Source: a virus. From it: 48,941 nt of DNA. A model generated the notes under the pieces. The model was not told the origin of the DNA, did no database searches, and worked only from the letters and a program-made list of their open reading frames with translations. The position numbers and the translations under genes are program-made. This document shows positions 1 through 48,941 of this stretch, one piece after another. Each line of letters opens with the position of its first letter. Position 1 is the stretch's first letter. The stretch covers positions 1-48,941 of the IMG/VR virus record IMGVR_UViG_3300044616_001480, one strand, 5' to 3'.

Positions 1-1
1 C

Positions 2-100
2 ATTGCTATTTGGGACGGCCACTCAAGAGGCACGAAGCACATGATTGAGTGTGTTGAAAAACTAAAACTTCCTAGTTATGTAAAAATAATCGAAACATAA
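2..100 (+). CDS. C-terminal fragment of a SLOG/YspA-like nucleotide-binding protein (partial)
   Basis: The window opens inside a gene; frame 2 is open from base 2 to a TAA at 98-100 (32 residues). The visible tail contains IAIWDGHSRGTKHMI followed by a lysine-rich helix. A WDG-SRGT-H-I segment is characteristic of the last strand and helix of the Rossmann-like SLOG (DprA/YspA, DUF2493) proteins common in phages and thought to bind nucleotides or nucleic acid. The start and most of the domain are upstream of the window, so the family call rests on one motif. Confidence 0.55.
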   Translation: MAIWDGHSRGTKHMIECVEKLKLPSYVKIIET

Positions 101-182
101 TTTTTCATATTGTGGCACTGAAACAGAGATGCATGGATACTTAAATATGCACAATCAAATTGCGAAAGAAAGGAAGTGCATC

Positions 183-377
183 ATGGAAAAAGTTTCAACA
201 CATTTCGTTGCCAATTTTTCGACTGAAGAAATTCCTCAAAGTGTAATCGGTCTTTGGAGAAACTGGATTTTTTGTGGTTCTATAAGCCCGATTTTAGATT
301 ATGGTCACGAAAAAGATATAGCAAAGGCACTGGAAAAAAGTGCGAATGACGAAAACAAAATTTCAAGGAGAAAATAA
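183..377 (+). CDS. Small hypothetical protein (64 aa)
   Basis: ATG at 183 is preceded by a good ribosome binding site (AAGGAAG, 7 nt away), which is why this start is preferred over an in-frame ATG at 129. The product is a mixed helix/strand protein with a hydrophobic centre (IGLWRNWIFCGSISPI) and a charged tail rich in Lys, Glu and Asn. No family recognised. Its stop TAA overlaps the ATG of the next gene by one base, so the two are probably translated together. Confidence 0.6.
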   Translation: MEKVSTHFVANFSTEEIPQSVIGLWRNWIFCGSISPILDYGHEKDIAKALEKSANDENKISRRK

Positions 378-544
378 TGAACACAACTAAAAATGAAAAC
401 TCATCAGAAACTGAAGTAGCTCGCCTCAATTCCATCATATCTGAGGCACTGAATAAGCTTGAAAAAGCACCAAGCAACCTTTTTACAACTTCAAGGCACG
501 CAATATTTATTTATGAATTAGAAGAGATTTTGAGAAAAGCGTAA
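377..544 (+). CDS. Small hypothetical helical protein (55 aa)
   Basis: Starts in a TAATG overlap with the upstream gene. The 55-residue product begins with a polar, Asn/Thr/Glu-rich stretch and continues as a predicted amphipathic helix (EVARLNSIISEALNKLEKA). No family recognised. The tight coupling to the upstream gene and the absence of a separate ribosome binding site support it as the second gene of a small operon. Confidence 0.55.
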   Translation: MNTTKNENSSETEVARLNSIISEALNKLEKAPSNLFTTSRHAIFIYELEEILRKA

Positions 545-548
545 TGAA

Positions 549-695
549 ATGAAGTACATCAAAAGTCTGTTGGAAGCTAAAAAGGTAAGACCAATAGAAG
601 TTGTTATGTCTGTCACGGACATAGCAATTGACGGATTTTTAACTATGTGTATTTTAGCTATCATATTGGCACTTATTAGTTGGACTTTCAAATAA
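549..695 (+). CDS. Small single-pass membrane protein (48 aa)
   Basis: ATG at 549 lies 5 nt after the previous stop. Residues 1-20 are basic/amphipathic and residues ~28-45 form a hydrophobic segment (GFLTMCILAIILALISWTF) ending in Lys, so one membrane helix with a cytoplasmic N-terminus is likely. No recognised family; size and topology recall small phage membrane proteins, but no holin or superinfection-exclusion motif is visible. Confidence 0.5.
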   Translation: MKYIKSLLEAKKVRPIEVVMSVTDIAIDGFLTMCILAIILALISWTFK

Positions 696-761
696 TAACG
701 TATTTTATGAAATGAAGATTGCATTGATCACGAATGTATTGTTTAATAACTGGTCAAAAAC

Positions 762-1325
762 ATGATAAATGCAAAAGAGACACGTAATATCATAGATCAT
801 TATGCATACTGGAAAGACGACGCTATTAGAGCTGATCTTAATGACAAGCGTTTTGATTATTCAGTTGTCTGCTGCAACATTGGGAATGATTTTAATATTG
901 CAACCGTTATTCGTAACGCTAATGCGTTTTTGGCGAAAGAAGTAGTCATTTATGGAAACAAAAAGTACGACAGGCGTGGGACCGTTGGAACTCATAACTA
1001 CACTAATTTTCGTCATGTTAAGTCTGTTGACGATCTATCTGCTTACTTTTGCTCATTGGGCGGATTACATGGTTGCAAAAAGATCAAAATAGTCGGTATA
1101 GACAATGTTGAGAATTCAGAAAACATAAACGATTTTTTATTTGAACCCTCAGTTTACTATGTTCTGATTTTTGGCCAAGAGCAGATAGGTATACCTCAAG
1201 AGGTGCTTGAAGTGTGCGATAATGTCCTATACATTCCTCAGTATGGATCAGTTCGGAGCATCAATGTTGGCTCCGCAAGCGCAATCGCCATGAACGCATA
1301 CTGCGCCGCCTGCGCCATCGTGTAA
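762..1325 (+). CDS. SPOUT-class (TrmH/SpoU) RNA ribose methyltransferase
   Basis: A 187-residue protein with the three SpoU motifs in order: motif 1 NIGNDFNIATVIRNANAF near residue 40, motif 2 LIFGQEQIGIP near residue 135, and motif 3 IPQYGSVRSINVGSASAIA near residues 158-176. These build the trefoil-knot SAM site that 2'-O-methylates ribose in tRNA or rRNA. Length matches a catalytic domain without the extra RNA-binding domain of longer family members. The Asn and Arg of motif 1, Glu of motif 2 and Ser-x-Asn of motif 3 are all present, so it should be active. The target is unknown; the tRNAs encoded in this window are candidates. Confidence 0.88.
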   Translation: MINAKETRNIIDHYAYWKDDAIRADLNDKRFDYSVVCCNIGNDFNIATVIRNANAFLAKEVVIYGNKKYDRRGTVGTHNYTNFRHVKSVDDLSAYFCSLGGLHGCKKIKIVGIDNVENSENINDFLFEPSVYYVLIFGQEQIGIPQEVLEVCDNVLYIPQYGSVRSINVGSASAIAMNAYCAACAIV

Positions 1326-1334
1326 TCTACAAAA

Positions 1335-1378
1335 AGTACAGTACGGGGCTTGACAAAGCCCGCCTCCTGCACTACCTT
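1335..1378 (+). promoter_or_regulatory. Sigma70-like promoter with upstream decamer, leaderless start
   Basis: AGTACAGTAC (1335-1344), a 5-nt gap, TTGACA (1350-1355), a 17-nt spacer and TACCTT (1373-1378). The ATG of the next gene (1385) is 7 nt after the -10 box, where transcription would start. The same arrangement occurs at 6277-6319 and 8654-8697. Confidence 0.65.
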
Positions 1379-1384
1379 GTAGTC

Positions 1385-1645
1385 ATGTCAATGGCACAAG
1401 TAATGGAGCGCATGTCCTCCAAAGGCTACAGGTTTGCGGTTGGGATGATGACGCCAACTGCTATTCAATTACTTTTCCCTAATTTTAATCCTTGCACTGG
1501 GCCGACGATGGTTCCCATGTGGGTGCGAGAAGAAAAAGACGGGTATGTGTTCTGCGTGCTTGGCTCTGAGCCCACAGAGAATCATCCTGAAAAGAAATTG
1601 CCACGTAGTTACTTTCTTAATCTCAACATTTTGCCCAAGCAATGA
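1385..1645 (+). CDS. Hypothetical protein (86 aa)
   Basis: ATG at 1385 coincides with the predicted transcription start of the promoter just upstream, so the mRNA may be leaderless; ATG at 1391 is an alternative. The protein is a compact globular one with a methionine-rich N-terminus, a proline/aromatic centre and a short C-terminal strand. No family recognised. Its stop overlaps the ATG of the HNH gene (ATGA), indicating translational coupling. Confidence 0.6.
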   Translation: MSMAQVMERMSSKGYRFAVGMMTPTAIQLLFPNFNPCTGPTMVPMWVREEKDGYVFCVLGSEPTENHPEKKLPRSYFLNLNILPKQ

Positions 1646-2124
1646 GAAAACCATATACTGAGCAAGAATGGATTGTAAGAGGCAGAGAGCTTCTTTCAAG
1701 CAAATCCATTCAAAGTGCTGACGGCTGTATCTTATGGAATGGCTATGTCCACAAGACTTGTGGATATGGCGTTCAAAAATTCATGGGAATGCCACGAGAT
1801 GTTCGTCGTGTTGCTCTTATCTGCGCTGGTATGCAGCACAAAAAAGGAGTAGTAATTCCGTCATGCGGCAATAGACTGTGCATTAATCCTGAACATTTGT
1901 CACTTGTGAATCGACAGGTGTGGCGCGAAAAAAGATTTCCAACTGTTTTCCCTATTGGGGCAGGAGAGAAAAATGGTCGTGCAAGGCTTAATGAAAGTCT
2001 TGTTCGCAAGATGAGAAAAGACCGTGATGTCGGCAAGAAAGTCTCTGAACTTTCTGAAGAGTACGGGGTTTCAGAAAGCACTGTGCGAGAAATCCTAAGT
2101 AAAAATCTTTGGAAGCATTGCTAG
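1642..2124 (+). CDS. HNH homing-type endonuclease with C-terminal helix-turn-helix
   Basis: 160 residues. The N-terminal two thirds resemble the HNH_3-type zinc-loop nucleases: a WNGYVHKTCGYG stretch near residue 34, then CGNRLCINPEHL near residues 74-85, where the two Cys and the terminal His bind metal and the Asn belongs to the beta-beta-alpha metal fold. The C-terminus (RKMRKDRDVGKKVSELSEEY and the following GVSESTVREIL) is a helix-turn-helix for DNA recognition, similar in design to the tail of the intron-borne HNH protein at 26356-26973. It lies in a coding block with no intron boundaries visible, so it is probably a free-standing homing nuclease. Overlaps the upstream stop by 4 nt. Confidence 0.82.
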   Translation: MRKPYTEQEWIVRGRELLSSKSIQSADGCILWNGYVHKTCGYGVQKFMGMPRDVRRVALICAGMQHKKGVVIPSCGNRLCINPEHLSLVNRQVWREKRFPTVFPIGAGEKNGRARLNESLVRKMRKDRDVGKKVSELSEEYGVSESTVREILSKNLWKHC

Positions 2125-2136
2125 CAGGAGTAGATC

Positions 2137-2895
2137 ATGGAAGAACCTGATTTTGGCATCGAAGTCACCACTTCTCCCTTTGATGGAATGCACGATGGTG
2201 ATAAGATTTCCGATTGGATGGATCGTCGCGAGGACGGAGCCAGCATCAAGGAACTGTTGGAGGTGATCTCTGACAGAACCTTTACGGCAATGGATTCTTA
2301 TAGGAAAGAAAATAACCAAGATATGCCTCCACACGCGACTGCTTTCTACAGTGGTGGAGTTGCTTTTATTTCTCCCAATAAGCTTGGTTGCATTGAAGAA
2401 AAAGACTTATTTTTTGAAGCCACTTCTCAGATCATCTATAAGGTCGCAGAAGACTTTGAAGATCAGCCGATTGTTGTTACTTTTGCATCAACAGCATGGT
2501 CTTGCTTTATGCGCAAGGAGCATGCGGAAGACTTGGATAAAATGTGTGCAGAAAAGAAAATTCCTATCAGTTCTCAAGAATTGAAGAGCGCGCTTGTGGA
2601 GCAAGTTGTTAGAGATCATGGCTCCATGGAACAGGTCCCAGCAGATCATCCGTTCGTTTTGAAAATGGAAGTCATGGTTTTTACTTTTCATTTTCTTTCA
2701 ATGGACGGGCCTATCTGTATCAGTCAATTTCGTCCCGTTAATCAGGGTGACGCAAGAATGATTGAAGATTGTCATTTGCCGTTTTTCAACATCTTTCGTG
2801 TCGATAAGCACTTTGGGCACAATCGCGTAAACTTTGATGTGAGCAATTACGAGCCTGTCAACTTCAAGGATTCGGAGTTTTCAAATCAGGATTAA
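2137..2895 (+). CDS. Hypothetical acidic protein (252 aa)
   Basis: ATG at 2137 follows the ribosome binding site AGCAGGAG. The 252-residue product is acidic, with alternating helices and strands, and no signal peptide or membrane segment. The centre (PIVVTFASTAWSCFMRK) and the C-terminal half (VMVFTFHFLSMDGPI) look like core beta strands of a globular domain. I do not recognise the family. It is followed after 2 nt by the next gene, so 2137-3810 reads as one operon. Confidence 0.65.
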   Translation: MEEPDFGIEVTTSPFDGMHDGDKISDWMDRREDGASIKELLEVISDRTFTAMDSYRKENNQDMPPHATAFYSGGVAFISPNKLGCIEEKDLFFEATSQIIYKVAEDFEDQPIVVTFASTAWSCFMRKEHAEDLDKMCAEKKIPISSQELKSALVEQVVRDHGSMEQVPADHPFVLKMEVMVFTFHFLSMDGPICISQFRPVNQGDARMIEDCHLPFFNIFRVDKHFGHNRVNFDVSNYEPVNFKDSEFSNQD

Positions 2896-2897
2896 AA

Positions 2898-3224
2898 ATG
2901 CAGACGGAAAACAAAACTGTCAAGAAGAAGTCTCTTCCTCACTACGGCAAGAAGCTACCATTTGGTATTTTTTCATTTAGAGTTTGCGTTTCCAAGGACA
3001 GGAAAGATGATCTAACCTCAGCAATCGGCGTGATGCATCATCACATTCGTGATGCATTTAGGTCTATGACAGAAGAAGACGGTAATGTTTGTGCCGAGTT
3101 CCGATGTCAGGGAGCCTATCGAAGAAAAGCCATCATTAATCATTTTGCTGAAACGCTTCTTGATTTTGTTGTTCAACACTCCACGGACGGCATCCACTTT
3201 GGTGCTGCTGAAAGAAATGTCTAG
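2898..3224 (+). CDS. Hypothetical protein (108 aa)
   Basis: Starts 2 nt after the upstream stop. The N-terminus is basic (KTVKKKSLPHYGKKLPFG), followed by a mixed alpha/beta segment containing HHHIRDAF and a C-terminal DFVVQHSTDGIHFG. No family recognised. Its last codons overlap the start of the metallophosphoesterase gene by 8 nt, so expression of the two is probably coupled. Confidence 0.6.
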   Translation: MQTENKTVKKKSLPHYGKKLPFGIFSFRVCVSKDRKDDLTSAIGVMHHHIRDAFRSMTEEDGNVCAEFRCQGAYRRKAIINHFAETLLDFVVQHSTDGIHFGAAERNV

Positions 3225-3810
3225 TCAAACATGGCTGATTGGTTGCACTCACTTTGGACATGAAGCCATGTACGGCTTCAGGCGATTCAATGGAGAGAAA
3301 GTGCGCCCTTTTTCAAGCGCAGCAGAAGGCGATGCAAAGATGGTGGAGAACTGGAACTCTGCCGTTAAGCCAGGAGACAAGGTGTATGTGCTTGGCGATG
3401 TTGCGTTCAAGCCAAAAGACATGGAGATTCTTTCAACTCTTCATGGCTCTAAGGTTCTCATCAAGGGTAACCACGACACCATGGACCTGTCCGTCTACAG
3501 GAAGTATTTTTACGACATTCGTGCCACTCATCAACTTGCTGATGAAGTGCTGTCGCACATCCCACTGCACCCAGGGTCTCTTTACAGGCACCGGAGCAAG
3601 ACAAACTGGGTTAACATCCACGCACATCTTCACGCAGAAGCGGTACTGGAGAACTATGATGGCTCCCCAGACGACATTATGAGACCACATGTTTCAGAGG
3701 ACTTAAGATATTTCTCTGTATGTGTAGAGAGAATTGGCTATACTCCGATATCTCTTGAAGAAGTGCGAGACAGGATTAAAAAGAGAGGCATAGTTGAAAA
3801 GAAGAACTGA
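3217..3810 (+). CDS. Calcineurin-like metallophosphoesterase
   Basis: 197 residues from ATG 3217, chosen because the fold begins immediately with TWLIGCTHFGH and because it overlaps the previous stop. Metallophosphoesterase motifs in order: THFGH (residues ~11-15), LGDVAF (~61), KGNHD (~85), and HAHLH (~135). The usual first motif is D-x-H; here the Asp position is Cys (CTH), which could weaken one metal site. Phage and plasmid proteins of this type are small cytosolic phosphatases or phosphodiesterases of unknown substrate. An in-frame upstream start at 3085 would overlap the preceding gene by 140 nt and is unlikely. Confidence 0.82.
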   Translation: MSSQTWLIGCTHFGHEAMYGFRRFNGEKVRPFSSAAEGDAKMVENWNSAVKPGDKVYVLGDVAFKPKDMEILSTLHGSKVLIKGNHDTMDLSVYRKYFYDIRATHQLADEVLSHIPLHPGSLYRHRSKTNWVNIHAHLHAEAVLENYDGSPDDIMRPHVSEDLRYFSVCVERIGYTPISLEEVRDRIKKRGIVEKKN

Positions 3811-4099
3811 TAGTTCCGAGCGCATGCACCTCATGGAAACTGGTATCCGTGAGAGAATGGAACTTGATCAAGGTTATTCATTTAACCAGTTGATGTTTGC
3901 TGCTTCGGAGCACATTCCAGAAGGCATCAATTCAACAGAACTGAGCAAAGTAATTGACGACATGATGGCTCGCAGCATCATTATTGCAACGAGCAAAGGT
4001 GGTAAGAGTCGTTTCTTACCGTTTTTTCACGAAGAAGCAACTTACTTCATCAATCCTTTTGGAGAACTGATGAACAAAGCAAAGGAAGCAAATGGGTAA
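3794..4099 (+). CDS. Winged-helix-like protein 1 of 3, DP-tail variant (101 aa)
   Basis: TTG at 3794 has a strong GAGAGG 7 nt upstream; ATG 3824 is an alternative without a good site. The protein has the spacing of a small winged helix (SFNQLMFAASEHI, then TELSKVIDDMMARSIIIATS, then a wing) and ends with INPFGELMNKAKEANG. Two following genes (4092 and 4706) have the same layout and end the same way, so the three are probably paralogues. The tail resembles the DPLxxLxxxAK tail of many proteins in this window. No name assigned. Confidence 0.55.
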   Translation: MKRRTDSSERMHLMETGIRERMELDQGYSFNQLMFAASEHIPEGINSTELSKVIDDMMARSIIIATSKGGKSRFLPFFHEEATYFINPFGELMNKAKEANG

Positions 4100-4355
4100 T
4101 TCTTTGAGTCGTTTGGAAGAAGACATCATTTGTGCTATCTCTCAGACAAGTAAGATTGATTACGATACGCTGCAGAGATGTTTAATGAAAAAGCACAAAA
4201 GTTTGCTCAAGAGAGAGTTTGAGTACTCTGTCAACAACCTTGTCAGAGAAAATTACGTTGAAAAAACATGTGTAAGAGATGCTCTGGGCAAGGTGTCATG
4301 CATTGATTTTTCTCTCACGCCTTTTTACGATCTGCTGAGAGCGGCAAAAAACTGA
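4092..4355 (+). CDS. Winged-helix-like protein 2 of 3 (87 aa)
   Basis: Overlaps the upstream gene by 8 nt. The order helix (RLEEDIICAISQTSKI), helix (YDTLQRCLMKKH), recognition-type helix (REFEYSVNNLVRENYVEK) and strand pair matches a small winged-helix domain. It ends LTPFYDLLRAAKN, a divergent form of the recurring C-terminal tail. Function unknown; DNA or protein binding is inferred from predicted fold only. Confidence 0.6.
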   Translation: MGNSLSRLEEDIICAISQTSKIDYDTLQRCLMKKHKSLLKREFEYSVNNLVRENYVEKTCVRDALGKVSCIDFSLTPFYDLLRAAKN

Positions 4356-4400
4356 AGTTTGCGGTCACTCTGCCACTGGTCGGGATACTGATAGATAAGT

Positions 4401-4568
4401 ATGCACCACGACCTGTTCATTTGGTTTTTTGTTATCGGACTCCCATCTGCAATTGCATTCTTGGGATACGCATACGCCAATGAAGTCTGGCCGTTTGATC
4501 CCAAAGTTCACTACAGCAACGATTGCTTGAGAAAGAGCAGCAATGTCTACTCCAAAAGAAAAATCTGA
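4401..4568 (+). CDS. Small membrane protein (55 aa)
   Basis: ATG at 4401 gives a 55-residue protein with an N-terminal hydrophobic helix (LFIWFFVIGLPSAIAFLGYA) followed by a polar segment with an isolated Cys and a basic tail. It could be a membrane-anchored protein or an inefficient signal peptide. No ribosome binding site of note. The next small membrane protein starts inside its 3' end, as in many compact phage operons. Confidence 0.5.
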   Translation: MHHDLFIWFFVIGLPSAIAFLGYAYANEVWPFDPKVHYSNDCLRKSSNVYSKRKI

Positions 4569-4692
4569 GTACATCACTCTGTCGATTCCAGTTTCTGCCA
4601 TCAAGTGCATTGTTCTTGCTGGCTTCACGGCATGGGGAGTTTGGATTCTCTTCCAGATGGTGAAAATCATCCCCACGATCCCTTCGAAATAA
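4543..4692 (+). CDS. Small membrane protein (49 aa)
   Basis: ATG at 4543 lies within the last codons of the upstream gene in another frame. The product has a polar N-terminus, one hydrophobic helix (AIKCIVLAGFTAWGVWILF) and a short tail ending in Lys. The overlap of two small membrane proteins recalls spanin or holin/antiholin pairs, but no lipobox or periplasmic domain is visible, so this is not assigned. Confidence 0.5.
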   Translation: MSTPKEKSEYITLSIPVSAIKCIVLAGFTAWGVWILFQMVKIIPTIPSK

Positions 4693-4705
4693 AGGGGATT
4701 TTTCC

Positions 4706-5005
4706 GTGAATAAATCCAGTCCTTCAAGACTAGAGATTCAGGAAATGGCGATTGTTTTTTTGCGCAAAGGCAAATTGACCCTTGGCGAGATGTACGGTCT
4801 TTTTGAGGCTTATTACCGCACAAGTCACACCTCAAGAAGCAGTGAGTATTTTGCGGGAAGAATTATCAATGGTCTTAGTGCACTAGAAAAAAAGGGTGTT
4901 ATTTTAGAAAGTCGCGCAGACAACCCGCATAATCCAACCTATGTCATCAACCCGATGTGGGAGATTTTAGACAAGGCTCGCACCGAAGCAGGCATCAAAT
5001 CATGA
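4706..5005 (+). CDS. Winged-helix-like protein 3 of 3 (99 aa)
   Basis: GTG start at 4706 follows AAAGGGGA at 4691-4698. The helical N-terminus, the segment AGRIINGLSALEKKGVILES and a terminal wing with NPTYVINPMWEILDKARTEA place it with the proteins at 3794 and 4092. The RLEI segment near the N-terminus also resembles RLEE in copy 2. Ends 4 nt inside the next gene (ATGA overlap). Confidence 0.6.
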   Translation: MNKSSPSRLEIQEMAIVFLRKGKLTLGEMYGLFEAYYRTSHTSRSSEYFAGRIINGLSALEKKGVILESRADNPHNPTYVINPMWEILDKARTEAGIKS

Positions 5006-5409
5006 ATAGTGCCTCTTATACAGTTTTAGATGAATTGTACAGAATTTCTAAACTGCTTGATACAGATGCGGGGGCTGTGGAGTTTGCCGTCTTACGTGAA
5101 GGCATCTCCAATCAGATTGAAGACATTGAAAGCGATGTTCTTGACTTTAAGAGAAAAGTCTTGAGCGACTGCGATGATGTCTACGGCATCGTTGCCGGAA
5201 TAGAGAAGATCAGGATGTGCTCATCTGCTCGTGACAGCATTATGTCTGTTGTTGAAAAAGCGCAGAAAGACCTTTATTCATGCATCTCTATACTTGATGA
5301 TGCTGTCAGGAGCATAAACCGAGCAAGAAGTGCTGACTCTGCAAAGAGAGCTTCTTCTTATCTCTACGACGCACACCAGTGTCTTTCAGAGGCACTTAGG
5401 CTCCTTTAA
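5002..5409 (+). CDS. Helical hypothetical protein (135 aa)
   Basis: Starts in an ATGA overlap with the upstream stop. The whole sequence is predicted helical with heptad-like hydrophobic spacing (ESDVLDFKRKVLSDC, then SVVEKAQKDLYSCISILDDA, then a final helix to the C-terminus), consistent with a helical bundle or oligomer. No catalytic motif or family recognised. Confidence 0.6.
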   Translation: MNSASYTVLDELYRISKLLDTDAGAVEFAVLREGISNQIEDIESDVLDFKRKVLSDCDDVYGIVAGIEKIRMCSSARDSIMSVVEKAQKDLYSCISILDDAVRSINRARSADSAKRASSYLYDAHQCLSEALRLL

Positions 5410-5431
5410 TGAATGAGGCGGGAGTATAAAA

Positions 5432-5941
5432 ATGGATAGCGATTCACGATCAGAAAAAGAGCAAATTGATTCTTTGGTCAAAGCGCTTTCCGAAAATGGA
5501 AAAGACGGCAAATCTATTGATGATTGTTTGCAAGAAGAAAAAGAAAACTTCAAGCAGAGTGCGGAAGACTTTTGGAACAGACTTTCTAACGATGATCGTT
5601 TAAGGGCGTTCTATGAAGTCTGCAAGAGAATCCATGAAGGAGACCTTGTGCACCGTGGCTCTTACAGATACGTTCTGTATCAGATATTTGGATTTGGTCC
5701 AGATGCGTACTTTGCAGGATTAGAGTGTGGATACATCGACATCCACAACTCCATCATGCCACCTGAAGACATAAAAAAAACAGAGAGCATTATTTCTGCC
5801 ATGATGGAGGCAAGAGATGAGGCAAGACGCGAAGTGTGTGAGTTGAAGTCTCACAACTTTGAGGGAAAGATCTCTCCTCAAAGTTATGCAGCAATGAGGA
5901 AGTGGGACTGCTTCCCTGACGAATCACAGGGCCAGAAATAG
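5432..5941 (+). CDS. Hypothetical protein with shared RWDCF-type C-terminal module (169 aa)
   Basis: ATG 5432 follows GGCGGGAG. N-terminal 45 residues are acidic coiled coil; the centre (RAFYEVCKRIHEGDLVHRGS) is globular. The last 50 residues, DEARREVCELK followed by YAAMRKWDCF, match the C-terminus of the protein at 7737-8114 (DEARREVAQSQ then ESRGWDCF). The two proteins differ elsewhere, so this tail is a module shared between them. Function unknown. Confidence 0.62.
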   Translation: MDSDSRSEKEQIDSLVKALSENGKDGKSIDDCLQEEKENFKQSAEDFWNRLSNDDRLRAFYEVCKRIHEGDLVHRGSYRYVLYQIFGFGPDAYFAGLECGYIDIHNSIMPPEDIKKTESIISAMMEARDEARREVCELKSHNFEGKISPQSYAAMRKWDCFPDESQGQK

Positions 5942-6037
5942 CGTCCTGTAATCGGTTCAGTACTTTTTTGAAATCTTGCCGTTTTCTGTGCTCTGAATCT
6001 TCAGATGTTGGACCTGTATCTATACGAGGCCACAACC

Positions 6038-6250
6038 ATGAATACTTGCAAAGCAATCGAACAGTTCATGAAAGAAAACGGCTTTTTCATTTCAAGAAAA
6101 GGCAAACACTTAGTTTGGAAGAATCGTGATGGAGCAACTGTGGTGACAAGCAAAACTCCATCAGACCACAGAACATTGAAAAACATAGAGTCATTAGTCA
6201 GAAAAATTAGACGGACAAACAGTTTGGCTAGTTTAAAAAATGCGGCATAA
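6038..6250 (+). CDS. HicA-like small RNA-binding fold protein (70 aa)
   Basis: ATG at 6038 is preferred to ATG 6005 because the fold starts here. The sequence GFFISRKGKHLVW, a short turn, TVVTSKTPSDHRTLKNI matches the strand-strand-helix order of HicA/YcfA-type double-stranded-RNA-binding proteins, including the His after Lys in the RKGKH strand that corresponds to the catalytic His of HicA toxins. No HicB antitoxin gene is adjacent, so it is unclear whether it is a toxin, a relic or a phage RNA-binding protein. Confidence 0.55.
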   Translation: MNTCKAIEQFMKENGFFISRKGKHLVWKNRDGATVVTSKTPSDHRTLKNIESLVRKIRRTNSLASLKNAA

Positions 6251-6276
6251 ATTTTCATTTTAAAAAGTGTCGGAAA

Positions 6277-6319
6277 AGTAGCATACACCTCTTGACAGCC
6301 CCCAACGGTTGCGTAAACT
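6277..6319 (+). promoter_or_regulatory. Sigma70-like promoter with upstream decamer, leaderless start
   Basis: AGTAGCATAC (6277-6286), a 5-nt gap, TTGACA (6292-6297), a 16-nt spacer and TAAACT (6314-6319); the ATG at 6326 is 7 nt after the -10 box. Same architecture as the promoters at 1335 and 8654. Confidence 0.7.
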
Positions 6320-6325
6320 ACCTCT

Positions 6326-6616
6326 ATGACACTTGCCACTTCTACGAAAAAGCCATCGAAGCACCACTACTTCATCCATTACAAGAAGGGTGACTACATC
6401 TCCACCAGAGATCTGCTGGAGGAGCGTTACGAAAGCGCCGTGTACGGATCAGGCATGTTCATCCAGACGGGAGCATTCGACATCCACCTGTACTGCACTT
6501 CACAGAAGTTCAGAAACATCAAGCGGCTTCTCCATCGGAATGTCGTGAACAAGCTTGGGTCGCCCATTAGTTTCAACTACACCCGCCAGACTGCTGCCGA
6601 ATACAACAAGAGATAA
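6326..6616 (+). CDS. Hypothetical protein, paralogue of 9032-9301 (96 aa)
   Basis: The ATG falls at the predicted transcription start, so translation may be leaderless. The core KHHYFIHYKKGDYISTRDLLEE with the following GSG and FDIHLYCTS strand is matched closely in the protein at 9032 (KYHYIFFYSRGDYFDISHAL; FDVHFYCTA). A compact alpha/beta fold is likely. The two copies flank the repeat-protein cluster, and each is directly followed by an LRV/HEAT-like gene. No family name recognised. Confidence 0.65.
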   Translation: MTLATSTKKPSKHHYFIHYKKGDYISTRDLLEERYESAVYGSGMFIQTGAFDIHLYCTSQKFRNIKRLLHRNVVNKLGSPISFNYTRQTAAEYNKR

Positions 6617-6637
6617 TTCTGAAACAAGGAAACCACC

Positions 6638-7468
6638 ATGCCTGCCAAAAAGAAAAACAAGATCAATCCCATTCTTGCAAAGTTCTTTAAAGATGCTGTT
6701 CACAGCGACAACTTCTTAAAATTGATAGCCAAAAATTTTGCAGAGATTGATTTCTCCTATTACTCCAACAAGCTGGATGAGCCTTTTGTGTTTTGCCTTC
6801 TGGACCTTGTGAACTGCAAGGACAAGAAGATGAAGGAGATCGCATACAATGTTGCTCAGCAATCGCTGTCGAAGCGGTGCATCGACAAGGCTCTTGCGTC
6901 CAAAGATTGCCGTCTCATGTGTATGGCTATCGAAAATGCTCGTCTGACAAAGGAGCAGGAACTCATTTGCATGACCTGCGAGTATGAGGATGTGCGGGGA
7001 ACTGCTGCAGACAGTTGTCACGCGAGCAAGACGGTTTTGGGGCTTGCGCTTCAGGACGCTTCCCGGAGGGTCCGCATGGAGGCAGTAAGTAACTCCGAGA
7101 TGCTCAATTACAGTGATTTGGCTGTTCAGGCTCTTAGCAGTCGTTCTCCAGATATTCGCACATCCATCACAAAATACGCCTGTTGGAGCAAGACGGTGTG
7201 CGGTGCTGATGTTCACAAGGCTGCATTGGTCAGCAAATGGACCGATGTCCGCATTGAGATCGCTGAAAGTTCCGTGTACCTCACGGAGGGTCAGTGGCAT
7301 ACTCTTCTGGAAGACCCCAACAAAAATGTTCGCAAGGCAGCGCGTAAGCACCCGAACGCAAAGAAGTGGAAAGATCCTCTTCGCGCTCTTCTCCGCAAGG
7401 CTCGTGCTGCGCGCAAGGCGGGCAAAGTGGTCATCGAATCCCCCGCAGCAGAACCCATTGCCGACTGA
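6638..7468 (+). CDS. HEAT/LRV-like helical repeat protein (276 aa)
   Basis: ATG 6638 follows AAGGAAACC. After an N-terminal helical region, residues ~60-250 contain degenerate ~25-residue helical repeats with the signature V-R-x-x-A (DVRGTAADS, RVRMEAVSN, DIRTSITKY, DVRIEIAES, NVRKAARKH). These are typical of HEAT-like or variant leucine-rich repeat (LRV) solenoids that bind proteins. The last repeat is followed by HPNAKKWKDPLRALLRKARA, the DPLxxL tail found in many proteins of this window, then a short Pro/Glu extension. Partner unknown. Confidence 0.72.
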   Translation: MPAKKKNKINPILAKFFKDAVHSDNFLKLIAKNFAEIDFSYYSNKLDEPFVFCLLDLVNCKDKKMKEIAYNVAQQSLSKRCIDKALASKDCRLMCMAIENARLTKEQELICMTCEYEDVRGTAADSCHASKTVLGLALQDASRRVRMEAVSNSEMLNYSDLAVQALSSRSPDIRTSITKYACWSKTVCGADVHKAALVSKWTDVRIEIAESSVYLTEGQWHTLLEDPNKNVRKAARKHPNAKKWKDPLRALLRKARAARKAGKVVIESPAAEPIAD

Positions 7469-7476
7469 GGAGTCCC

Positions 7477-7698
7477 ATGGATTTCGACATGAACAGACCG
7501 ACATCTTCCACCCGTGCAGATTTCATTCGTGATCTGCGAGAAATTGCTGCCGAAGCAAAAAATGGCGCAGATTTGGAAGACTGCCGTAAGCGAGCAGAAG
7601 AAGTTCTATGGAAATTGGCGAGGCTTGGCATCTACCCACATCCAACACACACCGAGTGGTTTCAGCCAATCTCCAAAGCATTGGGCTGGGATGATTAA
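7477..7698 (+). CDS. Small helical hypothetical protein (73 aa)
   Basis: ATG 7477 is preceded by GAGGAG. The 73-residue product is mostly helical (ADFIRDLREIAAEAKN, then LEDCRKRAEEVLWKLARLG) and ends with a Pro/Trp segment (THTEWFQPISKALGWDD). No family recognised; it lies between an LRV-type gene and a coiled-coil gene. Confidence 0.6.
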   Translation: MDFDMNRPTSSTRADFIRDLREIAAEAKNGADLEDCRKRAEEVLWKLARLGIYPHPTHTEWFQPISKALGWDD

Positions 7699-7736
7699 AC
7701 ATAAATATTCTTTTGAAGTGAAAGGAATCACGCAAG

Positions 7737-8114
7737 ATGGCACTTGAACCAAAGCCACAGGAAATAAGGCTGAGACACATCAACGAGTCACTTTCTGAGG
7801 CAATCAGATATTTTGATCCAGACAGATGGTATGAACATCGTCTTCTGATGCTTCAAATGAAGGACATGATTGACGAACTCGTGTCTCAACGCGACGATGC
7901 GAGGGAGCAGGAAGAGCGCTTTTCCGATGATGCCCTGCGCCTGATGGAGGAGCGCAATCAGGCGCTGAAGGAGCGTGACGAGGCAAGACGAGAAGTTGCC
8001 CAGTCGCAAGCGCAGTACAACTCCCTCATGTTTGACAATTCTCGTTTACACGATCCTCATGCCATTGCTGAGTCAAGGGGCTGGGACTGCTTCAAGAAAG
8101 ATGACGGTAAGTGA
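7737..8114 (+). CDS. Coiled-coil protein with RWDCF-type C-terminal module (125 aa)
   Basis: ATG 7737, with AAAGGAA upstream. Residues ~35-95 form a long charged coiled coil with many Glu/Arg heptads. The C-terminus (DEARREVAQSQ, later AIAESRGWDCFKKD) is homologous to that of the protein at 5432. The GTG start of the next gene overlaps its TGA stop by 4 nt. Confidence 0.65.
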   Translation: MALEPKPQEIRLRHINESLSEAIRYFDPDRWYEHRLLMLQMKDMIDELVSQRDDAREQEERFSDDALRLMEERNQALKERDEARREVAQSQAQYNSLMFDNSRLHDPHAIAESRGWDCFKKDDGK

Positions 8115-8254
8115 AGATAAGTCCCCAAACTCTTGATCTATTGGATTTGTTGTGGCTCAACTTCATGATTCTGACCTTTATTGCTTTTCTGTGTGTCGGC
8201 ATTGCCATCGGCATGACAGAGATTGAGATACACGAAATGAGGAATTTCAAGTGA
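8111..8254 (+). CDS. Small membrane protein with GTG start (47 aa)
   Basis: GTG at 8111 overlaps the upstream stop (GTGA), and its own stop overlaps the next GTG (8251), so it is held by coupling on both sides. The product has a central membrane helix (LNFMILTFIAFLCVGIAIGM) and a short polar tail. It was found by reading across the gap between two longer genes. Function unknown. Confidence 0.6.
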   Translation: MKISPQTLDLLDLLWLNFMILTFIAFLCVGIAIGMTEIEIHEMRNFK

Positions 8255-8625
8255 GCAAGAAGTATCGCAAGGCGACAAATGACATTGTGGAAGGCGCGTT
8301 TACTGCTTCTCACTCCCGTAGCGAACGAATGCTGTCAAAGTGCATGAGAGATCCGCATCCCTTGATCCGTTTTGCGGCGGCAGGAAATCCAAACGCCACG
8401 GCAAAAATACTCCGATTGGCAATGGCAGATCCGTGTCCAGAAGTTCGTGGAGCAGCCGCTTCCAATGGAAGGATCAGCCGTTCTCTGTGGAATGAAGCTG
8501 CCATTGACTCCAGCAAGCTTGTTCGCTCCGAAGCAGCAGCAAACGCCAAGGCAATCAGGAGTGGATGGAATGATCCACTTCACTCCTTGCTCTACAGTGC
8601 TAAAAAGAAAAAATTGAAGAAGTAA
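8251..8625 (+). CDS. LRV/HEAT-like repeat protein with DPL tail (124 aa)
   Basis: GTG start overlapping the previous stop. Three helical repeats are visible, with RFAAAGNPNATAKILRLAM the clearest, matching the NPNATPEVLLKA repeats encoded downstream. It ends with WNDPLHSLLYSAKKKKLKK, one of the clearest cases of the recurring C-terminal DPLxxLxxxAK tail. A basic terminus may aid nucleic-acid or ribosome contact (inference). Confidence 0.68.
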   Translation: MSKKYRKATNDIVEGAFTASHSRSERMLSKCMRDPHPLIRFAAAGNPNATAKILRLAMADPCPEVRGAAASNGRISRSLWNEAAIDSSKLVRSEAAANAKAIRSGWNDPLHSLLYSAKKKKLKK

Positions 8626-8653
8626 TCTTTATCTTTTATGTAATCTATGTCAA

Positions 8654-8697
8654 AGTAGCGTACTATACTTGACGGCGCTAGCCTCTTGTGCTACCAT
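8654..8697 (+). promoter_or_regulatory. Sigma70-like promoter with upstream decamer
   Basis: AGTAGCGTAC (8654-8663), a 5-nt gap, TTGACG (8669-8674), a 17-nt spacer and TACCAT (8692-8697), just before ATG 8701 and ATG 8707. The message would start at or within a few bases of the start codon. Confidence 0.68.
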
Positions 8698-8700
8698 ACG

Positions 8701-9012
8701 ATGAGCATGGCTAAGAACAGTACTCCTGAAGAACTCCTGAAAGACTTAGGCAGTAAGAATGGTTATGTCCGCTGTGCTGCTGCGGAGCATCCCAATGCTA
8801 CTCCCGAAGTCCTGCTGAAGGCAATCGAAGACAGGTCTGTTCGTGTGCGCCGCCATGCTGCCCGGAATCCCAATGCCACTCCCGAAGTACTCCTGAAGGC
8901 AATTGGAGACAAGGATTGGTCCGTTTGCAGCGCTGCTCAAGAGAGTTTACAAAACGATCCCCTTCTTCAACTCCAAGTCTCTGCTCTGAAGGCACAGAAA
9001 GCCGCCTCTTAA
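8701..9012 (+). CDS. Variant leucine-rich repeat (LRV) protein, short (103 aa)
   Basis: Starts at ATG 8701 or 8707 (MSMAKNSTPEELLKDL). It has an N-cap STPEELLKDLGS, two ~24-residue repeats of the type NPNATPEVLLKAIGDK...VRxxAA, and the shared C-terminal module AAQESLQNDPLLQLQVSALK ending in Ala-Ala-Ser. LRV repeats form curved solenoids. The coding DNA of the repeats and of the 3' module is nearly identical to parts of the genes at 9303 and 10418, pointing to recent duplication. Confidence 0.78.
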   Translation: MSMAKNSTPEELLKDLGSKNGYVRCAAAEHPNATPEVLLKAIEDRSVRVRRHAARNPNATPEVLLKAIGDKDWSVCSAAQESLQNDPLLQLQVSALKAQKAAS

Positions 9013-9031
9013 GAAAATTAAGGAAAACAAA

Positions 9032-9301
9032 ATGACTAATAAAATCAAGACCAAGAAGCCGATCAAGTACCACTACATTTTCTTTTACAGCCGTGGAGAT
9101 TATTTTGATATTTCTCATGCACTTGAAGATTTTTACCAGCCATATTTTTGCGGGAGTGGCTGTGGAGGGAGTGGATTTGATGTCCACTTTTACTGCACCG
9201 CCAAGGAATACAAGCGCATTGTAGCGTTTGCCCGTCGCAATTATGGCAAGATCAAGAGCGTCATTCGTTATACCGATGAAGCCTTTAATGGAGATAGCTG
9301 A
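9032..9301 (+). CDS. Hypothetical protein, paralogue of 6326-6616 (89 aa)
   Basis: Follows the LRV gene after 19 nt that include a TTAAGAAAATT repeat copy and an AAGGAAAAC ribosome binding site. It shares the KYHYIFFYSRGDYFDI core, Gly-rich turn and FDVHFYCTA strand with the 6326 product. The stop is directly followed by the next LRV gene (ATG 9303). Function unknown, but twice being linked to LRV genes suggests the two protein types work together. Confidence 0.65.
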   Translation: MTNKIKTKKPIKYHYIFFYSRGDYFDISHALEDFYQPYFCGSGCGGSGFDVHFYCTAKEYKRIVAFARRNYGKIKSVIRYTDEAFNGDS

Positions 9302-9302
9302 C

Positions 9303-9839
9303 ATGGCTACTTATACTCCTGAAGAACTCCTGAAAGACCTAGACAGCAATGATCGCGTTGTCCGCTATTGTGCTGCCGGGAATCCCAATGCCTCTCCCGA
9401 AGTCCTGTTGAAGGCAATGGAAGACGATTATAAGGAAGTTCGCTGGAAGGCTGCCGATAATCCTAATGCCACTCCCGAAGTCCTGATGAAGGCAATGAAA
9501 GACAAGGAATACAGTGTCCGCTATGCTGCTGCCGGGAATCCCAATGCCACTCCCGAAATTTTGCTTAAGGCAATTGGAGACAAGAATTCGGATGTCCGCT
9601 ATAATGCTGCGGAGAATCCCAACGCCTCCCCTGAAGTCCTGCTGAAGGCAATTGGAGACAGGTTTGTTAAGATCCGTGAGGCTGCTGCGTATCATCCCAA
9701 TGCCACTCCCGAAATTTTGCTTAAGGCAATTGGAGACAAGAATTCGGATGTTCGCAGCGCTGCTCAAGAGAGTTTACAAAACGATCCCATTCTTCAACTC
9801 CAAGTCGCTTCTCTCAAGACACAGAAAGTCGCCTCTTAA
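9303..9839 (+). CDS. Variant leucine-rich repeat (LRV) protein (178 aa)
   Basis: ATG 9303 is chosen because the N-cap (YTPEELLKDLDS) starts there as in the gene at 8701. Six helical repeats follow with consensus NPNATPEVLLKAIGDK and a VRxxAA helix, then the shared tail QNDPILQLQVASLK. Repeats differ mainly at exposed positions, as expected for a protein-binding surface evolving by repeat shuffling. Homologous LRV proteins of bacteria have no known enzymatic activity. Confidence 0.8.
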   Translation: MATYTPEELLKDLDSNDRVVRYCAAGNPNASPEVLLKAMEDDYKEVRWKAADNPNATPEVLMKAMKDKEYSVRYAAAGNPNATPEILLKAIGDKNSDVRYNAAENPNASPEVLLKAIGDRFVKIREAAAYHPNATPEILLKAIGDKNSDVRSAAQESLQNDPILQLQVASLKTQKVAS

Positions 9840-9953
9840 GAAAATTCGGGCAAACAAGTAATTGTACCTCAATTACGCACACATCACAATATGTAGATAA
9901 TCGTACCTTAAAAAACTTAAAAATTACTCTTAAACCTTAAAAACCTTTCACCC

Positions 9954-10394
9954 ATGCCCACATCACAAAAAGAACAGCCTCCGTATCTGCGTTACCCAGA
10001 GGGAGTAGACGTTTCTGTGACGGTGTACAGGAATCTCCACAAGGCGTGTTGGTCGGTGAAAGACAGGTACACAGGAAAGGTGATTGCCCTTCTGGAGGAA
10101 GTTCTTCTGTCTGGTGGAGTAACTTTTCATGTTTCTTCAGCAGGGCGCGAACGTGTTCTCGCCCAAAGGGTGAAGAATGTTCACGCAGGAGTGCGTGGGC
10201 GGTGGAAAACTGCCAAGATTCCTCCGCTCTTTACCCTTGACAGTCCACGAAGAGTACGCTACAATCCGTATACTCATCCGTACTTCACCGATGAGGATAC
10301 GTCACCTGTCTCTTCTGCTCACTCCGTTCACTTTCGTCGTGATGGCTCCGTATGGGCAACGGGAATCCCCCACACCTCCAATGACGCATCTTAA
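9954..10394 (+). CDS. Conserved hypothetical protein (146 aa)
   Basis: ATG 9954 follows a 114-nt AT-rich non-coding stretch (9840-9953) with three CTTAAA-type direct repeats. The sequence (YPEGVDVSVTVYRNLHKACW, later NVHAGVRGRW, and YNPYTHPYF near residue 100) is distinctive, with beta-rich N-terminal half and a basic middle. I believe similar proteins occur on phages and plasmids but cannot name the family. It is embedded among LRV genes and carries the TTAAGAAAATTCGGG repeat at its 3' end like them. Confidence 0.65.
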   Translation: MPTSQKEQPPYLRYPEGVDVSVTVYRNLHKACWSVKDRYTGKVIALLEEVLLSGGVTFHVSSAGRERVLAQRVKNVHAGVRGRWKTAKIPPLFTLDSPRRVRYNPYTHPYFTDEDTSPVSSAHSVHFRRDGSVWATGIPHTSNDAS

Positions 10395-10417
10395 GAAAAT
10401 TCGGGCAGGAAAACAAG

Positions 10418-10798
10418 ATGACTACCAAGACTACCAATAAACTCCTGAAAGACCTAGACAACAAGGATGAAGATGTCCGCAGTTTTGCTGCCAAGCATCC
10501 CAATGCCACTCCTGAAGTCCTCCTGAAGGCAATGGGTGACGAGTATTGCTGGGTCCGCTATTATGCTGCCAAGAATCCCAATGCCACTCCTGAAATTCTG
10601 CGGAAGGCAATGGAGGATGAAGATGAAGGTATCCGCAGTGGTGCTGCCCTGAATCCTAATGTCACTCCCGAAATCATGCTGAAGGCTCTGGAAGATAAGA
10701 TTGAGCAAGTCCGCAGTGCTGCTCAAGAGAGGTTACAAAAGGATCCCATTCTTAAACTCCAGGTCGCTGCTCTGAAGGCACAGAAAGCCGCCTCTTAA
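10418..10798 (+). CDS. Variant leucine-rich repeat (LRV) protein (126 aa)
   Basis: Starts at ATG 10418 with a slightly different cap (MTTKTTNKLLKDLDNKDEDV), then four ~24-residue repeats (HPNATPEVLLKAMGDE and relatives) and the shared module AAQERLQKDPILKLQVAALK. Repeat faces are more acidic than in the paralogues. The ribosome binding site is AGGAAAACAAG. Likely a binding protein using the same C-terminal tail as its neighbours. Confidence 0.78.
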   Translation: MTTKTTNKLLKDLDNKDEDVRSFAAKHPNATPEVLLKAMGDEYCWVRYYAAKNPNATPEILRKAMEDEDEGIRSGAALNPNVTPEIMLKALEDKIEQVRSAAQERLQKDPILKLQVAALKAQKAAS

Positions 10799-10817
10799 GA
10801 AAATTCGGGCAAACAAA

Positions 10818-11918
10818 ATGACTACCACAAACGACACCACCCAAGAGAAAACTCCCACCACAAAGGAGTTTCTCAATATCTTAAAGGGAATGAATGAAGA
10901 TCACCACATGTGGGTTGCACAACATCCCCGTGTGCCCCCAGAAGTCCTTAGGAAAATCCTCAAGTACTCCACCTTTTCATTGAAGGTTCGTGCTGCTGCT
11001 GCCAAGAATCCCAATGCAACTCCTGAAGTTCTCATGGAAGGCGTCAAGAGGTACGATACGACCCTTCCGTGTCTGGAGAATCCCAATGCGAATGGGGATG
11101 TGTTCTCCAAGGCAATGGAATCACGGAGAATTTGCTCATACGACATGTGCGCCATCCTGAAGCACCCCAATGTCACCTTCGACTTTCTCCTCCGTTCTCT
11201 GAAGCATCCGAATCCCGAAGTGGGCTTGTCGTTAGTCTATGCTATTTCAGGTATCCGTAATCCATTCCGCAAGGAGAAGTTCAAGCCCATTGTTGAAAAA
11301 GCTCTCAAGAGCAGACTTAAGCAAACGCGCTACATTGCGAATAGTGTTCTCCAAGACTGGGAGAAACAAGGGTATCTTCACAAACTGGATCGTAGTGAAT
11401 TCGACAACGATACCCAAATGCTCCAATACGATCTCCGGCGTTTCCAGAGGAATGAGTACAACCGCAGTGGATGGAACATTCCAAAAGAACTTCTCAGCGC
11501 AATCGCTTCAGAAGCAGCCACAGAAAGCGTTCTTCTCAGCATCGTGAGTGGGCCGCAATACCATGTGTGGATCAGAAGGGCAGCACTGGAGGGTCCAAAT
11601 GTCACGGAGAGGGTGCTGATGGAGGCAGCGTCACACTTTCCCAGCCTTAGCGTAGACGATTGGAAAACCCCCTATGACATCCTGAATCATCCCAAATGCA
11701 CCGCAGAGGTTGCTCGCAAGGTGGGGGATGGATGCGATCATCACATTCTCAATTACATCATCCAGCACGTAAAGCGCATGGGAATCATGGCTCCCACCCA
11801 TCCCAATTTAGTCCTGTTGGAGGAGGTTTTGAGGACCAAAACTCCAGACCCCTTCGGACCATCGCTCACTTTCTGCATCCGTAACGACTATGAGCACCCA
11901 TACCCCCCTCCCTCTTAA
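10818..11918 (+). CDS. Large divergent LRV-type protein (366 aa)
   Basis: ATG 10818 is preceded by the repeat TTAAGAAAATTCGGG. The N-terminal part has recognisable repeats (HPRVPPEVLRKIL, NPNATPEVLMEGV, HPNVTFDFLLRSL); the rest is more diverged, with motifs such as GPNVTERVLMEAA and HPKCTAEVARKVG near residues 255 and 295. It lacks the DPLxxL tail and ends in a Pro-rich segment. It is the longest member of the cluster and may be the ancestral type. No catalytic motif seen. Confidence 0.7.
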   Translation: MTTTNDTTQEKTPTTKEFLNILKGMNEDHHMWVAQHPRVPPEVLRKILKYSTFSLKVRAAAAKNPNATPEVLMEGVKRYDTTLPCLENPNANGDVFSKAMESRRICSYDMCAILKHPNVTFDFLLRSLKHPNPEVGLSLVYAISGIRNPFRKEKFKPIVEKALKSRLKQTRYIANSVLQDWEKQGYLHKLDRSEFDNDTQMLQYDLRRFQRNEYNRSGWNIPKELLSAIASEAATESVLLSIVSGPQYHVWIRRAALEGPNVTERVLMEAASHFPSLSVDDWKTPYDILNHPKCTAEVARKVGDGCDHHILNYIIQHVKRMGIMAPTHPNLVLLEEVLRTKTPDPFGPSLTFCIRNDYEHPYPPPS

Positions 11919-11924
11919 CTTCAT

Positions 11925-11985
11925 ACCCCCCGTATTTTAGAGTCTAGACCCCCCGTATTTTAGAGTCTAGACCCCCCGTATTTTT
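11925..11985 (+). repeat. Three-copy 23-bp tandem repeat (iteron-like)
   Basis: Two full units (11925-11947, 11948-11970) start with ACCCCCCGTATTTTAG and end in AGTCTAG; a third, truncated unit starts at 11971. The unit boundary creates the palindrome TCTAGA. The surrounding 11919-12148 stretch is non-coding, very poor in G on the plus strand and AT-rich downstream, with two TTAAGAAAATTCG-type copies. Candidate protein-binding site or replication origin; no initiator gene is adjacent. Confidence 0.75.
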
Positions 11986-12148
11986 AACCTTATTTGCCAC
12001 CCATCTGCGTTATAAGAAAATTCGTTTTAAGAAAATTCGGTTCCCCACTTCTCTCCACAATGCCCCACACTGCTACACACTTCATCACACTTATAACAAA
12101 ATTACTACCCACTGTAGCCACTTTTTGCAGAGGAGAAGGCACCTGACG

Positions 12149-12169
12149 ATGGGAAACATAACTACATGA
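12149..12169 (+). CDS. Six-residue leader peptide MGNITT
   Basis: ATG 12149 sits 14 nt after GAGGAGAAGG, a strong ribosome binding site, and encodes six residues ending in TGA that overlaps the ATG of the methyltransferase gene (ATGA at 12166). The latter has no ribosome binding site of its own, so the mini-gene may couple its translation. It could also be a chance ORF. Confidence 0.4.
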   Translation: MGNITT

Positions 12170-12828
12170 ACTGGTACTCCATTACAAAATTAGCTGACTC
12201 CCTTTCCTCTATGGACAACGACGAACTCTGGGCATGGATTCGTGAGCACGGTCCTCGTGATCGTGTTGGGCCAATGGAAGGCGGTGAGGAATACGGCAGA
12301 CGCCGTTTCTTTACGAGTCGTTACGGCTGGGCTGTTCCCAGTCGTGGGGCACTGGAGGAGTTGAAGGCGTGGCTGGGCGGCAACAAGGTGATTGAAGTAG
12401 GTGCTGGCCGTGGTCTATGGGCTCGTTTGCTTCGGGACATGGAGGTAACGGTGGAGGCTTCTGACGTTCATGCTGCGGAGAAGAATTCGTTCCTAAAGGA
12501 GCGTTTTGACACGGAGGGGGAAGGCTCCTCCCATACGTGGACGGATGTGGTGCAGCGTTCTGGGGAGGATCACGCTGGGGAAGGGGCTGGAGGAGACGCA
12601 CTGATGATGGTGTGGCCGTACATGGATACAGAGGTGGACTGGCAAGCGGAGGCACTGAAGCGCTTTGGTGGGGACAAGCTGATTCTTGTGGGAGAGGGGA
12701 GTGGTGGAGCCACTGGTTCCACTGGGTTATGGAGTGCTGTGGAGAGGGAGTGGGTTTACGATGGCGAGATTGACATTCCCAGGTGGCAGGGAATGCACGA
12801 CTGGGTACAACTTTATCGCAGAAAGTAG
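12166..12828 (+). CDS. Putative SAM-dependent methyltransferase-like protein (220 aa)
   Basis: Residues ~72-90 contain VIEVGAGRGLWARLL, a canonical motif I of class I methyltransferases, preceded by a helix and followed by an acidic strand end (VEASDVHA) matching motif II. A later strand is VWPYMDTE, and KLILVGEGSGG resembles the motif-VI loop. The N-terminal 60 residues are separate. No DNA-methylase catalytic motif (NPPY or PC) is evident, so the substrate is unknown. The coding strand is unusually G-rich compared with its left neighbours. Confidence 0.62.
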   Translation: MNWYSITKLADSLSSMDNDELWAWIREHGPRDRVGPMEGGEEYGRRRFFTSRYGWAVPSRGALEELKAWLGGNKVIEVGAGRGLWARLLRDMEVTVEASDVHAAEKNSFLKERFDTEGEGSSHTWTDVVQRSGEDHAGEGAGGDALMMVWPYMDTEVDWQAEALKRFGGDKLILVGEGSGGATGSTGLWSAVEREWVYDGEIDIPRWQGMHDWVQLYRRK

Positions 12829-12871
12829 AAAGTTTTTTGGGCACTGGGTATGCCCAGACGGATATTAAAGT

Positions 12872-12891
12872 GAGTTCCCTCGGGGGAACTC
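12872..12891 (+). terminator. Hairpin between the methyltransferase gene and tRNA-Glu
   Basis: GAGTTCCC and GGGAACTC form an 8-bp stem with a 4-nt loop. There is no long T tract, so it may act as a processing or weak termination hairpin before the tRNA. Confidence 0.5.
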
Positions 12892-12923
12892 ATGTTTGGC
12901 GAGTAGGCTTCTCGTTTAAAAAA

Positions 12924-12998
12924 GGCCCTGTCGTCTAGCCTGGTCTAGGACACCTCCCTTTCACGGAGGTAACAGGGGTTCGAATCCCCTCAGGGTCA
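12924..12998 (+). tRNA. tRNA-Glu(TTC)
   Basis: Full cloverleaf: acceptor GGCCCTG/CAGGGTC (one G-U), anticodon stem CCTCC/GGAGG with loop CTTTCAC (anticodon TTC), T arm GGGGT-TCGAATC-CCCTC. CCA is not encoded. Confidence 0.95.
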
Positions 12999-13019
12999 CT
13001 TCTTAAGAAAATAGAGATC

Positions 13020-13733
13020 ATGACGACACGTCTTGTTCACGCATCGGACATTCTGGTGTGTTCTTGGAGTCGTCCTTTTGACGGTTCGTACTGGGAAGAC
13101 ATTCATCCTCTTCATCGTGACCGTTGGGGGATGCCTACGGAGACTCGTGGGCGTCATCTTCGTTGGCAGGGAGAGGCTGTCTGGGGCTGGATGTTGTCTC
13201 CGCAGCACATGGGCGTGATTGATCTTTTTGACAGGTTGGGGGCCCGCAAGCACCGTGAGTGGCTTGAGGGTGGTCCTGTTTTAAGCAAACGGGCTGAAAC
13301 GTGGTTGTGTGCGTGGGGTGCTGAGGCGTTTGGGTCGTGGGACTGGGGGTCTTTGTGGACACGTGGTCAGCGGCAGAACGAGACGAAGATTCGTCGTTTT
13401 CCTCCTCCTGGGATTCGTTGGGCACTGGGGGTGATGGGATCAAAGTGGTGGAGTGACAGGATGGGTTTGGAGGATCGCTTTCTGCGTCCTGCCCAATTTT
13501 TTATTCACGAGAGGGCGAAGCGGGTGCGGCACTGCGGCCCAGATCGTGACTTTCGTCTTCGCAGGGTGGGACTTCACGGGGGTAACCAGGTTGGGTTTGC
13601 GCTGGAGTTGCTGCGTGAAAAAGAAGATTCCCCCATTACTGTCAAGCGCTTTGAGACGTTTGCTGCGAGGTTCTGGGGGGAAGAGCACCGCAAGGAAGCA
13701 ATGGGGGGAATCCGGGAAAGAAAATGTGAGTGA
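13020..13733 (+). CDS. Hypothetical Trp/Arg-rich protein (237 aa)
   Basis: Starts 21 nt after tRNA-Glu with a TTAAGAAAAT repeat copy just upstream. The protein is rich in Trp and Arg (for example RWQGEAVWGWML and GSWDWGSLWTRG), with no membrane segment. The density of aromatic residues with basic residues suggests a nucleic-acid or carbohydrate-binding surface, but no family is recognised. Its end converges with the minus-strand cassette. Confidence 0.6.
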   Translation: MTTRLVHASDILVCSWSRPFDGSYWEDIHPLHRDRWGMPTETRGRHLRWQGEAVWGWMLSPQHMGVIDLFDRLGARKHREWLEGGPVLSKRAETWLCAWGAEAFGSWDWGSLWTRGQRQNETKIRRFPPPGIRWALGVMGSKWWSDRMGLEDRFLRPAQFFIHERAKRVRHCGPDRDFRLRRVGLHGGNQVGFALELLREKEDSPITVKRFETFAARFWGEEHRKEAMGGIRERKCE

Positions 13734-13835
13734 AAGGGATCTCTCGTAATCCCCTAGCGAGAAGGGGAAGCACCCGAAGGTGGTGTCCGAGAGAATCCTA
13801 TTCGCTCGTTGGTCAGTATTAACTGGCCGAAGTAT

Positions 13836-14867
13836 TTATCGGCAAGGATGAAGAAGGGCGAGGAAGTCTTGGGCAGTTTTTTCCCAAGTATTTCCTTCAG
13901 CATGGGAAATTGCGTCTTTGGGTGCGCAATGGATGCTTGCCATCTGCACTGCAAACTTCAGTGATTCAAAGGAAGTGTCGTGTGCGATGTACCCATTCTT
14001 CCCGTTTTTAATCCAGTCTTTTGGTCCTGTGACTGGGTATCCCACGACGGGAAGACCACATGCATTGGCTTCCAGCATGACTAAACCAAAAGTGTCAGCC
14101 TTGGAAGGGAACACGAATATGTCTGCTTCACGTAGAGCTCTACCAACGTCTGCTGGAGGCATAGAGCCAGTGAAATTAACTTTTGGATAATTTCTTTTAA
14201 GAGTATCCAGATACGACCCACCGCCAACGAGTGTGCACGAGTAGCCGTGTCCTGAAAGGGCGCAAAAGTCTTCTAGGTTCTTTTCACAATGGGCTCTCGA
14301 CACACAAATAAGGCGCCTGGTGCCCATCTTGAGAGCATTGCGCTTCCATGCAGGGGGTGAAAAGTGGGCACTGTCTACCCCACGGCCCCACACGTGGATC
14401 TTGCCTGCAGGAGACAGCAGATAGTCAAGGGAGATGAGTTCTCCCTTCATGGAGCGGGTGGGTACGAAAATTCCTTTGGAGAGGCTGTGGAAGTAGCGCA
14501 GGTATGATCTGGTCAGACCTATGGGGATTCCGTACCACTGGTTTAAAATCTCTGGAAACTTTGTGTGATATCCTGTTGTGAACGGTAGCTCGAGCTTTGC
14601 GCATGCTCGTCTGGCACTGAAACCCAAAGTACCTTCAGTGAAAATGTGAACCCTGTCAGGTTTGAACCTGGCGATCTTCTTCTTAAGAAACGGGTAACAC
14701 AGCTTTACCCCTCCAGATCCTGGGATGGTGACTCCCCAAAAGAGTCCTGGATGAAAAAGTAGGACTTCATGACCAAGCTGGTTTAGCTCTTTGTGTACAT
14801 TTTTAACGGTAGTGCAAACCCCGTTGATCTGGGGTTCCCAGGCGTCGGTGACCAGTAGTATTCGCAT
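13836..14867 (-). CDS. Glycosyltransferase family 4 (GT-B fold)
   Basis: 343 residues starting MRILLVTDAWEPQINGV, a typical GT4 N-terminus. The GT-B donor-site signature is present near the C-terminus: VFPSKADTFGLVMLEANACG with the conserved Glu of the E-x7-E motif region, followed by GLPVVGYPVTGP. Such enzymes transfer a sugar from a nucleotide-sugar to a lipid or glycan. ATG 14867 has the ribosome binding site AAGGGG and lies just downstream of a palindrome (14886-14914). It is the last gene of the minus-strand envelope cassette. Confidence 0.9.
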   Translation of the reverse strand: MRILLVTDAWEPQINGVCTTVKNVHKELNQLGHEVLLFHPGLFWGVTIPGSGGVKLCYPFLKKKIARFKPDRVHIFTEGTLGFSARRACAKLELPFTTGYHTKFPEILNQWYGIPIGLTRSYLRYFHSLSKGIFVPTRSMKGELISLDYLLSPAGKIHVWGRGVDSAHFSPPAWKRNALKMGTRRLICVSRAHCEKNLEDFCALSGHGYSCTLVGGGSYLDTLKRNYPKVNFTGSMPPADVGRALREADIFVFPSKADTFGLVMLEANACGLPVVGYPVTGPKDWIKNGKNGYIAHDTSFESLKFAVQMASIHCAPKDAISHAEGNTWEKTAQDFLALLHPCR

Positions 14868-14885
14868 AGGTAAACCCCTTTTTAA

Positions 14886-14914
14886 AATGAATTTCTATTG
14901 TATAGAAATTCATT
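14886..14914. promoter_or_regulatory. 29-bp palindrome, candidate operator (copy 1)
   Basis: Arms AATGAATTTCTAT and ATAGAAATTCATT around TGT. It is 18 nt upstream of the glycosyltransferase start. A copy with identical arms lies at 16328-16356 just upstream of the PAP2 gene, also on the minus strand. Confidence 0.7.
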
Positions 14915-14953
14915 CAAAGAACGGGTACATCCTTCTTTTTTCTTCCCCGAATT

Positions 14954-15706
14954 TTAAATATCTGCCCAATACACGAGCTTTATTTCACCGTCTTCTGTTT
15001 CAACCAAGGCACTGAACGACTCCACCCAGTCGCCACAGTTGTAGTACGACACGCCGTTGAGATCACGGATCTCTGGCTTATGGATGTGACCGCAGACAAC
15101 ACCGTCGTATCCACGTCTCTTCGTGTATTCAGAGATGTGGTGCTCAAAATGAAAAATGAAGTTTGTTGCTTGCTTAAAATTCTGCTTTATGAATTTAGAG
15201 AACGACCAATTCTTCTTTCCGAATATCCTTAAAGTCTTGCCAACAAAACGGTTAGATACAACAAGGAAGTCGTATGCGGTGGAACCGAGGGCACTGATCA
15301 GCGGGTTGAGGCGGACAGCAGAGTCAAACAGATCGCCGTGAAGAACAAGAATCTTCTTGCCGTCAAGAGTTGTGTGACACGCTTCACTTTTGAACTGGAT
15401 GTCGCCCAAAGTAATTTTGGTAGGAAGCCAAAGACGTAAGAACTCATCATGATTGCCTGGTAGGTACGTGACACGAGAACCCTGCTTAACCTTCTTCAGA
15501 ATCTTACGCACCGTGGCGGAATTTGCGTTTGGCCAGTGCCACCTGCTTTTGAGACGCCATCCATCGATGATATCTCCTACAAGATACATGTAGTCGCAGG
15601 TAAACGAATCAAGAAATTCATTTACTTTATGAGGGGAGGCGCAGTCAGCTCCAAGATGTAAGTCGGAGATCCAGACGGCTCTAAAGTGCTTTTTTGATTT
15701 TTTCAT
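14954..15706 (-). CDS. LpxH-like (UDP-2,3-diacylglucosamine hydrolase family) metallophosphoesterase
   Basis: 250 residues with all metallophosphoesterase motifs in order: SDLHLGAD (~14-21), VGDIIDGW (~43), PGNHDE (~83), LHGDLFD (~120), and CGHIHKPE (~208) followed by NCGDWV. The order and spacing match the UDP-2,3-diacylglucosamine pyrophosphatase family, which cleaves the pyrophosphate in lipid A synthesis; relatives outside that pathway exist. The start overlaps the end of the PAP2 gene by 26 nt. With the glycosyltransferase and PAP2 phosphatase it suggests remodelling of host lipids or surface sugars. Confidence 0.88.
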   Translation of the reverse strand: MKKSKKHFRAVWISDLHLGADCASPHKVNEFLDSFTCDYMYLVGDIIDGWRLKSRWHWPNANSATVRKILKKVKQGSRVTYLPGNHDEFLRLWLPTKITLGDIQFKSEACHTTLDGKKILVLHGDLFDSAVRLNPLISALGSTAYDFLVVSNRFVGKTLRIFGKKNWSFSKFIKQNFKQATNFIFHFEHHISEYTKRRGYDGVVCGHIHKPEIRDLNGVSYYNCGDWVESFSALVETEDGEIKLVYWADI

Positions 15707-16322
15707 TTGAAATTAGCTCCTCTGTACGTAGACCAGATCTTCTGGCACCGTTCCACAAGAGGTCTGCCCACAGTGCGCCTGCTTGTATATCGGATGGGAA
15801 ATGAAGACCACCGTCGATCCTGCTTCTACCGACAATGTCCGCCATCTTCATGAAAGTGCTTTCTTTATGCGGAAAGCTCTCACTCAAGGCGTGAGCCAGG
15901 ATCCTGGCGCATGCCATGTGACCAGACGGGTATGAAGGCGAGTGGTCGGTCTCGGAAGGAGAAGACTGGAAGTCCATGCCCATGCGCTTCGCTACTTCTT
16001 TAGGGCGGGGGCGGTTGTGGTAGATTTTTTCTTTTAGAACAAGAGTCTCTACGTCTTCAGCGAGTAGCTCCAGAAGCGGCCTGAAGACTGGACCAGAGCC
16101 TTCTGGCAATAGACGTAAGAAGTCATCCACAAAAGAAGTATCAAAAAGTTCAACCATCAGCACCCTTTGGGGGTCTGACTGGGATTCTTTCATCTGACGT
16201 ATGACCTGAATGAGTTCTTCAGCACTGTCTGGCGGAGACTGTACGTGAGGTGCTTTTGCCCTTAGGATGATAGTTGGTCGGTTAAGGGCAGCCTGATGTT
16301 CTGGAGAGAGTGGATGTGGCAT
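15681..16322 (-). CDS. PAP2-family phosphatase
   Basis: The three acid-phosphatase motifs are clear: KEKIYHNRPRP (K-x6-RP), SYPSGHMACA (PSGH) and GRSRIDGGLHFPSD (SR-x5-H-x3-D). These form the vanadate-type active site of lipid phosphatases and class A acid phosphatases. No multiple membrane helices are visible, so it resembles the soluble class A type, yet no clear signal peptide precedes it. Start ATG 16322 (MPHPLSPEHQ) is chosen; the in-frame ATG at 16355 lies inside the palindrome and is unlikely. Confidence 0.87.
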   Translation of the reverse strand: MPHPLSPEHQAALNRPTIILRAKAPHVQSPPDSAEELIQVIRQMKESQSDPQRVLMVELFDTSFVDDFLRLLPEGSGPVFRPLLELLAEDVETLVLKEKIYHNRPRPKEVAKRMGMDFQSSPSETDHSPSYPSGHMACARILAHALSESFPHKESTFMKMADIVGRSRIDGGLHFPSDIQAGALWADLLWNGARRSGLRTEELISNEKIKKAL

Positions 16323-16327
16323 AGTAA

Positions 16328-16356
16328 AATGAATTTCTATACGATAGAAATTCATT
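16328..16356. promoter_or_regulatory. 29-bp palindrome, candidate operator (copy 2)
   Basis: Arms AATGAATTTCTAT and ATAGAAATTCATT around ACG, 6 nt upstream of the PAP2 start on the minus strand. Its arms are identical to those at 14886-14914. Lack of a T tract on the minus-strand side argues against a terminator. Confidence 0.7.
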
Positions 16357-16415
16357 CAAAAGCGATAGAGTTCCTTTAAGAAAGGAACGGATTTTTATTA
16401 TTTTTCAACTAAAGC

Positions 16416-16811
16416 TCAGCGCAGTTTCACTGAGGTCGTCTTGCCGGTCAGACGTTCGTAAGCGCTAACATAGGCAATGTTTTCTGTGCCCAAATTAATC
16501 CTAAGCTTCTCGTACCAAACCTCTACGTCGGGATTAGACATCAAGCCTTCGTACTGATACTGGGAAAGATCCCGAACAATACCCTGACGAGCAGCAATCG
16601 CTTCTTCAGCCTTGCTCTTCAGGCCATCCATAGTGCTGGAGCACCGAATCTCTTCCACAAGATCGGTGTGGTACCGAAACCACGTAATCATGATTTTCTC
16701 TTCACGAGATACTTCTGGCTGCGCACCAGCTCTTACTCCATCTGTCGCACTGCAGCCAAAAAAAGCGGGCAGAAGAAGCAAGCTGGTAAGCACTGAGACG
16801 TACTTTTTCAT
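16416..16811 (-). CDS. Small lipoprotein (131 aa)
   Basis: N-terminal MKKYVSVLTSLLLLPAFFGC is a type II signal peptide with lipobox AFFGC (Cys at residue 20). The mature part is helical and soluble, beginning with a flexible Ser/Gly/Ala stretch. It would be exported and anchored in a membrane. The ATG sits next to the stop of the upstream gene with GAGG as ribosome binding site. Phage lipoproteins of this sort include superinfection-exclusion proteins, but no specific family is recognised. Confidence 0.78.
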   Translation of the reverse strand: MKKYVSVLTSLLLLPAFFGCSATDGVRAGAQPEVSREEKIMITWFRYHTDLVEEIRCSSTMDGLKSKAEEAIAARQGIVRDLSQYQYEGLMSNPDVEVWYEKLRINLGTENIAYVSAYERLTGKTTSVKLR

Positions 16812-17198
16812 TTAGGCTACCTCAGCCAATTGAGTTTCATCGATCTCGAGCTTAAGCTCTACAAGTAAAGCGCTCGCGTGAAGATTCAGGTAAAGTTCGC
16901 TTGCGGTGCGAAAGTCATCATCTGACGCTGTCCCTTCCTGAACAAGCATTGCCATGCGGTCCATCGCAACGGCTCCGAGCTTGAGAATTCCCTCAAGTTC
17001 GGCAGATGATGTCAGCTCATGCACCACGAATGTTGCATAGCTGAAAAAGCCGAGAAGTTTATCACCGTCAATGGTTTCGTCTTCTTCAAGCACTGTCTGG
17101 TCTCCATGGCAACTATGGAGGGACCAAACACCGCACTGCGGCCCCACTTTGCGCACCGACTTACCTCTTAGTAACCCGTTAATCTTCGGACTGACCAA
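16812..17198 (-). CDS. Hypothetical protein with TTG start (128 aa)
   Basis: The reading frame overlaps the 3' end of the upstream gene by 20 nt and would start at a TTG (17198); internal GTG codons are possible later starts. The C-terminal two thirds are helical and acidic (SSAELEGILKLGAVAMDRM, then a helical C-terminus). No family recognised. Position in the cassette suggests co-expression with the lipoprotein. Confidence 0.5.
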   Translation of the reverse strand: MVSPKINGLLRGKSVRKVGPQCGVWSLHSCHGDQTVLEEDETIDGDKLLGFFSYATFVVHELTSSAELEGILKLGAVAMDRMAMLVQEGTASDDDFRTASELYLNLHASALLVELKLEIDETQLAEVA

Positions 17199-17898
17199 CC
17201 AAATCCAGCTTTTTCACATTTGGTAGCACTGCGAGGGGAATGGGGTGGAAGGGCCCTTTTTTCATCCAGATGCGCGAATACATATCGAAGTTTTGGCGCC
17301 ACGCACCACGCGTCGTGTCACATCTCCATAGTGGCATGGACCATCTCAGACGCACCGCATTCGTCATGAAGCGACCTGTCATCCCATTCAAATTTAAAAA
17401 AGGACAAAAGTAAGCTAGCCAATACTGGGTGTGCCACGCCCAGAGAGCTATCTCCTTTTGGAAGGGGAGGGGGGAGAAGCCTCTATCGAGATAGTCCATG
17501 GCCTTGGAATCAAGGGCTTCAAACTGTGATTTCCATTCCTCAATTGGATCTTCACCTGGTTGAGGTTGGAAGTATACTTTTTTATCTACAATGTGACGAC
17601 ATGCGTGATCTTCAGGAAGACCTGCTTCTGTCATGCCTAGTTCTTCTGCTGCTCCCTGCTGCAGGATCTCGTGAACTCTGCATGTCGTTGCCCAGAGTGA
17701 GACTTTCTCGTCAGATGTCACAAAGGTCCAGATCTCGTTGCATGCGTTGGTAAGAGCAAGGGCAAGTCTCCGTGGAGCAGGGGTAGTCCTTACCCTCATG
17801 AGTTCATTCTCGCTTACGAGATAGTTGTCTATCTCGGCTGAATTTGCTAGAAAAGATGTCCAATCCGCCATCTGCGGGATATGTATATGACGGGGCAT
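17179..17898 (-). CDS. Fic-like fold protein with degenerate active-site motif (239 aa)
   Basis: Residues 165-176 read CPFLNLNGMTGR. This aligns with the Fic motif HPFxDGNGRxGR: P, F, N, G, T, G and R are kept, but the catalytic His is Cys, the acid is Asn and the first Arg is Met. The flanking helix context (ALWAWHTQYWLAYF before and MTNAVRLRW after) also fits a Fic core. Fic enzymes AMPylate target proteins; this version should be catalytically dead or altered. It is the first gene of the minus-strand cassette, with AAAGGGGA upstream of the ATG. The family assignment is inference from one motif. Confidence 0.45.
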   Translation of the reverse strand: MPRHIHIPQMADWTSFLANSAEIDNYLVSENELMRVRTTPAPRRLALALTNACNEIWTFVTSDEKVSLWATTCRVHEILQQGAAEELGMTEAGLPEDHACRHIVDKKVYFQPQPGEDPIEEWKSQFEALDSKAMDYLDRGFSPLPFQKEIALWAWHTQYWLAYFCPFLNLNGMTGRFMTNAVRLRWSMPLWRCDTTRGAWRQNFDMYSRIWMKKGPFHPIPLAVLPNVKKLDLVGQSED

Positions 17899-18037
17899 TC
17901 CCCTTTATCGGATTGCTGTAGTTCTAAAAGTCGGTTTGTGAAGCCTGCTCTTTTTCCCCCTCGGGGGGAGGACTTGGAGAAAAGCGTCAACAGTCGCTTC
18001 CACTACCCAAACTTTCGTGTAATCTACGAGCATCCCC

Positions 18038-19036
18038 ATGAACGAGCACTTCACACTAAGCGACATCCCCTTTGAGACTTTGCCGCCTGAGAGCATTCGT
18101 ATGCTCTGTGAGGTGGCGGTTCGCCACATGGGTAGCGCTGCCTCCGCTAAGGACATGAGCAACCTGCCCCTTACCCCTGTTAGGGGCATGGACTACCGTA
18201 TTCCTGCAACCATGCGGGCGTGTCAGAGTTACGGGTACGGACACGGAAACGGGGCTTGGCGTGGGCTAGAGGACAACAAAGAGGCTGTCCTTACTCTGCT
18301 TAAGGCAGTTATGCAGGAGAAGCAGAGTCAGCCTCGCACCCATGTCTCGCTGTCCACCAAAGACATCAGCCCGTCTGTTTTTACAAACCCGGATGTTCTG
18401 TCTTTTGTCTTGGACAATGCTTCTAGTCTTGGCTGTGATCGTGGGGGTCAAAACGGAGTCATCGAATCATCGGTGTGGTCAGCGGTCAAGGTAGAGCAAT
18501 GGTTGAGCCTCTTTGAGACTCATCCTGCCCTTGTGGGCAAGGCTTTTGCAAGCCGTCCTGAACTGATCGGTCGCCTTTTTTCTCATGTTTTTCGTGGCTC
18601 CACTTCTGCACCCATAGCCATGAATATTGCCAAGACAGTCATTGGCTTCATGCACATCTACGACAACGATAGTCCTGCGATGCTCCATCGTTTTTGGGTG
18701 GAGAAAGACACTTCCAATCACTACAAGGACGAGGATACTTACAGCGAACTTTTCATGCACCTGTGCGTGGTGTGTCGCAAAGATTCGGTCAACATGAAGC
18801 GCATTGCCGATGATTTGGAAAGTCAGAGCGTTGGCGGCAAAAAGACCCGCCGCCGTGATGCAGGGTGGATGACTATCTACCTGAACACCAAGTGGGATCA
18901 AGGTGACAAGGAGTTTGTCATTCGCTGCTGCCGCCTTGTTCCGCCTTTGTTCAACCTGCTTTACAGCACCGCAAAGGTGTCAGGAGAGATGCGTACCCTC
19001 AAGCGCATGTATCAGTTGAGTGGAGACACGGTGTGA
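18038..19036 (+). CDS. Hypothetical protein (332 aa)
   Basis: First gene of the plus-strand block after the cassette; box A lies at 17950 and its predicted transcript start (17981) gives a 57-nt leader. The protein is helical with no membrane segment. Its C-terminus (RTLKRMYQLSGDTV) resembles the end of the RCC1-like protein at 31502 (ELRSYKHLYRLSG), suggesting a shared terminal motif. No family recognised. Confidence 0.65.
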   Translation: MNEHFTLSDIPFETLPPESIRMLCEVAVRHMGSAASAKDMSNLPLTPVRGMDYRIPATMRACQSYGYGHGNGAWRGLEDNKEAVLTLLKAVMQEKQSQPRTHVSLSTKDISPSVFTNPDVLSFVLDNASSLGCDRGGQNGVIESSVWSAVKVEQWLSLFETHPALVGKAFASRPELIGRLFSHVFRGSTSAPIAMNIAKTVIGFMHIYDNDSPAMLHRFWVEKDTSNHYKDEDTYSELFMHLCVVCRKDSVNMKRIADDLESQSVGGKKTRRRDAGWMTIYLNTKWDQGDKEFVIRCCRLVPPLFNLLYSTAKVSGEMRTLKRMYQLSGDTV

Positions 19037-19073
19037 CAAAAGTGTAATCTATCGGAAAACCGCAAGAATAGTC

Positions 19074-19101
19074 TTGCACGATAGCATACATCGGCTATAA
19101 T
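19074..19101 (+). promoter_or_regulatory. Sigma70-like promoter
   Basis: TTGCAC (19074-19079), a 16-nt spacer, and a perfect TATAAT (19096-19101), 20 nt before the RadA-like gene. A GTGTAATCTA motif lies 29 nt upstream of the -35 box. Confidence 0.75.
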
Positions 19102-19120
19102 CAACAGTTGGGAACTTTTT

Positions 19121-20065
19121 ATGCCACGAACTTCTATTTCAGTTGAAGGAGTGCTTGGACACCTGAGCCTCAACCGTGAGGTTGAGTTCATGGTCCAAAT
19201 GCTCGGCTGGAGTGAATCTCAGATTTTGGGTGCGATCACGACTGCTCACCCGGAACTTTCCAAAGATCAGCAGTCTCTTATTAATCACATTCGTGTCTGC
19301 CGTTCACGATACCGTGCAGATCAGAAAGAGAATGTCGAAGTGGGCGCACTTATTGGTGGCGGAACCGTTACATCCCTTGACAAGATTGCGGACAAGAAGT
19401 TGGTCCGCTTTGCATGTGGCATCGACCACATTGACATGCTTTGGGGATTCTCTGAAGATGGGAAGTCAAAAGGCTTTCCCCGTGGTCAGATCAGTCTGAT
19501 TGCAGGAAGTCCCGGTGTGGGCAAGACTCGCGCAATGATTGCAGTTTGCGGAAAGATTACCGCACCGGATTACCGTCCCGCACTCAAGGCACTTTATTGG
19601 CAGAACGAGTTTGCACTTGAACAGTTCAAGACTGTTTCAAAGACGCAAATCAAGTCGGGCGCACGGTTTAGGTGTGGCGACATTCGCTCTCTCAAAGAGC
19701 AGTTGAAGGTGGTTGAAAAAGAAGTTCCTGACCTTGTGGTGGTTGATTCCATCCAAATGCTTGAAGAAGCAAAGAACAAAACAGGAATGGAAAGATGCAT
19801 CGCTGCGTATAAATCTGCTGCGGTTGAAAGCAACATTCATGTCGTACTAGTTGGTCAGTTGAATAAAAAGGAACAGGTCGCAGGAAGCAGGGTGTTGGAA
19901 CATCTTGTTGACTCGGTATTTACGGCAGTTCGTGACCGTGAAACAGGAGGATTCGCCATCCGTTGTACGAAAAACAGATGGGGAATGTCAGGCATCCAAG
20001 GTTCTTTCAAGCACACAGAAAAAGGCATTGAGCCTGTCGGTGACATTACTCAAACGGAGGATTAA
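19121..20065 (+). CDS. RadA/Sms-like RecA-fold ATPase
   Basis: 314 residues. Walker A GSPGVGKT at 129-136, Walker B DLVVVDS at 194-200, and KNRWG at 274-278, which corresponds to the KNRFG motif diagnostic of RadA/Sms. The glutamine after the LVGQLNK strand matches the RecA-family motif 3. The N-terminal zinc finger and the C-terminal Lon-like domain of cellular RadA are absent. RadA drives branch migration and DnaB-like unwinding during recombination; in a phage it would act in DNA replication or repair. ClpS follows after 2 nt, so both share a transcript from the 19074 promoter. Confidence 0.82.
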   Translation: MPRTSISVEGVLGHLSLNREVEFMVQMLGWSESQILGAITTAHPELSKDQQSLINHIRVCRSRYRADQKENVEVGALIGGGTVTSLDKIADKKLVRFACGIDHIDMLWGFSEDGKSKGFPRGQISLIAGSPGVGKTRAMIAVCGKITAPDYRPALKALYWQNEFALEQFKTVSKTQIKSGARFRCGDIRSLKEQLKVVEKEVPDLVVVDSIQMLEEAKNKTGMERCIAAYKSAAVESNIHVVLVGQLNKKEQVAGSRVLEHLVDSVFTAVRDRETGGFAIRCTKNRWGMSGIQGSFKHTEKGIEPVGDITQTED

Positions 20066-20067
20066 GC

Positions 20068-20346
20068 ATGAACAACGAAACAAGTTTGGTAAACAACAAG
20101 CCCACATTTAAGCCCCTTCCGATGTGGAAGGTGATTGTTCATAACGATGACATCAATACCTATAACCATGTCATTGGGACTTTCATGGAAATCGTGAAAA
20201 TGGACAAGCAGACTGCCTATGTCAAGACTGTTGAGGTCGATAAAGAAGGCTTGTCTATCGTTTCTGTCACTCACAAGGAGCACGCTGAACTTCTGAGAGA
20301 TCAGTTGCAGTCAAAGGCTCTGACTGTCACGATTGAGCCTGATTGA
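20068..20346 (+). CDS. clpS: ClpS, adaptor of the ClpAP/ClpCP protease
   Basis: 92 residues with the ClpS core: WKVIVHNDDINTYNHVIGTF at residues 20-39, including the NDD acids that bind the alpha-amino group of N-degron substrates; AYVKTVEVDKEGLSIVSVT; and HKEHAELLRDQL followed by a terminal strand (LTVTIE). Length and order match bacterial ClpS; the N-terminal extension is the part that normally enters the ATPase pore. ClpS delivers proteins with destabilising N-termini to ClpAP and inhibits other substrates, so a phage copy could redirect host proteolysis. It follows the RadA-like gene in one operon. Confidence 0.92.
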   Translation: MNNETSLVNNKPTFKPLPMWKVIVHNDDINTYNHVIGTFMEIVKMDKQTAYVKTVEVDKEGLSIVSVTHKEHAELLRDQLQSKALTVTIEPD

Positions 20347-20358
20347 TTACAAAACAAA

Positions 20359-20430
20359 GCGGTTGTCGTATAATGGCTATTACGCAGGTTTTCCAAACCT
20401 GACATGGGAGTTCGATCCTCCCCTACCGCA
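20359..20430 (+). tRNA. tRNA-Gly(TCC)
   Basis: Acceptor GCGGTTG/CTACCGC, anticodon stem CAGGT/ACCTG with loop TTTCCAA (anticodon TCC), T arm GGGAG-TTCGATC-CTCCC. CCA not encoded. Box A begins 5 nt after the tRNA. Confidence 0.93.
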
Positions 20431-20523
20431 TTCCTCTTTTTCCCCCTCGCCGGGGAAGTTTGGGGCGTTGGAACTCCAGCGGGGAGAACCATCATCGTTT
20501 ACTACAGTTCGGAGAAATAACAA

Positions 20524-21546
20524 ATGAATCTCGTTGAAAAGATCAAGCGCAACCGTAAGACGGGTGTTCCCACCTTCATCTTTGGTGCGCCCGGTGTTGG
20601 TAAGTCGCAGATGGTTCATCAGGCTGCTGACGGCGATACGGTCATTGATGTTCGCCTGTCGATGCTTGATCCCGTTGACCTGCGTGGTCTGCCTACGGTT
20701 GACAAGAACGCCGATGGCGAGGCTGTCGTTGAGTGGGCGCGTCCTGAGTTCATCCCGGCTGAAGGCAAGGGCATCATCTTCTTTGATGAGTTGAACACCG
20801 CCCCTGCTGCCGTGCAGAACGCTGCGCTTCAGATCATCCTTGACCGCAAGTGTGGTCCGCATAAGTTGGGTGACGGTTGGTACATCGTGGCTGCGGGAAA
20901 CAAGGCTTCCCACAAGGCGCATGTCAACCCGCTGTCGGCTCCGCTGCGTAACCGCTTTGCCGTGGTTGAGTACGAACCCTCCGTTGAGGCGTGGTCTGCT
21001 TGGGCGATGAGCACGGGAGTTCACGATCATGTCATCGGCTTCCTGAACTTCCGTCCCGGTCTGCTCACGACCGATCCGAAGGACGAGTACGCGAACTTTG
21101 CGTCCCCTCGTTCGTGGGAGCGTGTGTCGAAGTTCCTGCAAGCGGGTCTTGACGAGCAGGAGGACATGGAGCCTCTTGTCGGCAAGGGTGCTGCTGCGGA
21201 GTTCAATGCGTACCGTACTGAGATTCGGGACATGCCCGACATCGACGCTCTCATTGCGAAGAAGGCTGAGTTCAAGGAGAACCCGAAGAAGATCAGCATT
21301 TCCTACGCCGTGTCGATGGCTCTTGCCTCGCGCCTTTCGCGTGGTGACAAGAAGTTTGTTGGCACGAATGCGGATCGCTGCTGCGAGATTGTGTCGGCTC
21401 TGTCCCCGGAGATCGCGTGTCTTTTCTTTGTCCGTACTCTCACCTCCGATCCTCATGTCAAGACGGCTGTGTGTGAGAGCAAGGCGGCTCACAAGTGGGT
21501 GCTCACCCATGAGAAGTTGCTGACGAAGTACGGGATCAAGAAGTAA
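20524..21546 (+). CDS. MoxR-type AAA+ ATPase
   Basis: 340 residues. Walker A GAPGVGKS at 21-28, Walker B IIFFDEL at 84-90, sensor-1 region VAAGNKASHKAH, and an arginine-finger region LSAPLRNRFAVVEY. This order is typical of MoxR/AAA_5 ATPases, chaperones that remodel partner proteins bearing a von Willebrand A domain. The next gene encodes precisely such a partner, with its own box A in between. Box A at 20436 gives a 57-nt leader with GGAG-type ribosome binding site. Likely role: ATP-driven assembly or activation of a metal-dependent complex. Confidence 0.88.
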   Translation: MNLVEKIKRNRKTGVPTFIFGAPGVGKSQMVHQAADGDTVIDVRLSMLDPVDLRGLPTVDKNADGEAVVEWARPEFIPAEGKGIIFFDELNTAPAAVQNAALQIILDRKCGPHKLGDGWYIVAAGNKASHKAHVNPLSAPLRNRFAVVEYEPSVEAWSAWAMSTGVHDHVIGFLNFRPGLLTTDPKDEYANFASPRSWERVSKFLQAGLDEQEDMEPLVGKGAAAEFNAYRTEIRDMPDIDALIAKKAEFKENPKKISISYAVSMALASRLSRGDKKFVGTNADRCCEIVSALSPEIACLFFVRTLTSDPHVKTAVCESKAAHKWVLTHEKLLTKYGIKK

Positions 21547-21562
21547 TCCCCCCGCAGGAGTC

Positions 21563-21602
21563 GGGGAGGGCGGTTCGCCGCTCTCCCCTTCTCCAACTTT
21601 TT
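21563..21602 (+). terminator. Rho-independent terminator merging into box A
   Basis: GGGGAG/CTCCCC stem with inner GGCG/CGCC pairs (21563-21588), then a T run (21598-21602) that is also the T tract of box A at 21597. Confidence 0.65.
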
Positions 21603-21627
21603 CCCCCTCCCCCGGTGGAGTTGGAAC

Positions 21628-22884
21628 ATGGCAAAGAAGAAGAACACAACCTCTACGACCGCAACCGTCCCTGCTCCCGCTACGGACAACGCTCAGGATG
21701 TCGGACTTACTCCGTCTGAACTGAACGAACTCCGTGAGCGCATGAAGGGAATCGTGTTTCGCATGTACCGCTTCTTTCCCTTTTGGGGACTGCTTGCGGA
21801 GAACTGCAAGGTTTCCATCGTGTCCGATAGCGCAGTCTCAACGGCTTGCGTTGACCGATACGGCAACATCCGTTTCGGAGCAAAGTTCTTCAAGGACTTG
21901 AGCGAGGATCAGGCGTTGTTCGTCCTTGCCCATGAGATCGGTCACGCTGCGTTCAGTCACATTGATCGCCGTCAGAGCCGTGATCCGTTCCTGTGGAATG
22001 TTGCGATTGACTACGCCATCAATCTGCTCCTGAACGACAACTTTGGCGACTCCAAGTATCTCCCGAAGGGTGTGCTCCTTGACAAGAAGTACGCCGGAAT
22101 GTCTGCGGAGGAGATTTACGAGGATGTCATCAAGAACGCCAAAGTCGTGAAGGTCTACACGATGTCGGGCGACTTGGACTACAACGGTCAGGGCGACGAG
22201 GAAGGCGATGGCAATGGCATCGTGGTTCGTGATCGCCGTGCAGAGAAGAAGCAGAGTGAGCAGGGATGGGATCAGGCAATCGCCTTGTCTCATGCCCGTG
22301 CCAAGATGCAGGGCGAGATGCCTGAGTCTCTTGACCGTGAAGTGTCTCGCAAGTTGGAGAGCCGTGTTGATTGGCGTGAAGCCCTGAAGCAGTACCTCCG
22401 CTTTGGCGTGACTCGCATCATGCGCGACCACTACACCTTCATGCCTCCCAATCGGCGGTTTGTCCATCAGGGGCTTTACCTTCCGTCCATGTACGGACAT
22501 GACGCTCCGAAGATCGGCTTTGCCGTGGACACCTCCGGTTCGATGGGTGAAGATGAGATGTCTGCCGCAATCGCTGAGATTGACGAGATTCGCAGACAGT
22601 TCAACTGCCCTCTTTACCTTGTGGAATGCGATGCAGATGTTCACGCAGGGCGTTGGCTCACCCCGGAGGAGTCTTGCCCGACTGCCTTCAAGGGCGGCGG
22701 CGGTACGGACTTTCGCCCTGTCTTTGAGCACATCAAGGACGAGAAGGTTCCCGTGGACATCATGGTGTACCTCACCGATGGCTACGGAGAGTTCGGAGAT
22801 CAGCCTGAAGTGGATGTTCTGTGGCTGACCACTACGAACCAAAAGCCTCCGTATGGTGAGCACATTCAGGTCAATGTCGGGTAA
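21628..22884 (+). CDS. VWA domain / metallopeptidase-like protein (DUF2201 type), MoxR partner
   Basis: 418 residues. The N-terminal domain has LAHEIGHAAFSH with HEIGH at 102-106, a zinc-metallopeptidase-type HExxH signature. The C-terminal domain is a von Willebrand A fold with MIDAS motif DTSGSMGE near residue 300, and matching Thr (GGGGTDF) and Asp (YLTDGYG) positions. This two-domain layout is that of DUF2201-type putative metallopeptidases encoded next to MoxR ATPases. ATG is exactly 31 nt after box A (21597), so leaderless translation is possible despite GGTGGAG nearby. Substrate unknown. Confidence 0.85.
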   Translation: MAKKKNTTSTTATVPAPATDNAQDVGLTPSELNELRERMKGIVFRMYRFFPFWGLLAENCKVSIVSDSAVSTACVDRYGNIRFGAKFFKDLSEDQALFVLAHEIGHAAFSHIDRRQSRDPFLWNVAIDYAINLLLNDNFGDSKYLPKGVLLDKKYAGMSAEEIYEDVIKNAKVVKVYTMSGDLDYNGQGDEEGDGNGIVVRDRRAEKKQSEQGWDQAIALSHARAKMQGEMPESLDREVSRKLESRVDWREALKQYLRFGVTRIMRDHYTFMPPNRRFVHQGLYLPSMYGHDAPKIGFAVDTSGSMGEDEMSAAIAEIDEIRRQFNCPLYLVECDADVHAGRWLTPEESCPTAFKGGGGTDFRPVFEHIKDEKVPVDIMVYLTDGYGEFGDQPEVDVLWLTTTNQKPPYGEHIQVNVG

Positions 22885-22888
22885 CATG

Positions 22889-22922
22889 GGGGTGAGTGGT
22901 GAAAGCCTCTCACCCTCTTTTT
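22889..22922 (+). terminator. Rho-independent terminator merging into box A
   Basis: GGGTGAG (from 22890) pairs with CTCACCC (to 22914); the T run 22918-22922 belongs to box A at 22917. Confidence 0.65.
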
Positions 22923-23030
22923 CCCCCTCCACGGGGGAGTTTGGAGAGTCAGCCGGATGTTCCGGTTGACAGTAGCACTTGAGAGCCGCAAACCAAGTCA
23001 CATGACTTGTATAGGCGGCAAGGAGAAACG

Positions 23031-23687
23031 ATGGCTAACGCCATTACTAGCAACGCTTCGGTCGCAATCACCAACACGCAGAGCCATGCCCTGATTCGCA
23101 CCTCGCTCTCTAAGAGCGGTTCGTGCAAGACGATGAAGGGCAACGCCACGGCTGACACGATCCTTGTGGACAAGTCGCGTGGCAACAACTACACCGTTGA
23201 TGCTTGCGTTCGTGTTCACGGCACGATCAAGGTGGATCATAACGGGACGATGAAGAAGCGTCTTGATCGCTTCAAGTTGTTCGCTCAGGCAATCGTCAAT
23301 CTCACTCGCAAGGGCGTTGAGATCAACAAGGCGCTCGTCATGGGCGAGATGGATCGCCTGTGGATGGTTCACAAGGAGAACCGTGACCTGAAGCAGATCG
23401 ACAGCGAGACTTTCGATTCCGTTCTCGCTGAACTGTTCGGTCAGGGCTTTTACGACCGCATGTACGCCGCCGTTGACGAGAACGCTGTCAAGGCGGGAGA
23501 CTTCAGCGTGAGCGACCTCACCATTGACATCCTCACTTCTCGCGTTGGGGCTGTGGGTGCGGACAACATGGCTGTGTGGGAGGCTCCTGCCTCTGCCTCC
23601 CCGGTGTCTGCTATGCAGCATGTTGCGGGTGGTTCTCCCAACGAGGCTGATACCGTGAAGCGCAAGCCCGTTCGCCGGAAGAAGTGA
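23031..23687 (+). CDS. Hypothetical protein with basic tail (218 aa)
   Basis: ATG 23031 follows AAGGAG; box A at 22917 gives a leader of about 83 nt. The central region is helical (KKRLDRFKLFAQAIVNLTRK), and the tail ends KRKPVRRKK after a flexible Ala/Ser/Pro linker, suggesting nucleic-acid contact. Located between the MoxR/VWA pair and the AT-hook protein. No family recognised. Confidence 0.65.
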   Translation: MANAITSNASVAITNTQSHALIRTSLSKSGSCKTMKGNATADTILVDKSRGNNYTVDACVRVHGTIKVDHNGTMKKRLDRFKLFAQAIVNLTRKGVEINKALVMGEMDRLWMVHKENRDLKQIDSETFDSVLAELFGQGFYDRMYAAVDENAVKAGDFSVSDLTIDILTSRVGAVGADNMAVWEAPASASPVSAMQHVAGGSPNEADTVKRKPVRRKK

Positions 23688-23701
23688 CCAATAAAAGGAT
23701 T

Positions 23702-23747
23702 GGGGGTTGGGGCTGAAAAGCCCCTCCCCCGTCCTACGGCTCTTTTT
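23702..23747 (+). terminator. Rho-independent terminator upstream of box A
   Basis: GGGGG-TT-GGGGC pairs with GCCCC-T-CCCCC (23702-23730); after a short gap the T run 23743-23747 is part of box A at 23742. Confidence 0.6.
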
Positions 23748-23827
23748 CCCCCTCTGTCTTTAGATTTAGGGGGTCAGGGCAACATAAGAAAAATCAAGAA
23801 TCTTCTTACATTTGTTACTAACATCAC

Positions 23828-23855
23828 TTGACACAAATAAGAAGCGTTCTATGAT
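23828..23855 (+). promoter_or_regulatory. Sigma70-like promoter for the AT-hook gene
   Basis: TTGACA (23828-23833), 16-nt spacer, TATGAT (23850-23855), 80 nt before the ATG. The 23688-23935 intergenic region thus holds a terminator, a bipartite element (box A 23742) and this second promoter. Confidence 0.68.
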
Positions 23856-23935
23856 TTGGTCATATTGATCCCAATACTGCCGAGGATCAATCTGATTCTA
23901 TTCAGTCGGCAGGTTTTCAAAGGAGCATCTTCAAA

Positions 23936-24658
23936 ATGAAGAGCAACAAGAATGCCGTCATTCCTTTCAACTCGGCAGACATCATCAGCCGTCAGTTGAA
24001 GGTGAGTCGCAACGATTTGGTCGCTGCGGTTCAGTCGGCGCATGTGGAGTTGGTGGCGCAGTTGAACAGCCTCACGCAGTTTGAGCAGCAGTTGGGCATC
24101 GCGCCCAACGAGGGCGAGAACGGTGGCGGCGGTGAAACGAAGCGTGGTCCCGGTCGCCCGAAGGGGTCGAAGAACAAGGGTCCCGGTCGTCCCAAGACGA
24201 AGCGTGGTCCCGGTCGCCCGAAGAAGGCAAAGGGTCCCGGTCGTCCCAAGACGAAGCGTGGTCCCGGTCGCCCGAAGAAGGCAAAGGGTCCCGGTCGCCC
24301 GAAGGCGAAGCGTGGTCCCGGTCGCCCGAAGGGGTCGGGAGTCAAGCGCAAGTCGGTGAAGGGTGGCGCAACCGCCTCTCGCCGTGGTCGTAAGGCGAAG
24401 AACCCCAATGGGATGACCATGCGTGATGCGGTGAGCAACACTCTCCGCAACTCCACGGGTCCGGTGAAGGCTGCTGCCATTGCCGAAATCCTGAAGGGTC
24501 AGGGCTTTACGAGCAAGTCCCTCAGCACTCAGGTGGCTCAGGAGTTGAGCCGCATGGTGAACGATGGACTCGCTAGCCGCCCGGAGCGTGGCTCGTATGC
24601 TTGGTCGGGCGGCAATGCCGCTCAGGAGCAGACGGCTGAAGTCGCTCAGACCGCCTGA
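23936..24658 (+). CDS. AT-hook protein with winged-helix-like C-terminus (240 aa)
   Basis: Residues ~60-135 contain seven GPGRPK AT-hook cores separated by KRG/KKAK linkers; each hook binds the minor groove of AT-rich DNA. The coding DNA of this part is itself tandemly repeated. The N-terminal 55 residues are helical (DLVAAVQSAHVELVAQLN), and the C-terminus (MRDAVSNTLRNSTGPVKAAA through GFTSKSLSTQVAQEL to RGSYAW) looks like a winged-helix domain, as in HMG/H1-like bacterial proteins. Likely a DNA-packing or transcription protein. Ribosome binding site AAAGGAG. Confidence 0.83.
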   Translation: MKSNKNAVIPFNSADIISRQLKVSRNDLVAAVQSAHVELVAQLNSLTQFEQQLGIAPNEGENGGGGETKRGPGRPKGSKNKGPGRPKTKRGPGRPKKAKGPGRPKTKRGPGRPKKAKGPGRPKAKRGPGRPKGSGVKRKSVKGGATASRRGRKAKNPNGMTMRDAVSNTLRNSTGPVKAAAIAEILKGQGFTSKSLSTQVAQELSRMVNDGLASRPERGSYAWSGGNAAQEQTAEVAQTA

Positions 24659-24677
24659 GTCTGATTGAAAAAAGTTC

Positions 24678-24720
24678 CAACGGTGAGTCGCCCTAAAAAA
24701 GCGGCTCACCGTTGTGTTTT
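24678..24720 (+). terminator. Rho-independent terminator after the AT-hook gene
   Basis: A near-perfect 14-bp stem, CAACGGTGAGTCGC with GCGGCTCACCGTTG, followed by TGTTTT. Confidence 0.85.
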
Positions 24721-24759
24721 CGTATCACGATTGCTAATAGCCGGATATTAGCCAATGGG

Positions 24760-25008
24760 ATGCCTGAACCAAGAATCAATCAAGCCACTCAAACCATTGG
24801 CAACGGACTCGCTTGGGACACCAAGAATGGGCTGCTTGCACATTTTCTTTCTAGTCCTTCCACGACTGTGTGTGGACGAGATGTGACCGGTGGCGCTTCT
24901 TACGGTTGGTATCCGGGCAAGCAGGATGAAAAAACTAGGATTTGTCCTGACTGCGCAAAACGCAAAACTGTTCCCGTAGCTCAGTTGGATAGAGCAGCCG
25001 CCTTCTAA
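24760..25008 (+). CDS. Zinc-ribbon-like hypothetical protein running into tRNA-Arg (82 aa)
   Basis: From ATG 24760 the product has VCGRDVTGG and ICPDCAKRK, a CxxC-type metal site of a small zinc-binding protein. There is no stop before tRNA-Arg, so the last 12 residues (VPVAQLDRAAAF) are translated from the tRNA sequence, which is unusual and could mean the gene has lost its own stop. The real gene may be shorter or broken. Upstream in-frame ATG 24712 lies in the terminator. Confidence 0.5.
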   Translation: MPEPRINQATQTIGNGLAWDTKNGLLAHFLSSPSTTVCGRDVTGGASYGWYPGKQDEKTRICPDCAKRKTVPVAQLDRAAAF

Positions 25009-25043
25009 GCGGCAGGTCGTTGGTTCGAACCCAACCGGGAATG
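24970..25043 (+). tRNA. tRNA-Arg(TCT)
   Basis: Acceptor GTTCCCG/CGGGAAT (G-U at the end), anticodon stem GCCGC/GCGGC with loop CTTCTAA (anticodon TCT), T arm GTTGG-TTCGAAC-CCAAC. CCA not encoded. Confidence 0.93.
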
Positions 25044-25044
25044 C

Positions 25045-25072
25045 TTGACAACGCAGAGAGCGATGCTATAAT
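25045..25072 (+). promoter_or_regulatory. Strong sigma70-type promoter
   Basis: Perfect TTGACA (25045-25050) and TATAAT (25067-25072), 16-nt spacer, immediately after tRNA-Arg. It can drive the 25124 gene and the tmRNA behind it. Confidence 0.85.
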
Positions 25073-25123
25073 ATACATGTCACTTTTCTATTCTTCAGTT
25101 ACCTTTTACAAAAGGAGTTCAAC

Positions 25124-25414
25124 ATGAGTCATATCTCTGTTCGTAGTTCTTCTATTCGCCTGACTGACGAAAGCGCATCTCCTCGTCAGCGCCTTCATGG
25201 TTGGGTCTTTCCTCCTAGTCCTGTTACGCAGGGAGTGCTTGTGGGCATGAATGATGCTCTTGCAGAAGAGATCATCGGCATGATCCGTGATTGCTGCTCT
25301 GATGACAACGGCAACATGATTCTTGAAGGACAAAATGGCGATCTGCTTACTTTTGCTAGCCGTCTTGAGCAGAACATTGCTCAGAAGGCAATGCGGAAAA
25401 CAGATCGTGACTAA
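25124..25414 (+). CDS. Hypothetical protein upstream of tmRNA (96 aa)
   Basis: ATG 25124 follows AAAAGGAG. The N-terminal 40 residues are Ser/Arg/Pro-rich, the rest helical (MNDALAEEIIGMIRDCC, later FASRLEQNIAQKAM). It shares a transcript with the tmRNA that starts 42 nt after its stop, so its product may be made together with tmRNA. No family recognised. Confidence 0.65.
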   Translation: MSHISVRSSSIRLTDESASPRQRLHGWVFPPSPVTQGVLVGMNDALAEEIIGMIRDCCSDDNGNMILEGQNGDLLTFASRLEQNIAQKAMRKTDRD

Positions 25415-25455
25415 AGGACTTTTTACAAGCCCATTGAAATATGGGTCTGTATGAA

Positions 25456-25812
25456 GGGGCTGAAATGGTTTCGATTGCGAAAGGGTTATTCGATACTGCA
25501 CGACGAGGCTGATGGGCAACTCGTAAAAAGCCGATCAAAACAACAACCGCCAACGAATCGTTGATGGCTGTCGCTGCTTAAGCAGCAAAGACTTTAGACG
25601 GTGTGGCGCTTGCCCCTAAAGTCTCGTTAAGAGTGCCAATCAGCGTACTGCGAAGCCTTAGCGTACAAGGCGCTGAAAACTATATTATGAACTCTAAGGC
25701 TATCAGAGGACTCATGGTACGAGGACTCTTCTGATGGACGGACTCGTACCTAGCGTGGAGAAGGTTCGATAGCAGTTTCGTCAACACAGGGGTTCGACTC
25801 CCCTCGGCTCCA
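25456..25812 (+). ncRNA. ssrA: tmRNA (transfer-messenger RNA), one-piece
   Basis: The 5' end GGGGCTGAAATGGTTTCGAT and the 3' end GGGGTTCGACTCCCCTCGGC-TCCA form the tRNA-like domain; the third acceptor pair is G-U, the alanine identity element. The tag frame starts at GCC 25549 and ends at TAA 25579-25581, encoding ANESLMAVAA, so rescued proteins would end in AANESLMAVAA after the charged alanine. The VAA end should still be recognised by ClpXP-type proteases. It releases stalled ribosomes and marks nascent chains for decay. No SmpB gene is visible here, so host SmpB is probably used. Length 357 nt is typical. Confidence 0.95.
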
Positions 25813-25821
25813 TTCAGCAAC

Positions 25822-25856
25822 GCCCTCGCTCAGTTAATCCTGAGCGGGGGCTTTTC
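25822..25856 (+). terminator. Rho-independent terminator after tmRNA
   Basis: GCCCTCGCTCAG pairs with CTGAGCGGGGGC across a short loop, followed by TTTTCT. Confidence 0.85.
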
Positions 25857-25882
25857 TAACAGTATCAGCAGAAAGGATAAAA

Positions 25883-26125
25883 ATGGATTTGCTCTACGGG
25901 ATGGGAATGGTGGCGTGTTCAGTTGCTTCAGTTTACTTTGGCTGGAAGTTCGGCTACGCACAGGGGTCAAAAGATGGGCACAAGACTGGATACGATCACG
26001 GGGTATCCGCAACTATTCATGCAAACAAAAACGCGATCTTTCGTCAGAACAAAAGTCGTGTCATGTACGGACCAAAGAAAATCGTGAGTGAAAAAACCAA
26101 GCCAGAAGAAGTATGGATTGGTTGA
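25883..26125 (+). CDS. Small N-anchored membrane protein (80 aa)
   Basis: ATG 25883 follows AGAAAGGA. Residues 1-27 form a membrane anchor (MDLLYGMGMVACSVASVYFG and beyond) followed by a Gly/His/Lys-rich soluble part. A single-pass protein with the tail in the cytoplasm or periplasm. Function unknown. Confidence 0.6.
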   Translation: MDLLYGMGMVACSVASVYFGWKFGYAQGSKDGHKTGYDHGVSATIHANKNAIFRQNKSRVMYGPKKIVSEKTKPEEVWIG

Positions 26126-26284
26126 GATTTCGTATCACTTTCTTTCTGAGTGGATATTAGTAGGTGGGAGATTAGCTCAGCGGTCAAGAGCAGGCGACTC
26201 TCTCATTCTTTGACAATCGAATAGGTAAACATTTCCCATTTTTAACTGGGACTTTAGCTCAGCGGCCTAGAGCTGACGACTCAT

Positions 26285-27057
26285 CTGAACCCTCAATGAA
26301 GGTTCAAATGATAAAGTACGATAATAACTACCGTGCTTTATCATGGAGGTTCATTATGGGTAACAGAAAGTCAGTAAGAGATTTGAATGGGTACAGGATT
26401 ATCTACTTGCCAGATCATCCAAAGGCAATGAAAACAGAAAACTGGGACGGGTATGTATATGAACACATAGCCGTAGCAGAAACTTGCCTAGGAAGACCGT
26501 TACAGGTAGATGAGGTTGTTCATCACTTAGACGGTGATCGGACAAATAATAGATCCTGCAATCTTCTTGTTATCACAAGAGGAGAACATTCAAAGTTAGA
26601 GAACTGGCTTTCATGTGGTGCGCCGTCATCGAAAGTTGACGGATTGAATCGGATGAAATCAGGGAAACCTAAGTGGAAAAAAGCGGAGTATTGCAATATC
26701 TGCAACAAGACTCTTCAAGGTAAGCAAAAGAACTGCTGCTCAAAAGAGTGTAGTGATTTGTTTTGCCGAAAAGTGACGCGTCCATCGAAAGATGAGTTGC
26801 TTGAAGATTTAAGTTCAAAGTCGATATTGTCCATAGGCAAAAAGTACGGTGTTAGCGATAATGCTGTTCGCAAATGGATGAAGCGATACGAAATCCATAA
26901 GGCAATCCTGAGCCAAGTCACCGATACATCGGTGAAAGGTGCAGAGACTACTGGAGAGGTTCAGTCCTCTTAATCACCAGATTAGCGTCCGACACCTAAG
27001 GTGACAAAACTAAGGTGATGATATAGTCCAAGGAGTAGCGAAAGTTACACAAACTTG
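26285..27057 (+). other. Group I intron in the tRNA(CAT) anticodon loop
   Basis: The 773-nt insertion follows CTCAT in the anticodon loop, a known group I site, and ends in G. GCAGAGACTA at 26941-26950 and ATATAGTCC at 27021-27029 are the conserved R and S core sequences; GACTA and TAGTC form P7. A 5' hairpin (TGAACC/GGTTCA) fits P1/P2. It carries an HNH gene whose 3' end overlaps the catalytic core. Confidence 0.82.
26356..26973 (+). CDS. Intron-encoded HNH homing endonuclease
   Basis: 205 residues from ATG 26356 (ribosome binding site GGAGG). The HNH domain spans VYEHIAVAETCLGRPLQVDE then VVHHLDGDRTNNRSCNLLV with the His-His and two Asn of the metal site. It is followed by a four-Cys zinc finger (CNICNKTLQG, later CCSKECSDLFC) and a C-terminal helix-turn-helix (SILSIGKKYGVSDNAVRKW). 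It would cut intronless tRNA alleles to spread the intron. The last ~30 codons overlap the R element of the intron core, so RNA folding and coding are constrained together there. Confidence 0.88.
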   Translation: MGNRKSVRDLNGYRIIYLPDHPKAMKTENWDGYVYEHIAVAETCLGRPLQVDEVVHHLDGDRTNNRSCNLLVITRGEHSKLENWLSCGAPSSKVDGLNRMKSGKPKWKKAEYCNICNKTLQGKQKNCCSKECSDLFCRKVTRPSKDELLEDLSSKSILSIGKKYGVSDNAVRKWMKRYEIHKAILSQVTDTSVKGAETTGEVQSS

Positions 27058-27246
27058 AATCGTCTGGTCACAGGTTCGAATCCTGTAAGTCCCATTAGGA
27101 AAATGTTTACTTGTTTGATTTTAAAGATGAGATTGCGCTTGGTCGTGGGTTCGAACCCCACATCTCCCATTATGCGTAAAAGCATCAAACTACTACCTTG
27201 GAAAATGTCTCTGAGGCTGCATGAGGAAACCTACGAAGGAAAGAAA

Positions 27247-27579
27247 ATGTGCGAAAATAACAAGACTTCTTTGATTCTGTTTAGCATTGGCGCAGGAATG
27301 CTTTTTGGCGCTGCCGCAACGATGAGCGGCAATGTCTATTCAATGTACTTTTTGCTTGGCTCCCAGTTCTTTATCATCGCTGGCGCTATCTCTAGTTCCG
27401 CACACTTTACTCGTCGCTTTGACGAAGTGAGAGTGGACATGGAGCGTGAGCGCCGTGATATGTACAGCAGCATTCACGCAGGAGAAGACAACACGCAGAC
27501 TGAGATGGATGCACTGCGCCGTGAACTGGCTGAGGTTGAGCGCCGCATTTGCACTCCTAAACAGAAAGGCACGAACTGA
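27247..27579 (+). CDS. Two-helix membrane protein with coiled-coil tail (110 aa)
   Basis: ATG 27247 has a good GAAGGAAAG site; ATG 27172 would start 3 nt after the split tRNA. Two membrane helices (LILFSIGAGMLFGAAATM; YFLLGSQFFIIAGAI) are followed by a charged coiled coil of about 50 residues. Likely a membrane-anchored scaffold. Its stop overlaps the next ATG (ATGTGA-type TGATG). No family recognised. Confidence 0.62.
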   Translation: MCENNKTSLILFSIGAGMLFGAAATMSGNVYSMYFLLGSQFFIIAGAISSSAHFTRRFDEVRVDMERERRDMYSSIHAGEDNTQTEMDALRRELAEVERRICTPKQKGTN

Positions 27580-27896
27580 TGTCTCGTCGCCCAAGCAACT
27601 CCAAGTGTGGTCTTGACAGACTCGCTGTGTTGAATGGCGAAAGTGCAGGACAGTATGTTCGTGTTTGTGAGGACTCTGTGGGTGCTGTTGAGTTCAAGCC
27701 AGGTGTATACTCTCGTTCTGTGAACGACCACGGTTGGGCGTGTCCTCGTGGCTTGGAAGAAGTCAAAACTCAAGGGCTTATCAAGAGTGCTACTTGGGCG
27801 ATTCGTGCCATCAAGAAACGCGCTGAGTCTGGCGATGTTGAGGCTCAGATCATCATTCAGAACTTGACTGACATTATCGGACAAGTTTCTGCTTGA
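27579..27896 (+). CDS. Hypothetical protein (105 aa)
   Basis: Overlaps the upstream stop by one base. N-terminal Ser/Arg-rich leader, then a beta-rich middle (GQYVRVCEDSVGAVEFKPGV) and a C-terminal helix pair (ATWAIRAIKKRAESGDVEAQ and on). Followed by a clear terminator. No family recognised. Confidence 0.6.
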   Translation: MSRRPSNSKCGLDRLAVLNGESAGQYVRVCEDSVGAVEFKPGVYSRSVNDHGWACPRGLEEVKTQGLIKSATWAIRAIKKRAESGDVEAQIIIQNLTDIIGQVSA

Positions 27897-27923
27897 AAAA
27901 AGACCAAGTGGGAGGGATGGGGT

Positions 27924-27958
27924 AGCCCCGATTGTCGGAGATCGGGGCTATCTTTTTT
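27924..27958 (+). terminator. Rho-independent terminator
   Basis: AGCCCCGAT (27924-27932) pairs with ATCGGGGCT (27941-27949), followed by six T (27953-27958). A TAATCTA motif begins at its last T. Confidence 0.88.
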
Positions 27959-28037
27959 AATCTACGATGGCAAACTTTCTGCGGAAAAATGAGAACTTTT
28001 CGTACTAGAGCATGATGGCTGCTGTATACTAGTAGAT

Positions 28038-28301
28038 ATGGAGCGCAATCCGCTATACAGCAAATCAAGACAGACCAGAAGGATCATCAATCAGCCCGAT
28101 AATAGTCCTTCTTTGCCGCAGCCAATCCTGAATCCGATGGTGCGAGTCGGACTCTATAACTTGGTGACTGGCAAGAATGCGACTCCTGCTTTTGGCGGTG
28201 GTGCTTCATTAAACCAGTACTACGACTCATTTGATGCTCAGGGCATGCCGTATCCTGAGTTTGGATTAGACCTCAAAATCAATAAGCCCCCGGAAGGGTG
28301 A
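28038..28301 (+). CDS. Hypothetical protein (87 aa)
   Basis: ATG 28038 lies 8 nt after TATACT (28025-28030), a possible -10 box without a clear -35, so the message may be leaderless. The protein is Asn/Pro-rich (QPDNSPSLPQPILNP) with a Gly/Ala-rich loop. The stop lies inside the following terminator stem. No family recognised. Confidence 0.58.
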   Translation: MERNPLYSKSRQTRRIINQPDNSPSLPQPILNPMVRVGLYNLVTGKNATPAFGGGASLNQYYDSFDAQGMPYPEFGLDLKINKPPEG

Positions 28302-28335
28302 GGGGTTGAGGGTTCGCCCTCCCCCTCACCCTTTT
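28294..28335 (+). terminator. Rho-independent terminator overlapping the stop codon
   Basis: AAGGGTGAGGGG pairs with CCCCTCACCCTT, with an inner stem AGGG/CCCT; followed by TTTT. The stop codon TGA (28299-28301) is part of the stem. Confidence 0.78.
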
Positions 28336-28380
28336 ACTTTTTCCCCTTAGGGGGAACAGGTTGTGGCAGCAAGGACGACC

Positions 28381-29298
28381 ATGCCCATCCGACACCTCGG
28401 TTATGCCTGTCAGAACATGACTCTTGGGGCTACGAAGCCCGCCTCCAAGCGTGTCTTTACGGACAGAACGCTGCGGATGGATGGTTTCAGCATCCGCAGG
28501 GTCAATGAACTCGCACTTTCCAACTCACGCGATCTTCTGAAGATCATGTGGTGGAATGTCGAGAACGGCATTCACTTCTTCCGCATTGGTTCGGGAATGT
28601 TTCCTTTCATGGATCACCCGGAACTGAAGTACGGGATTGACGATCTTGCCACCGCACACACCATCAAGGGTGTGTTGGCAGGAGTTGGGGAACTTGCTCG
28701 TAAGAACAGCATTCGACTGTCGATGCACCCGGGACCTTACACATGTCTTGCATCTCCTGACGAGTCTGTTGTTGACAAGTCATTGCTGTGCATGGAGATG
28801 CACTCGCTTGTGGGCGATCTGCTTGGGATGGATGACTTCCCAATCAACATCCATATGGGTGGCGTCTATGACGGCAAGGAAGCATGTGCGGAGCGTTTTG
28901 TCCACAACTTCTCACGACTTTCTGAAGGAGTCAGGCGCAGAATGACCCTTGAGAACGATGACAAAGAGGGCATGTGGACAATGCGCGATCTGCTTCCTGT
29001 TCACGAAAAGACAGGCATTCCACTTGTTCTTGACATTCATCATCACTCTCTCAACTCAGGTGGTGATGATCTGAAAGTTGCTGCTGACATTGCTCTTTCA
29101 ACTTGGGGTGAAAAAACTCCAAAAGTTCACTATAGTGAACCAAGAGAGGGCAGCCGTCCACAAGCACATGCTGACTTCATTGTGAATGAGATTCCTGAAC
29201 TTTGTTCAGTCAGACAATATGATGTGATGATTGAGGCAAAGCAGAAGGAACTTGCCCTTCTCAAATATCGAAACCTCTTTTTCCCCCCAACCGCCTGA
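28381..29298 (+). CDS. uvsE: UvsE/UVDE-type UV damage endonuclease
   Basis: 305 residues in a TIM-barrel layout. The N-terminus RHLGYACQNMTL, the segment NSRDLLKIMWWNVENGIHFF followed by RIGSGMFPF, then SMHPGPY, INIHMGG, TLENDDKE, LVLDIHHHSLN and KVHYSEPREG give the metal-binding His, Glu and Asp series of UVDE nucleases. These enzymes nick DNA 5' to UV photoproducts and other lesions. Start ATG 28381 has AGCAAGGACG upstream; box A at 28337 predicts a 13-nt leader. Its last codons (LFFPPTA) are encoded by the box A of the next gene. Confidence 0.88.
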   Translation: MPIRHLGYACQNMTLGATKPASKRVFTDRTLRMDGFSIRRVNELALSNSRDLLKIMWWNVENGIHFFRIGSGMFPFMDHPELKYGIDDLATAHTIKGVLAGVGELARKNSIRLSMHPGPYTCLASPDESVVDKSLLCMEMHSLVGDLLGMDDFPINIHMGGVYDGKEACAERFVHNFSRLSEGVRRRMTLENDDKEGMWTMRDLLPVHEKTGIPLVLDIHHHSLNSGGDDLKVAADIALSTWGEKTPKVHYSEPREGSRPQAHADFIVNEIPELCSVRQYDVMIEAKQKELALLKYRNLFFPPTA

Positions 29299-29307
29299 GT
29301 TTAGACC

Positions 29308-30429
29308 ATGCCAGCACGCATCTACGACAATCTTTCCGTTCGCATCGCAAGCGTCAGCAACTCTCACTCCGCTGCTCTTATTGGTAGTTCCATTCTTGGT
29401 TGGGGTAGTTCTGCCAAGAACAAGTTGGACTTCCCGAAGGGCGAGTATCAGAGCGTTGCCTGTGGCTTCTCTCACTCCGCTGCCGTTGATACGAGTGGTC
29501 GCATTGTGACCATCGGAAACGCGCTTGGCGGCAAGTTGAACAGCGGAACGCTGAACAGTCGTGGACAGTTCAAGACTGTGCGCTGCTCTCGCAACTACAC
29601 CGCCGCTACGCTTGACTGCTCCGATGGCAAGTATCGCATCGCCGTCTTTGGCGATCAGCGTCAGTACAGCGTTCTTCCCTCTACGGTGTATTCAAAGACC
29701 TCAAAGGACGAAGGTGTGTTCACCTTTGATTCTGCGATTGGAGACTTTGACATCTCTGATGATGGAACCATTGTGATTGACATGGGCAACGGCAGCGTGA
29801 CCGTGGTCGGAGCAAGCATGTACACGGTCAATGGTCTGACTGCACAAGCGGTCAAGGTGCGTTGCGGCGATACGATGAACACCACGACCGTTGCCATCAT
29901 TCACACGACCGATCAGAAGGCTTTTGTTCTCACGCGCAATCACCACGGCATGAAGGTGATGACCGAGATTGCGGGTGATGTGACCGATGTTTTCTGCGGG
30001 AATAAGTATTACGGCTATGTTGTTGCTTGCCGTGAGATCAATCTCGTTGGAGATCATTTCGGAAACATTCGTATTCCCGATGGTTGGCGCATTGAAGGTG
30101 TTGATGGTGGGAACAACGGGTACGCCATCCGTGTGATCGACAACGATTCGGATAAGCACCTTGTTCTTGTTGGCGACAATACGAAGAACAAGGAACTCGT
30201 CATCAATGGCTACGATCATCGTGAATGCCCCCGTAAGGACGGCATGATCTACGAGATTCGTGAGGCAAAGGTTGCGAAGGCAAAGCCCACGGTGACTGCC
30301 GCAGTCAGTACGATTGCTGAAGATGGCGGCGAGGATTCCGATTACGAGTGTGAGCCTTGCAAGTTCCGCTTTGCAGCATCATCTCCTGTTTGTCCACTCT
30401 GCAAGAACGAGGTGACTGCCAATGTTTGA
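29308..30429 (+). CDS. RCC1-like beta-propeller protein with C-terminal zinc ribbon (373 aa)
   Basis: The N-terminal repeats (ASVSNSHSAALIGSSILGWG; VACGFSHSAAVDTSGRIVTI) carry the C/S-x-H-S/T-A-A-L/V-x-x-x-G signature of RCC1 propeller blades. Later blades are diverged. After a Lys/Ala linker a CxxC zinc ribbon follows (CEPCKFRF, later CPLCKNE). RCC1-type propellers bind proteins or chromatin; the zinc ribbon suggests nucleic-acid contact. ATG is exactly 31 nt after box A (29277), which lies inside the upstream gene. Confidence 0.75.
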   Translation: MPARIYDNLSVRIASVSNSHSAALIGSSILGWGSSAKNKLDFPKGEYQSVACGFSHSAAVDTSGRIVTIGNALGGKLNSGTLNSRGQFKTVRCSRNYTAATLDCSDGKYRIAVFGDQRQYSVLPSTVYSKTSKDEGVFTFDSAIGDFDISDDGTIVIDMGNGSVTVVGASMYTVNGLTAQAVKVRCGDTMNTTTVAIIHTTDQKAFVLTRNHHGMKVMTEIAGDVTDVFCGNKYYGYVVACREINLVGDHFGNIRIPDGWRIEGVDGGNNGYAIRVIDNDSDKHLVLVGDNTKNKELVINGYDHRECPRKDGMIYEIREAKVAKAKPTVTAAVSTIAEDGGEDSDYECEPCKFRFAASSPVCPLCKNEVTANV

Positions 30430-30547
30430 TCGTGGTTGGTACAACCGGGTTGAGCCAATCATGGATTGGTGGATCAGCAATACTCCACTTTGGATGCAGC
30501 CAAAATGGGTGTGGTCGGTTTATTTCTACGCCCTAGATCGGTTCTGA
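30422..30547 (+). CDS. Small Trp-rich protein (41 aa)
   Basis: Starts inside the end of the RCC1-like gene (ATG 30422) and stops 16 nt before tRNA-Leu. The peptide is rich in Trp, Tyr and Phe (IMDWWISNTPLWMQPKWVW), consistent with a membrane-interface peptide. Found by reading between longer genes; no family recognised. Confidence 0.5.
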   Translation: MFDRGWYNRVEPIMDWWISNTPLWMQPKWVWSVYFYALDRF

Positions 30548-30563
30548 ACCGATAAAGTGATAC

Positions 30564-30648
30564 GGCTTTGTGGCGGAACTGGCAGACGCAGCGGATTCAA
30601 AATCCGCCGCCCTCAAAAGGCGTGAGGGTTCAACTCCCTCCGAAGCCA
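30564..30648 (+). tRNA. tRNA-Leu(CAA)
   Basis: Class II tRNA: acceptor GGCTTTG/CGAAGCC, anticodon stem GCGGA/TCCGC with loop TTCAAAA (anticodon CAA), long variable arm, T arm GAGGG-TTCAACT-CCCTC. CCA not encoded. Confidence 0.94.
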
Positions 30649-30650
30649 TC

Positions 30651-30735
30651 GGGACTGTGGCGGAATCGGCATACGCAGCAGACTTAAAATCTGCCGACCT
30701 CAAAAGTCTTGTGGGTTCAAGTCCCACCAGTCCCA
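30651..30735 (+). tRNA. tRNA-Leu(TAA)
   Basis: Class II tRNA: acceptor GGGACTG/CAGTCCC, anticodon stem GCAGA/TCTGC with anticodon TAA, long variable arm, T arm GTGGG-TTCAAGT-CCCAC. Box A of the next unit begins at the base following the discriminator. Confidence 0.94.
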
Positions 30736-30766
30736 CTTTTTCCCCCTTTAGGCATGGGTTTCCGGC

Positions 30767-31465
30767 ATGGCTCAGAGGAAGTTTTCCAATCAGGACATCA
30801 TCAAGGAACTGCGCTCTTTTATGAAGGAGCGTGATGAATGGAAGGCTGATTTCAACAAGCCAGAGATTCGCAATGTTATTAGCAAACTGTTTGGCTTGAA
30901 GAAGTCTCATGTCACTTCTTCTCCTACCGATTTTGCTCTTGCTCTTGTTAGGAGTGATCTGAATGCGATTTGTTGCATTCCTTCTCTCTATTGGGAGTGG
31001 ATCAAGGACGAGGCTGACAGGCTGATGACGCTACAGCGTGTTGCGGGTACTTACCCGCACAATACTGACGGCGTTCATTTCTGCCTTGTCGCCCTAGAAG
31101 GGTGTGAACTTGTTGGATGGCAACCTCTTGCCATTCTACTTGCTGCTGGAGTTCGCGTGATTCACGGTCATACCGGAGACTACGACGGGGATTGTCTTTA
31201 TCTGACATTTCTAGACGAGAAAGGCAAGGAACTTGACATTGATGACAACTGGGATATTCCAGATTGGCTCATCAGTTCTTCTTCTATTGAAGGGACCAAG
31301 GCTCTCCATATCACTTGCGACATTCTCAAGATGAAGATTGTTTGCGGAGGAGACATGGTTGTGACTCGCGCCTTTGAAGGATGTATCAACATCGCACAAA
31401 CTGGCAAGATGGCTTATTCGCTTGATAGCCTGATTACACAAAAGCACAAAGTCTTCCATAAGTGA
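30767..31465 (+). CDS. Hypothetical protein (232 aa)
   Basis: ATG exactly 31 nt after box A (30736). N-terminal helical region with KELRSFMKERDEWKADFNKP, then an alpha/beta centre (NTDGVHFCLVALEGCELVGW; LAAGVRVIHGHTGDYDGDCL). It is cysteine-rich for a phage protein but without CxxC pairs. No family recognised. Confidence 0.68.
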   Translation: MAQRKFSNQDIIKELRSFMKERDEWKADFNKPEIRNVISKLFGLKKSHVTSSPTDFALALVRSDLNAICCIPSLYWEWIKDEADRLMTLQRVAGTYPHNTDGVHFCLVALEGCELVGWQPLAILLAAGVRVIHGHTGDYDGDCLYLTFLDEKGKELDIDDNWDIPDWLISSSSIEGTKALHITCDILKMKIVCGGDMVVTRAFEGCINIAQTGKMAYSLDSLITQKHKVFHK

Positions 31466-31501
31466 CTCGTCTTTTTCCCCCTTTAGCGGTAGGTTTGTTG
31501 C

Positions 31502-32719
31502 ATGAGCATCACGGTCACATCTTTCTTTAGCGGTTATAACTGCGCTGCTTTCACCTTGAGTGATGGCTCTGTCCGCATGATTGGCGAGGCGGGTCGTGAT
31601 GGTGCTTTCGGTTTCTACTCTAGGGGCACTCATTCGTGCTGCAAGATCACTCCGAATGGAGTAAATGTCAGCAGCGTGGGGAACAAGAACTTTCACGGAC
31701 CACCGGAAAACTTTGGTCACATTGTTCGATGCATCACCATTTGGGGGATGACTTTCGCCATTGACACTACTGGTCGCCTGTACGCTTGGGGTACTTTCGG
31801 CAAGAAGGTGTGGGAGTCTCTGCCGTTTGATCGCACCTTCAAGGACATCATTTGCGCGAAGTGGGGGACTGTCGTATTTGTGCAGACGAACGGAGAAAAT
31901 CTGATCTTCAACTTCCGCAAGGACCCAAGCGCTGAGTTCATGGTGCTTGAAGAAAACGCCAAGAAGTTTGCTCCCATCGCCTCTGCTTCATACGACTCAA
32001 GTGGTGGCTACATGATGGATGCATCAGGGAATATGCTGTGGTTCCATGACAAGAACCATGAGTTTCGTGGCGATAACAAGAAAGCACCGAAGTGGGTCAC
32101 TAGCACCGTGAACGGTTGCATGTGGGCTTCTTTCAGCGAAGGCAATCTGATCTACCGTGATGTGAAGGGTGTTCATGTCGCCTTTTACGACAAGGGCAAC
32201 CAATACAGGGGAATCAGCCGAATCGTAGAGGCTGTTCATAATGAGCCAAATAGTCCTGTGCATAACGCGATTGCGGCAGAGGACAACTTCAATACAGGTC
32301 ATCAGTCCTTTCTCCTGAGTGACTATTCGATCTTCTCGTATGCCCCTCAGCGATACAACTGGGATAAAGACAGTCAGGGACAATCTCCTGTGTTCTCTGA
32401 TGGAGTGAAGCAGTTTGACAGTAACTTTGTTCTGACGAACAAGGGGGTTGTTATTCCCATATCTAACGAGGCGTGGAGTAGGACCGACATGGTTCTGTCT
32501 GCATTCCCTGAATGGGCAGACAACGAGGACATTGTGTTTGAGATGTGCAAGATTTCTCCCCGCAATCTTGCCTGTGCATCTACGCGACTGCGTAAGGATG
32601 TAGAGTTCTCAAAGCGCATTGCTGCACTTGGCGCTCATGCTTTCCTTCATATTGACGGCATGGTTCGTCGCAATCGTGAACTGCGCTCGTACAAGCATCT
32701 CTATCGTTTGTCGGGCTGA
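31502..32719 (+). CDS. RCC1-like propeller protein (405 aa)
   Basis: Starts exactly 31 nt after box A (31471). Blades with RCC1-like character include SGYNCAAFTLSDGSVRMIGE, RCITIWGMTFAIDTTGRLYA followed by WGTFGKK, and HQSFLLSDYSIFSY. It is longer and more diverged than the 29308 protein and lacks the zinc ribbon. The C-terminus ELRSYKHLYRLSG resembles the end of the 18038 protein. Probably a scaffold that binds a phage or host protein. Confidence 0.68.
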   Translation: MSITVTSFFSGYNCAAFTLSDGSVRMIGEAGRDGAFGFYSRGTHSCCKITPNGVNVSSVGNKNFHGPPENFGHIVRCITIWGMTFAIDTTGRLYAWGTFGKKVWESLPFDRTFKDIICAKWGTVVFVQTNGENLIFNFRKDPSAEFMVLEENAKKFAPIASASYDSSGGYMMDASGNMLWFHDKNHEFRGDNKKAPKWVTSTVNGCMWASFSEGNLIYRDVKGVHVAFYDKGNQYRGISRIVEAVHNEPNSPVHNAIAAEDNFNTGHQSFLLSDYSIFSYAPQRYNWDKDSQGQSPVFSDGVKQFDSNFVLTNKGVVIPISNEAWSRTDMVLSAFPEWADNEDIVFEMCKISPRNLACASTRLRKDVEFSKRIAALGAHAFLHIDGMVRRNRELRSYKHLYRLSG

Positions 32720-32764
32720 AACGAACTTCCTCACTTTTTCCCCCTCCCACCGAGGCTTTGAGGC

Positions 32765-33181
32765 ATGAGCCACCCCTTCTATCACGCCAAGAGTTCTGCT
32801 CGCAAGTTCGGAGGTCAGCCCGAGGACTACATCGCCCTCCATGAGTGGTTCGATCAGACGAAGGCTCATCTTCCCGATGCTCGTCACCGTGCAGTTCTCC
32901 ACTCGTCTTTCGGCATCTATCTCGCGCAGCAAGTGTTTGGCGAGGTGATCCTCCGCAAGTCCGATGGAAAGCCTGTGCCGACCCGTATGCTTGGTGAGCA
33001 GCACATTCTTGAGGACATGGGTATGATCCCCACGCTTCAGGATTGGCTGAAGGAACTTCCCCTCCGGTCTTGGATGGTCAAGGGGGCAAAGGCTTTGAGC
33101 AAGGAGTTAGAGTCAGATCAGACCCCTTGCGAACCCGCTAACAGTTCAGTTATTGGACAAGAAGTTTCTGCGGAAACTTGA
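32765..33181 (+). CDS. DUF6915-type conserved phage/plasmid protein (138 aa)
   Basis: The sequence HPFYHAKSSARKFGGQPEDY, with HEWFDQTKAH, HRAVLHSSFGIYLAQQVFG and VPTRMLGEQHILEDMG, matches the conserved pattern I recall for the DUF6915 family, found on phages and plasmids and of unknown function. The many His residues (HAK, HEW, HRA, EQH) could form a metal site. Start is exactly 31 nt after box A (32734). Confidence 0.72.
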   Translation: MSHPFYHAKSSARKFGGQPEDYIALHEWFDQTKAHLPDARHRAVLHSSFGIYLAQQVFGEVILRKSDGKPVPTRMLGEQHILEDMGMIPTLQDWLKELPLRSWMVKGAKALSKELESDQTPCEPANSSVIGQEVSAET

Positions 33182-33238
33182 CTGAAAAGTTGATATCCCG
33201 TATCGAATGAGTTTCGCAAGGGATATCAATAAGATAAC

Positions 33239-33311
33239 GAGACTGTAGCTCAGTTGGTAGAGCAATCGGCTTTTAACCGATTGGTCATGGGTTCAAGTCC
33301 CATCAGTCTCA
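33239..33311 (+). tRNA. tRNA-Lys(TTT)
   Basis: Acceptor GAGACTG/CAGTCTC, anticodon stem ATCGG/CCGAT with loop CTTTTAA (anticodon TTT), T arm ATGGG-TTCAAGT-CCCAT. CCA not encoded. Confidence 0.95.
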
Positions 33312-33316
33312 TTCAA

Positions 33317-33565
33317 ATGAAAAAGTATTATACCAAATCGTTCATAGTAGCGGATGGTATGCTCTTTCTAGGTAAAAAAGACAAGATTGTTCAGATAAAC
33401 CAAAAGGGGGAGAACGAAAGACATGTTCCCCTCAATGAGCAAGACAAGTTGGCTGAACTAGTTGCACAATACCCAAGCGTCTACTTTCTGCTTACAAAGA
33501 CTCTGCAAGATAACAAGCAGATAAAGTCATCTTACCTGATGGGAAAGTTGAGTCGCAGCGAGTAG
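33317..33565 (+). CDS. Small hypothetical protein (82 aa)
   Basis: ATG 33317 lies 5 nt after the tRNA-Lys discriminator base; a longer frame would read the tRNA itself and is rejected. The protein has paired strands (KSFIVADGMLFLGKKDKIVQ) and a C-terminal helix (LAELVAQYPSVYFLLTKTLQ). Its AT-rich composition differs from its GC-rich neighbours. No box A precedes it; it may be read through from the tRNA transcript. Confidence 0.6.
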   Translation: MKKYYTKSFIVADGMLFLGKKDKIVQINQKGENERHVPLNEQDKLAELVAQYPSVYFLLTKTLQDNKQIKSSYLMGKLSRSE

Positions 33566-33599
33566 TCTCTTTTTCCCCCACCGAGAGCGAGTTTCCGTC

Positions 33600-34307
33600 A
33601 TGGCAAAGAAGAACAACAAGACCAAGACCAATACCGCACCCGTCACGAACTTTGATTGGGCGGCTCACTTCAAGAAGGCACAGACTCGCAAGACGATTGC
33701 CAATCTTGTTCAGTCTTGCATTGAAGATGTGACCATTGATCCGAAGGTTGGTGACGAAGTGTTTGTCACGCAAATCCTCTCGTCTTGCCCGGATGCTTAC
33801 AAGTTCCTGCCCGAAGGACTTGTCCCTGATGCGGAGCGCCGCAAGGTGATCTCTACGCTGAACAAGTTGGCGAAGCCGGAAACCGAAGGCAGTTGGTATC
33901 GTCGTGACAATCGCACAGTCCCGGTTGCTGTTCTTGCCCTGATGTCTATTGGAGTTGAGTCCATCGACTTCCAATACAGCGGCGGTTGGGACGAGACTTC
34001 CTATGACGAGCGGGCTCCCCGTATTGAGTTCCACGATGGCGCTCTCTCCAAGTCGGATCAGAAGCGACTTGACAACAAGAAGTGGACAGAATCAGAAGCA
34101 TTCTGCGTTGAAATCTTTGATTGGGTAAAGGAAGAAACGGGAGTCGAACCCCAAGACATCCTGTACGCATTCCTTGATGATTCCGGCGCAGGAGATGGGA
34201 ATACTTATTCCCAAAACATGAAACTTGACCTTGCAAAGTGGTCGATCAATCTTCACGATTACGAGGAAAATGAGAACGATTACGATGATGATGAGGAGGA
34301 GGCTTGA
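33600..34307 (+). CDS. Hypothetical protein with acidic tail (235 aa)
   Basis: Exactly 31 nt after box A (33569). Basic N-terminus (MAKKNNKTKTNTA), helical middle, and a run of Asp/Glu at the C-terminus (YEENENDYDDDEEEA). The opposed charged ends suggest binding to nucleic acid or basic proteins. No family recognised. Confidence 0.66.
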   Translation: MAKKNNKTKTNTAPVTNFDWAAHFKKAQTRKTIANLVQSCIEDVTIDPKVGDEVFVTQILSSCPDAYKFLPEGLVPDAERRKVISTLNKLAKPETEGSWYRRDNRTVPVAVLALMSIGVESIDFQYSGGWDETSYDERAPRIEFHDGALSKSDQKRLDNKKWTESEAFCVEIFDWVKEETGVEPQDILYAFLDDSGAGDGNTYSQNMKLDLAKWSINLHDYEENENDYDDDEEEA

Positions 34308-34344
34308 TCTTCTCTTTTTCCCCCGCCTCTCTTGAGGTTGTAGC

Positions 34345-34674
34345 ATGAAAGAACCAGCGACCATCCAAAAGTCTCTTGATTTCGCAAAGGAATCTTTCAT
34401 GGAGTGGCATTCACTTGCCACCGGAGAGTTCCCCGATCAGAGAGAGCGTGAAGCAAAGGCTGTTGCTGCAATCATGGCTCTTTCTGATGTCATCAGCAGG
34501 GCTTCCATGAAGTCTTTTGGCGACCTCCTGACTGCTCAAGAACTCAAGGCTGTGCATCATTCAATGATGATGATTCGCACCAAAGAGTCAGACGATGTGT
34601 TCAAGAAGTCGCTTCATCATGCAGTTCAGCGCTTGCTTGACAACTTCACCCAATCTTTGACAGACGAGAAATAA
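34345..34674 (+). CDS. Helical hypothetical protein (109 aa)
   Basis: Exactly 31 nt after box A (34314). All-helical prediction (AVAAIMALSDVISRASMKSF; HHSMMMIRTKESDDVFKKSL). First of three consecutive genes (34345-35265) spaced by 1 nt or overlapping, so probably one operon. No family recognised. Confidence 0.65.
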   Translation: MKEPATIQKSLDFAKESFMEWHSLATGEFPDQREREAKAVAAIMALSDVISRASMKSFGDLLTAQELKAVHHSMMMIRTKESDDVFKKSLHHAVQRLLDNFTQSLTDEK

Positions 34675-34675
34675 C

Positions 34676-34963
34676 ATGCCACGATTTGAAAAGGTCGGAT
34701 ACATCGGTGTTGATAGCGGTCAGATCATGCTGATTGACCCGTGCTATATCAGGAAGGACTTTGAGAGCGAGTTCAAGGACAAGCCTGATCTCAACTACGC
34801 AGGTGCTTGCGAAGTTACCCTGTCGAAGGATGGCTGTGGCAACTTTGGTGGGATTGAGATGGCTTTTGCAACGCGCACCGCTTACGGAGATGGGCGATAT
34901 CCCGTGTATGTGAAGCGTTGCCCTGAAGGTCGCATTCTTGAAGTGAAGGTCAAGTTCGCGTGA
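34676..34963 (+). CDS. Small conserved-looking phage protein (95 aa)
   Basis: Begins 1 nt after the upstream stop. Contains VGYIGVDSGQIMLIDPCYI, a V-D-S-G-x-I...D-P-C-Y pattern seen in small phage proteins of unknown function, and a C-terminal beta region (YPVYVKRCPEGRILEVKVKF). Ends overlapping the GTG of the next gene. Confidence 0.65.
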   Translation: MPRFEKVGYIGVDSGQIMLIDPCYIRKDFESEFKDKPDLNYAGACEVTLSKDGCGNFGGIEMAFATRTAYGDGRYPVYVKRCPEGRILEVKVKFA

Positions 34964-35265
34964 CTCCTGAGATTGATCGGATTGCTGTAATCAGCACAGG
35001 TCATATGACCATTGAGGATAATGCGTTGTTTACGCAGCGCAATATCACCTATCCGATTACCGCTTTCAACTACGAGGGAGGAGTCATTCTCCCCCTTCTG
35101 CAAAGCGAAGTCTTGACTGCAAGGCAGCGTACTGAAGTGCTTGATTGGGGATTCAGTATGAGCGTCATTGAGATCATTATGTGGGCGCATCAAAACCGCT
35201 TTGCGGGAGTTCGCCTTGATCGTGATGGTCCGCTTGTTTCTGAACTTCACATTCACGATTGGTAA
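34960..35265 (+). CDS. Hypothetical protein with GTG start (101 aa)
   Basis: GTG 34960 overlaps the upstream TGA (GTGA). Alpha/beta composition: IAVISTGHMTIEDNALF and FNYEGGVILPLLQSEVLTAR are the clearest segments. No family recognised; third gene of the 34314 unit. Confidence 0.6.
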   Translation: MTPEIDRIAVISTGHMTIEDNALFTQRNITYPITAFNYEGGVILPLLQSEVLTARQRTEVLDWGFSMSVIEIIMWAHQNRFAGVRLDRDGPLVSELHIHDW

Positions 35266-35297
35266 TCTTTTTCCCCCGCACCGCAGAGGCTTTGAGC

Positions 35298-35567
35298 ATG
35301 TCGAAGCGTCAGGACGCAAAGAAGCGGGCTTGGAATGAACTGTACGGTCAGTTAGCGGAGTCTGAAGCCACATTGGAATGTGAAGAATGTGGAACTATGC
35401 TGATCGGAGATGGTCCGACTTATCAGATCAAGTGCCTTGACTGCTTTCTAAAGCAAGACCCTCTTGAAGAACTTATAGAGATTGCGGAGGAGCAAGATGG
35501 ACAGCGAAAAGATTCTCAACAAGATCGCAAGTGCTCATCTCAAGGAACCAATCGAAAGGCATCTTGA
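35298..35567 (+). CDS. Zinc-ribbon protein with DPL tail (89 aa)
   Basis: Exactly 31 nt after box A (35267). A four-Cys ribbon (LECEECGTMLIG, later IKCLDCFLK) is followed by QDPLEELIEIAEEQDG, the recurring C-terminal tail. After it the frame continues ~30 residues across the start of the next gene (71-nt overlap), giving a low-complexity Gln/Ser/Lys end, as if the original stop after the tail had been lost. Confidence 0.65.
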   Translation: MSKRQDAKKRAWNELYGQLAESEATLECEECGTMLIGDGPTYQIKCLDCFLKQDPLEELIEIAEEQDGQRKDSQQDRKCSSQGTNRKAS

Positions 35568-35790
35568 TTGGCTCATTGGTGGAGGAAAGTATGAACTCAC
35601 CGTCACTTGGATTGAGGCAGTCGAAGTAGTGCGCGATGCTTCTGTGCAGTTGGCTACAGAGCATGGAGTGCCGCTTGGTGATGAAAATGGAATGAGCAGC
35701 ATCATTGAGTCTGCGATTGAAACTGTGATTAACGATATCGCAAGTATGCGTCACGATTCGATGGACAGTAGGTACTACAGCGATGAATAA
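35497..35790 (+). CDS. Hypothetical protein (97 aa)
   Basis: ATG 35497 with GGAGGAGC upstream, starting inside the previous gene. Helical protein (EPIERHLDWLIGGGK; IESAIETVINDIASMRHDSM). The good ribosome binding site inside the upstream gene shows this start is real. Ends overlapping the next ATG. Confidence 0.62.
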   Translation: MDSEKILNKIASAHLKEPIERHLDWLIGGGKYELTVTWIEAVEVVRDASVQLATEHGVPLGDENGMSSIIESAIETVINDIASMRHDSMDSRYYSDE

Positions 35791-35980
35791 CGAAGTTCGC
35801 AATAGACTGAAGCACCTGATCGAATCCGAAAAAAACGAGGAGATCAAGGAACTTGCTGCAATGCTGTTCTTTTCTCTTACATACACCGATTATGTCCATT
35901 CGGTTGATCCCGAAATGCACAAGCGTGCAACTACATTCGCAGCAGAGACTCACGGGCTGACCGGCGTAGACTTCACCTGA
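35783..35980 (+). CDS. Small helical protein (65 aa)
   Basis: Overlaps the upstream gene by 8 nt. Two helices (NRLKHLIESEKNEEIKELAA; AAMLFFSLTYTDYVHSVDPE) with an acidic charge. Third gene of the 35267 unit; no family recognised. Confidence 0.58.
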   Translation: MNNEVRNRLKHLIESEKNEEIKELAAMLFFSLTYTDYVHSVDPEMHKRATTFAAETHGLTGVDFT

Positions 35981-36013
35981 TGCTTTTTCCCCCTTGCAGG
36001 GGGAGGTTGTGGC

Positions 36014-36541
36014 ATGGGATACGGATACCACAACACAGAGCACAAGAAGGCTCGTGCCAAGGCGAGTCGTATCTTGAGGAAGAAGTTGCCCGCAGGCTGG
36101 CGACTCAGGCTATCTATCAAGCGTACTCGTCATCCAAAGCACATTTTCCGCAAAGGCTTCAAGCCATATACGGAAATGAGATACGACTACCATTGGGCAA
36201 CTGCAACAAAGTACCTTGGTCCAACAAAAGACCACAAGGGATACCCCTACCTCAAGTTGTTTCTTCATCCTGATGGCAGTCGTGTATGGAGTCTTTCCAA
36301 CTGGGCTGACCCAAACACCGCACCGTATGTCAGCACTCAACTAGCACTGCTTTCAGCCACCGAAATGGAGAGAGCGTTTGAATGCCTTGAAGCACTCTAC
36401 GACATGTGCGACATTCGTGATGACATGAAGTTGCTCATCGGAATCAGCAAGGCAAAGAGTCTGCCTGACTGGGTAGGTTCTTTTTCCCCCGCCAAGGAAA
36501 CTCTTGAGGCATGGACGACACCCTCATCATCTCCGTGCTGA
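36014..36541 (+). CDS. Basic hypothetical protein; 3' end contains the next promoter (175 aa)
   Basis: Exactly 31 nt after box A (35983). The N-terminus is very basic with the pattern RKKLPAGWRLRLSIKRTRHP, followed by a beta-rich core (KGYPYLKLFLHPDGSRVWSL). A comparable LPPGW segment occurs in the protein at 40558. The frame runs 31 nt past the start of the next gene, and the box A of that gene encodes part of its C-terminus (GSFSPAKE). Confidence 0.6.
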   Translation: MGYGYHNTEHKKARAKASRILRKKLPAGWRLRLSIKRTRHPKHIFRKGFKPYTEMRYDYHWATATKYLGPTKDHKGYPYLKLFLHPDGSRVWSLSNWADPNTAPYVSTQLALLSATEMERAFECLEALYDMCDIRDDMKLLIGISKAKSLPDWVGSFSPAKETLEAWTTPSSSPC

Positions 36542-37194
36542 CCGCCAACGGAAGCAACTTTGCACAGTCGCTTCTGTCCTCCTACAACAAGTGGGGCAAG
36601 TGGACCCCGAAGCAGCGTGCTTGTGCTGAGCAGATGGTTCGTGACTCTCAGGCACCGAAGCAGGCACCGCAGGTCGGTCCATTCAAGGGGATTGTTGACC
36701 TGTTTACTCGCCCCCTGTCTCTTGGCTTGAAGCGACCGGGACTTCACTTCATTCTTGATGGCAATAAGTTGACCATCACCTGCGCTCCTGCAAAGCGTGG
36801 TGCTGATCCTCACCCGAACGCAGGATGCCTGTATGTGAAGCATGGTGGTGCGTACAGCGGTAAGATCACTCCGGGTGGAGTGTTTGCGGGTCGCCATCTC
36901 GCGCCTTCCGTGTCTGAGTTCCTTGAGGTGTTCGCAAAGGACCCTCTGAAGGTCGGCTCTGAGTATGGACGCAAGAGCGGTTGCTGCTGCTTCTGCGGTC
37001 TGACTCTGACCGATGGTCGCTCCATCTCTAAGGGCTACGGTCCAATCTGCGCCCGTCATTGGGAACTGCCGTGGGGCGATGTCTCTGAGGACAACCTCAA
37101 GAAGTCTGAGCAGTCGGATGTTCACCCGGACATCCCGATCATTCAACTGACTCAGGCTGCTAAGGCTTCATCCGCAGATCAGCAGCCAAGTTAA
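36511..37194 (+). CDS. DUF6011-type zinc-binding protein (227 aa)
   Basis: Exactly 31 nt after box A (36480). The region CCCFCGLTLTDGRSISKGYG followed by PICARHWELPWG matches the DUF6011 pattern C-x-x-C-G-R/L-x-L-T-D-x-x-S-x-x-x-G-Y-G-P-x-C, a small zinc-binding element found in phage proteins. The N-terminal half is separate, with KWGKWTPKQRACAEQMV, a helix common in phage proteins with this element. Function unknown. Confidence 0.75.
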   Translation: MDDTLIISVLTANGSNFAQSLLSSYNKWGKWTPKQRACAEQMVRDSQAPKQAPQVGPFKGIVDLFTRPLSLGLKRPGLHFILDGNKLTITCAPAKRGADPHPNAGCLYVKHGGAYSGKITPGGVFAGRHLAPSVSEFLEVFAKDPLKVGSEYGRKSGCCCFCGLTLTDGRSISKGYGPICARHWELPWGDVSEDNLKKSEQSDVHPDIPIIQLTQAAKASSADQQPS

Positions 37195-37214
37195 AGAAAT
37201 CGAAACAATCCATC

Positions 37215-37242
37215 TTGACAGTTTGACGAGAGGGGCTAGACT
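37215..37242 (+). promoter_or_regulatory. Sigma70-like promoter just upstream of a bipartite element
   Basis: TTGACA (37215-37220), 16-nt spacer, TAGACT (37237-37242). Its start site would be about 5 nt before box A (37254), so two promoter types are stacked ahead of the DUF932 gene. Confidence 0.68.
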
Positions 37243-37341
37243 AGCCAGTTGCCCTTTTTCCCCCTCCCCCGGCGGGTTTAGGGCAGACGGCTTGAACGGC
37301 AAGCCTGATTCCAAAGTCCACTACTAGAAAGCAGGACTGAT

Positions 37342-38361
37342 ATGGCACACAACATTGTGACGCATGGTGCGCTGAAGGATCGTGTCCTCATCGAGGGCGA
37401 CAAGGGTTGGCACGGGCTGGGCGAGGATCGCAAGACGATCAGCGCGACCGATGTGCGCGAGGCGTTCCCGTGGGATTGGCAGATGGAGGACATTCTCCTC
37501 GCCAATGGCAACGCTGTCAGCGGCTTCAAGGCTGTGACGAGCGAGGGCAACGCTGTCGGCGTGGTTGGCGACAACTACACGATGATCGGCATTGATGATG
37601 TTCTCTCGCTTGCGGAGGAGATCGTCCTTCAGCACGGCACGGGTCGCATCGTGTCGGCGGGTACGCTTCACGGGCGGCAGGACTTCTTCATCGACCTTGA
37701 GTTGGGCAAGGAGTTCCGTCATGGCGATGATGTGAACAAGCCCTTCATCGGACTGTCCAACAACGCTGTCGGCGGTCGCCACTTCATCGGTGGAGCGCAT
37801 ATGCACCGCATCGTGTGTGCAAACACGCTCAACCTGATGATCGGTGAGGCAAAGACTTCTCCCCGTTGCCTCAAGGTGCGGCACACGAAGTCGGCGTTCA
37901 GCCGCCTGTCGGAAGCGAAGCGCATTCTTGGCGTTGCTTGTGCGGCGTTCGACAAGGCGGACGAGGAGATGCAGGCGATGATCGCCAAGTCTCTGACCGA
38001 TGCCGAGGTTGAGGCGTACTACAACACCGTCATGCCTCTCGCTCCCGTGCCGGGACTCTCTCCCGGTGAGAATGCGGAGCAGTACGATGCGAAGGTTGAG
38101 AAGATCGAACGCGCCAATCGCAAGACGGAGCGCATCCGTGACATTTGGCGCGACACGCTCAACATGGAGCGTCAGATCCTCAAGTCGCAGTCGCCCAATC
38201 TGTGGCTCGCTCTCAACAGCGTGACCAAGTGGGCGCAGCACGAGCGTACCGTTCGTGGCGAATCGGATGATCCGATGATGCGCCTGTGGTCTAATCGCTT
38301 CTCTGACGGTTTCGACCGGACGAACGAGGCGCATGACCTTGCGATGGCGATGCTCAAGTAA
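37342..38361 (+). CDS. DUF932 (phage/plasmid-like protein, TIGR03299 type)
   Basis: 339 residues. Start MAHNIV with WHGLGEDRKTISATDVREAF at residues ~28, then VGVVGDNYTMIGIDDVLSLA, FIGLSNNAVGGRHFIGGAHM and the RIVCANTLNLMI segment: the order of the DUF932 family, common on phages and plasmids. Function is not established; a role in DNA metabolism is usually supposed. The gene is strongly GC-biased with a regular codon choice, suggesting high expression. It follows two stacked promoters and an AGCAGGA-type ribosome binding site. Confidence 0.88.
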   Translation: MAHNIVTHGALKDRVLIEGDKGWHGLGEDRKTISATDVREAFPWDWQMEDILLANGNAVSGFKAVTSEGNAVGVVGDNYTMIGIDDVLSLAEEIVLQHGTGRIVSAGTLHGRQDFFIDLELGKEFRHGDDVNKPFIGLSNNAVGGRHFIGGAHMHRIVCANTLNLMIGEAKTSPRCLKVRHTKSAFSRLSEAKRILGVACAAFDKADEEMQAMIAKSLTDAEVEAYYNTVMPLAPVPGLSPGENAEQYDAKVEKIERANRKTERIRDIWRDTLNMERQILKSQSPNLWLALNSVTKWAQHERTVRGESDDPMMRLWSNRFSDGFDRTNEAHDLAMAMLK

Positions 38362-38368
38362 GGGAATC

Positions 38369-38401
38369 GGGGAGGGGCGCAAGCCCCTCCCTGCCCTTTT
38401 T
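38369..38401 (+). terminator. Rho-independent terminator merging into box A
   Basis: GGGGAGGGGC pairs with GCCCCTCCC around a GCAA-type loop; the T run 38397-38401 is the T tract of box A (38396). Confidence 0.75.
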
Positions 38402-38426
38402 CCCCCTGCCACCGGAGACTTGAATC

Positions 38427-38609
38427 ATGGACAAACTTCTCAAGGAAATCAACCTGAACGAATCGGAACTGATTGCTGCTCTTGAGGCGGCTCGTATCGC
38501 TCTCTCCGATGAAGATGTGTTCACGAAGTTGTCGGAAAACTTGGATATGTCGGGAGAAGCCTTGAGCGATTTGCTCAAGAAGATTGAGCGTTTCATGGGG
38601 ATGGAATGA
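38427..38609 (+). CDS. Small acidic helical protein (60 aa)
   Basis: Exactly 31 nt after box A (38396). Predicted three-helix protein (DKLLKEINLNESELIAALEA; DVFTKLSENLDMSGEALSDL). Acidic and Leu-rich, possibly a small helical binding protein. No family recognised. Confidence 0.62.
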   Translation: MDKLLKEINLNESELIAALEAARIALSDEDVFTKLSENLDMSGEALSDLLKKIERFMGME

Positions 38610-38729
38610 GAAGCCTTTACTCCAAGTCCACCAAGACGAGGCGGGTAAGCGACCTTTTTCCCCCGTCAAAGACGGCTTTTCTGACGACGACGAGTCCTGC
38701 TTTTTCAATCACAACCGGAGGCAAGAAGA

Positions 38730-39122
38730 ATGAAGTACGAATGCGTCGCTCATCTGGGAAGCGGAGAGGGTGAGGGAAACCACTCTTTTTCGTTTGAGTT
38801 CGACACCGCTGAGGAGTGTCTGGACGAAGTGTTCTTCTTGATGAACAGCCAAGACACCACTCCGCTCCAAGCCCGCTCTATGTCGGTGGGCGATGCGGTA
38901 AGTGTTTGCCCAAAGCGTAATGGCGGACTTCCTCCAGTTACTCGCTACTTCATCTGCCTTTCAGTTGGCTGGTGCGAGGTAAGTGAGGACGCATTCAATG
39001 ATTGGATGCGATACGAATGGACGCAACGCCTGACGCATCCGCTTTCGGGCGCACAAGATCCGCTTCTTGCACTGCTCCATGTGCAGAAGATGAAGGAAGG
39101 GTTCCTGCGGGAACGGGTTTAG
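38730..39122 (+). CDS. Hypothetical protein with DPL tail (130 aa)
   Basis: Start ATG 38730 with CGGAGGC; box A at 38654 gives a leader of about 45 nt. Beta-rich domain (NHSFSFEFDTAEECLDEVFF; PVTRYFICLSVGWCEVSEDA) followed by HPLSGAQDPLLALLHVQKMK, which carries the recurring DPLxxL tail near the C-terminus. No family recognised. Confidence 0.66.
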   Translation: MKYECVAHLGSGEGEGNHSFSFEFDTAEECLDEVFFLMNSQDTTPLQARSMSVGDAVSVCPKRNGGLPPVTRYFICLSVGWCEVSEDAFNDWMRYEWTQRLTHPLSGAQDPLLALLHVQKMKEGFLRERV

Positions 39123-39162
39123 GCAGTTCCTCTTTTTCCCCCTTGCGGGACAAGGTTGAGGC

Positions 39163-39660
39163 ATGGCTACACGCAGCACAATCGGAATGGTTCGTCTTAC
39201 AGACGGCAAGATCAACGCGATCTATTGCCATTGGGACGGATATCCCTCCAACAACGGTCTTTGCCTGTACCGGAACTACAATAGCCACGATGGGGCTTGG
39301 TCGCTCATGTTGCTTGGCGACCTATCATCTCTCCGCAGCAAGATCGGAGAGAAGCATGATCTGTTTGATCTTGGCGGTGTTGAGAATCGTGGCGTAACGA
39401 ATGATTGGTGCGATGCTTACGGGCGTGATCGTGGCGATGATGGTTGCGAGATGAAAACCTTTGACAACATTCGGGAGTTCAAGAAGTGGTCGAAGGGTGT
39501 TGGTGCTGACTATCTGTACCTGTTCAAGAATGACGATCAATGGTGGGTGAATAGCCCTTACGAGTCCACCGGATTCAAGAAACTTGAGAAGGTTCTTGTT
39601 GCAGAGGGGGTCATTGATCCGATTGAGGAACTGATCGAAGTGGCGAAGAAGTCGCAGTAG
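39163..39660 (+). CDS. Conserved phage protein with DPI tail (165 aa)
   Basis: Exactly 31 nt after box A (39132). Starts MATRSTIGMVRLTDGKINAI, then YCHWDGYPSNNG and LLGDLSSL: the signature of a widespread unnamed phage protein family of about this length. It ends VIDPIEELIEVAKKSQ, the recurring DP(L/I)xxL tail added after the conserved domain. Function unknown. Confidence 0.75.
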   Translation: MATRSTIGMVRLTDGKINAIYCHWDGYPSNNGLCLYRNYNSHDGAWSLMLLGDLSSLRSKIGEKHDLFDLGGVENRGVTNDWCDAYGRDRGDDGCEMKTFDNIREFKKWSKGVGADYLYLFKNDDQWWVNSPYESTGFKKLEKVLVAEGVIDPIEELIEVAKKSQ

Positions 39661-39793
39661 GCAACTGCCTCTTTTTCCCCTCACCGGAATGGCTTGGAAC
39701 ACATGGGTGCGGCAGGAGTTCTCTGACGAGGCGAGTTGGCGTGTTGCTGACTTGTGCACACCTGACCGCACCCTCCAAACAAAGGAAACAACA

Positions 39794-40171
39794 ATGGGCG
39801 CATGGGGTTACGATGCTTTCGACAACGATCATGCTCTTGATTGGTCTAGCACGATCATCAATGAAGAAACTTGGGTGAAGATAAAGACCGCACTTGAGGG
39901 CAGCAATCACGACGAGATTCGCGCTGCCGCAGGACTGACCATCGCACTCCTGTCGGGTTGCAAGGCGATCAGTCCCGTCTACTGCGACATCCGTCAGATT
40001 GCATACGATGCGCTAAAGCGCGTGATGTGGGATGGAAAGTGGCTTGACTCTTGGGATGATCCCGCTCTAGTCCTCACCTCCATTCAGAAGCAGTTGCGTG
40101 ACCTTGAGGATCTTGACCCTTCGACTCCGCTGACGGTATCTCTTGACACTTTTGCAAAGGACGCAGAATGA
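39794..40171 (+). CDS. DUF4259-type protein (125 aa)
   Basis: ATG 39794 with AAAGGAAACAACA upstream. MGAWGYDAFDNDHALDW is the hallmark N-terminus of DUF4259 proteins; the following helices (EIRAAAGLTIALLSGC; QIAYDALKRVM) fit the family. The bipartite element at 39671 lies 123 nt upstream, and a short frame (ATG 39703, MGAAGVL, stop 39724-39726) occupies the usual start position. Confidence 0.78.
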   Translation: MGAWGYDAFDNDHALDWSSTIINEETWVKIKTALEGSNHDEIRAAAGLTIALLSGCKAISPVYCDIRQIAYDALKRVMWDGKWLDSWDDPALVLTSIQKQLRDLEDLDPSTPLTVSLDTFAKDAE

Positions 40172-40518
40172 ACCTCACTACGAATCAGCGTGCAATGTGC
40201 GCCACCATCCTTGTCGGTTGCGCCAATCTTCGACTCGCTCTTGCCATGACGAACACGCAGAACCCCCGTTGGGTGAAGTCGATTCGTCACCAGTTTGACC
40301 TCATCATGGAGTCCCTGACCGGATCGACTCCATCCGTTCGTGATGCCGTCAACGCATGGGACGGCGTGAAGGAGAACATCGACAGGGGGCTGCCCAATGA
40401 TCTTGAAATGGGCGAGGATGTGATGTACCTGTTCAGCGCAGTTGACGAGTCTTTCTACGCGCTGCTTGCGATGCTTGATGTCAACATTGAGCCTGACATG
40501 ACATTCGCCAACGATTGA
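40168..40518 (+). CDS. Helical hypothetical protein (116 aa)
   Basis: Overlaps the upstream stop (ATGA). All-helical with small residues (RAMCATILVGCANLRLALAM; AVDESFYALLAMLDVNIEPD). No membrane segment is convincing. Second gene of the 39671 unit. Confidence 0.62.
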   Translation: MNLTTNQRAMCATILVGCANLRLALAMTNTQNPRWVKSIRHQFDLIMESLTGSTPSVRDAVNAWDGVKENIDRGLPNDLEMGEDVMYLFSAVDESFYALLAMLDVNIEPDMTFAND

Positions 40519-40557
40519 CCAGCCGCCTTTTTCCCCCTCGCAGGGGGAGGTTGTGGC

Positions 40558-41037
40558 ATGAAGCAACAGACTACCGCCTACCATTGGACTGCCGAGCAGG
40601 GTAAGAATGGCCGCTTTGAGTACGCAAAGCGCAAGACTGCAAGGGCTGTCAAAGGACAACTCCCACCCGGATGGTCTTACAAGATCATGGCTCCGTATAT
40701 CGGTGGAGGAGCGCATTGGTCGATCAAGGTCGATTACTTCAATCCAGTCGGGTCTGGAACGCGACAATGGGTGACGCTGCGTTGGTTCCCGTGTGACGAG
40801 AATTGGGATACCGTTTCAATGTTCACGGTTCATGCCGTGATTCGACCTGACAGGCACACGAATGAAATGTATGTCAATCAGTCGTTTCAAGAATGGACGA
40901 AGGACATCGACAAGGTAAAGAGTGTCGTGCAGCAGATTTTCGATGGATTGATTCCTGATCCCCTGATGCAACTTCATGCACGGGCAAAGAAGGCAGCCAA
41001 GCAGTTTTCCCCCACCGATCCCGAGGTTGAGCCATGA
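40558..41037 (+). CDS. Hypothetical protein with DPL tail; 3' end contains the next promoter (159 aa)
   Basis: Exactly 31 nt after box A (40527). Basic N-terminus with AVKGQLPPGWSYKIMAPYIG, beta-rich middle, then LIPDPLMQLHARAKKAAKQF, the recurring tail. The final KQFSPTDPEVEP is encoded by the box A/B element of the exonuclease gene, so the original C-terminus probably ended at the tail and was extended over the promoter. Confidence 0.66.
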   Translation: MKQQTTAYHWTAEQGKNGRFEYAKRKTARAVKGQLPPGWSYKIMAPYIGGGAHWSIKVDYFNPVGSGTRQWVTLRWFPCDENWDTVSMFTVHAVIRPDRHTNEMYVNQSFQEWTKDIDKVKSVVQQIFDGLIPDPLMQLHARAKKAAKQFSPTDPEVEP

Positions 41038-41621
41038 CCCACCGCACCCGCCGATTCATCATTGATTGCGAAACGAACAACATCAACTTCGACGCATGGC
41101 ACAAGGGAGACTTCAGTTCTCTCCATGTCGTACATTGCCTGTGTGTCATTGATGTTGATACAAACAAGGTGTATCGTTTCAACAACGAGCAAGTGCATGA
41201 TGGTATCCTTTGGATTTTCGGGCAGGCAAAGGAAGTGATTGCCCATTATGCCAAGTTTGATGTGCAGGTAATGGAGGCTTACATCGGGGCGAAGTTTCCT
41301 GATGGCATCACGATTACCTGTACGCAGAAGATGGCGAAGGGAATGTTCCCTAACGGATATCGTGAGGACTCTGTTCCTGACAATCTCCGTAAGACGAACA
41401 AGTTGGAGGCTTGGGGACACCGCATTGGAGTTCACAAGGGCTTGTTCAACAAGCGTAGCAACGCATTTGATGGGTATTCCAATGACTTGATGGAATACTG
41501 CGTTCGTGATTGCACCGTGACTCTTGCTCTGTATCGCTTTTTGATGCGGCGCAAGCGTTTGGGAGTGTTTGCCCCAATCTTCGACTACTTTGCCCCGATT
41601 CGGGAACCGAAACTGGCGTAA
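41034..41621 (+). CDS. DnaQ-like 3'-5' exonuclease, stand-alone, polymerase-A type
   Basis: 195 residues. Exo I FIIDCETN (D11-x-E13), Exo II VIAHYAKFDVQVME (the Asp of the H-x-x-x-F-D motif), Exo III YCVRDCTVTLALY (Y-x-x-x-D). The set and the order match the proofreading domain of family A phage polymerases, but no polymerase domain follows: the gene stops shortly after Exo III. It would degrade single strands or trim ends. ATG is exactly 31 nt after a box A variant (GTTTTCCCCC at 41004) located in the upstream gene. Confidence 0.85.
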   Translation: MTHRTRRFIIDCETNNINFDAWHKGDFSSLHVVHCLCVIDVDTNKVYRFNNEQVHDGILWIFGQAKEVIAHYAKFDVQVMEAYIGAKFPDGITITCTQKMAKGMFPNGYREDSVPDNLRKTNKLEAWGHRIGVHKGLFNKRSNAFDGYSNDLMEYCVRDCTVTLALYRFLMRRKRLGVFAPIFDYFAPIREPKLA

Positions 41622-41679
41622 ACTAGCCAGTCGCCCGTTTTCCCCCACCGCCCACCGCTTTGGAGCAGAAAGGACAACT

Positions 41680-42219
41680 ATGCCAAACTGGTGCATGAAT
41701 CGTGTTCGTATTCGCGCAAAGAAGGAAACGCTTGAGGCGATCAAGGCGACCTTGAAGGGCGTTGAGTATTCGCGTCCGTTCAACTTTGAATCAAAGTCGG
41801 AGGGTGAACTTGTCGGCAGCGAGACTTTGTTCTCGTTCCACAACATCGTCCCGCAGCCTGACGAGATTCTTGACCGTGACGATCCTCGTCGCGTGAACAA
41901 GTCCATGACGAGCGATCAACTCCTTGATGCGCTTGCCAAGAAGGAAGGCGTGATGCCTGACTGGTGGCATTGGCGTGTGAACAACTGGGGTACGAAGTGG
42001 AGCGTGGCTGATGTAGACTTCGTTGAGAAGAAGGGTTACATCGTCTACGGGTTCGACACGGCATGGTCGCCGCCGGAACCTGTCCTGTGTCGGCTGTCGG
42101 AGATGTTCCCCGATGCAAACATTCTCCTGTCGTTCTACGAGCCGGGTTGCATTGGTCGTGGATCAGTCACCTACAAGGGTGGTGAGATCGTGAACCAAAC
42201 AGGGGTTGGTATTGAATAA
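41680..42219 (+). CDS. YubB/DUF1281-like phage-plasmid protein (179 aa)
   Basis: ATG 41680 with AGAAAGGACAACT as ribosome binding site, 13 nt after the predicted start of the box A at 41636. MPNWCMNRVRIRAKKETLEA is the typical N-terminus of the Api92/YubB-type family, with WWHWRVNNWGTKWSVADVDF and a C-terminal strand-rich region (YGFDTAWSPPEPVLCRLSEM), matching the ferredoxin-like fold. Function unknown. Confidence 0.75.
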   Translation: MPNWCMNRVRIRAKKETLEAIKATLKGVEYSRPFNFESKSEGELVGSETLFSFHNIVPQPDEILDRDDPRRVNKSMTSDQLLDALAKKEGVMPDWWHWRVNNWGTKWSVADVDFVEKKGYIVYGFDTAWSPPEPVLCRLSEMFPDANILLSFYEPGCIGRGSVTYKGGEIVNQTGVGIE

Positions 42220-42290
42220 AGACGACGGAAGGGTGGCGGGATGAAACACTCCCGCCGCCCGTTTTCCCCCTTCACCGGAGGCTTTGGAGC

Positions 42291-42722
42291 ATGAACGACA
42301 CGAACCGAACTGTCAAGGTCACGATCACGGACATGAAGATCAAGTCTGCTCCTGAGTGGACGCTTGATGTCACCGTTGATGCTGAGGTTGAATGGGTCAA
42401 GGGTGGCATCGGCTCCTACGAGTTCTGGGGAGCGCAATGCTGCGACAACAGCGCAGGATGGGAGTGGCAGTCTTGGGGCTTTGATCTCATCGTTGCCAAG
42501 CGCATCGACGGATCGCACATCCTGATGGTTTCGCAGCCCATTTACTCTGTTGACAATGCTCGTCGTCTGCTTGAGGATTACGGCATCGACCTGTTCTCTT
42601 GGCTGAATGAACTGAACAATGAGGCAAACAACACCATTGAGGATGCCATCACCAACGAGGTCGCCAAGTTGGATGACAACCCGTGTGCAATGCCTGAACC
42701 GCTATTTCCCGAGGAGGACTGA
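42291..42722 (+). CDS. Hypothetical protein (143 aa)
   Basis: Exactly 31 nt after a box A variant (CGTTTTCCCCC, 42260). Beta-rich N-terminus (VKVTITDMKIKSAPEWTLDV), then a Trp-rich segment (YEFWGAQCCDNSAGWEWQSW) and a helical, acidic C-terminus. The segment GIGSYEFWG is probably structural. No family recognised. Confidence 0.65.
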   Translation: MNDTNRTVKVTITDMKIKSAPEWTLDVTVDAEVEWVKGGIGSYEFWGAQCCDNSAGWEWQSWGFDLIVAKRIDGSHILMVSQPIYSVDNARRLLEDYGIDLFSWLNELNNEANNTIEDAITNEVAKLDDNPCAMPEPLFPEED

Positions 42723-42725
42723 AAC

Positions 42726-42926
42726 ATGAACCCGAAGTATCCCGACATCACCGTTGAACTGGTTGGACAGGACGGCAACGCATTCGCCATCTTGGGTCGT
42801 GTGCAGCGTGAAATGCGCCGTGGAGGTGTTCCCCGCACCGACATTGACGCTTTCTTTGCGGAAGCAACGAAGGGCAACTACGACGAACTTCTTGCCACCG
42901 TCATTCGATGGGTGAATGTTGAATAA
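42726..42926 (+). CDS. Small hypothetical protein (66 aa)
   Basis: Starts 3 nt after the upstream stop, with GAGGA in the end of that gene. Contains ITVELVGQDGNAFAILGRVQ and a C-terminal helix (ELLATVIRWVNVE). This V-x-L-V/I-G-x-D-G-N-A-F pattern occurs in small phage proteins of unknown function. Confidence 0.68.
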   Translation: MNPKYPDITVELVGQDGNAFAILGRVQREMRRGGVPRTDIDAFFAEATKGNYDELLATVIRWVNVE

Positions 42927-42967
42927 GGCAGCCGCACTTTTTCCCCCTCACCGGGGAAGGTTGGGTC

Positions 42968-43372
42968 ATGGAGATCAAGAAGGACGCATTCCGGCACTTG
43001 ATATACGAGCGTATGCAGCAACTTGTCTCATCTGTTAGCGCAAGCATTGACGCGCTCAACGAACTCCTCCCCATGCTTGAGGGAGATGAGATCGACAAGG
43101 ATGCAATCTGCTATGAGACAGACGAGTTTCGCGCTGTTATGAAGGACGCATCGGGAGGCAAACACATTGCCCTCCTCCTGCATCCAAACGGACAAACAAT
43201 GCACCGCAGGTTCTACTGCTGGTATTTCGGGGTAGACAGAAATGTCCACGACAACGGATGGCTCATCCTGACCCACCGACATCCAAGCCTGTTCGCTAGG
43301 GGATGCATCATGCGCCCAAACGACTTCACCAAGAGCATGGCACTGCTCAAGACAATGGAGGACACCAAGTGA
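42968..43372 (+). CDS. Hypothetical protein (134 aa)
   Basis: Exactly 31 nt after box A (42937). Helical N-terminus (MQQLVSSVSASIDALNELLP) then beta-rich C-terminal part (GKHIALLLHPNGQTMHRRFY). Four-nt GTGA overlap with the following gene. No family recognised. Confidence 0.63.
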   Translation: MEIKKDAFRHLIYERMQQLVSSVSASIDALNELLPMLEGDEIDKDAICYETDEFRAVMKDASGGKHIALLLHPNGQTMHRRFYCWYFGVDRNVHDNGWLILTHRHPSLFARGCIMRPNDFTKSMALLKTMEDTK

Positions 43373-43593
43373 AGATCTATGCAAAGTCTGAAGCATGGGT
43401 TGACTGTCTTTGTCCCAAGTGCGGCAAGCAGATCGCATGGATCAATGATGTTCCGCCACGCGCCTACTGTTGGGGAACTAGCACTAACGAGCATGAGGAA
43501 GTAAGTTTTCTCGTCAAGTTCAACGAAAGTACTGGATCATGGGTTCCAGTTGACGAGATGGTGCATCTCATCAACAAGGCGAAGCACCGTTAG
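43369..43593 (+). CDS. Zinc-binding small protein with GTG start (74 aa)
   Basis: GTG 43369 overlaps the upstream TGA. CLCPKCGKQIAWI provides one CxxC pair; the second half (AYCWGTSTNEHEE) offers Cys and His. A small zinc-ribbon-like protein. Ends INKAKHR. Second gene of the 42937 unit. Confidence 0.6.
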   Translation: MKIYAKSEAWVDCLCPKCGKQIAWINDVPPRAYCWGTSTNEHEEVSFLVKFNESTGSWVPVDEMVHLINKAKHR

Positions 43594-43634
43594 TCCAGTC
43601 GCCCTTTTTCCCCTCGCACCGGGAGGCTTGCACC

Positions 43635-43937
43635 GTGAAGATCAAACACGCACTGGCTGAACTCAAGCGGATGAAGAAGGATTACGGTGAAGATTGCGAC
43701 ATCTTCTACTTCGCCGTTGCTCCTGACTTGGTGATGGACGCAGGCGAGACATTCAACAAGCACATCTCCGTCTATTGGGCGCAAAGAATCCTCAAGGACA
43801 TCAGCGTTGAGGAGGAAACCGTTGGTCATGTATTTCAGGCGTTTGATCGCATGGTTGACGAGCGCGTGAGCCTGTTCAATCCTGATCCGTTGGAAGAACT
43901 ACACGACACAGCAAAGGCAAAGAGGAAGAAGAAATAA
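43635..43937 (+). CDS. Hypothetical protein with DPL tail, GTG start (100 aa)
   Basis: GTG 43635 is exactly 31 nt after box A (43604), showing that the spacing rule also holds for a non-ATG start. The protein has a helix-strand core (KHALAELKRMKKDYGEDCDI followed by FYFAV), a helical middle, and ends NPDPLEELHDTAKAKRKKK, a strong copy of the recurring tail with a basic end. Confidence 0.7.
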   Translation: MKIKHALAELKRMKKDYGEDCDIFYFAVAPDLVMDAGETFNKHISVYWAQRILKDISVEEETVGHVFQAFDRMVDERVSLFNPDPLEELHDTAKAKRKKK

Positions 43938-44245
43938 TGCCAACCGCAGCAGAACTCATCAAGACCATCGAAATGATGGCAAGTCGCTACCCAACCGGAC
44001 TAGAGACTCATATGGCGATGAGCCTGTGGGTTCCCGACGATGTTGCGTCCATGATTCAGGACAATCTCCTTGATGACAGGAAGTTCAGCGATAACGACAT
44101 CGCTTGCATCCTTGACGACATCTCGCAGCATCATGACGCATCGGTAGGCATCAACTGGAGCGTGATTGAGGCAGCGATCAGCAACTATCAGATTCCCGAT
44201 CCGCTGGAGCAACTGATAGATGCCGCAAAGGGGCAGCAGGAATAG
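43937..44245 (+). CDS. Helical protein with DPL tail (102 aa)
   Basis: One-base overlap with the upstream stop (TAATG). Helical body (AELIKTIEMMASRYPTG; NDIACILDDISQHHDASVG) and terminal IPDPLEQLIDAAKGQQE, the same tail as the product of the previous gene although the bodies are unrelated. Function unknown. Confidence 0.68.
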   Translation: MPTAAELIKTIEMMASRYPTGLETHMAMSLWVPDDVASMIQDNLLDDRKFSDNDIACILDDISQHHDASVGINWSVIEAAISNYQIPDPLEQLIDAAKGQQE

Positions 44246-44334
44246 TCCAGCCGCCCTTTTTCCCCCTCTCCCCTTCCCTTTGGGGCATCGCCTCCCGGTG
44301 TGGGAAGCGGACGCAAACGCAAGAGGAGACAGGT

Positions 44335-44754
44335 ATGACGATCACCAAGATCAACCTCGACCCCAAGAGCAGCGGTGCTGCCGCCGTGGTCAAGGAACTG
44401 CTCAATCTGCCGCAGGGTTTCACCTCCGGTCGCATCGAAGTGGCGTTCGACTTCACGGCTGACAAGTCTGCCGATGAGACTTACACGGCTGTGCAGGAAC
44501 TCTGCCCGTGGACGCTCGTTGCCGTGCTGATGTCGAAGGTCAACGGTGCAACGCAGCAGGTCGTTATCGACGCCATCCCCGATGTGATGTCGATGTCGGA
44601 CGCGCAGCGCAAGGTGCTGCGTGAGTCGCTGAAGGACACCACCACCAAGCGTCTGGAGGAGATGGGCGCGATGGTTCAGAAGGTGCGCTCCGGCAAGACT
44701 CGCATCGAAGTGACGGGCGATGCGATCCTCACGGGGAACCTGCCAATCGCCTAA
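44335..44754 (+). CDS. Hypothetical protein (139 aa)
   Basis: ATG 44335 with AGAGGAGA; the predicted transcript starts at 44287 (box A 44256). The product has two strand-rich segments and a helical C-terminal half (MSDAQRKVLRESLKDTTTKR then LEEMGAMVQKV). Clean GC-rich coding bias. No family recognised. Confidence 0.65.
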   Translation: MTITKINLDPKSSGAAAVVKELLNLPQGFTSGRIEVAFDFTADKSADETYTAVQELCPWTLVAVLMSKVNGATQQVVIDAIPDVMSMSDAQRKVLRESLKDTTTKRLEEMGAMVQKVRSGKTRIEVTGDAILTGNLPIA

Positions 44755-44769
44755 CACCGCACCGCATGA

Positions 44770-44803
44770 GGGGAGGGGCGAAAGCCCCTCCCCTTCCCTT
44801 TTT
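44770..44803 (+). terminator. Rho-independent terminator merging into box A
   Basis: Perfect 10-bp stem GGGGAGGGGC/GCCCCTCCCC with GAAA loop (44770-44793); the T run 44799-44803 is the T tract of box A (44798). Confidence 0.85.
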
Positions 44804-44828
44804 CCCCCGCAGTCGGAGTATTTCAGGC

Positions 44829-44936
44829 ATGGACACCCTCATCATCATGCTCATCGGATCGAACATCGCGCTGCTTGGCTACCTGTGCCACAAGGACATG
44901 AAGCCCAAGCCCAAGCGGAAGAAGGCGACCGCATGA
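44829..44936 (+). CDS. Tiny membrane protein (35 aa)
   Basis: ATG 44829 is exactly 31 nt after box A (44798). Residues 2-20 are hydrophobic (DTLIIMLIGSNIALLGYLC), followed by a basic tail (KDMKPKPKRKKATA). One membrane helix with a cytoplasmic basic end. Too short for automatic callers; supported by the fixed promoter spacing and the ATGA overlap with the next gene. Confidence 0.65.
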   Translation: MDTLIIMLIGSNIALLGYLCHKDMKPKPKRKKATA

Positions 44937-45115
44937 GGAAGAAGAAGATCGAAAAGTTTGTCAAGGCTCTCGACAAGTTCGTGGAGAAGTACGGATGCTC
45001 CGTTGAAAGGGACAACTACGGGCAAATCGTGATCTACACGGGCATGATGACGGACGAGAACGGCAATGTGACCCCTTACGAGGACGCAAATGAACAAGAA
45101 GAATCCGTTTCTTGA
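44933..45115 (+). CDS. Small hypothetical protein (60 aa)
   Basis: Overlaps the upstream stop (ATGA at 44933). Basic helix (MRKKKIEKFVKALDKFVEKY) then a strand-turn-strand (YGQIVIYTGMMTDENGNV) and an acidic end. No family recognised. Coupled with the two neighbouring genes. Confidence 0.6.
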   Translation: MRKKKIEKFVKALDKFVEKYGCSVERDNYGQIVIYTGMMTDENGNVTPYEDANEQEESVS

Positions 45116-45314
45116 GATGCTTCACCCCTTGAAGGGCGGAGTGATCTCTGATATCATCGTGGACGACAAAGATCCGTTCGACCCGTACTGCGGGTTCATC
45201 GTGACCCGTCCCGAAGCGGTCTACCAAGTGATCGCACTCCGTGACCCGGAAGGCAACGGAGCAGGCTTCATGGAAGTCATCAAGATTGATGATTGGATGA
45301 AGCGGAACAAGTGA
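45090..45314 (+). CDS. Hypothetical protein (74 aa)
   Basis: Starts inside the end of the previous gene (26-nt overlap). Contains KDPFDPYCGFIVTRPEAVYQ and a C-terminal strand-helix (GFMEVIKIDDWMKRNK). Followed by a strong terminator. No family recognised. Confidence 0.6.
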   Translation: MNKKNPFLEMLHPLKGGVISDIIVDDKDPFDPYCGFIVTRPEAVYQVIALRDPEGNGAGFMEVIKIDDWMKRNK

Positions 45315-45325
45315 GTCCTTTCTGC

Positions 45326-45368
45326 GAAGGGAGCGTTATCCGAAGTGATGCGCTCCCTTCCTCTTTTT
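45326..45368 (+). terminator. Rho-independent terminator merging into box A
   Basis: GAAGGGAGCG (45326-45335) pairs with CGCTCCCTTC (45351-45360); the T run 45364-45368 is part of box A (45363). Confidence 0.82.
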
Positions 45369-45408
45369 CCCCCTCGCGCCGTCCCTTTGGGATGACGAAA
45401 GGAGAATC

Positions 45409-45660
45409 ATGGCTTACAAGCAGATTGGTCGCCTGATCGTGGAGCAGGATGATTCGGGTTGGATCGACATTGTGAAGAACTGCCACATCACGAACGAATC
45501 GTATTCGGTCAGCGTTCGCCGCACCGATTACGAGGCGTGGAAGGGTGGCAAGTTGGCGCAACTCGCGTTCCCGTACCTCGCCCCGGAGGATCGTGAGTTC
45601 ATCATCAGCGGAACTTCCCCGAAGGGTTGGGAGATCATTTTCGGAGGCGACAATGAGTGA
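45409..45660 (+). CDS. Hypothetical protein (83 aa)
   Basis: ATG 45409 with AAAGGAGAATC; predicted transcript start 45394. The protein is beta-rich (YKQIGRLIVEQDDSGWIDIV; KGWEIIFGGDNE). Overlaps the next gene by 8 nt. No family recognised. Confidence 0.63.
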   Translation: MAYKQIGRLIVEQDDSGWIDIVKNCHITNESYSVSVRRTDYEAWKGGKLAQLAFPYLAPEDREFIISGTSPKGWEIIFGGDNE

Positions 45661-45805
45661 CCCATCGCTAGACCCCGCTGATCCCGACAACTACGAGAGC
45701 GATGACGGTGACGGCGAGTGGCTGTATGCCGAGCCGTCTGACGAACCAATGTGGGAACCTAACGAGTTCTACACCGACCCCATGTACGGGGAAGATTCTT
45801 TCTGA
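45653..45805 (+). CDS. Small very acidic protein (50 aa)
   Basis: ATG 45653 inside the upstream gene end, with GGAGGC 9 nt before. Composition is dominated by Asp, Glu, Pro and Tyr/Trp (DPDNYESDDGDGEWLYAEPS). Such acidic peptides can mimic DNA (inference). No family recognised. Confidence 0.6.
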   Translation: MSDPSLDPADPDNYESDDGDGEWLYAEPSDEPMWEPNEFYTDPMYGEDSF

Positions 45806-45817
45806 CTCTTGCGTCCT

Positions 45818-45858
45818 GCGGGGCGGGGTGATCCTTTCCCCCGCCCCGCTGCCTTTTT
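45818..45858 (+). terminator. Rho-independent terminator merging into box A
   Basis: GCGGGGCGGGG pairs with CCCCGCCCCGC (45818-45849), T run 45854-45858 in box A (45853). Confidence 0.8.
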
Positions 45859-45897
45859 CCCCCCACCGTGGTAGACTTTCAGCAGAAAGGAAACGCA

Positions 45898-46086
45898 ATG
45901 GCTGAACTCCGCATCACGATCAATCTTGACAACGACGCTTTCCGCACCGACGAGTACGGCGAAGTCTCGCGCATTCTTGAGGGACTTTCCCGCAAAGTTC
46001 TGCATGGAGACATGGGAAACGCCACGATCAAGGACGCCAACGGGAATACCGTTGGATCGTTCACCGTTCAGGATGACGAGGCGTAA
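45898..46086 (+). CDS. Conserved small phage protein (62 aa)
   Basis: ATG 45898 with AGAAAGGAAACGC; predicted transcript start 45884. MAELRITINLDNDAF, EVSRILEGLSRKV and KDANGNTVGSFTV form a strand-helix-strand pattern seen in many actinophage and other phage genomes as a short unnamed protein. Function unknown. Confidence 0.72.
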   Translation: MAELRITINLDNDAFRTDEYGEVSRILEGLSRKVLHGDMGNATIKDANGNTVGSFTVQDDEA

Positions 46087-46100
46087 CGAACCATCTTGCA

Positions 46101-46142
46101 GGGGAGGGGTTGCATCACGAGCGCGCCCCTCCCCACCTTTTT
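46101..46142 (+). terminator. Rho-independent terminator merging into box A
   Basis: GGGGAGGGG (46101-46109) pairs with CCCCTCCCC (46126-46134); the T run 46138-46142 belongs to box A (46137). Confidence 0.8.
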
Positions 46143-46183
46143 CCCCCGCCGCCTTATCCTTTGGGGCAACAGAAAGGATCAGA

Positions 46184-46501
46184 ATGCAGCCGAAGTTCGT
46201 CAACCTCACCGACAAGCCCACCGACTACGCCGATGACAACGGTCACGGTCAGCCCACCCACCTCCAGTCGCGTAGCACCGGGCGGTGGATCAAGACCCCC
46301 GATGGCTACACTCGCCGCACCGATGGCATCATCTCCCACAAGTACCTCAAGAACGAGGACGGGGAGTACGAGTGGTGCGAAGTTCCCTCGTTCGAGGAAC
46401 TCGACCACATGGTGCATGATTGCGTCTGCGAAACGCCGTGGGGCGACATCGTGGAGCCGGATCATCCGAAGTCGTGGCTACGGATCTTGGGTCTGATCTG
46501 A
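46184..46501 (+). CDS. Hypothetical protein (105 aa)
   Basis: ATG 46184 with AGAAAGGATCAGA; predicted transcript start 46168. The protein has a Thr/His/Asp-rich N-terminus (DKPTDYADDNGHGQPTHLQS), a basic segment and a C-terminal acidic region (EELDHMVHDCVCETPWGD). No family recognised. Confidence 0.63.
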   Translation: MQPKFVNLTDKPTDYADDNGHGQPTHLQSRSTGRWIKTPDGYTRRTDGIISHKYLKNEDGEYEWCEVPSFEELDHMVHDCVCETPWGDIVEPDHPKSWLRILGLI

Positions 46502-46523
46502 AGCCGTACAGTCCCCCGGATAG

Positions 46524-46560
46524 GGCGGGAGGGTTGACGAAAGTCCCCTCCCGCCTTTTT
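46524..46560 (+). terminator. Rho-independent terminator merging into box A
   Basis: GGCGGGAGGG (46524-46533) pairs with CCCCTCCCGCC (46545-46555); the T run 46556-46560 belongs to box A (46555). Confidence 0.82.
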
Positions 46561-46600
46561 CCCCTTCCATCGTCGTTTTTGGGGCAGAAAGGAACGCAAG

Positions 46601-46858
46601 ATGGCTACTCAGAAGATGGGCGTGGAACTTCAGAGCGCATACGAGCGTCTGCATGACTCGCTTGGTCTGCCGTATGGTTTCTTCCCGATGAAGTTGGAGG
46701 AGACTTGGAACGGGCCTCGTTGGGTGATGACTGACCCAACGGTGGACAATGATCTCTTTCGGGAGATCACGAGTGCCTCGTCTGAGGGGCAGATGTGGTC
46801 GAACATCATGTATATGCAGCGGGGCATCGCGCTGATGTATCGTCACGCTGTCTGCTGA
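46601..46858 (+). CDS. Hypothetical protein (85 aa)
   Basis: ATG 46601 with AGAAAGGAACGCAAG; predicted transcript start 46586. Helical N-terminus (QKMGVELQSAYERLHDSLGL), a Trp/Pro segment and a C-terminal helix with several Met. No family recognised. Confidence 0.62.
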   Translation: MATQKMGVELQSAYERLHDSLGLPYGFFPMKLEETWNGPRWVMTDPTVDNDLFREITSASSEGQMWSNIMYMQRGIALMYRHAVC

Positions 46859-46934
46859 AACAAGGCAGCCGCCCTTTTTCCCCCTCTCCCCGTCCCTTTA
46901 GGGTACAGCCCCAAAGGGCAGAAAGGATCGCAAG

Positions 46935-47300
46935 ATGAAGAAGATGCTCGTCGTGAAGATGAACGGTCAGATGGAGGAAGTGGAGAACACGGGTCTGGAG
47001 TCCCTTCAGTCCGCCGTGGGAGGATGGATCGAAGGCATCGACCTGGGCAAGGGTGCGATGATGTACTGCAACGAGGAAGGCAAGTGCAACGGTCTGCCGT
47101 GCAATCTTGTCGCCACGCGCCTCTACGAAGGCGTGTACGGGGCAGGCATCGACATCATCGTGGGCGATGTGTGCATCGTCGGCACGAAGAACCCCGAAAC
47201 GGGTGAGATCGACGGCGAGGACTACAGCGTCCCCGCTTGGGTCGTGGAACGGGCAAAGACTGCGGCGGGAATGTTCGCACCACGCTGCGAAGTGCGCTAA
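46935..47300 (+). CDS. DUF3846-like protein (121 aa)
   Basis: ATG 46935 with AGAAAGGATCGCAAG; predicted transcript start 46905. KKMLVVKMNGQMEEVENTGL, LQSAVGGWIEGIDL and MMYCNEEGKCNGLPCNLVAT follow the pattern of the phage/plasmid DUF3846 family (L-x-x-x-V-G-G-x-I-E...; N-E-E-G-x-x-x-x-L-P-x-N-x-x-A-T), followed by a DIIVGDVCIVGT strand pair. Function unknown. Confidence 0.78.
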   Translation: MKKMLVVKMNGQMEEVENTGLESLQSAVGGWIEGIDLGKGAMMYCNEEGKCNGLPCNLVATRLYEGVYGAGIDIIVGDVCIVGTKNPETGEIDGEDYSVPAWVVERAKTAAGMFAPRCEVR

Positions 47301-47316
47301 CCCACCGCACCGAATG

Positions 47317-47346
47317 GGGGAAGGGGCGAAAGCCCCTCCCCTTTTT
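47317..47346 (+). terminator. Rho-independent terminator merging into box A
   Basis: GGGGAAGGGGC pairs with GCCCCTCCCC around GAAA; the T run 47342-47346 is that of box A (47341). Confidence 0.82.
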
Positions 47347-47371
47347 CCCCCGCACCGCATGGAGTTCAGGC

Positions 47372-47557
47372 ATGGACAGCAGGATGCGAAACGGAATCAT
47401 CGGAGCAGTCGTCACGCTTTGCGTAGCGTTCGCCGTGTCAGCGGGAGCGATGTGGGTGTTTGGTGTTTGGATGGGATGTAGTCCCGTGATTGTTGCTGGC
47501 TTTCTTGGAGTCGGTTACGCCTGTAACGGCTACTTCAAGCCACCGAACAAGCGGTAA
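47372..47557 (+). CDS. Small two-helix membrane protein (61 aa)
   Basis: ATG 47372 is exactly 31 nt after box A (47341). Two hydrophobic segments (GIIGAVVTLCVAFAVSAGAM; PVIVAGFLGVGYACNGYF) separated by a short turn, with Arg/Lys at both ends, consistent with a hairpin membrane protein. Holin-like in size and topology, but no lysis genes are nearby. Confidence 0.63.
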   Translation: MDSRMRNGIIGAVVTLCVAFAVSAGAMWVFGVWMGCSPVIVAGFLGVGYACNGYFKPPNKR

Positions 47558-47678
47558 CGCACCGCACCGAAGCACCGCACCCACCGTAACGCATGGGGGA
47601 AGAAAGAAGGGGAGAGGAGTACATCCCTCTTTTTCCCCCACAAGGGGCATTTTTGGGGCAACAGAAAGGATCAGACGC

Positions 47679-47870
47679 ATGAACGAGGACTACTACAAGA
47701 ACACCACCGAATCGTGGGAATGGCAGAAGGCAAAGGAAGCCGACTCCCTCACGCAGGAATGGGTCGCCCGCTGCCAACGGTTGGAAGCGGAGATGAAGCG
47801 CATGAAGGAAGACATGAAGCGGCTACAGATTGAGCGCGACTTGCTCCTCTCCATCGTGAAGGGCAAGTAA
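47679..47870 (+). CDS. Small coiled-coil protein (63 aa)
   Basis: ATG 47679 with AGAAAGGATCAGACGC; predicted transcript start 47660. Residues 25-60 form a charged coiled coil (CQRLEAEMKRMKEDMKRLQI). Likely a small oligomer. No family recognised. Confidence 0.63.
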   Translation: MNEDYYKNTTESWEWQKAKEADSLTQEWVARCQRLEAEMKRMKEDMKRLQIERDLLLSIVKGK

Positions 47871-47956
47871 GCACCAATCACGCGCATACATGGCGGCTGG
47901 CATCCCTTTTTCCCCCGGAAAGCGTCCTCTTGGGGTGCAGAAAGGAGCCAGTCGCC

Positions 47957-48115
47957 ATGAAGTCACAGATTGACATCGCTCGTCGCCTTGCTTGGGAGGC
48001 AAGTCGGGACGAGATCGCAGCAGGTCGTCGCGTTCGCTCCAAGACTTGGGGCAAGAAGTCGCGTGACCCTCGCAAGTCTCGTCGTGAGGGTAAGCGCGAA
48101 CTCTCGCGTATGTAG
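47957..48115 (+). CDS. Small very basic protein (52 aa)
   Basis: ATG 47957 with AGAAAGGAGCCAGTCGCC; predicted transcript start 47937. Rich in Arg and Lys (GRRVRSKTWGKKSRDPRKSR), with an N-terminal helix (IDIARRLAWEASRDEIAAG). Probably binds nucleic acid. No family recognised. Confidence 0.6.
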   Translation: MKSQIDIARRLAWEASRDEIAAGRRVRSKTWGKKSRDPRKSRREGKRELSRM

Positions 48116-48196
48116 CGCAAGATACTCCCGCCGCCCTTTTTCCCCCTCCCGTCGCCCCTTTGGGTCAGCCCAACAGGGCAGAAAGGACGCAGCAAG

Positions 48197-48400
48197 ATGA
48201 AGCAGAAGCAGCAGGACAAGCCGTTCGGGTGCGCCGGTGACGGGCGCGAGGTCGAAGCCCGCATCACGGGCAAGGGAGGCAAGTCGTGGACAAGCCTCGA
48301 CCGCAAGGCAGCAGCGGAGGGAGATTCCCTCGCCTTCATCGGTCGCCTCTGGCATTGTGTGAAGCACAACTGCCCGACCCCCGAAACCGCCATCGCCTAA
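48197..48400 (+). CDS. Small hypothetical protein (67 aa)
   Basis: ATG 48197 with AGAAAGGACGCAGCAAG; predicted transcript start 48167. Basic and Gly-rich N-terminus, then SLAFIGRLWHCVKHNCP with three-residue-spaced Cys/His. No family recognised; followed by a hairpin. Confidence 0.58.
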   Translation: MKQKQQDKPFGCAGDGREVEARITGKGGKSWTSLDRKAAAEGDSLAFIGRLWHCVKHNCPTPETAIA

Positions 48401-48416
48401 CGGTGGCAACCGCCCC

Positions 48417-48444
48417 GAAGGGGGAGCCGCAAGGCTCCCCCTTC
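48417..48444 (+). terminator. Terminator-like hairpin
   Basis: Perfect 12-bp stem GAAGGGGGAGCC/GGCTCCCCCTTC with GCAA loop; an outer AACGGTG/CACCGTT pairing extends it. The T run lies 20 nt further on, in box A (48464). Confidence 0.7.
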
Positions 48445-48537
48445 ACCGTTTACTCCCGCCGCCCTTTTTCCCCCGCTCATCGTCCCTTTAGGGCATCAAC
48501 CCAAACGCCCCAAACGGGGCAGATAGGACGCAGCAAG

Positions 48538-48941
48538 ATGGACAAGTCGCAGAAGATCGCAGCCCTCGCCGCCCTCATCAGCAGCAGCCCCGACAAGGCG
48601 GAGTTCGCCGCCTCCCTCATGGGTGCGCTCGTCAAGGGCAACCCGACCCCGAAGCAGTCGGAGTGGATCGACCGCCTCATCAACGAGGCGCAGAACCCCC
48701 TCCCCTCGCTCAACCTGCACGGGCTGGTGGAGTCGTTCCGCCTCGCCGCCCTCACGGTGAAGTTCCCGAAGGTCGTGATGTCGGTGGACGGGCAGGATGT
48801 CACGCTCTCGTACACCCGCCCCGACTCCGAGAAGGCGAAGCCCGAGAACAAGGACACCGTGGGCGTGGCATCGGGCAAGTGGGGCGACCCCGCCGCCAAG
48901 TGGTACGGGCGCATCGGTGCGGATGGCGTGTTCAAGCCCGG
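48538..48941 (+). CDS. Hypothetical protein, 3' end beyond the window (134+ aa)
   Basis: ATG 48538 with AGATAGGACGCAGCAAG as a weak ribosome binding site; predicted transcript start 48495 (box A 48464). The frame is open to the window end. Begins DKSQKIAALAALISSSPDKA, later NPTPKQSEWIDRLINEAQNP and a beta-rich region (KFPKVVMSVDGQDVTLSYTR) ending near WYGRIGADGVFKP. The K-Q-x-x-W-I-D-x-L-I helix recalls phage zinc-ribbon proteins such as the DUF6011 type, whose diagnostic part would lie beyond the window. Confidence 0.68.
   Translation, partial: MDKSQKIAALAALISSSPDKAEFAASLMGALVKGNPTPKQSEWIDRLINEAQNPLPSLNLHGLVESFRLAALTVKFPKVVMSVDGQDVTLSYTRPDSEKAKPENKDTVGVASGKWGDPAAKWYGRIGADGVFKP

Follow-up and report, generated by a model that had tools for sequence, protein, structure and literature searches.

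Results

The 48,941-nt stretch of DNA analysed here (the window), which lies on an 83.9 kb contig of a large uncultured phage, raises the question of why the same two short boxes precede many small genes across a long block, and of what kind of signal they form. The window was searched for the first box, box A (CTTTTTCCCCC, at most one mismatch), and 37 matches were found between 17950 and 48464, all on the + strand, against a mean of 1.19 and a maximum of 5 in shuffled sequence. A variant box A, AGTTTTCCCCC, at 41003 was added, giving 38 copies (Table 1). Thirty-seven of these are likely to be real. The match at 38654 is probably a coding coincidence and not a promoter: it encodes LFPPS, and a related contig also encodes LFPPS there, in a copy without the TT described below (read by eye). 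The promoter copies fall in a single block, at least 31 kb long and read in one direction, and no more than 59 nt separate 30 of the 38 boxes from the stop of the preceding ORF (ORFs of at least 50 aa).

Counting from the first base of box A, the base 31 nt downstream was defined as +1. Over the 38 copies this base is A in 30, G in 6 and C in 2; the base at -1 is C in 30, and TT occupies -7/-6 in 37. When positions 11-89 after the box A start were profiled in all 38 copies, TT peaked at offset 24 (37 copies; 22 at offset 23; mean 2.2), C followed by a purine at offset 30 (30 copies; next 12, mean 5.8), and ATG at offset 31 (18 copies; next best 4). The second box, box B, consists of TT, then G (25), any base, a purine (35), G (28) and C (29; n = 37). 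The copies share descent, so these counts are not independent. The stretch from -5 to -1 is G+C-rich, which is odd for DNA that needs to melt and is a point against a promoter reading.

The original prediction of a 38-copy element from 17.95 kb onwards thus held, with 37 copies found by search plus the one at 41003, and with 38654 probably coding. Its invariant 31-nt geometry held except at 39671, where the distance is 30 nt and box B and the purine are shifted together. Its count of purines at +1 (36 of 38) held, but is weakened as independent evidence, 19 of them being first bases of start codons. Box B, given as YTTTGGGGC, held only in part, the real pattern being looser.

Table 1. Box A copies in the window, from box A start to +1.
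Feature	Position	Strand	Remarks
Promoter copy	17950..17981	+	leader type; first gene of block 18038-19036
Promoter copy	20436..20467	+	leader type; AAA ATPase 20524-21546
Promoter copy	21597..21628	+	ATG at +1; DUF2201 protein 21628-22884
Promoter copy	22917..22948	+	leader type
Promoter copy	23742..23773	+	leader type; gene 23936-24658
Promoter copy	28337..28368	+	box A ends in T; leader type; UvdE-like gene
Promoter copy	29277..29308	+	ATG at +1
Promoter copy	30736..30767	+	ATG at +1; directly after tRNA-Leu
Promoter copy	31471..31502	+	ATG at +1
Promoter copy	32734..32765	+	ATG at +1; DUF6915 gene
Promoter copy	33569..33600	+	ATG at +1
Promoter copy	34314..34345	+	ATG at +1
Promoter copy	35267..35298	+	ATG at +1
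Promoter copy	35983..36014	+	ATG at +1; spacer with GGAGG
Promoter copy	36480..36511	+	ATG at +1
Promoter copy	37254..37285	+	leader type with 5' hairpin; DUF932 gene 37342-38361
Promoter copy	38396..38427	+	ATG at +1; strong hairpin just upstream
Box A match, probably coding coincidence (LFPPS)	38654..38685	+	not counted as promoter
Promoter copy	39132..39163	+	ATG at +1
Promoter copy	39671..39701	+	box A to +1 distance 30, not 31
Promoter copy	40527..40558	+	ATG at +1; spacer with GGAGG
Promoter copy	41003..41034	+	variant box A AGTTTTCCCCC; ATG at +1
Promoter copy	41636..41667	+	box A CGTTTTCCCCC; leader with AGAAAGGA
Promoter copy	42260..42291	+	box A CGTTTTCCCCC; ATG at +1
Promoter copy	42937..42968	+	ATG at +1
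Promoter copy	43604..43635	+	GTG at +1; no box found at orthologue in nearer relative
Promoter copy	44256..44287	+	leader type
Promoter copy	44798..44829	+	ATG at +1; strong hairpin just upstream
Promoter copy	45363..45394	+	leader type
Promoter copy	45853..45884	+	leader with AGAAAGGA
Promoter copy	46137..46168	+	leader with AGAAAGGA
Promoter copy	46555..46586	+	leader with AGAAAGGA
Promoter copy	46874..46905	+	leader: 5' hairpin, then AGAAAGGA
Promoter copy	47341..47372	+	ATG at +1
Promoter copy	47629..47660	+	leader with AGAAAGGA
Promoter copy	47906..47937	+	leader with AGAAAGGA
Promoter copy	48136..48167	+	leader: 5' hairpin, then AGAAAGGA
Promoter copy	48464..48495	+	leader; hairpin further in

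The position of the start codon divides the copies into two types. The first start codon was located in 128 copies from four contigs: it is at +1 in 52 (ATG in 49) and at +10 or beyond in 75, with none found in one; no start codon occurs at +2 to +9. In the window, ATG begins at +1 in 18 of the 38 copies and GTG in one. Start codons thus supply half of the +1 bases, and the number of purines cannot by itself count as independent evidence for an RNA start. Of the window copies in this start-codon count, 19 lack ATG at +1 (the GTG copy and 38654 among them); all 19 keep TT and 18 keep the +1 purine, which means that translation does not explain the geometry; it is the leader copies that, by inference, provide independent evidence for an RNA start at +1. 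The copies with ATG at +1, about half, would make leaderless mRNA, an inference from positions only, as 5' ends were not measured.

A leader of at least 9 nt is present in most non-ATG copies; it contains a Shine-Dalgarno-like motif, which a hairpin near +1 often precedes. A GC hairpin arm lies within the first 8 nt in 18/29 non-ATG copies on contig G17 (random 4.4%), 7/21 on G3 (3.8%), 4/20 on G1 (3.1%) and 3/10 on G18 (3.5%). Shine-Dalgarno-like 4-mers in -20 to -5, present at about 31% of random places, were found in 15/18 ATG-type copies in the window, 13/17 on G3, 6/7 on G17 and 6/7 on G18, compared with 7/19, 7/21, 14/29 and 8/10 of the other copies, respectively. For 5-mers the corresponding numbers (ATG-type vs. 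other) were 6 vs. 2, 7 vs. 1, 3 vs. 0 and 6 vs. 3. With such spacers the ATG-type genes are translatable from RNA starting upstream, and the motifs suggest that they are also read in this way. Folding energies (MFE, 45 nt) below -15 were found just upstream of 14/38 copies vs. 10.5% of random places, and some of these upstream hairpins look like terminators. Immediately next to box A, hairpins with at least 4 GC pairs show only a modest excess (7/37 vs. 4.6%).

A nearer relative (G3), whose DNA is 68-83% identical to that of the window phage, holds the orthologous gene for 36 of the 38 window copies, a box in the relative not being required. Box A stands near the expected place at 35 of these 36 orthologues, with an identical offset in 15, and no box was found at the G3 orthologue of the gene behind the GTG copy at 43604. 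Aligned blocks are collinear, and the spacing from box A to +1 is kept. Across 36 copy pairs identity is 47% in the spacer, 68% in box B, 82% from +1 to +3 and 39% upstream; the pairs were chosen for box A on both sides, so that the 94% identity of box A is by construction.

In more distant relatives box A itself has been exchanged. A second lineage carries an unrelated box A, CCCGAAWCCCGAAAACKGG, in 55 copies, with box B and the position of the element kept: T occupies -7 and -6 in 53 and 51 copies, and +1 is a purine in 52. In a third lineage (box A ACCGGCGCGCA, 13 copies) box B is weak, +1 is A in 6, G in 3, T in 3 and C in 1, some ATGs lie at +2 or +4, and the geometry is less exact. On G17, 21 genes behind window promoters have a protein match; for 17 of them a script located a copy of the second-lineage element no more than 260 nt upstream, or for 18 counting the DUF2201 gene, which the script overlooked; a few of the 17 copies perhaps belong to a neighbouring gene. 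On G18 the position is kept at 11 of 14 genes by script, and at 12 with DUF2201. Box A has thus been replaced between related phages with the start point and the positions at orthologous genes kept, and box B is retained in two of the three lineages. Wholesale exchange of box A with the rest kept implies that the DNA specificity of the inferred recognition factor changed between lineages. That this factor, which was not identified, is phage-encoded is the simplest reading and a likely one, inferred from sequence alone.

Beyond the block, the strict pattern had no match to its left on the 83.9 kb contig; a looser scan there gave one weak + strand match at window position 13395 (CGTTTTCCTCC), with TT out of place. 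To the right of the window end, one good copy lies at contig position 82889, and a box A without TT and without the purine at 83267. A strict form of the pattern, met by 5 window copies, had 0 matches in 84,980 prokaryote species, one genome each.

No polymerase or sigma gene scored above cut-off in the contigs examined, all of which may be fragments. This holds for the T7-type polymerase profile PF00940 (0/5 contigs, a search in which the control gave no match anywhere), for sigma profiles PF04542 (8 contigs) and PF04545 (6 contigs), and for beta' profile PF00623 (0/6 contigs), which can miss diverged phage subunits. With the phiFa_44 polymerase as query the best hit in five contigs had E = 0.69 and was not convincing. 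Two sigma-like matches fell below cut-off, one at 37514-37621 (E = 0.008, two stops inside) and one at 2035-2103, in a protein with HNH- and HTH-like parts. With regard to the DxDxD motif of two-barrel phage polymerases, one DxDGD occurs in a box-driven 232-aa protein, and it is unaligned in the orthologue of that protein.

A sigma70-type promoter, marked by a TATAAT-like -10 (A-11, T-7) and a TTGACA-like -35, was rejected: T-7 is present in 37/37 copies, but A-11 in only 11/37, there is no conserved TTGACA near -35, and sigma70-like sites in 29000-48941 are not above chance (8 found vs. 10.9 expected). T7-type promoters are one contiguous element of about 23 bp, from about -17 to +6. That form is not met either, the strongest part here lying at -31 to -21 and being followed by a poorly conserved spacer.

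Discussion

We consider it likely that each copy is a phage-specific promoter whose RNA starts at the +1 purine, with a start codon at that very base in about half; this is inferred without RNA data. A sequence-specific initiation factor, itself inferred, would contact box A (-31 to -21, CTTTTTCCCCC or CGTTTTCCCCC) and also box B (-8 to -1, TT at -7/-6), and RNA would begin at the +1 purine. Where the start codon coincides with that base the mRNA would be leaderless in vivo; most other copies would yield a leader of at least 9 nt that carries a Shine-Dalgarno-like sequence, in many cases downstream of a short 5' hairpin. The specificity of the factor, most simply phage-encoded, would have changed between lineages.

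The original prediction had proposed a fixed protein contact geometry, which is supported as the best fit, no transcript data being available. Free variation of spacing in relatives, named as refuting, was not seen: the nearer relative keeps the spacing, and box B holds its distance from +1 even in phages with another box A sequence, less exactly in the third lineage. The motif search it proposed for the rest of the genome gave the weak match at 13395 and the good copy at 82889, and the proposed search for a polymerase or sigma gene gave none above cut-off. Non-resemblance to the sigma70 and T7 consensus held. It contained neither the dichotomy between ATG at +1 and leaders, nor the lineage-specific box A, the Shine-Dalgarno-like spacers of ATG-type copies, the coding coincidence or the 30-nt copy.

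Four other explanations were weighed. The rival closest to ours, with which it overlaps, keeps the promoter and assigns it to host polymerase, with either a host alternative sigma factor or a host sigma factor plus a phage activator on box A. This remains possible. Box A lies near the binding place of activators that substitute for the -35 contact, such as MotA, which acts with host sigma on T4 middle promoters, and no phage polymerase or sigma gene was found in the contigs examined. Against it stand the missing sigma70-type -10 and the lack of excess sigma70-like sites, the absence from the prokaryote species searched of the strict form that 5 window copies meet, which fits a host regulon poorly, and the difference in box A between related phages. 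RNA processing, with a long transcript cut between -1 and +1 by an endonuclease (of phage or host) that recognises the box sequence, would give the same 5' ends and the same start-codon dichotomy, and read-through RNA is plausible given how closely most boxes follow an ORF. We regard it as unlikely: a pyrimidine followed by a purine at -1/+1 is typical of initiation, the signal has two parts separated by a poorly conserved spacer, and stable hairpins before about a third of the copies, some terminator-like, would often end the RNA first.

It is also unlikely that RNA begins between the boxes, with box B and the spacer forming a leader with a Shine-Dalgarno sequence. The enrichment of such motifs in ATG-type spacers speaks for this, but it leaves unexplained why start codons fall either on +1 itself or no closer than 9 nt beyond it, and why TT, C and the purine keep their offsets in non-ATG copies. 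A non-transcriptional role (gene-cassette site, recombination site or translation signal) would suit boxes before many small genes over a long block; we think it very improbable, since in leader copies the boxes are tied to +1 and not to ATG, and since aligned blocks are collinear with the relative.

If the promoter reading is correct, the phage has a private start signal, each relative having, as it were, its own lock and key. The family would be a natural experiment in promoter re-specification, in which about 40 sites per genome changed together with their positions kept, and co-evolution of the polymerase or sigma factor with its sites would be directly testable once the gene is found. It would also offer new orthogonal promoter-factor pairs, and one element yielding leaderless and leader mRNA in roughly equal parts. 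A bolder reading, which we think less likely than not, is an undescribed initiation class: an unknown polymerase or factor would read a distal box of 11-19 bp (-33 to -15) and a G+C-rich start element, and would drive dozens of promoters in one block, re-specified at least twice among related phages by wholesale exchange of the distal box with start point and promoter positions fixed.

Several known systems resemble parts of this picture. In phages phiEco32 and 7-11, sigma-dependent promoters have similar genome positions and dissimilar sequences, with distant phage sigma factors (PMC8948821). Their elements are tAATGTAtA and the bipartite GTAAtg-(16)-aCTA, with six and eight promoters and starts 6-9 nt from the element (PMC8948821). 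The window phage likewise keeps promoter positions at orthologous genes with sequence differing between related phages; unlike them, it has 37 copies, a box A that spans -31 to -21, a box B that reaches up to +1 and a start codon at +1 in about half, and no sigma gene was found in the contigs examined. The two-barrel single-subunit RNA polymerases of Thermus phage P23-45 use phage-specific promoters, of which one class, with seven start sites, is GC-rich, and phiFa has a homologue of the P23-45 gp64 polymerase (PMC10770324). The AAA and DUF2201 proteins of the window phage have relatives in phiFa, and no such box was seen before 20 phiFa genes (by eye and 10-mer counts, the commonest 10-mers recurring four times); the likeness to P23-45 promoters rests on kind, without letter-for-letter comparison. 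In the early and late promoters of giant phage AR9 a short phage-specific consensus recurs tens of times at a fixed distance from +1 (late consensus AACA-(6N)-TA/G; leaders of 26-491 nt), and recognition is said to differ between related phages (PMC5312081). The window phage shares the tens of short copies and the fixed distance but, unlike AR9, gave no beta'-type match in the contigs examined. In cluster K mycobacteriophages, the SAS, a 13-bp GGGATAGGAGCCC adjoining start codons, and the ESAS, whose half-sites vary between subclusters, recur directly before many gene starts, mostly in one orientation (PMC3203893). That arrangement is shared; unlike the SAS, the window motif is tied to a putative RNA start, and identity was rejected, GGGATAGGAGCCC having 0 matches with up to 2 mismatches allowed.

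Copies of the element in the window and their geometry

The main box, box A, reads CTTTTTCCCCC in the window (a virus record, 48,941 bases), where it was matched 37 times at ≤1 mismatch against 1.19 matches expected. All 37 are on the + strand and none lies left of 17950; a variant box A at 41003 raises the total to 38. With offsets counted from where box A begins, TT was found at offset 24 in 37 of 38 copies and C followed by a purine at offset 30 in 30 of 38 (12 copies at the runner-up offset). Offset 31 holds an ATG in 18 of 38 (4 copies at the runner-up offset). The base 31 nt after the first base of box A is referred to as +1, the putative RNA start, and box B is the second box, which ends at -1 and carries TT at -7/-6. 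Over the 38 copies the +1 base was A in 30, G in 6, and C in 2. Two copies, 38654 and 39671, broke the rule: the former is probably a coding coincidence, and the latter has a spacer one nucleotide shorter. When these two were left out, every copy (36/36) carried TT at -7/-6 together with a +1 purine. The original prediction of 38 copies, with a purine 31 nt on in 36 of them, was confirmed, and its invariant 31-nt geometry held except at 39671 and at 38654. It had overlooked that in 19 copies a start codon begins exactly at +1.

Start codons at +1 or behind a leader

In those 19 window copies the start codon is ATG in 18 (ATG type) and GTG in one, and 16 of the 19 open reading frames (ORFs) have no in-frame alternative ATG, GTG or TTG upstream. 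In a set of 19 other copies, which takes in the GTG copy and 38654, an ATG follows at least 9 nt downstream and within 70 nt in 18; in 15 of the 18 it is preceded by a Shine-Dalgarno (SD)-like motif that is 4 nt or longer. An RNA starting at +1 would either be leaderless or have a leader with room for an SD motif.

The survey was extended to 128 copies from four contigs: the window (37), its nearer relative G3 (38), and G17 (36) and G18 (17), which form a second lineage with another box A. TT was demanded, which excluded 39671 and others lacking it, and the first start codon opening an ORF of ≥35 aa was counted. This codon was at +1 in 52 copies, at +10 or further in 75, and was not found in one. 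No copy in the four contigs (0/128) had such a start codon at +2 to +9, and an ATG of any kind was likewise absent from these positions in all 128.

Conservation in the nearer relative

A viral contig scan identified IMGVR_UViG_3300042521_003909 (83,922 bases), which covers the window with a single difference, and another contig of the same virus, 60,608 bases long. A second virus was represented by contigs G003 and G004, which do not differ from one another over 38.4 kb and share 68-83% DNA identity with the window in collinear blocks. Genes downstream of the boxes were matched by protein, without requiring a box. G3 had a protein match for the genes behind 36 of the 38 window copies (none for 38396 and 46555). 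Box A, searched as N[TG]TTTTCCC[CT][CT] in an interval reaching 60 nt upstream and about 70 nt downstream of where it was expected, was present at 35 of the 36 matched genes, 15 times at the identical offset; no box A was found near the expected place at the orthologue of 43604.

Thirty-six ungapped pairs of window and G3 copies, set by the best downstream BLAST hit and not checked singly (38654 is among them, and one other pair breaks the order), were compared by region. Identity was highest in box A (94%) and at +1 to +3 (82%), followed by box B (68%), the stretch from +4 to +50 (50%), the spacer (47%) and -80 to -41 (39%). The box A value is partly a matter of construction since both members of a pair were found by box A; the test was therefore repeated unconditioned, giving the 35/36. 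The CTTTTT and CGTTTT versions of box A swap between orthologues. The spacer between the boxes is poorly conserved. In the relatives, where a motif search had been suggested with the original prediction, box A is kept in G3 and is a different sequence in G17/G18 and in a third lineage.

Replacement of box A in other lineages

Using the 418-aa DUF2201 protein as query, we retrieved G17 and G18, which reach 72-73% in the best tblastn segment, together with L071, a fragment of 4.5 kb. CTTTTTCCCCC is absent from all three, and L071 carries the second-lineage box. The element of G17 and G18 consists of CCCGAAWCCCGAAAACKGG at -33 to -15, then GTTAGRGY, then a purine. In a set of 55 copies, from which two weak G17 matches were dropped because of where they lie and any match lacking full flanks was excluded, T was found at -7 in 53 and at -6 in 51, and a purine at +1 in 52; ATG starts at +1 in 16 copies and GTG in 6. 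A script placed a copy ≤260 nt upstream of 17 of the 21 window promoter genes with a G17 protein match. The DUF2201 gene, missed by the script because its N-terminus was unaligned, raises this to 18. For G18 the tally was 11 of 14, or 12 counting DUF2201. At offsets like 109 or 210 nt, a copy could be the promoter of a neighbouring gene. The placement of +1 was identical between lineages at 29308, 32765 and DUF2201.

The third lineage (61-62%; contigs G21 and L085) was found through the AAA alignment. Its box, ACCGGCGCGCA, lies at -30 to -20, with 13 copies in L085. Box B differs and is weak, the +1 base is A in 6, G in 3, T in 3, and C in 1, and ATG occurs at +1, +2, +4 or behind a leader. 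In G21 a copy lies near 2 of 4 matched window genes by script, 3 of 4 with DUF2201. A pattern scan for this lineage proved too loose, returning at least 80 contigs with single matches apiece, and was set aside as evidence. The third lineage supports the position of the element and the exchange of box A more than it does the exact start.

Extent of the block

The 83.9 kb contig extends 33.8 kb left of the window. No match to the strict pattern was found left of the block on this contig, and a looser scan gave one weak match there, at window position 13395. Right of the window there is one good copy and one box A lacking TT and purine. The G17 block spans about 11.1 to 45.7 kb, and past its end there is just one match, a weak one at 56.0 kb. 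In all three lineages a divergent gene of the same protein family marks the left edge; the third lineage has two more box A matches further left still, at 10695 and 12479.

Leaders and hairpins

A perfect hairpin of ≥4 GC pairs, its 5' arm starting within 8 nt of +1, is present in 18 of the 29 non-ATG copies of G17 (random, 4.4%), mostly preceding AGAAAGG. The stems differ (GCGGC/GCCGC, GCGGG/CCCGC, GCGAG/CTCGC); the evidence is this listing, with no further covariation analysis behind it. The same hairpin is rarer in the other contigs (4/20, 7/21, 3/10). Hairpins ahead of box A are enriched and not general (14 of 38 window copies), and hairpins abut box A in 7/37 in the window and 7/38 in G3. 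Terminators overlapping the T run of box A were dropped as a general feature, the enrichment being only modest. The AAA gene's leader, which runs from 20467 on and has counterparts in G3, G17 and G18, has CTCCAGCGGGGAG soon after +1, kept across two lineages with different box A.

Other genes and features

Features of the window and its relatives
Feature	Position	Remarks
Genes with PNATPEVLLKA-type repeats	8686-10798	Several genes; many tandem segments match in G17
Phage ClpS adaptor	20068-20346	
Protein with many GPGRPK repeats	23936-24658	Conserved C-terminal part; relatives keep the protein
Phage tmRNA	25456-25812	Tag ANESLMAVAA
Group I intron RF00028 (Rfam)	26601-27050	Overlaps HNH endonuclease gene; region 26296-27050
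UV-endonuclease UvdE	28363-29298	
Six tRNA genes		Glu, Gly, Arg, Leu x2, Lys
N-terminal tag proteins	G17 (IMGVR_UViG_3300018050_001860) 49-65 kb; G3 43-48 kb; G1 26401 (-)	

GPGRPK repeats are AT-hook-like. The HNH endonuclease gene is 93% identical in the distant G17, above its neighbouring genes, and has no match in G3. The tRNA Gly and the second tRNA Leu end directly 5' of a promoter copy. A short N-terminal tag (MNWYKxAQ-like or MxYK(I/L)SKxxWxxIG) is common to diverse proteins, among them a G17 dehydrogenase (phrog_4941); 13 such starts were seen in four contigs scanned, none in G18. It could conceivably be a targeting or packaging propeptide.

Searches for the recognition factor and host

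The suggested search for a phage RNA polymerase or sigma factor gene was run on the window and relative contigs with profiles PF00940, PF04542, PF04545 and PF00623 and a phiFa polymerase search. None gave a convincing hit, and a polymerase, sigma or activator gene was not identified in these contigs, which may all be fragmentary. Two weak sigma-like hits were rejected, one (37514-37621) with two internal stops and one (2035-2103) within a protein having HNH- and HTH-like parts. DYDGD in the 30767-31465 protein was discarded as a polymerase signature, being unaligned in the orthologue and lying in a protein of only 232 aa. The product of 17179-17898 (-), at the left edge of the block in all three lineages, was modelled as a candidate regulator and dropped; nothing connects it with the boxes so far. 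The predicted structure, of low confidence (pLDDT 63), is similar to Fic folds, with a best E of 0.0072 and no match at E ≤0.001; the usual Fic motif has a His, and this family has C or S in its place. The first gene of the block, 18038-19036, has a helical predicted fold without clear match.

The host was not found, and the AAA alignment gave no relative in genome_contigs. A helicase search for further genome parts returned its own contig alone. The strict promoter pattern, met by 5 window copies and 3 in G3, had 0 matches in one genome each for 84,980 prokaryote species. Of 16 records searched, 12 had one match each; these, like most single-copy contigs of a further contig search, look chance-like.

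Interpretation and comparison with known systems

We consider the element most likely to be a phage-specific promoter with its start at +1, a reading inferred without RNA evidence. A recognition factor would contact box A and box B, and RNA would start at +1. We infer that this factor is phage-encoded, because box A differs from phage to phage although the promoters stay in place, and because the strict pattern is absent from the prokaryote genomes searched.

A start upstream of +1 is a rival reading. SD-like spacer motifs leave room for it: they are commoner in ATG-type than in other copies in three contigs (less clear in G18), so those genes could also be translated from RNA starting upstream. 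Together with the position of 30 of 38 boxes within 59 nt of the preceding ORF's stop, we read these motifs as putative dual use, again without RNA evidence. Start codons only at +1 or at ≥+10 are what an RNA start at +1 predicts, and we regard the upstream start as very unlikely. The copies are related by descent. Archaeal TATA-type promoters have a box near -26 and leaderless mRNA; we rejected such a promoter since the window has ClpS, a tmRNA and leaders with SD-like motifs. Promoters of the Bacteroidota -33/-7 type were also considered.

For the letters of the three boxes no published account was found in the literature searched, which left most subscription papers out of reach; of the papers matching box letters, none of those examined concerns phage promoters by title. 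P23-45 has a GC-rich phage-polymerase promoter, and phiFa, a member of its phage group, has relatives of the window's AAA and DUF2201 proteins (PMC10770324). Both proteins match many other phages too, and this kinship therefore says little on the polymerase. The nearest precedent for a promoter-sequence change between related phages is the phiEco32/7-11 pair, which resembles the phages described here in having a changed promoter box between relatives (PMC8948821).
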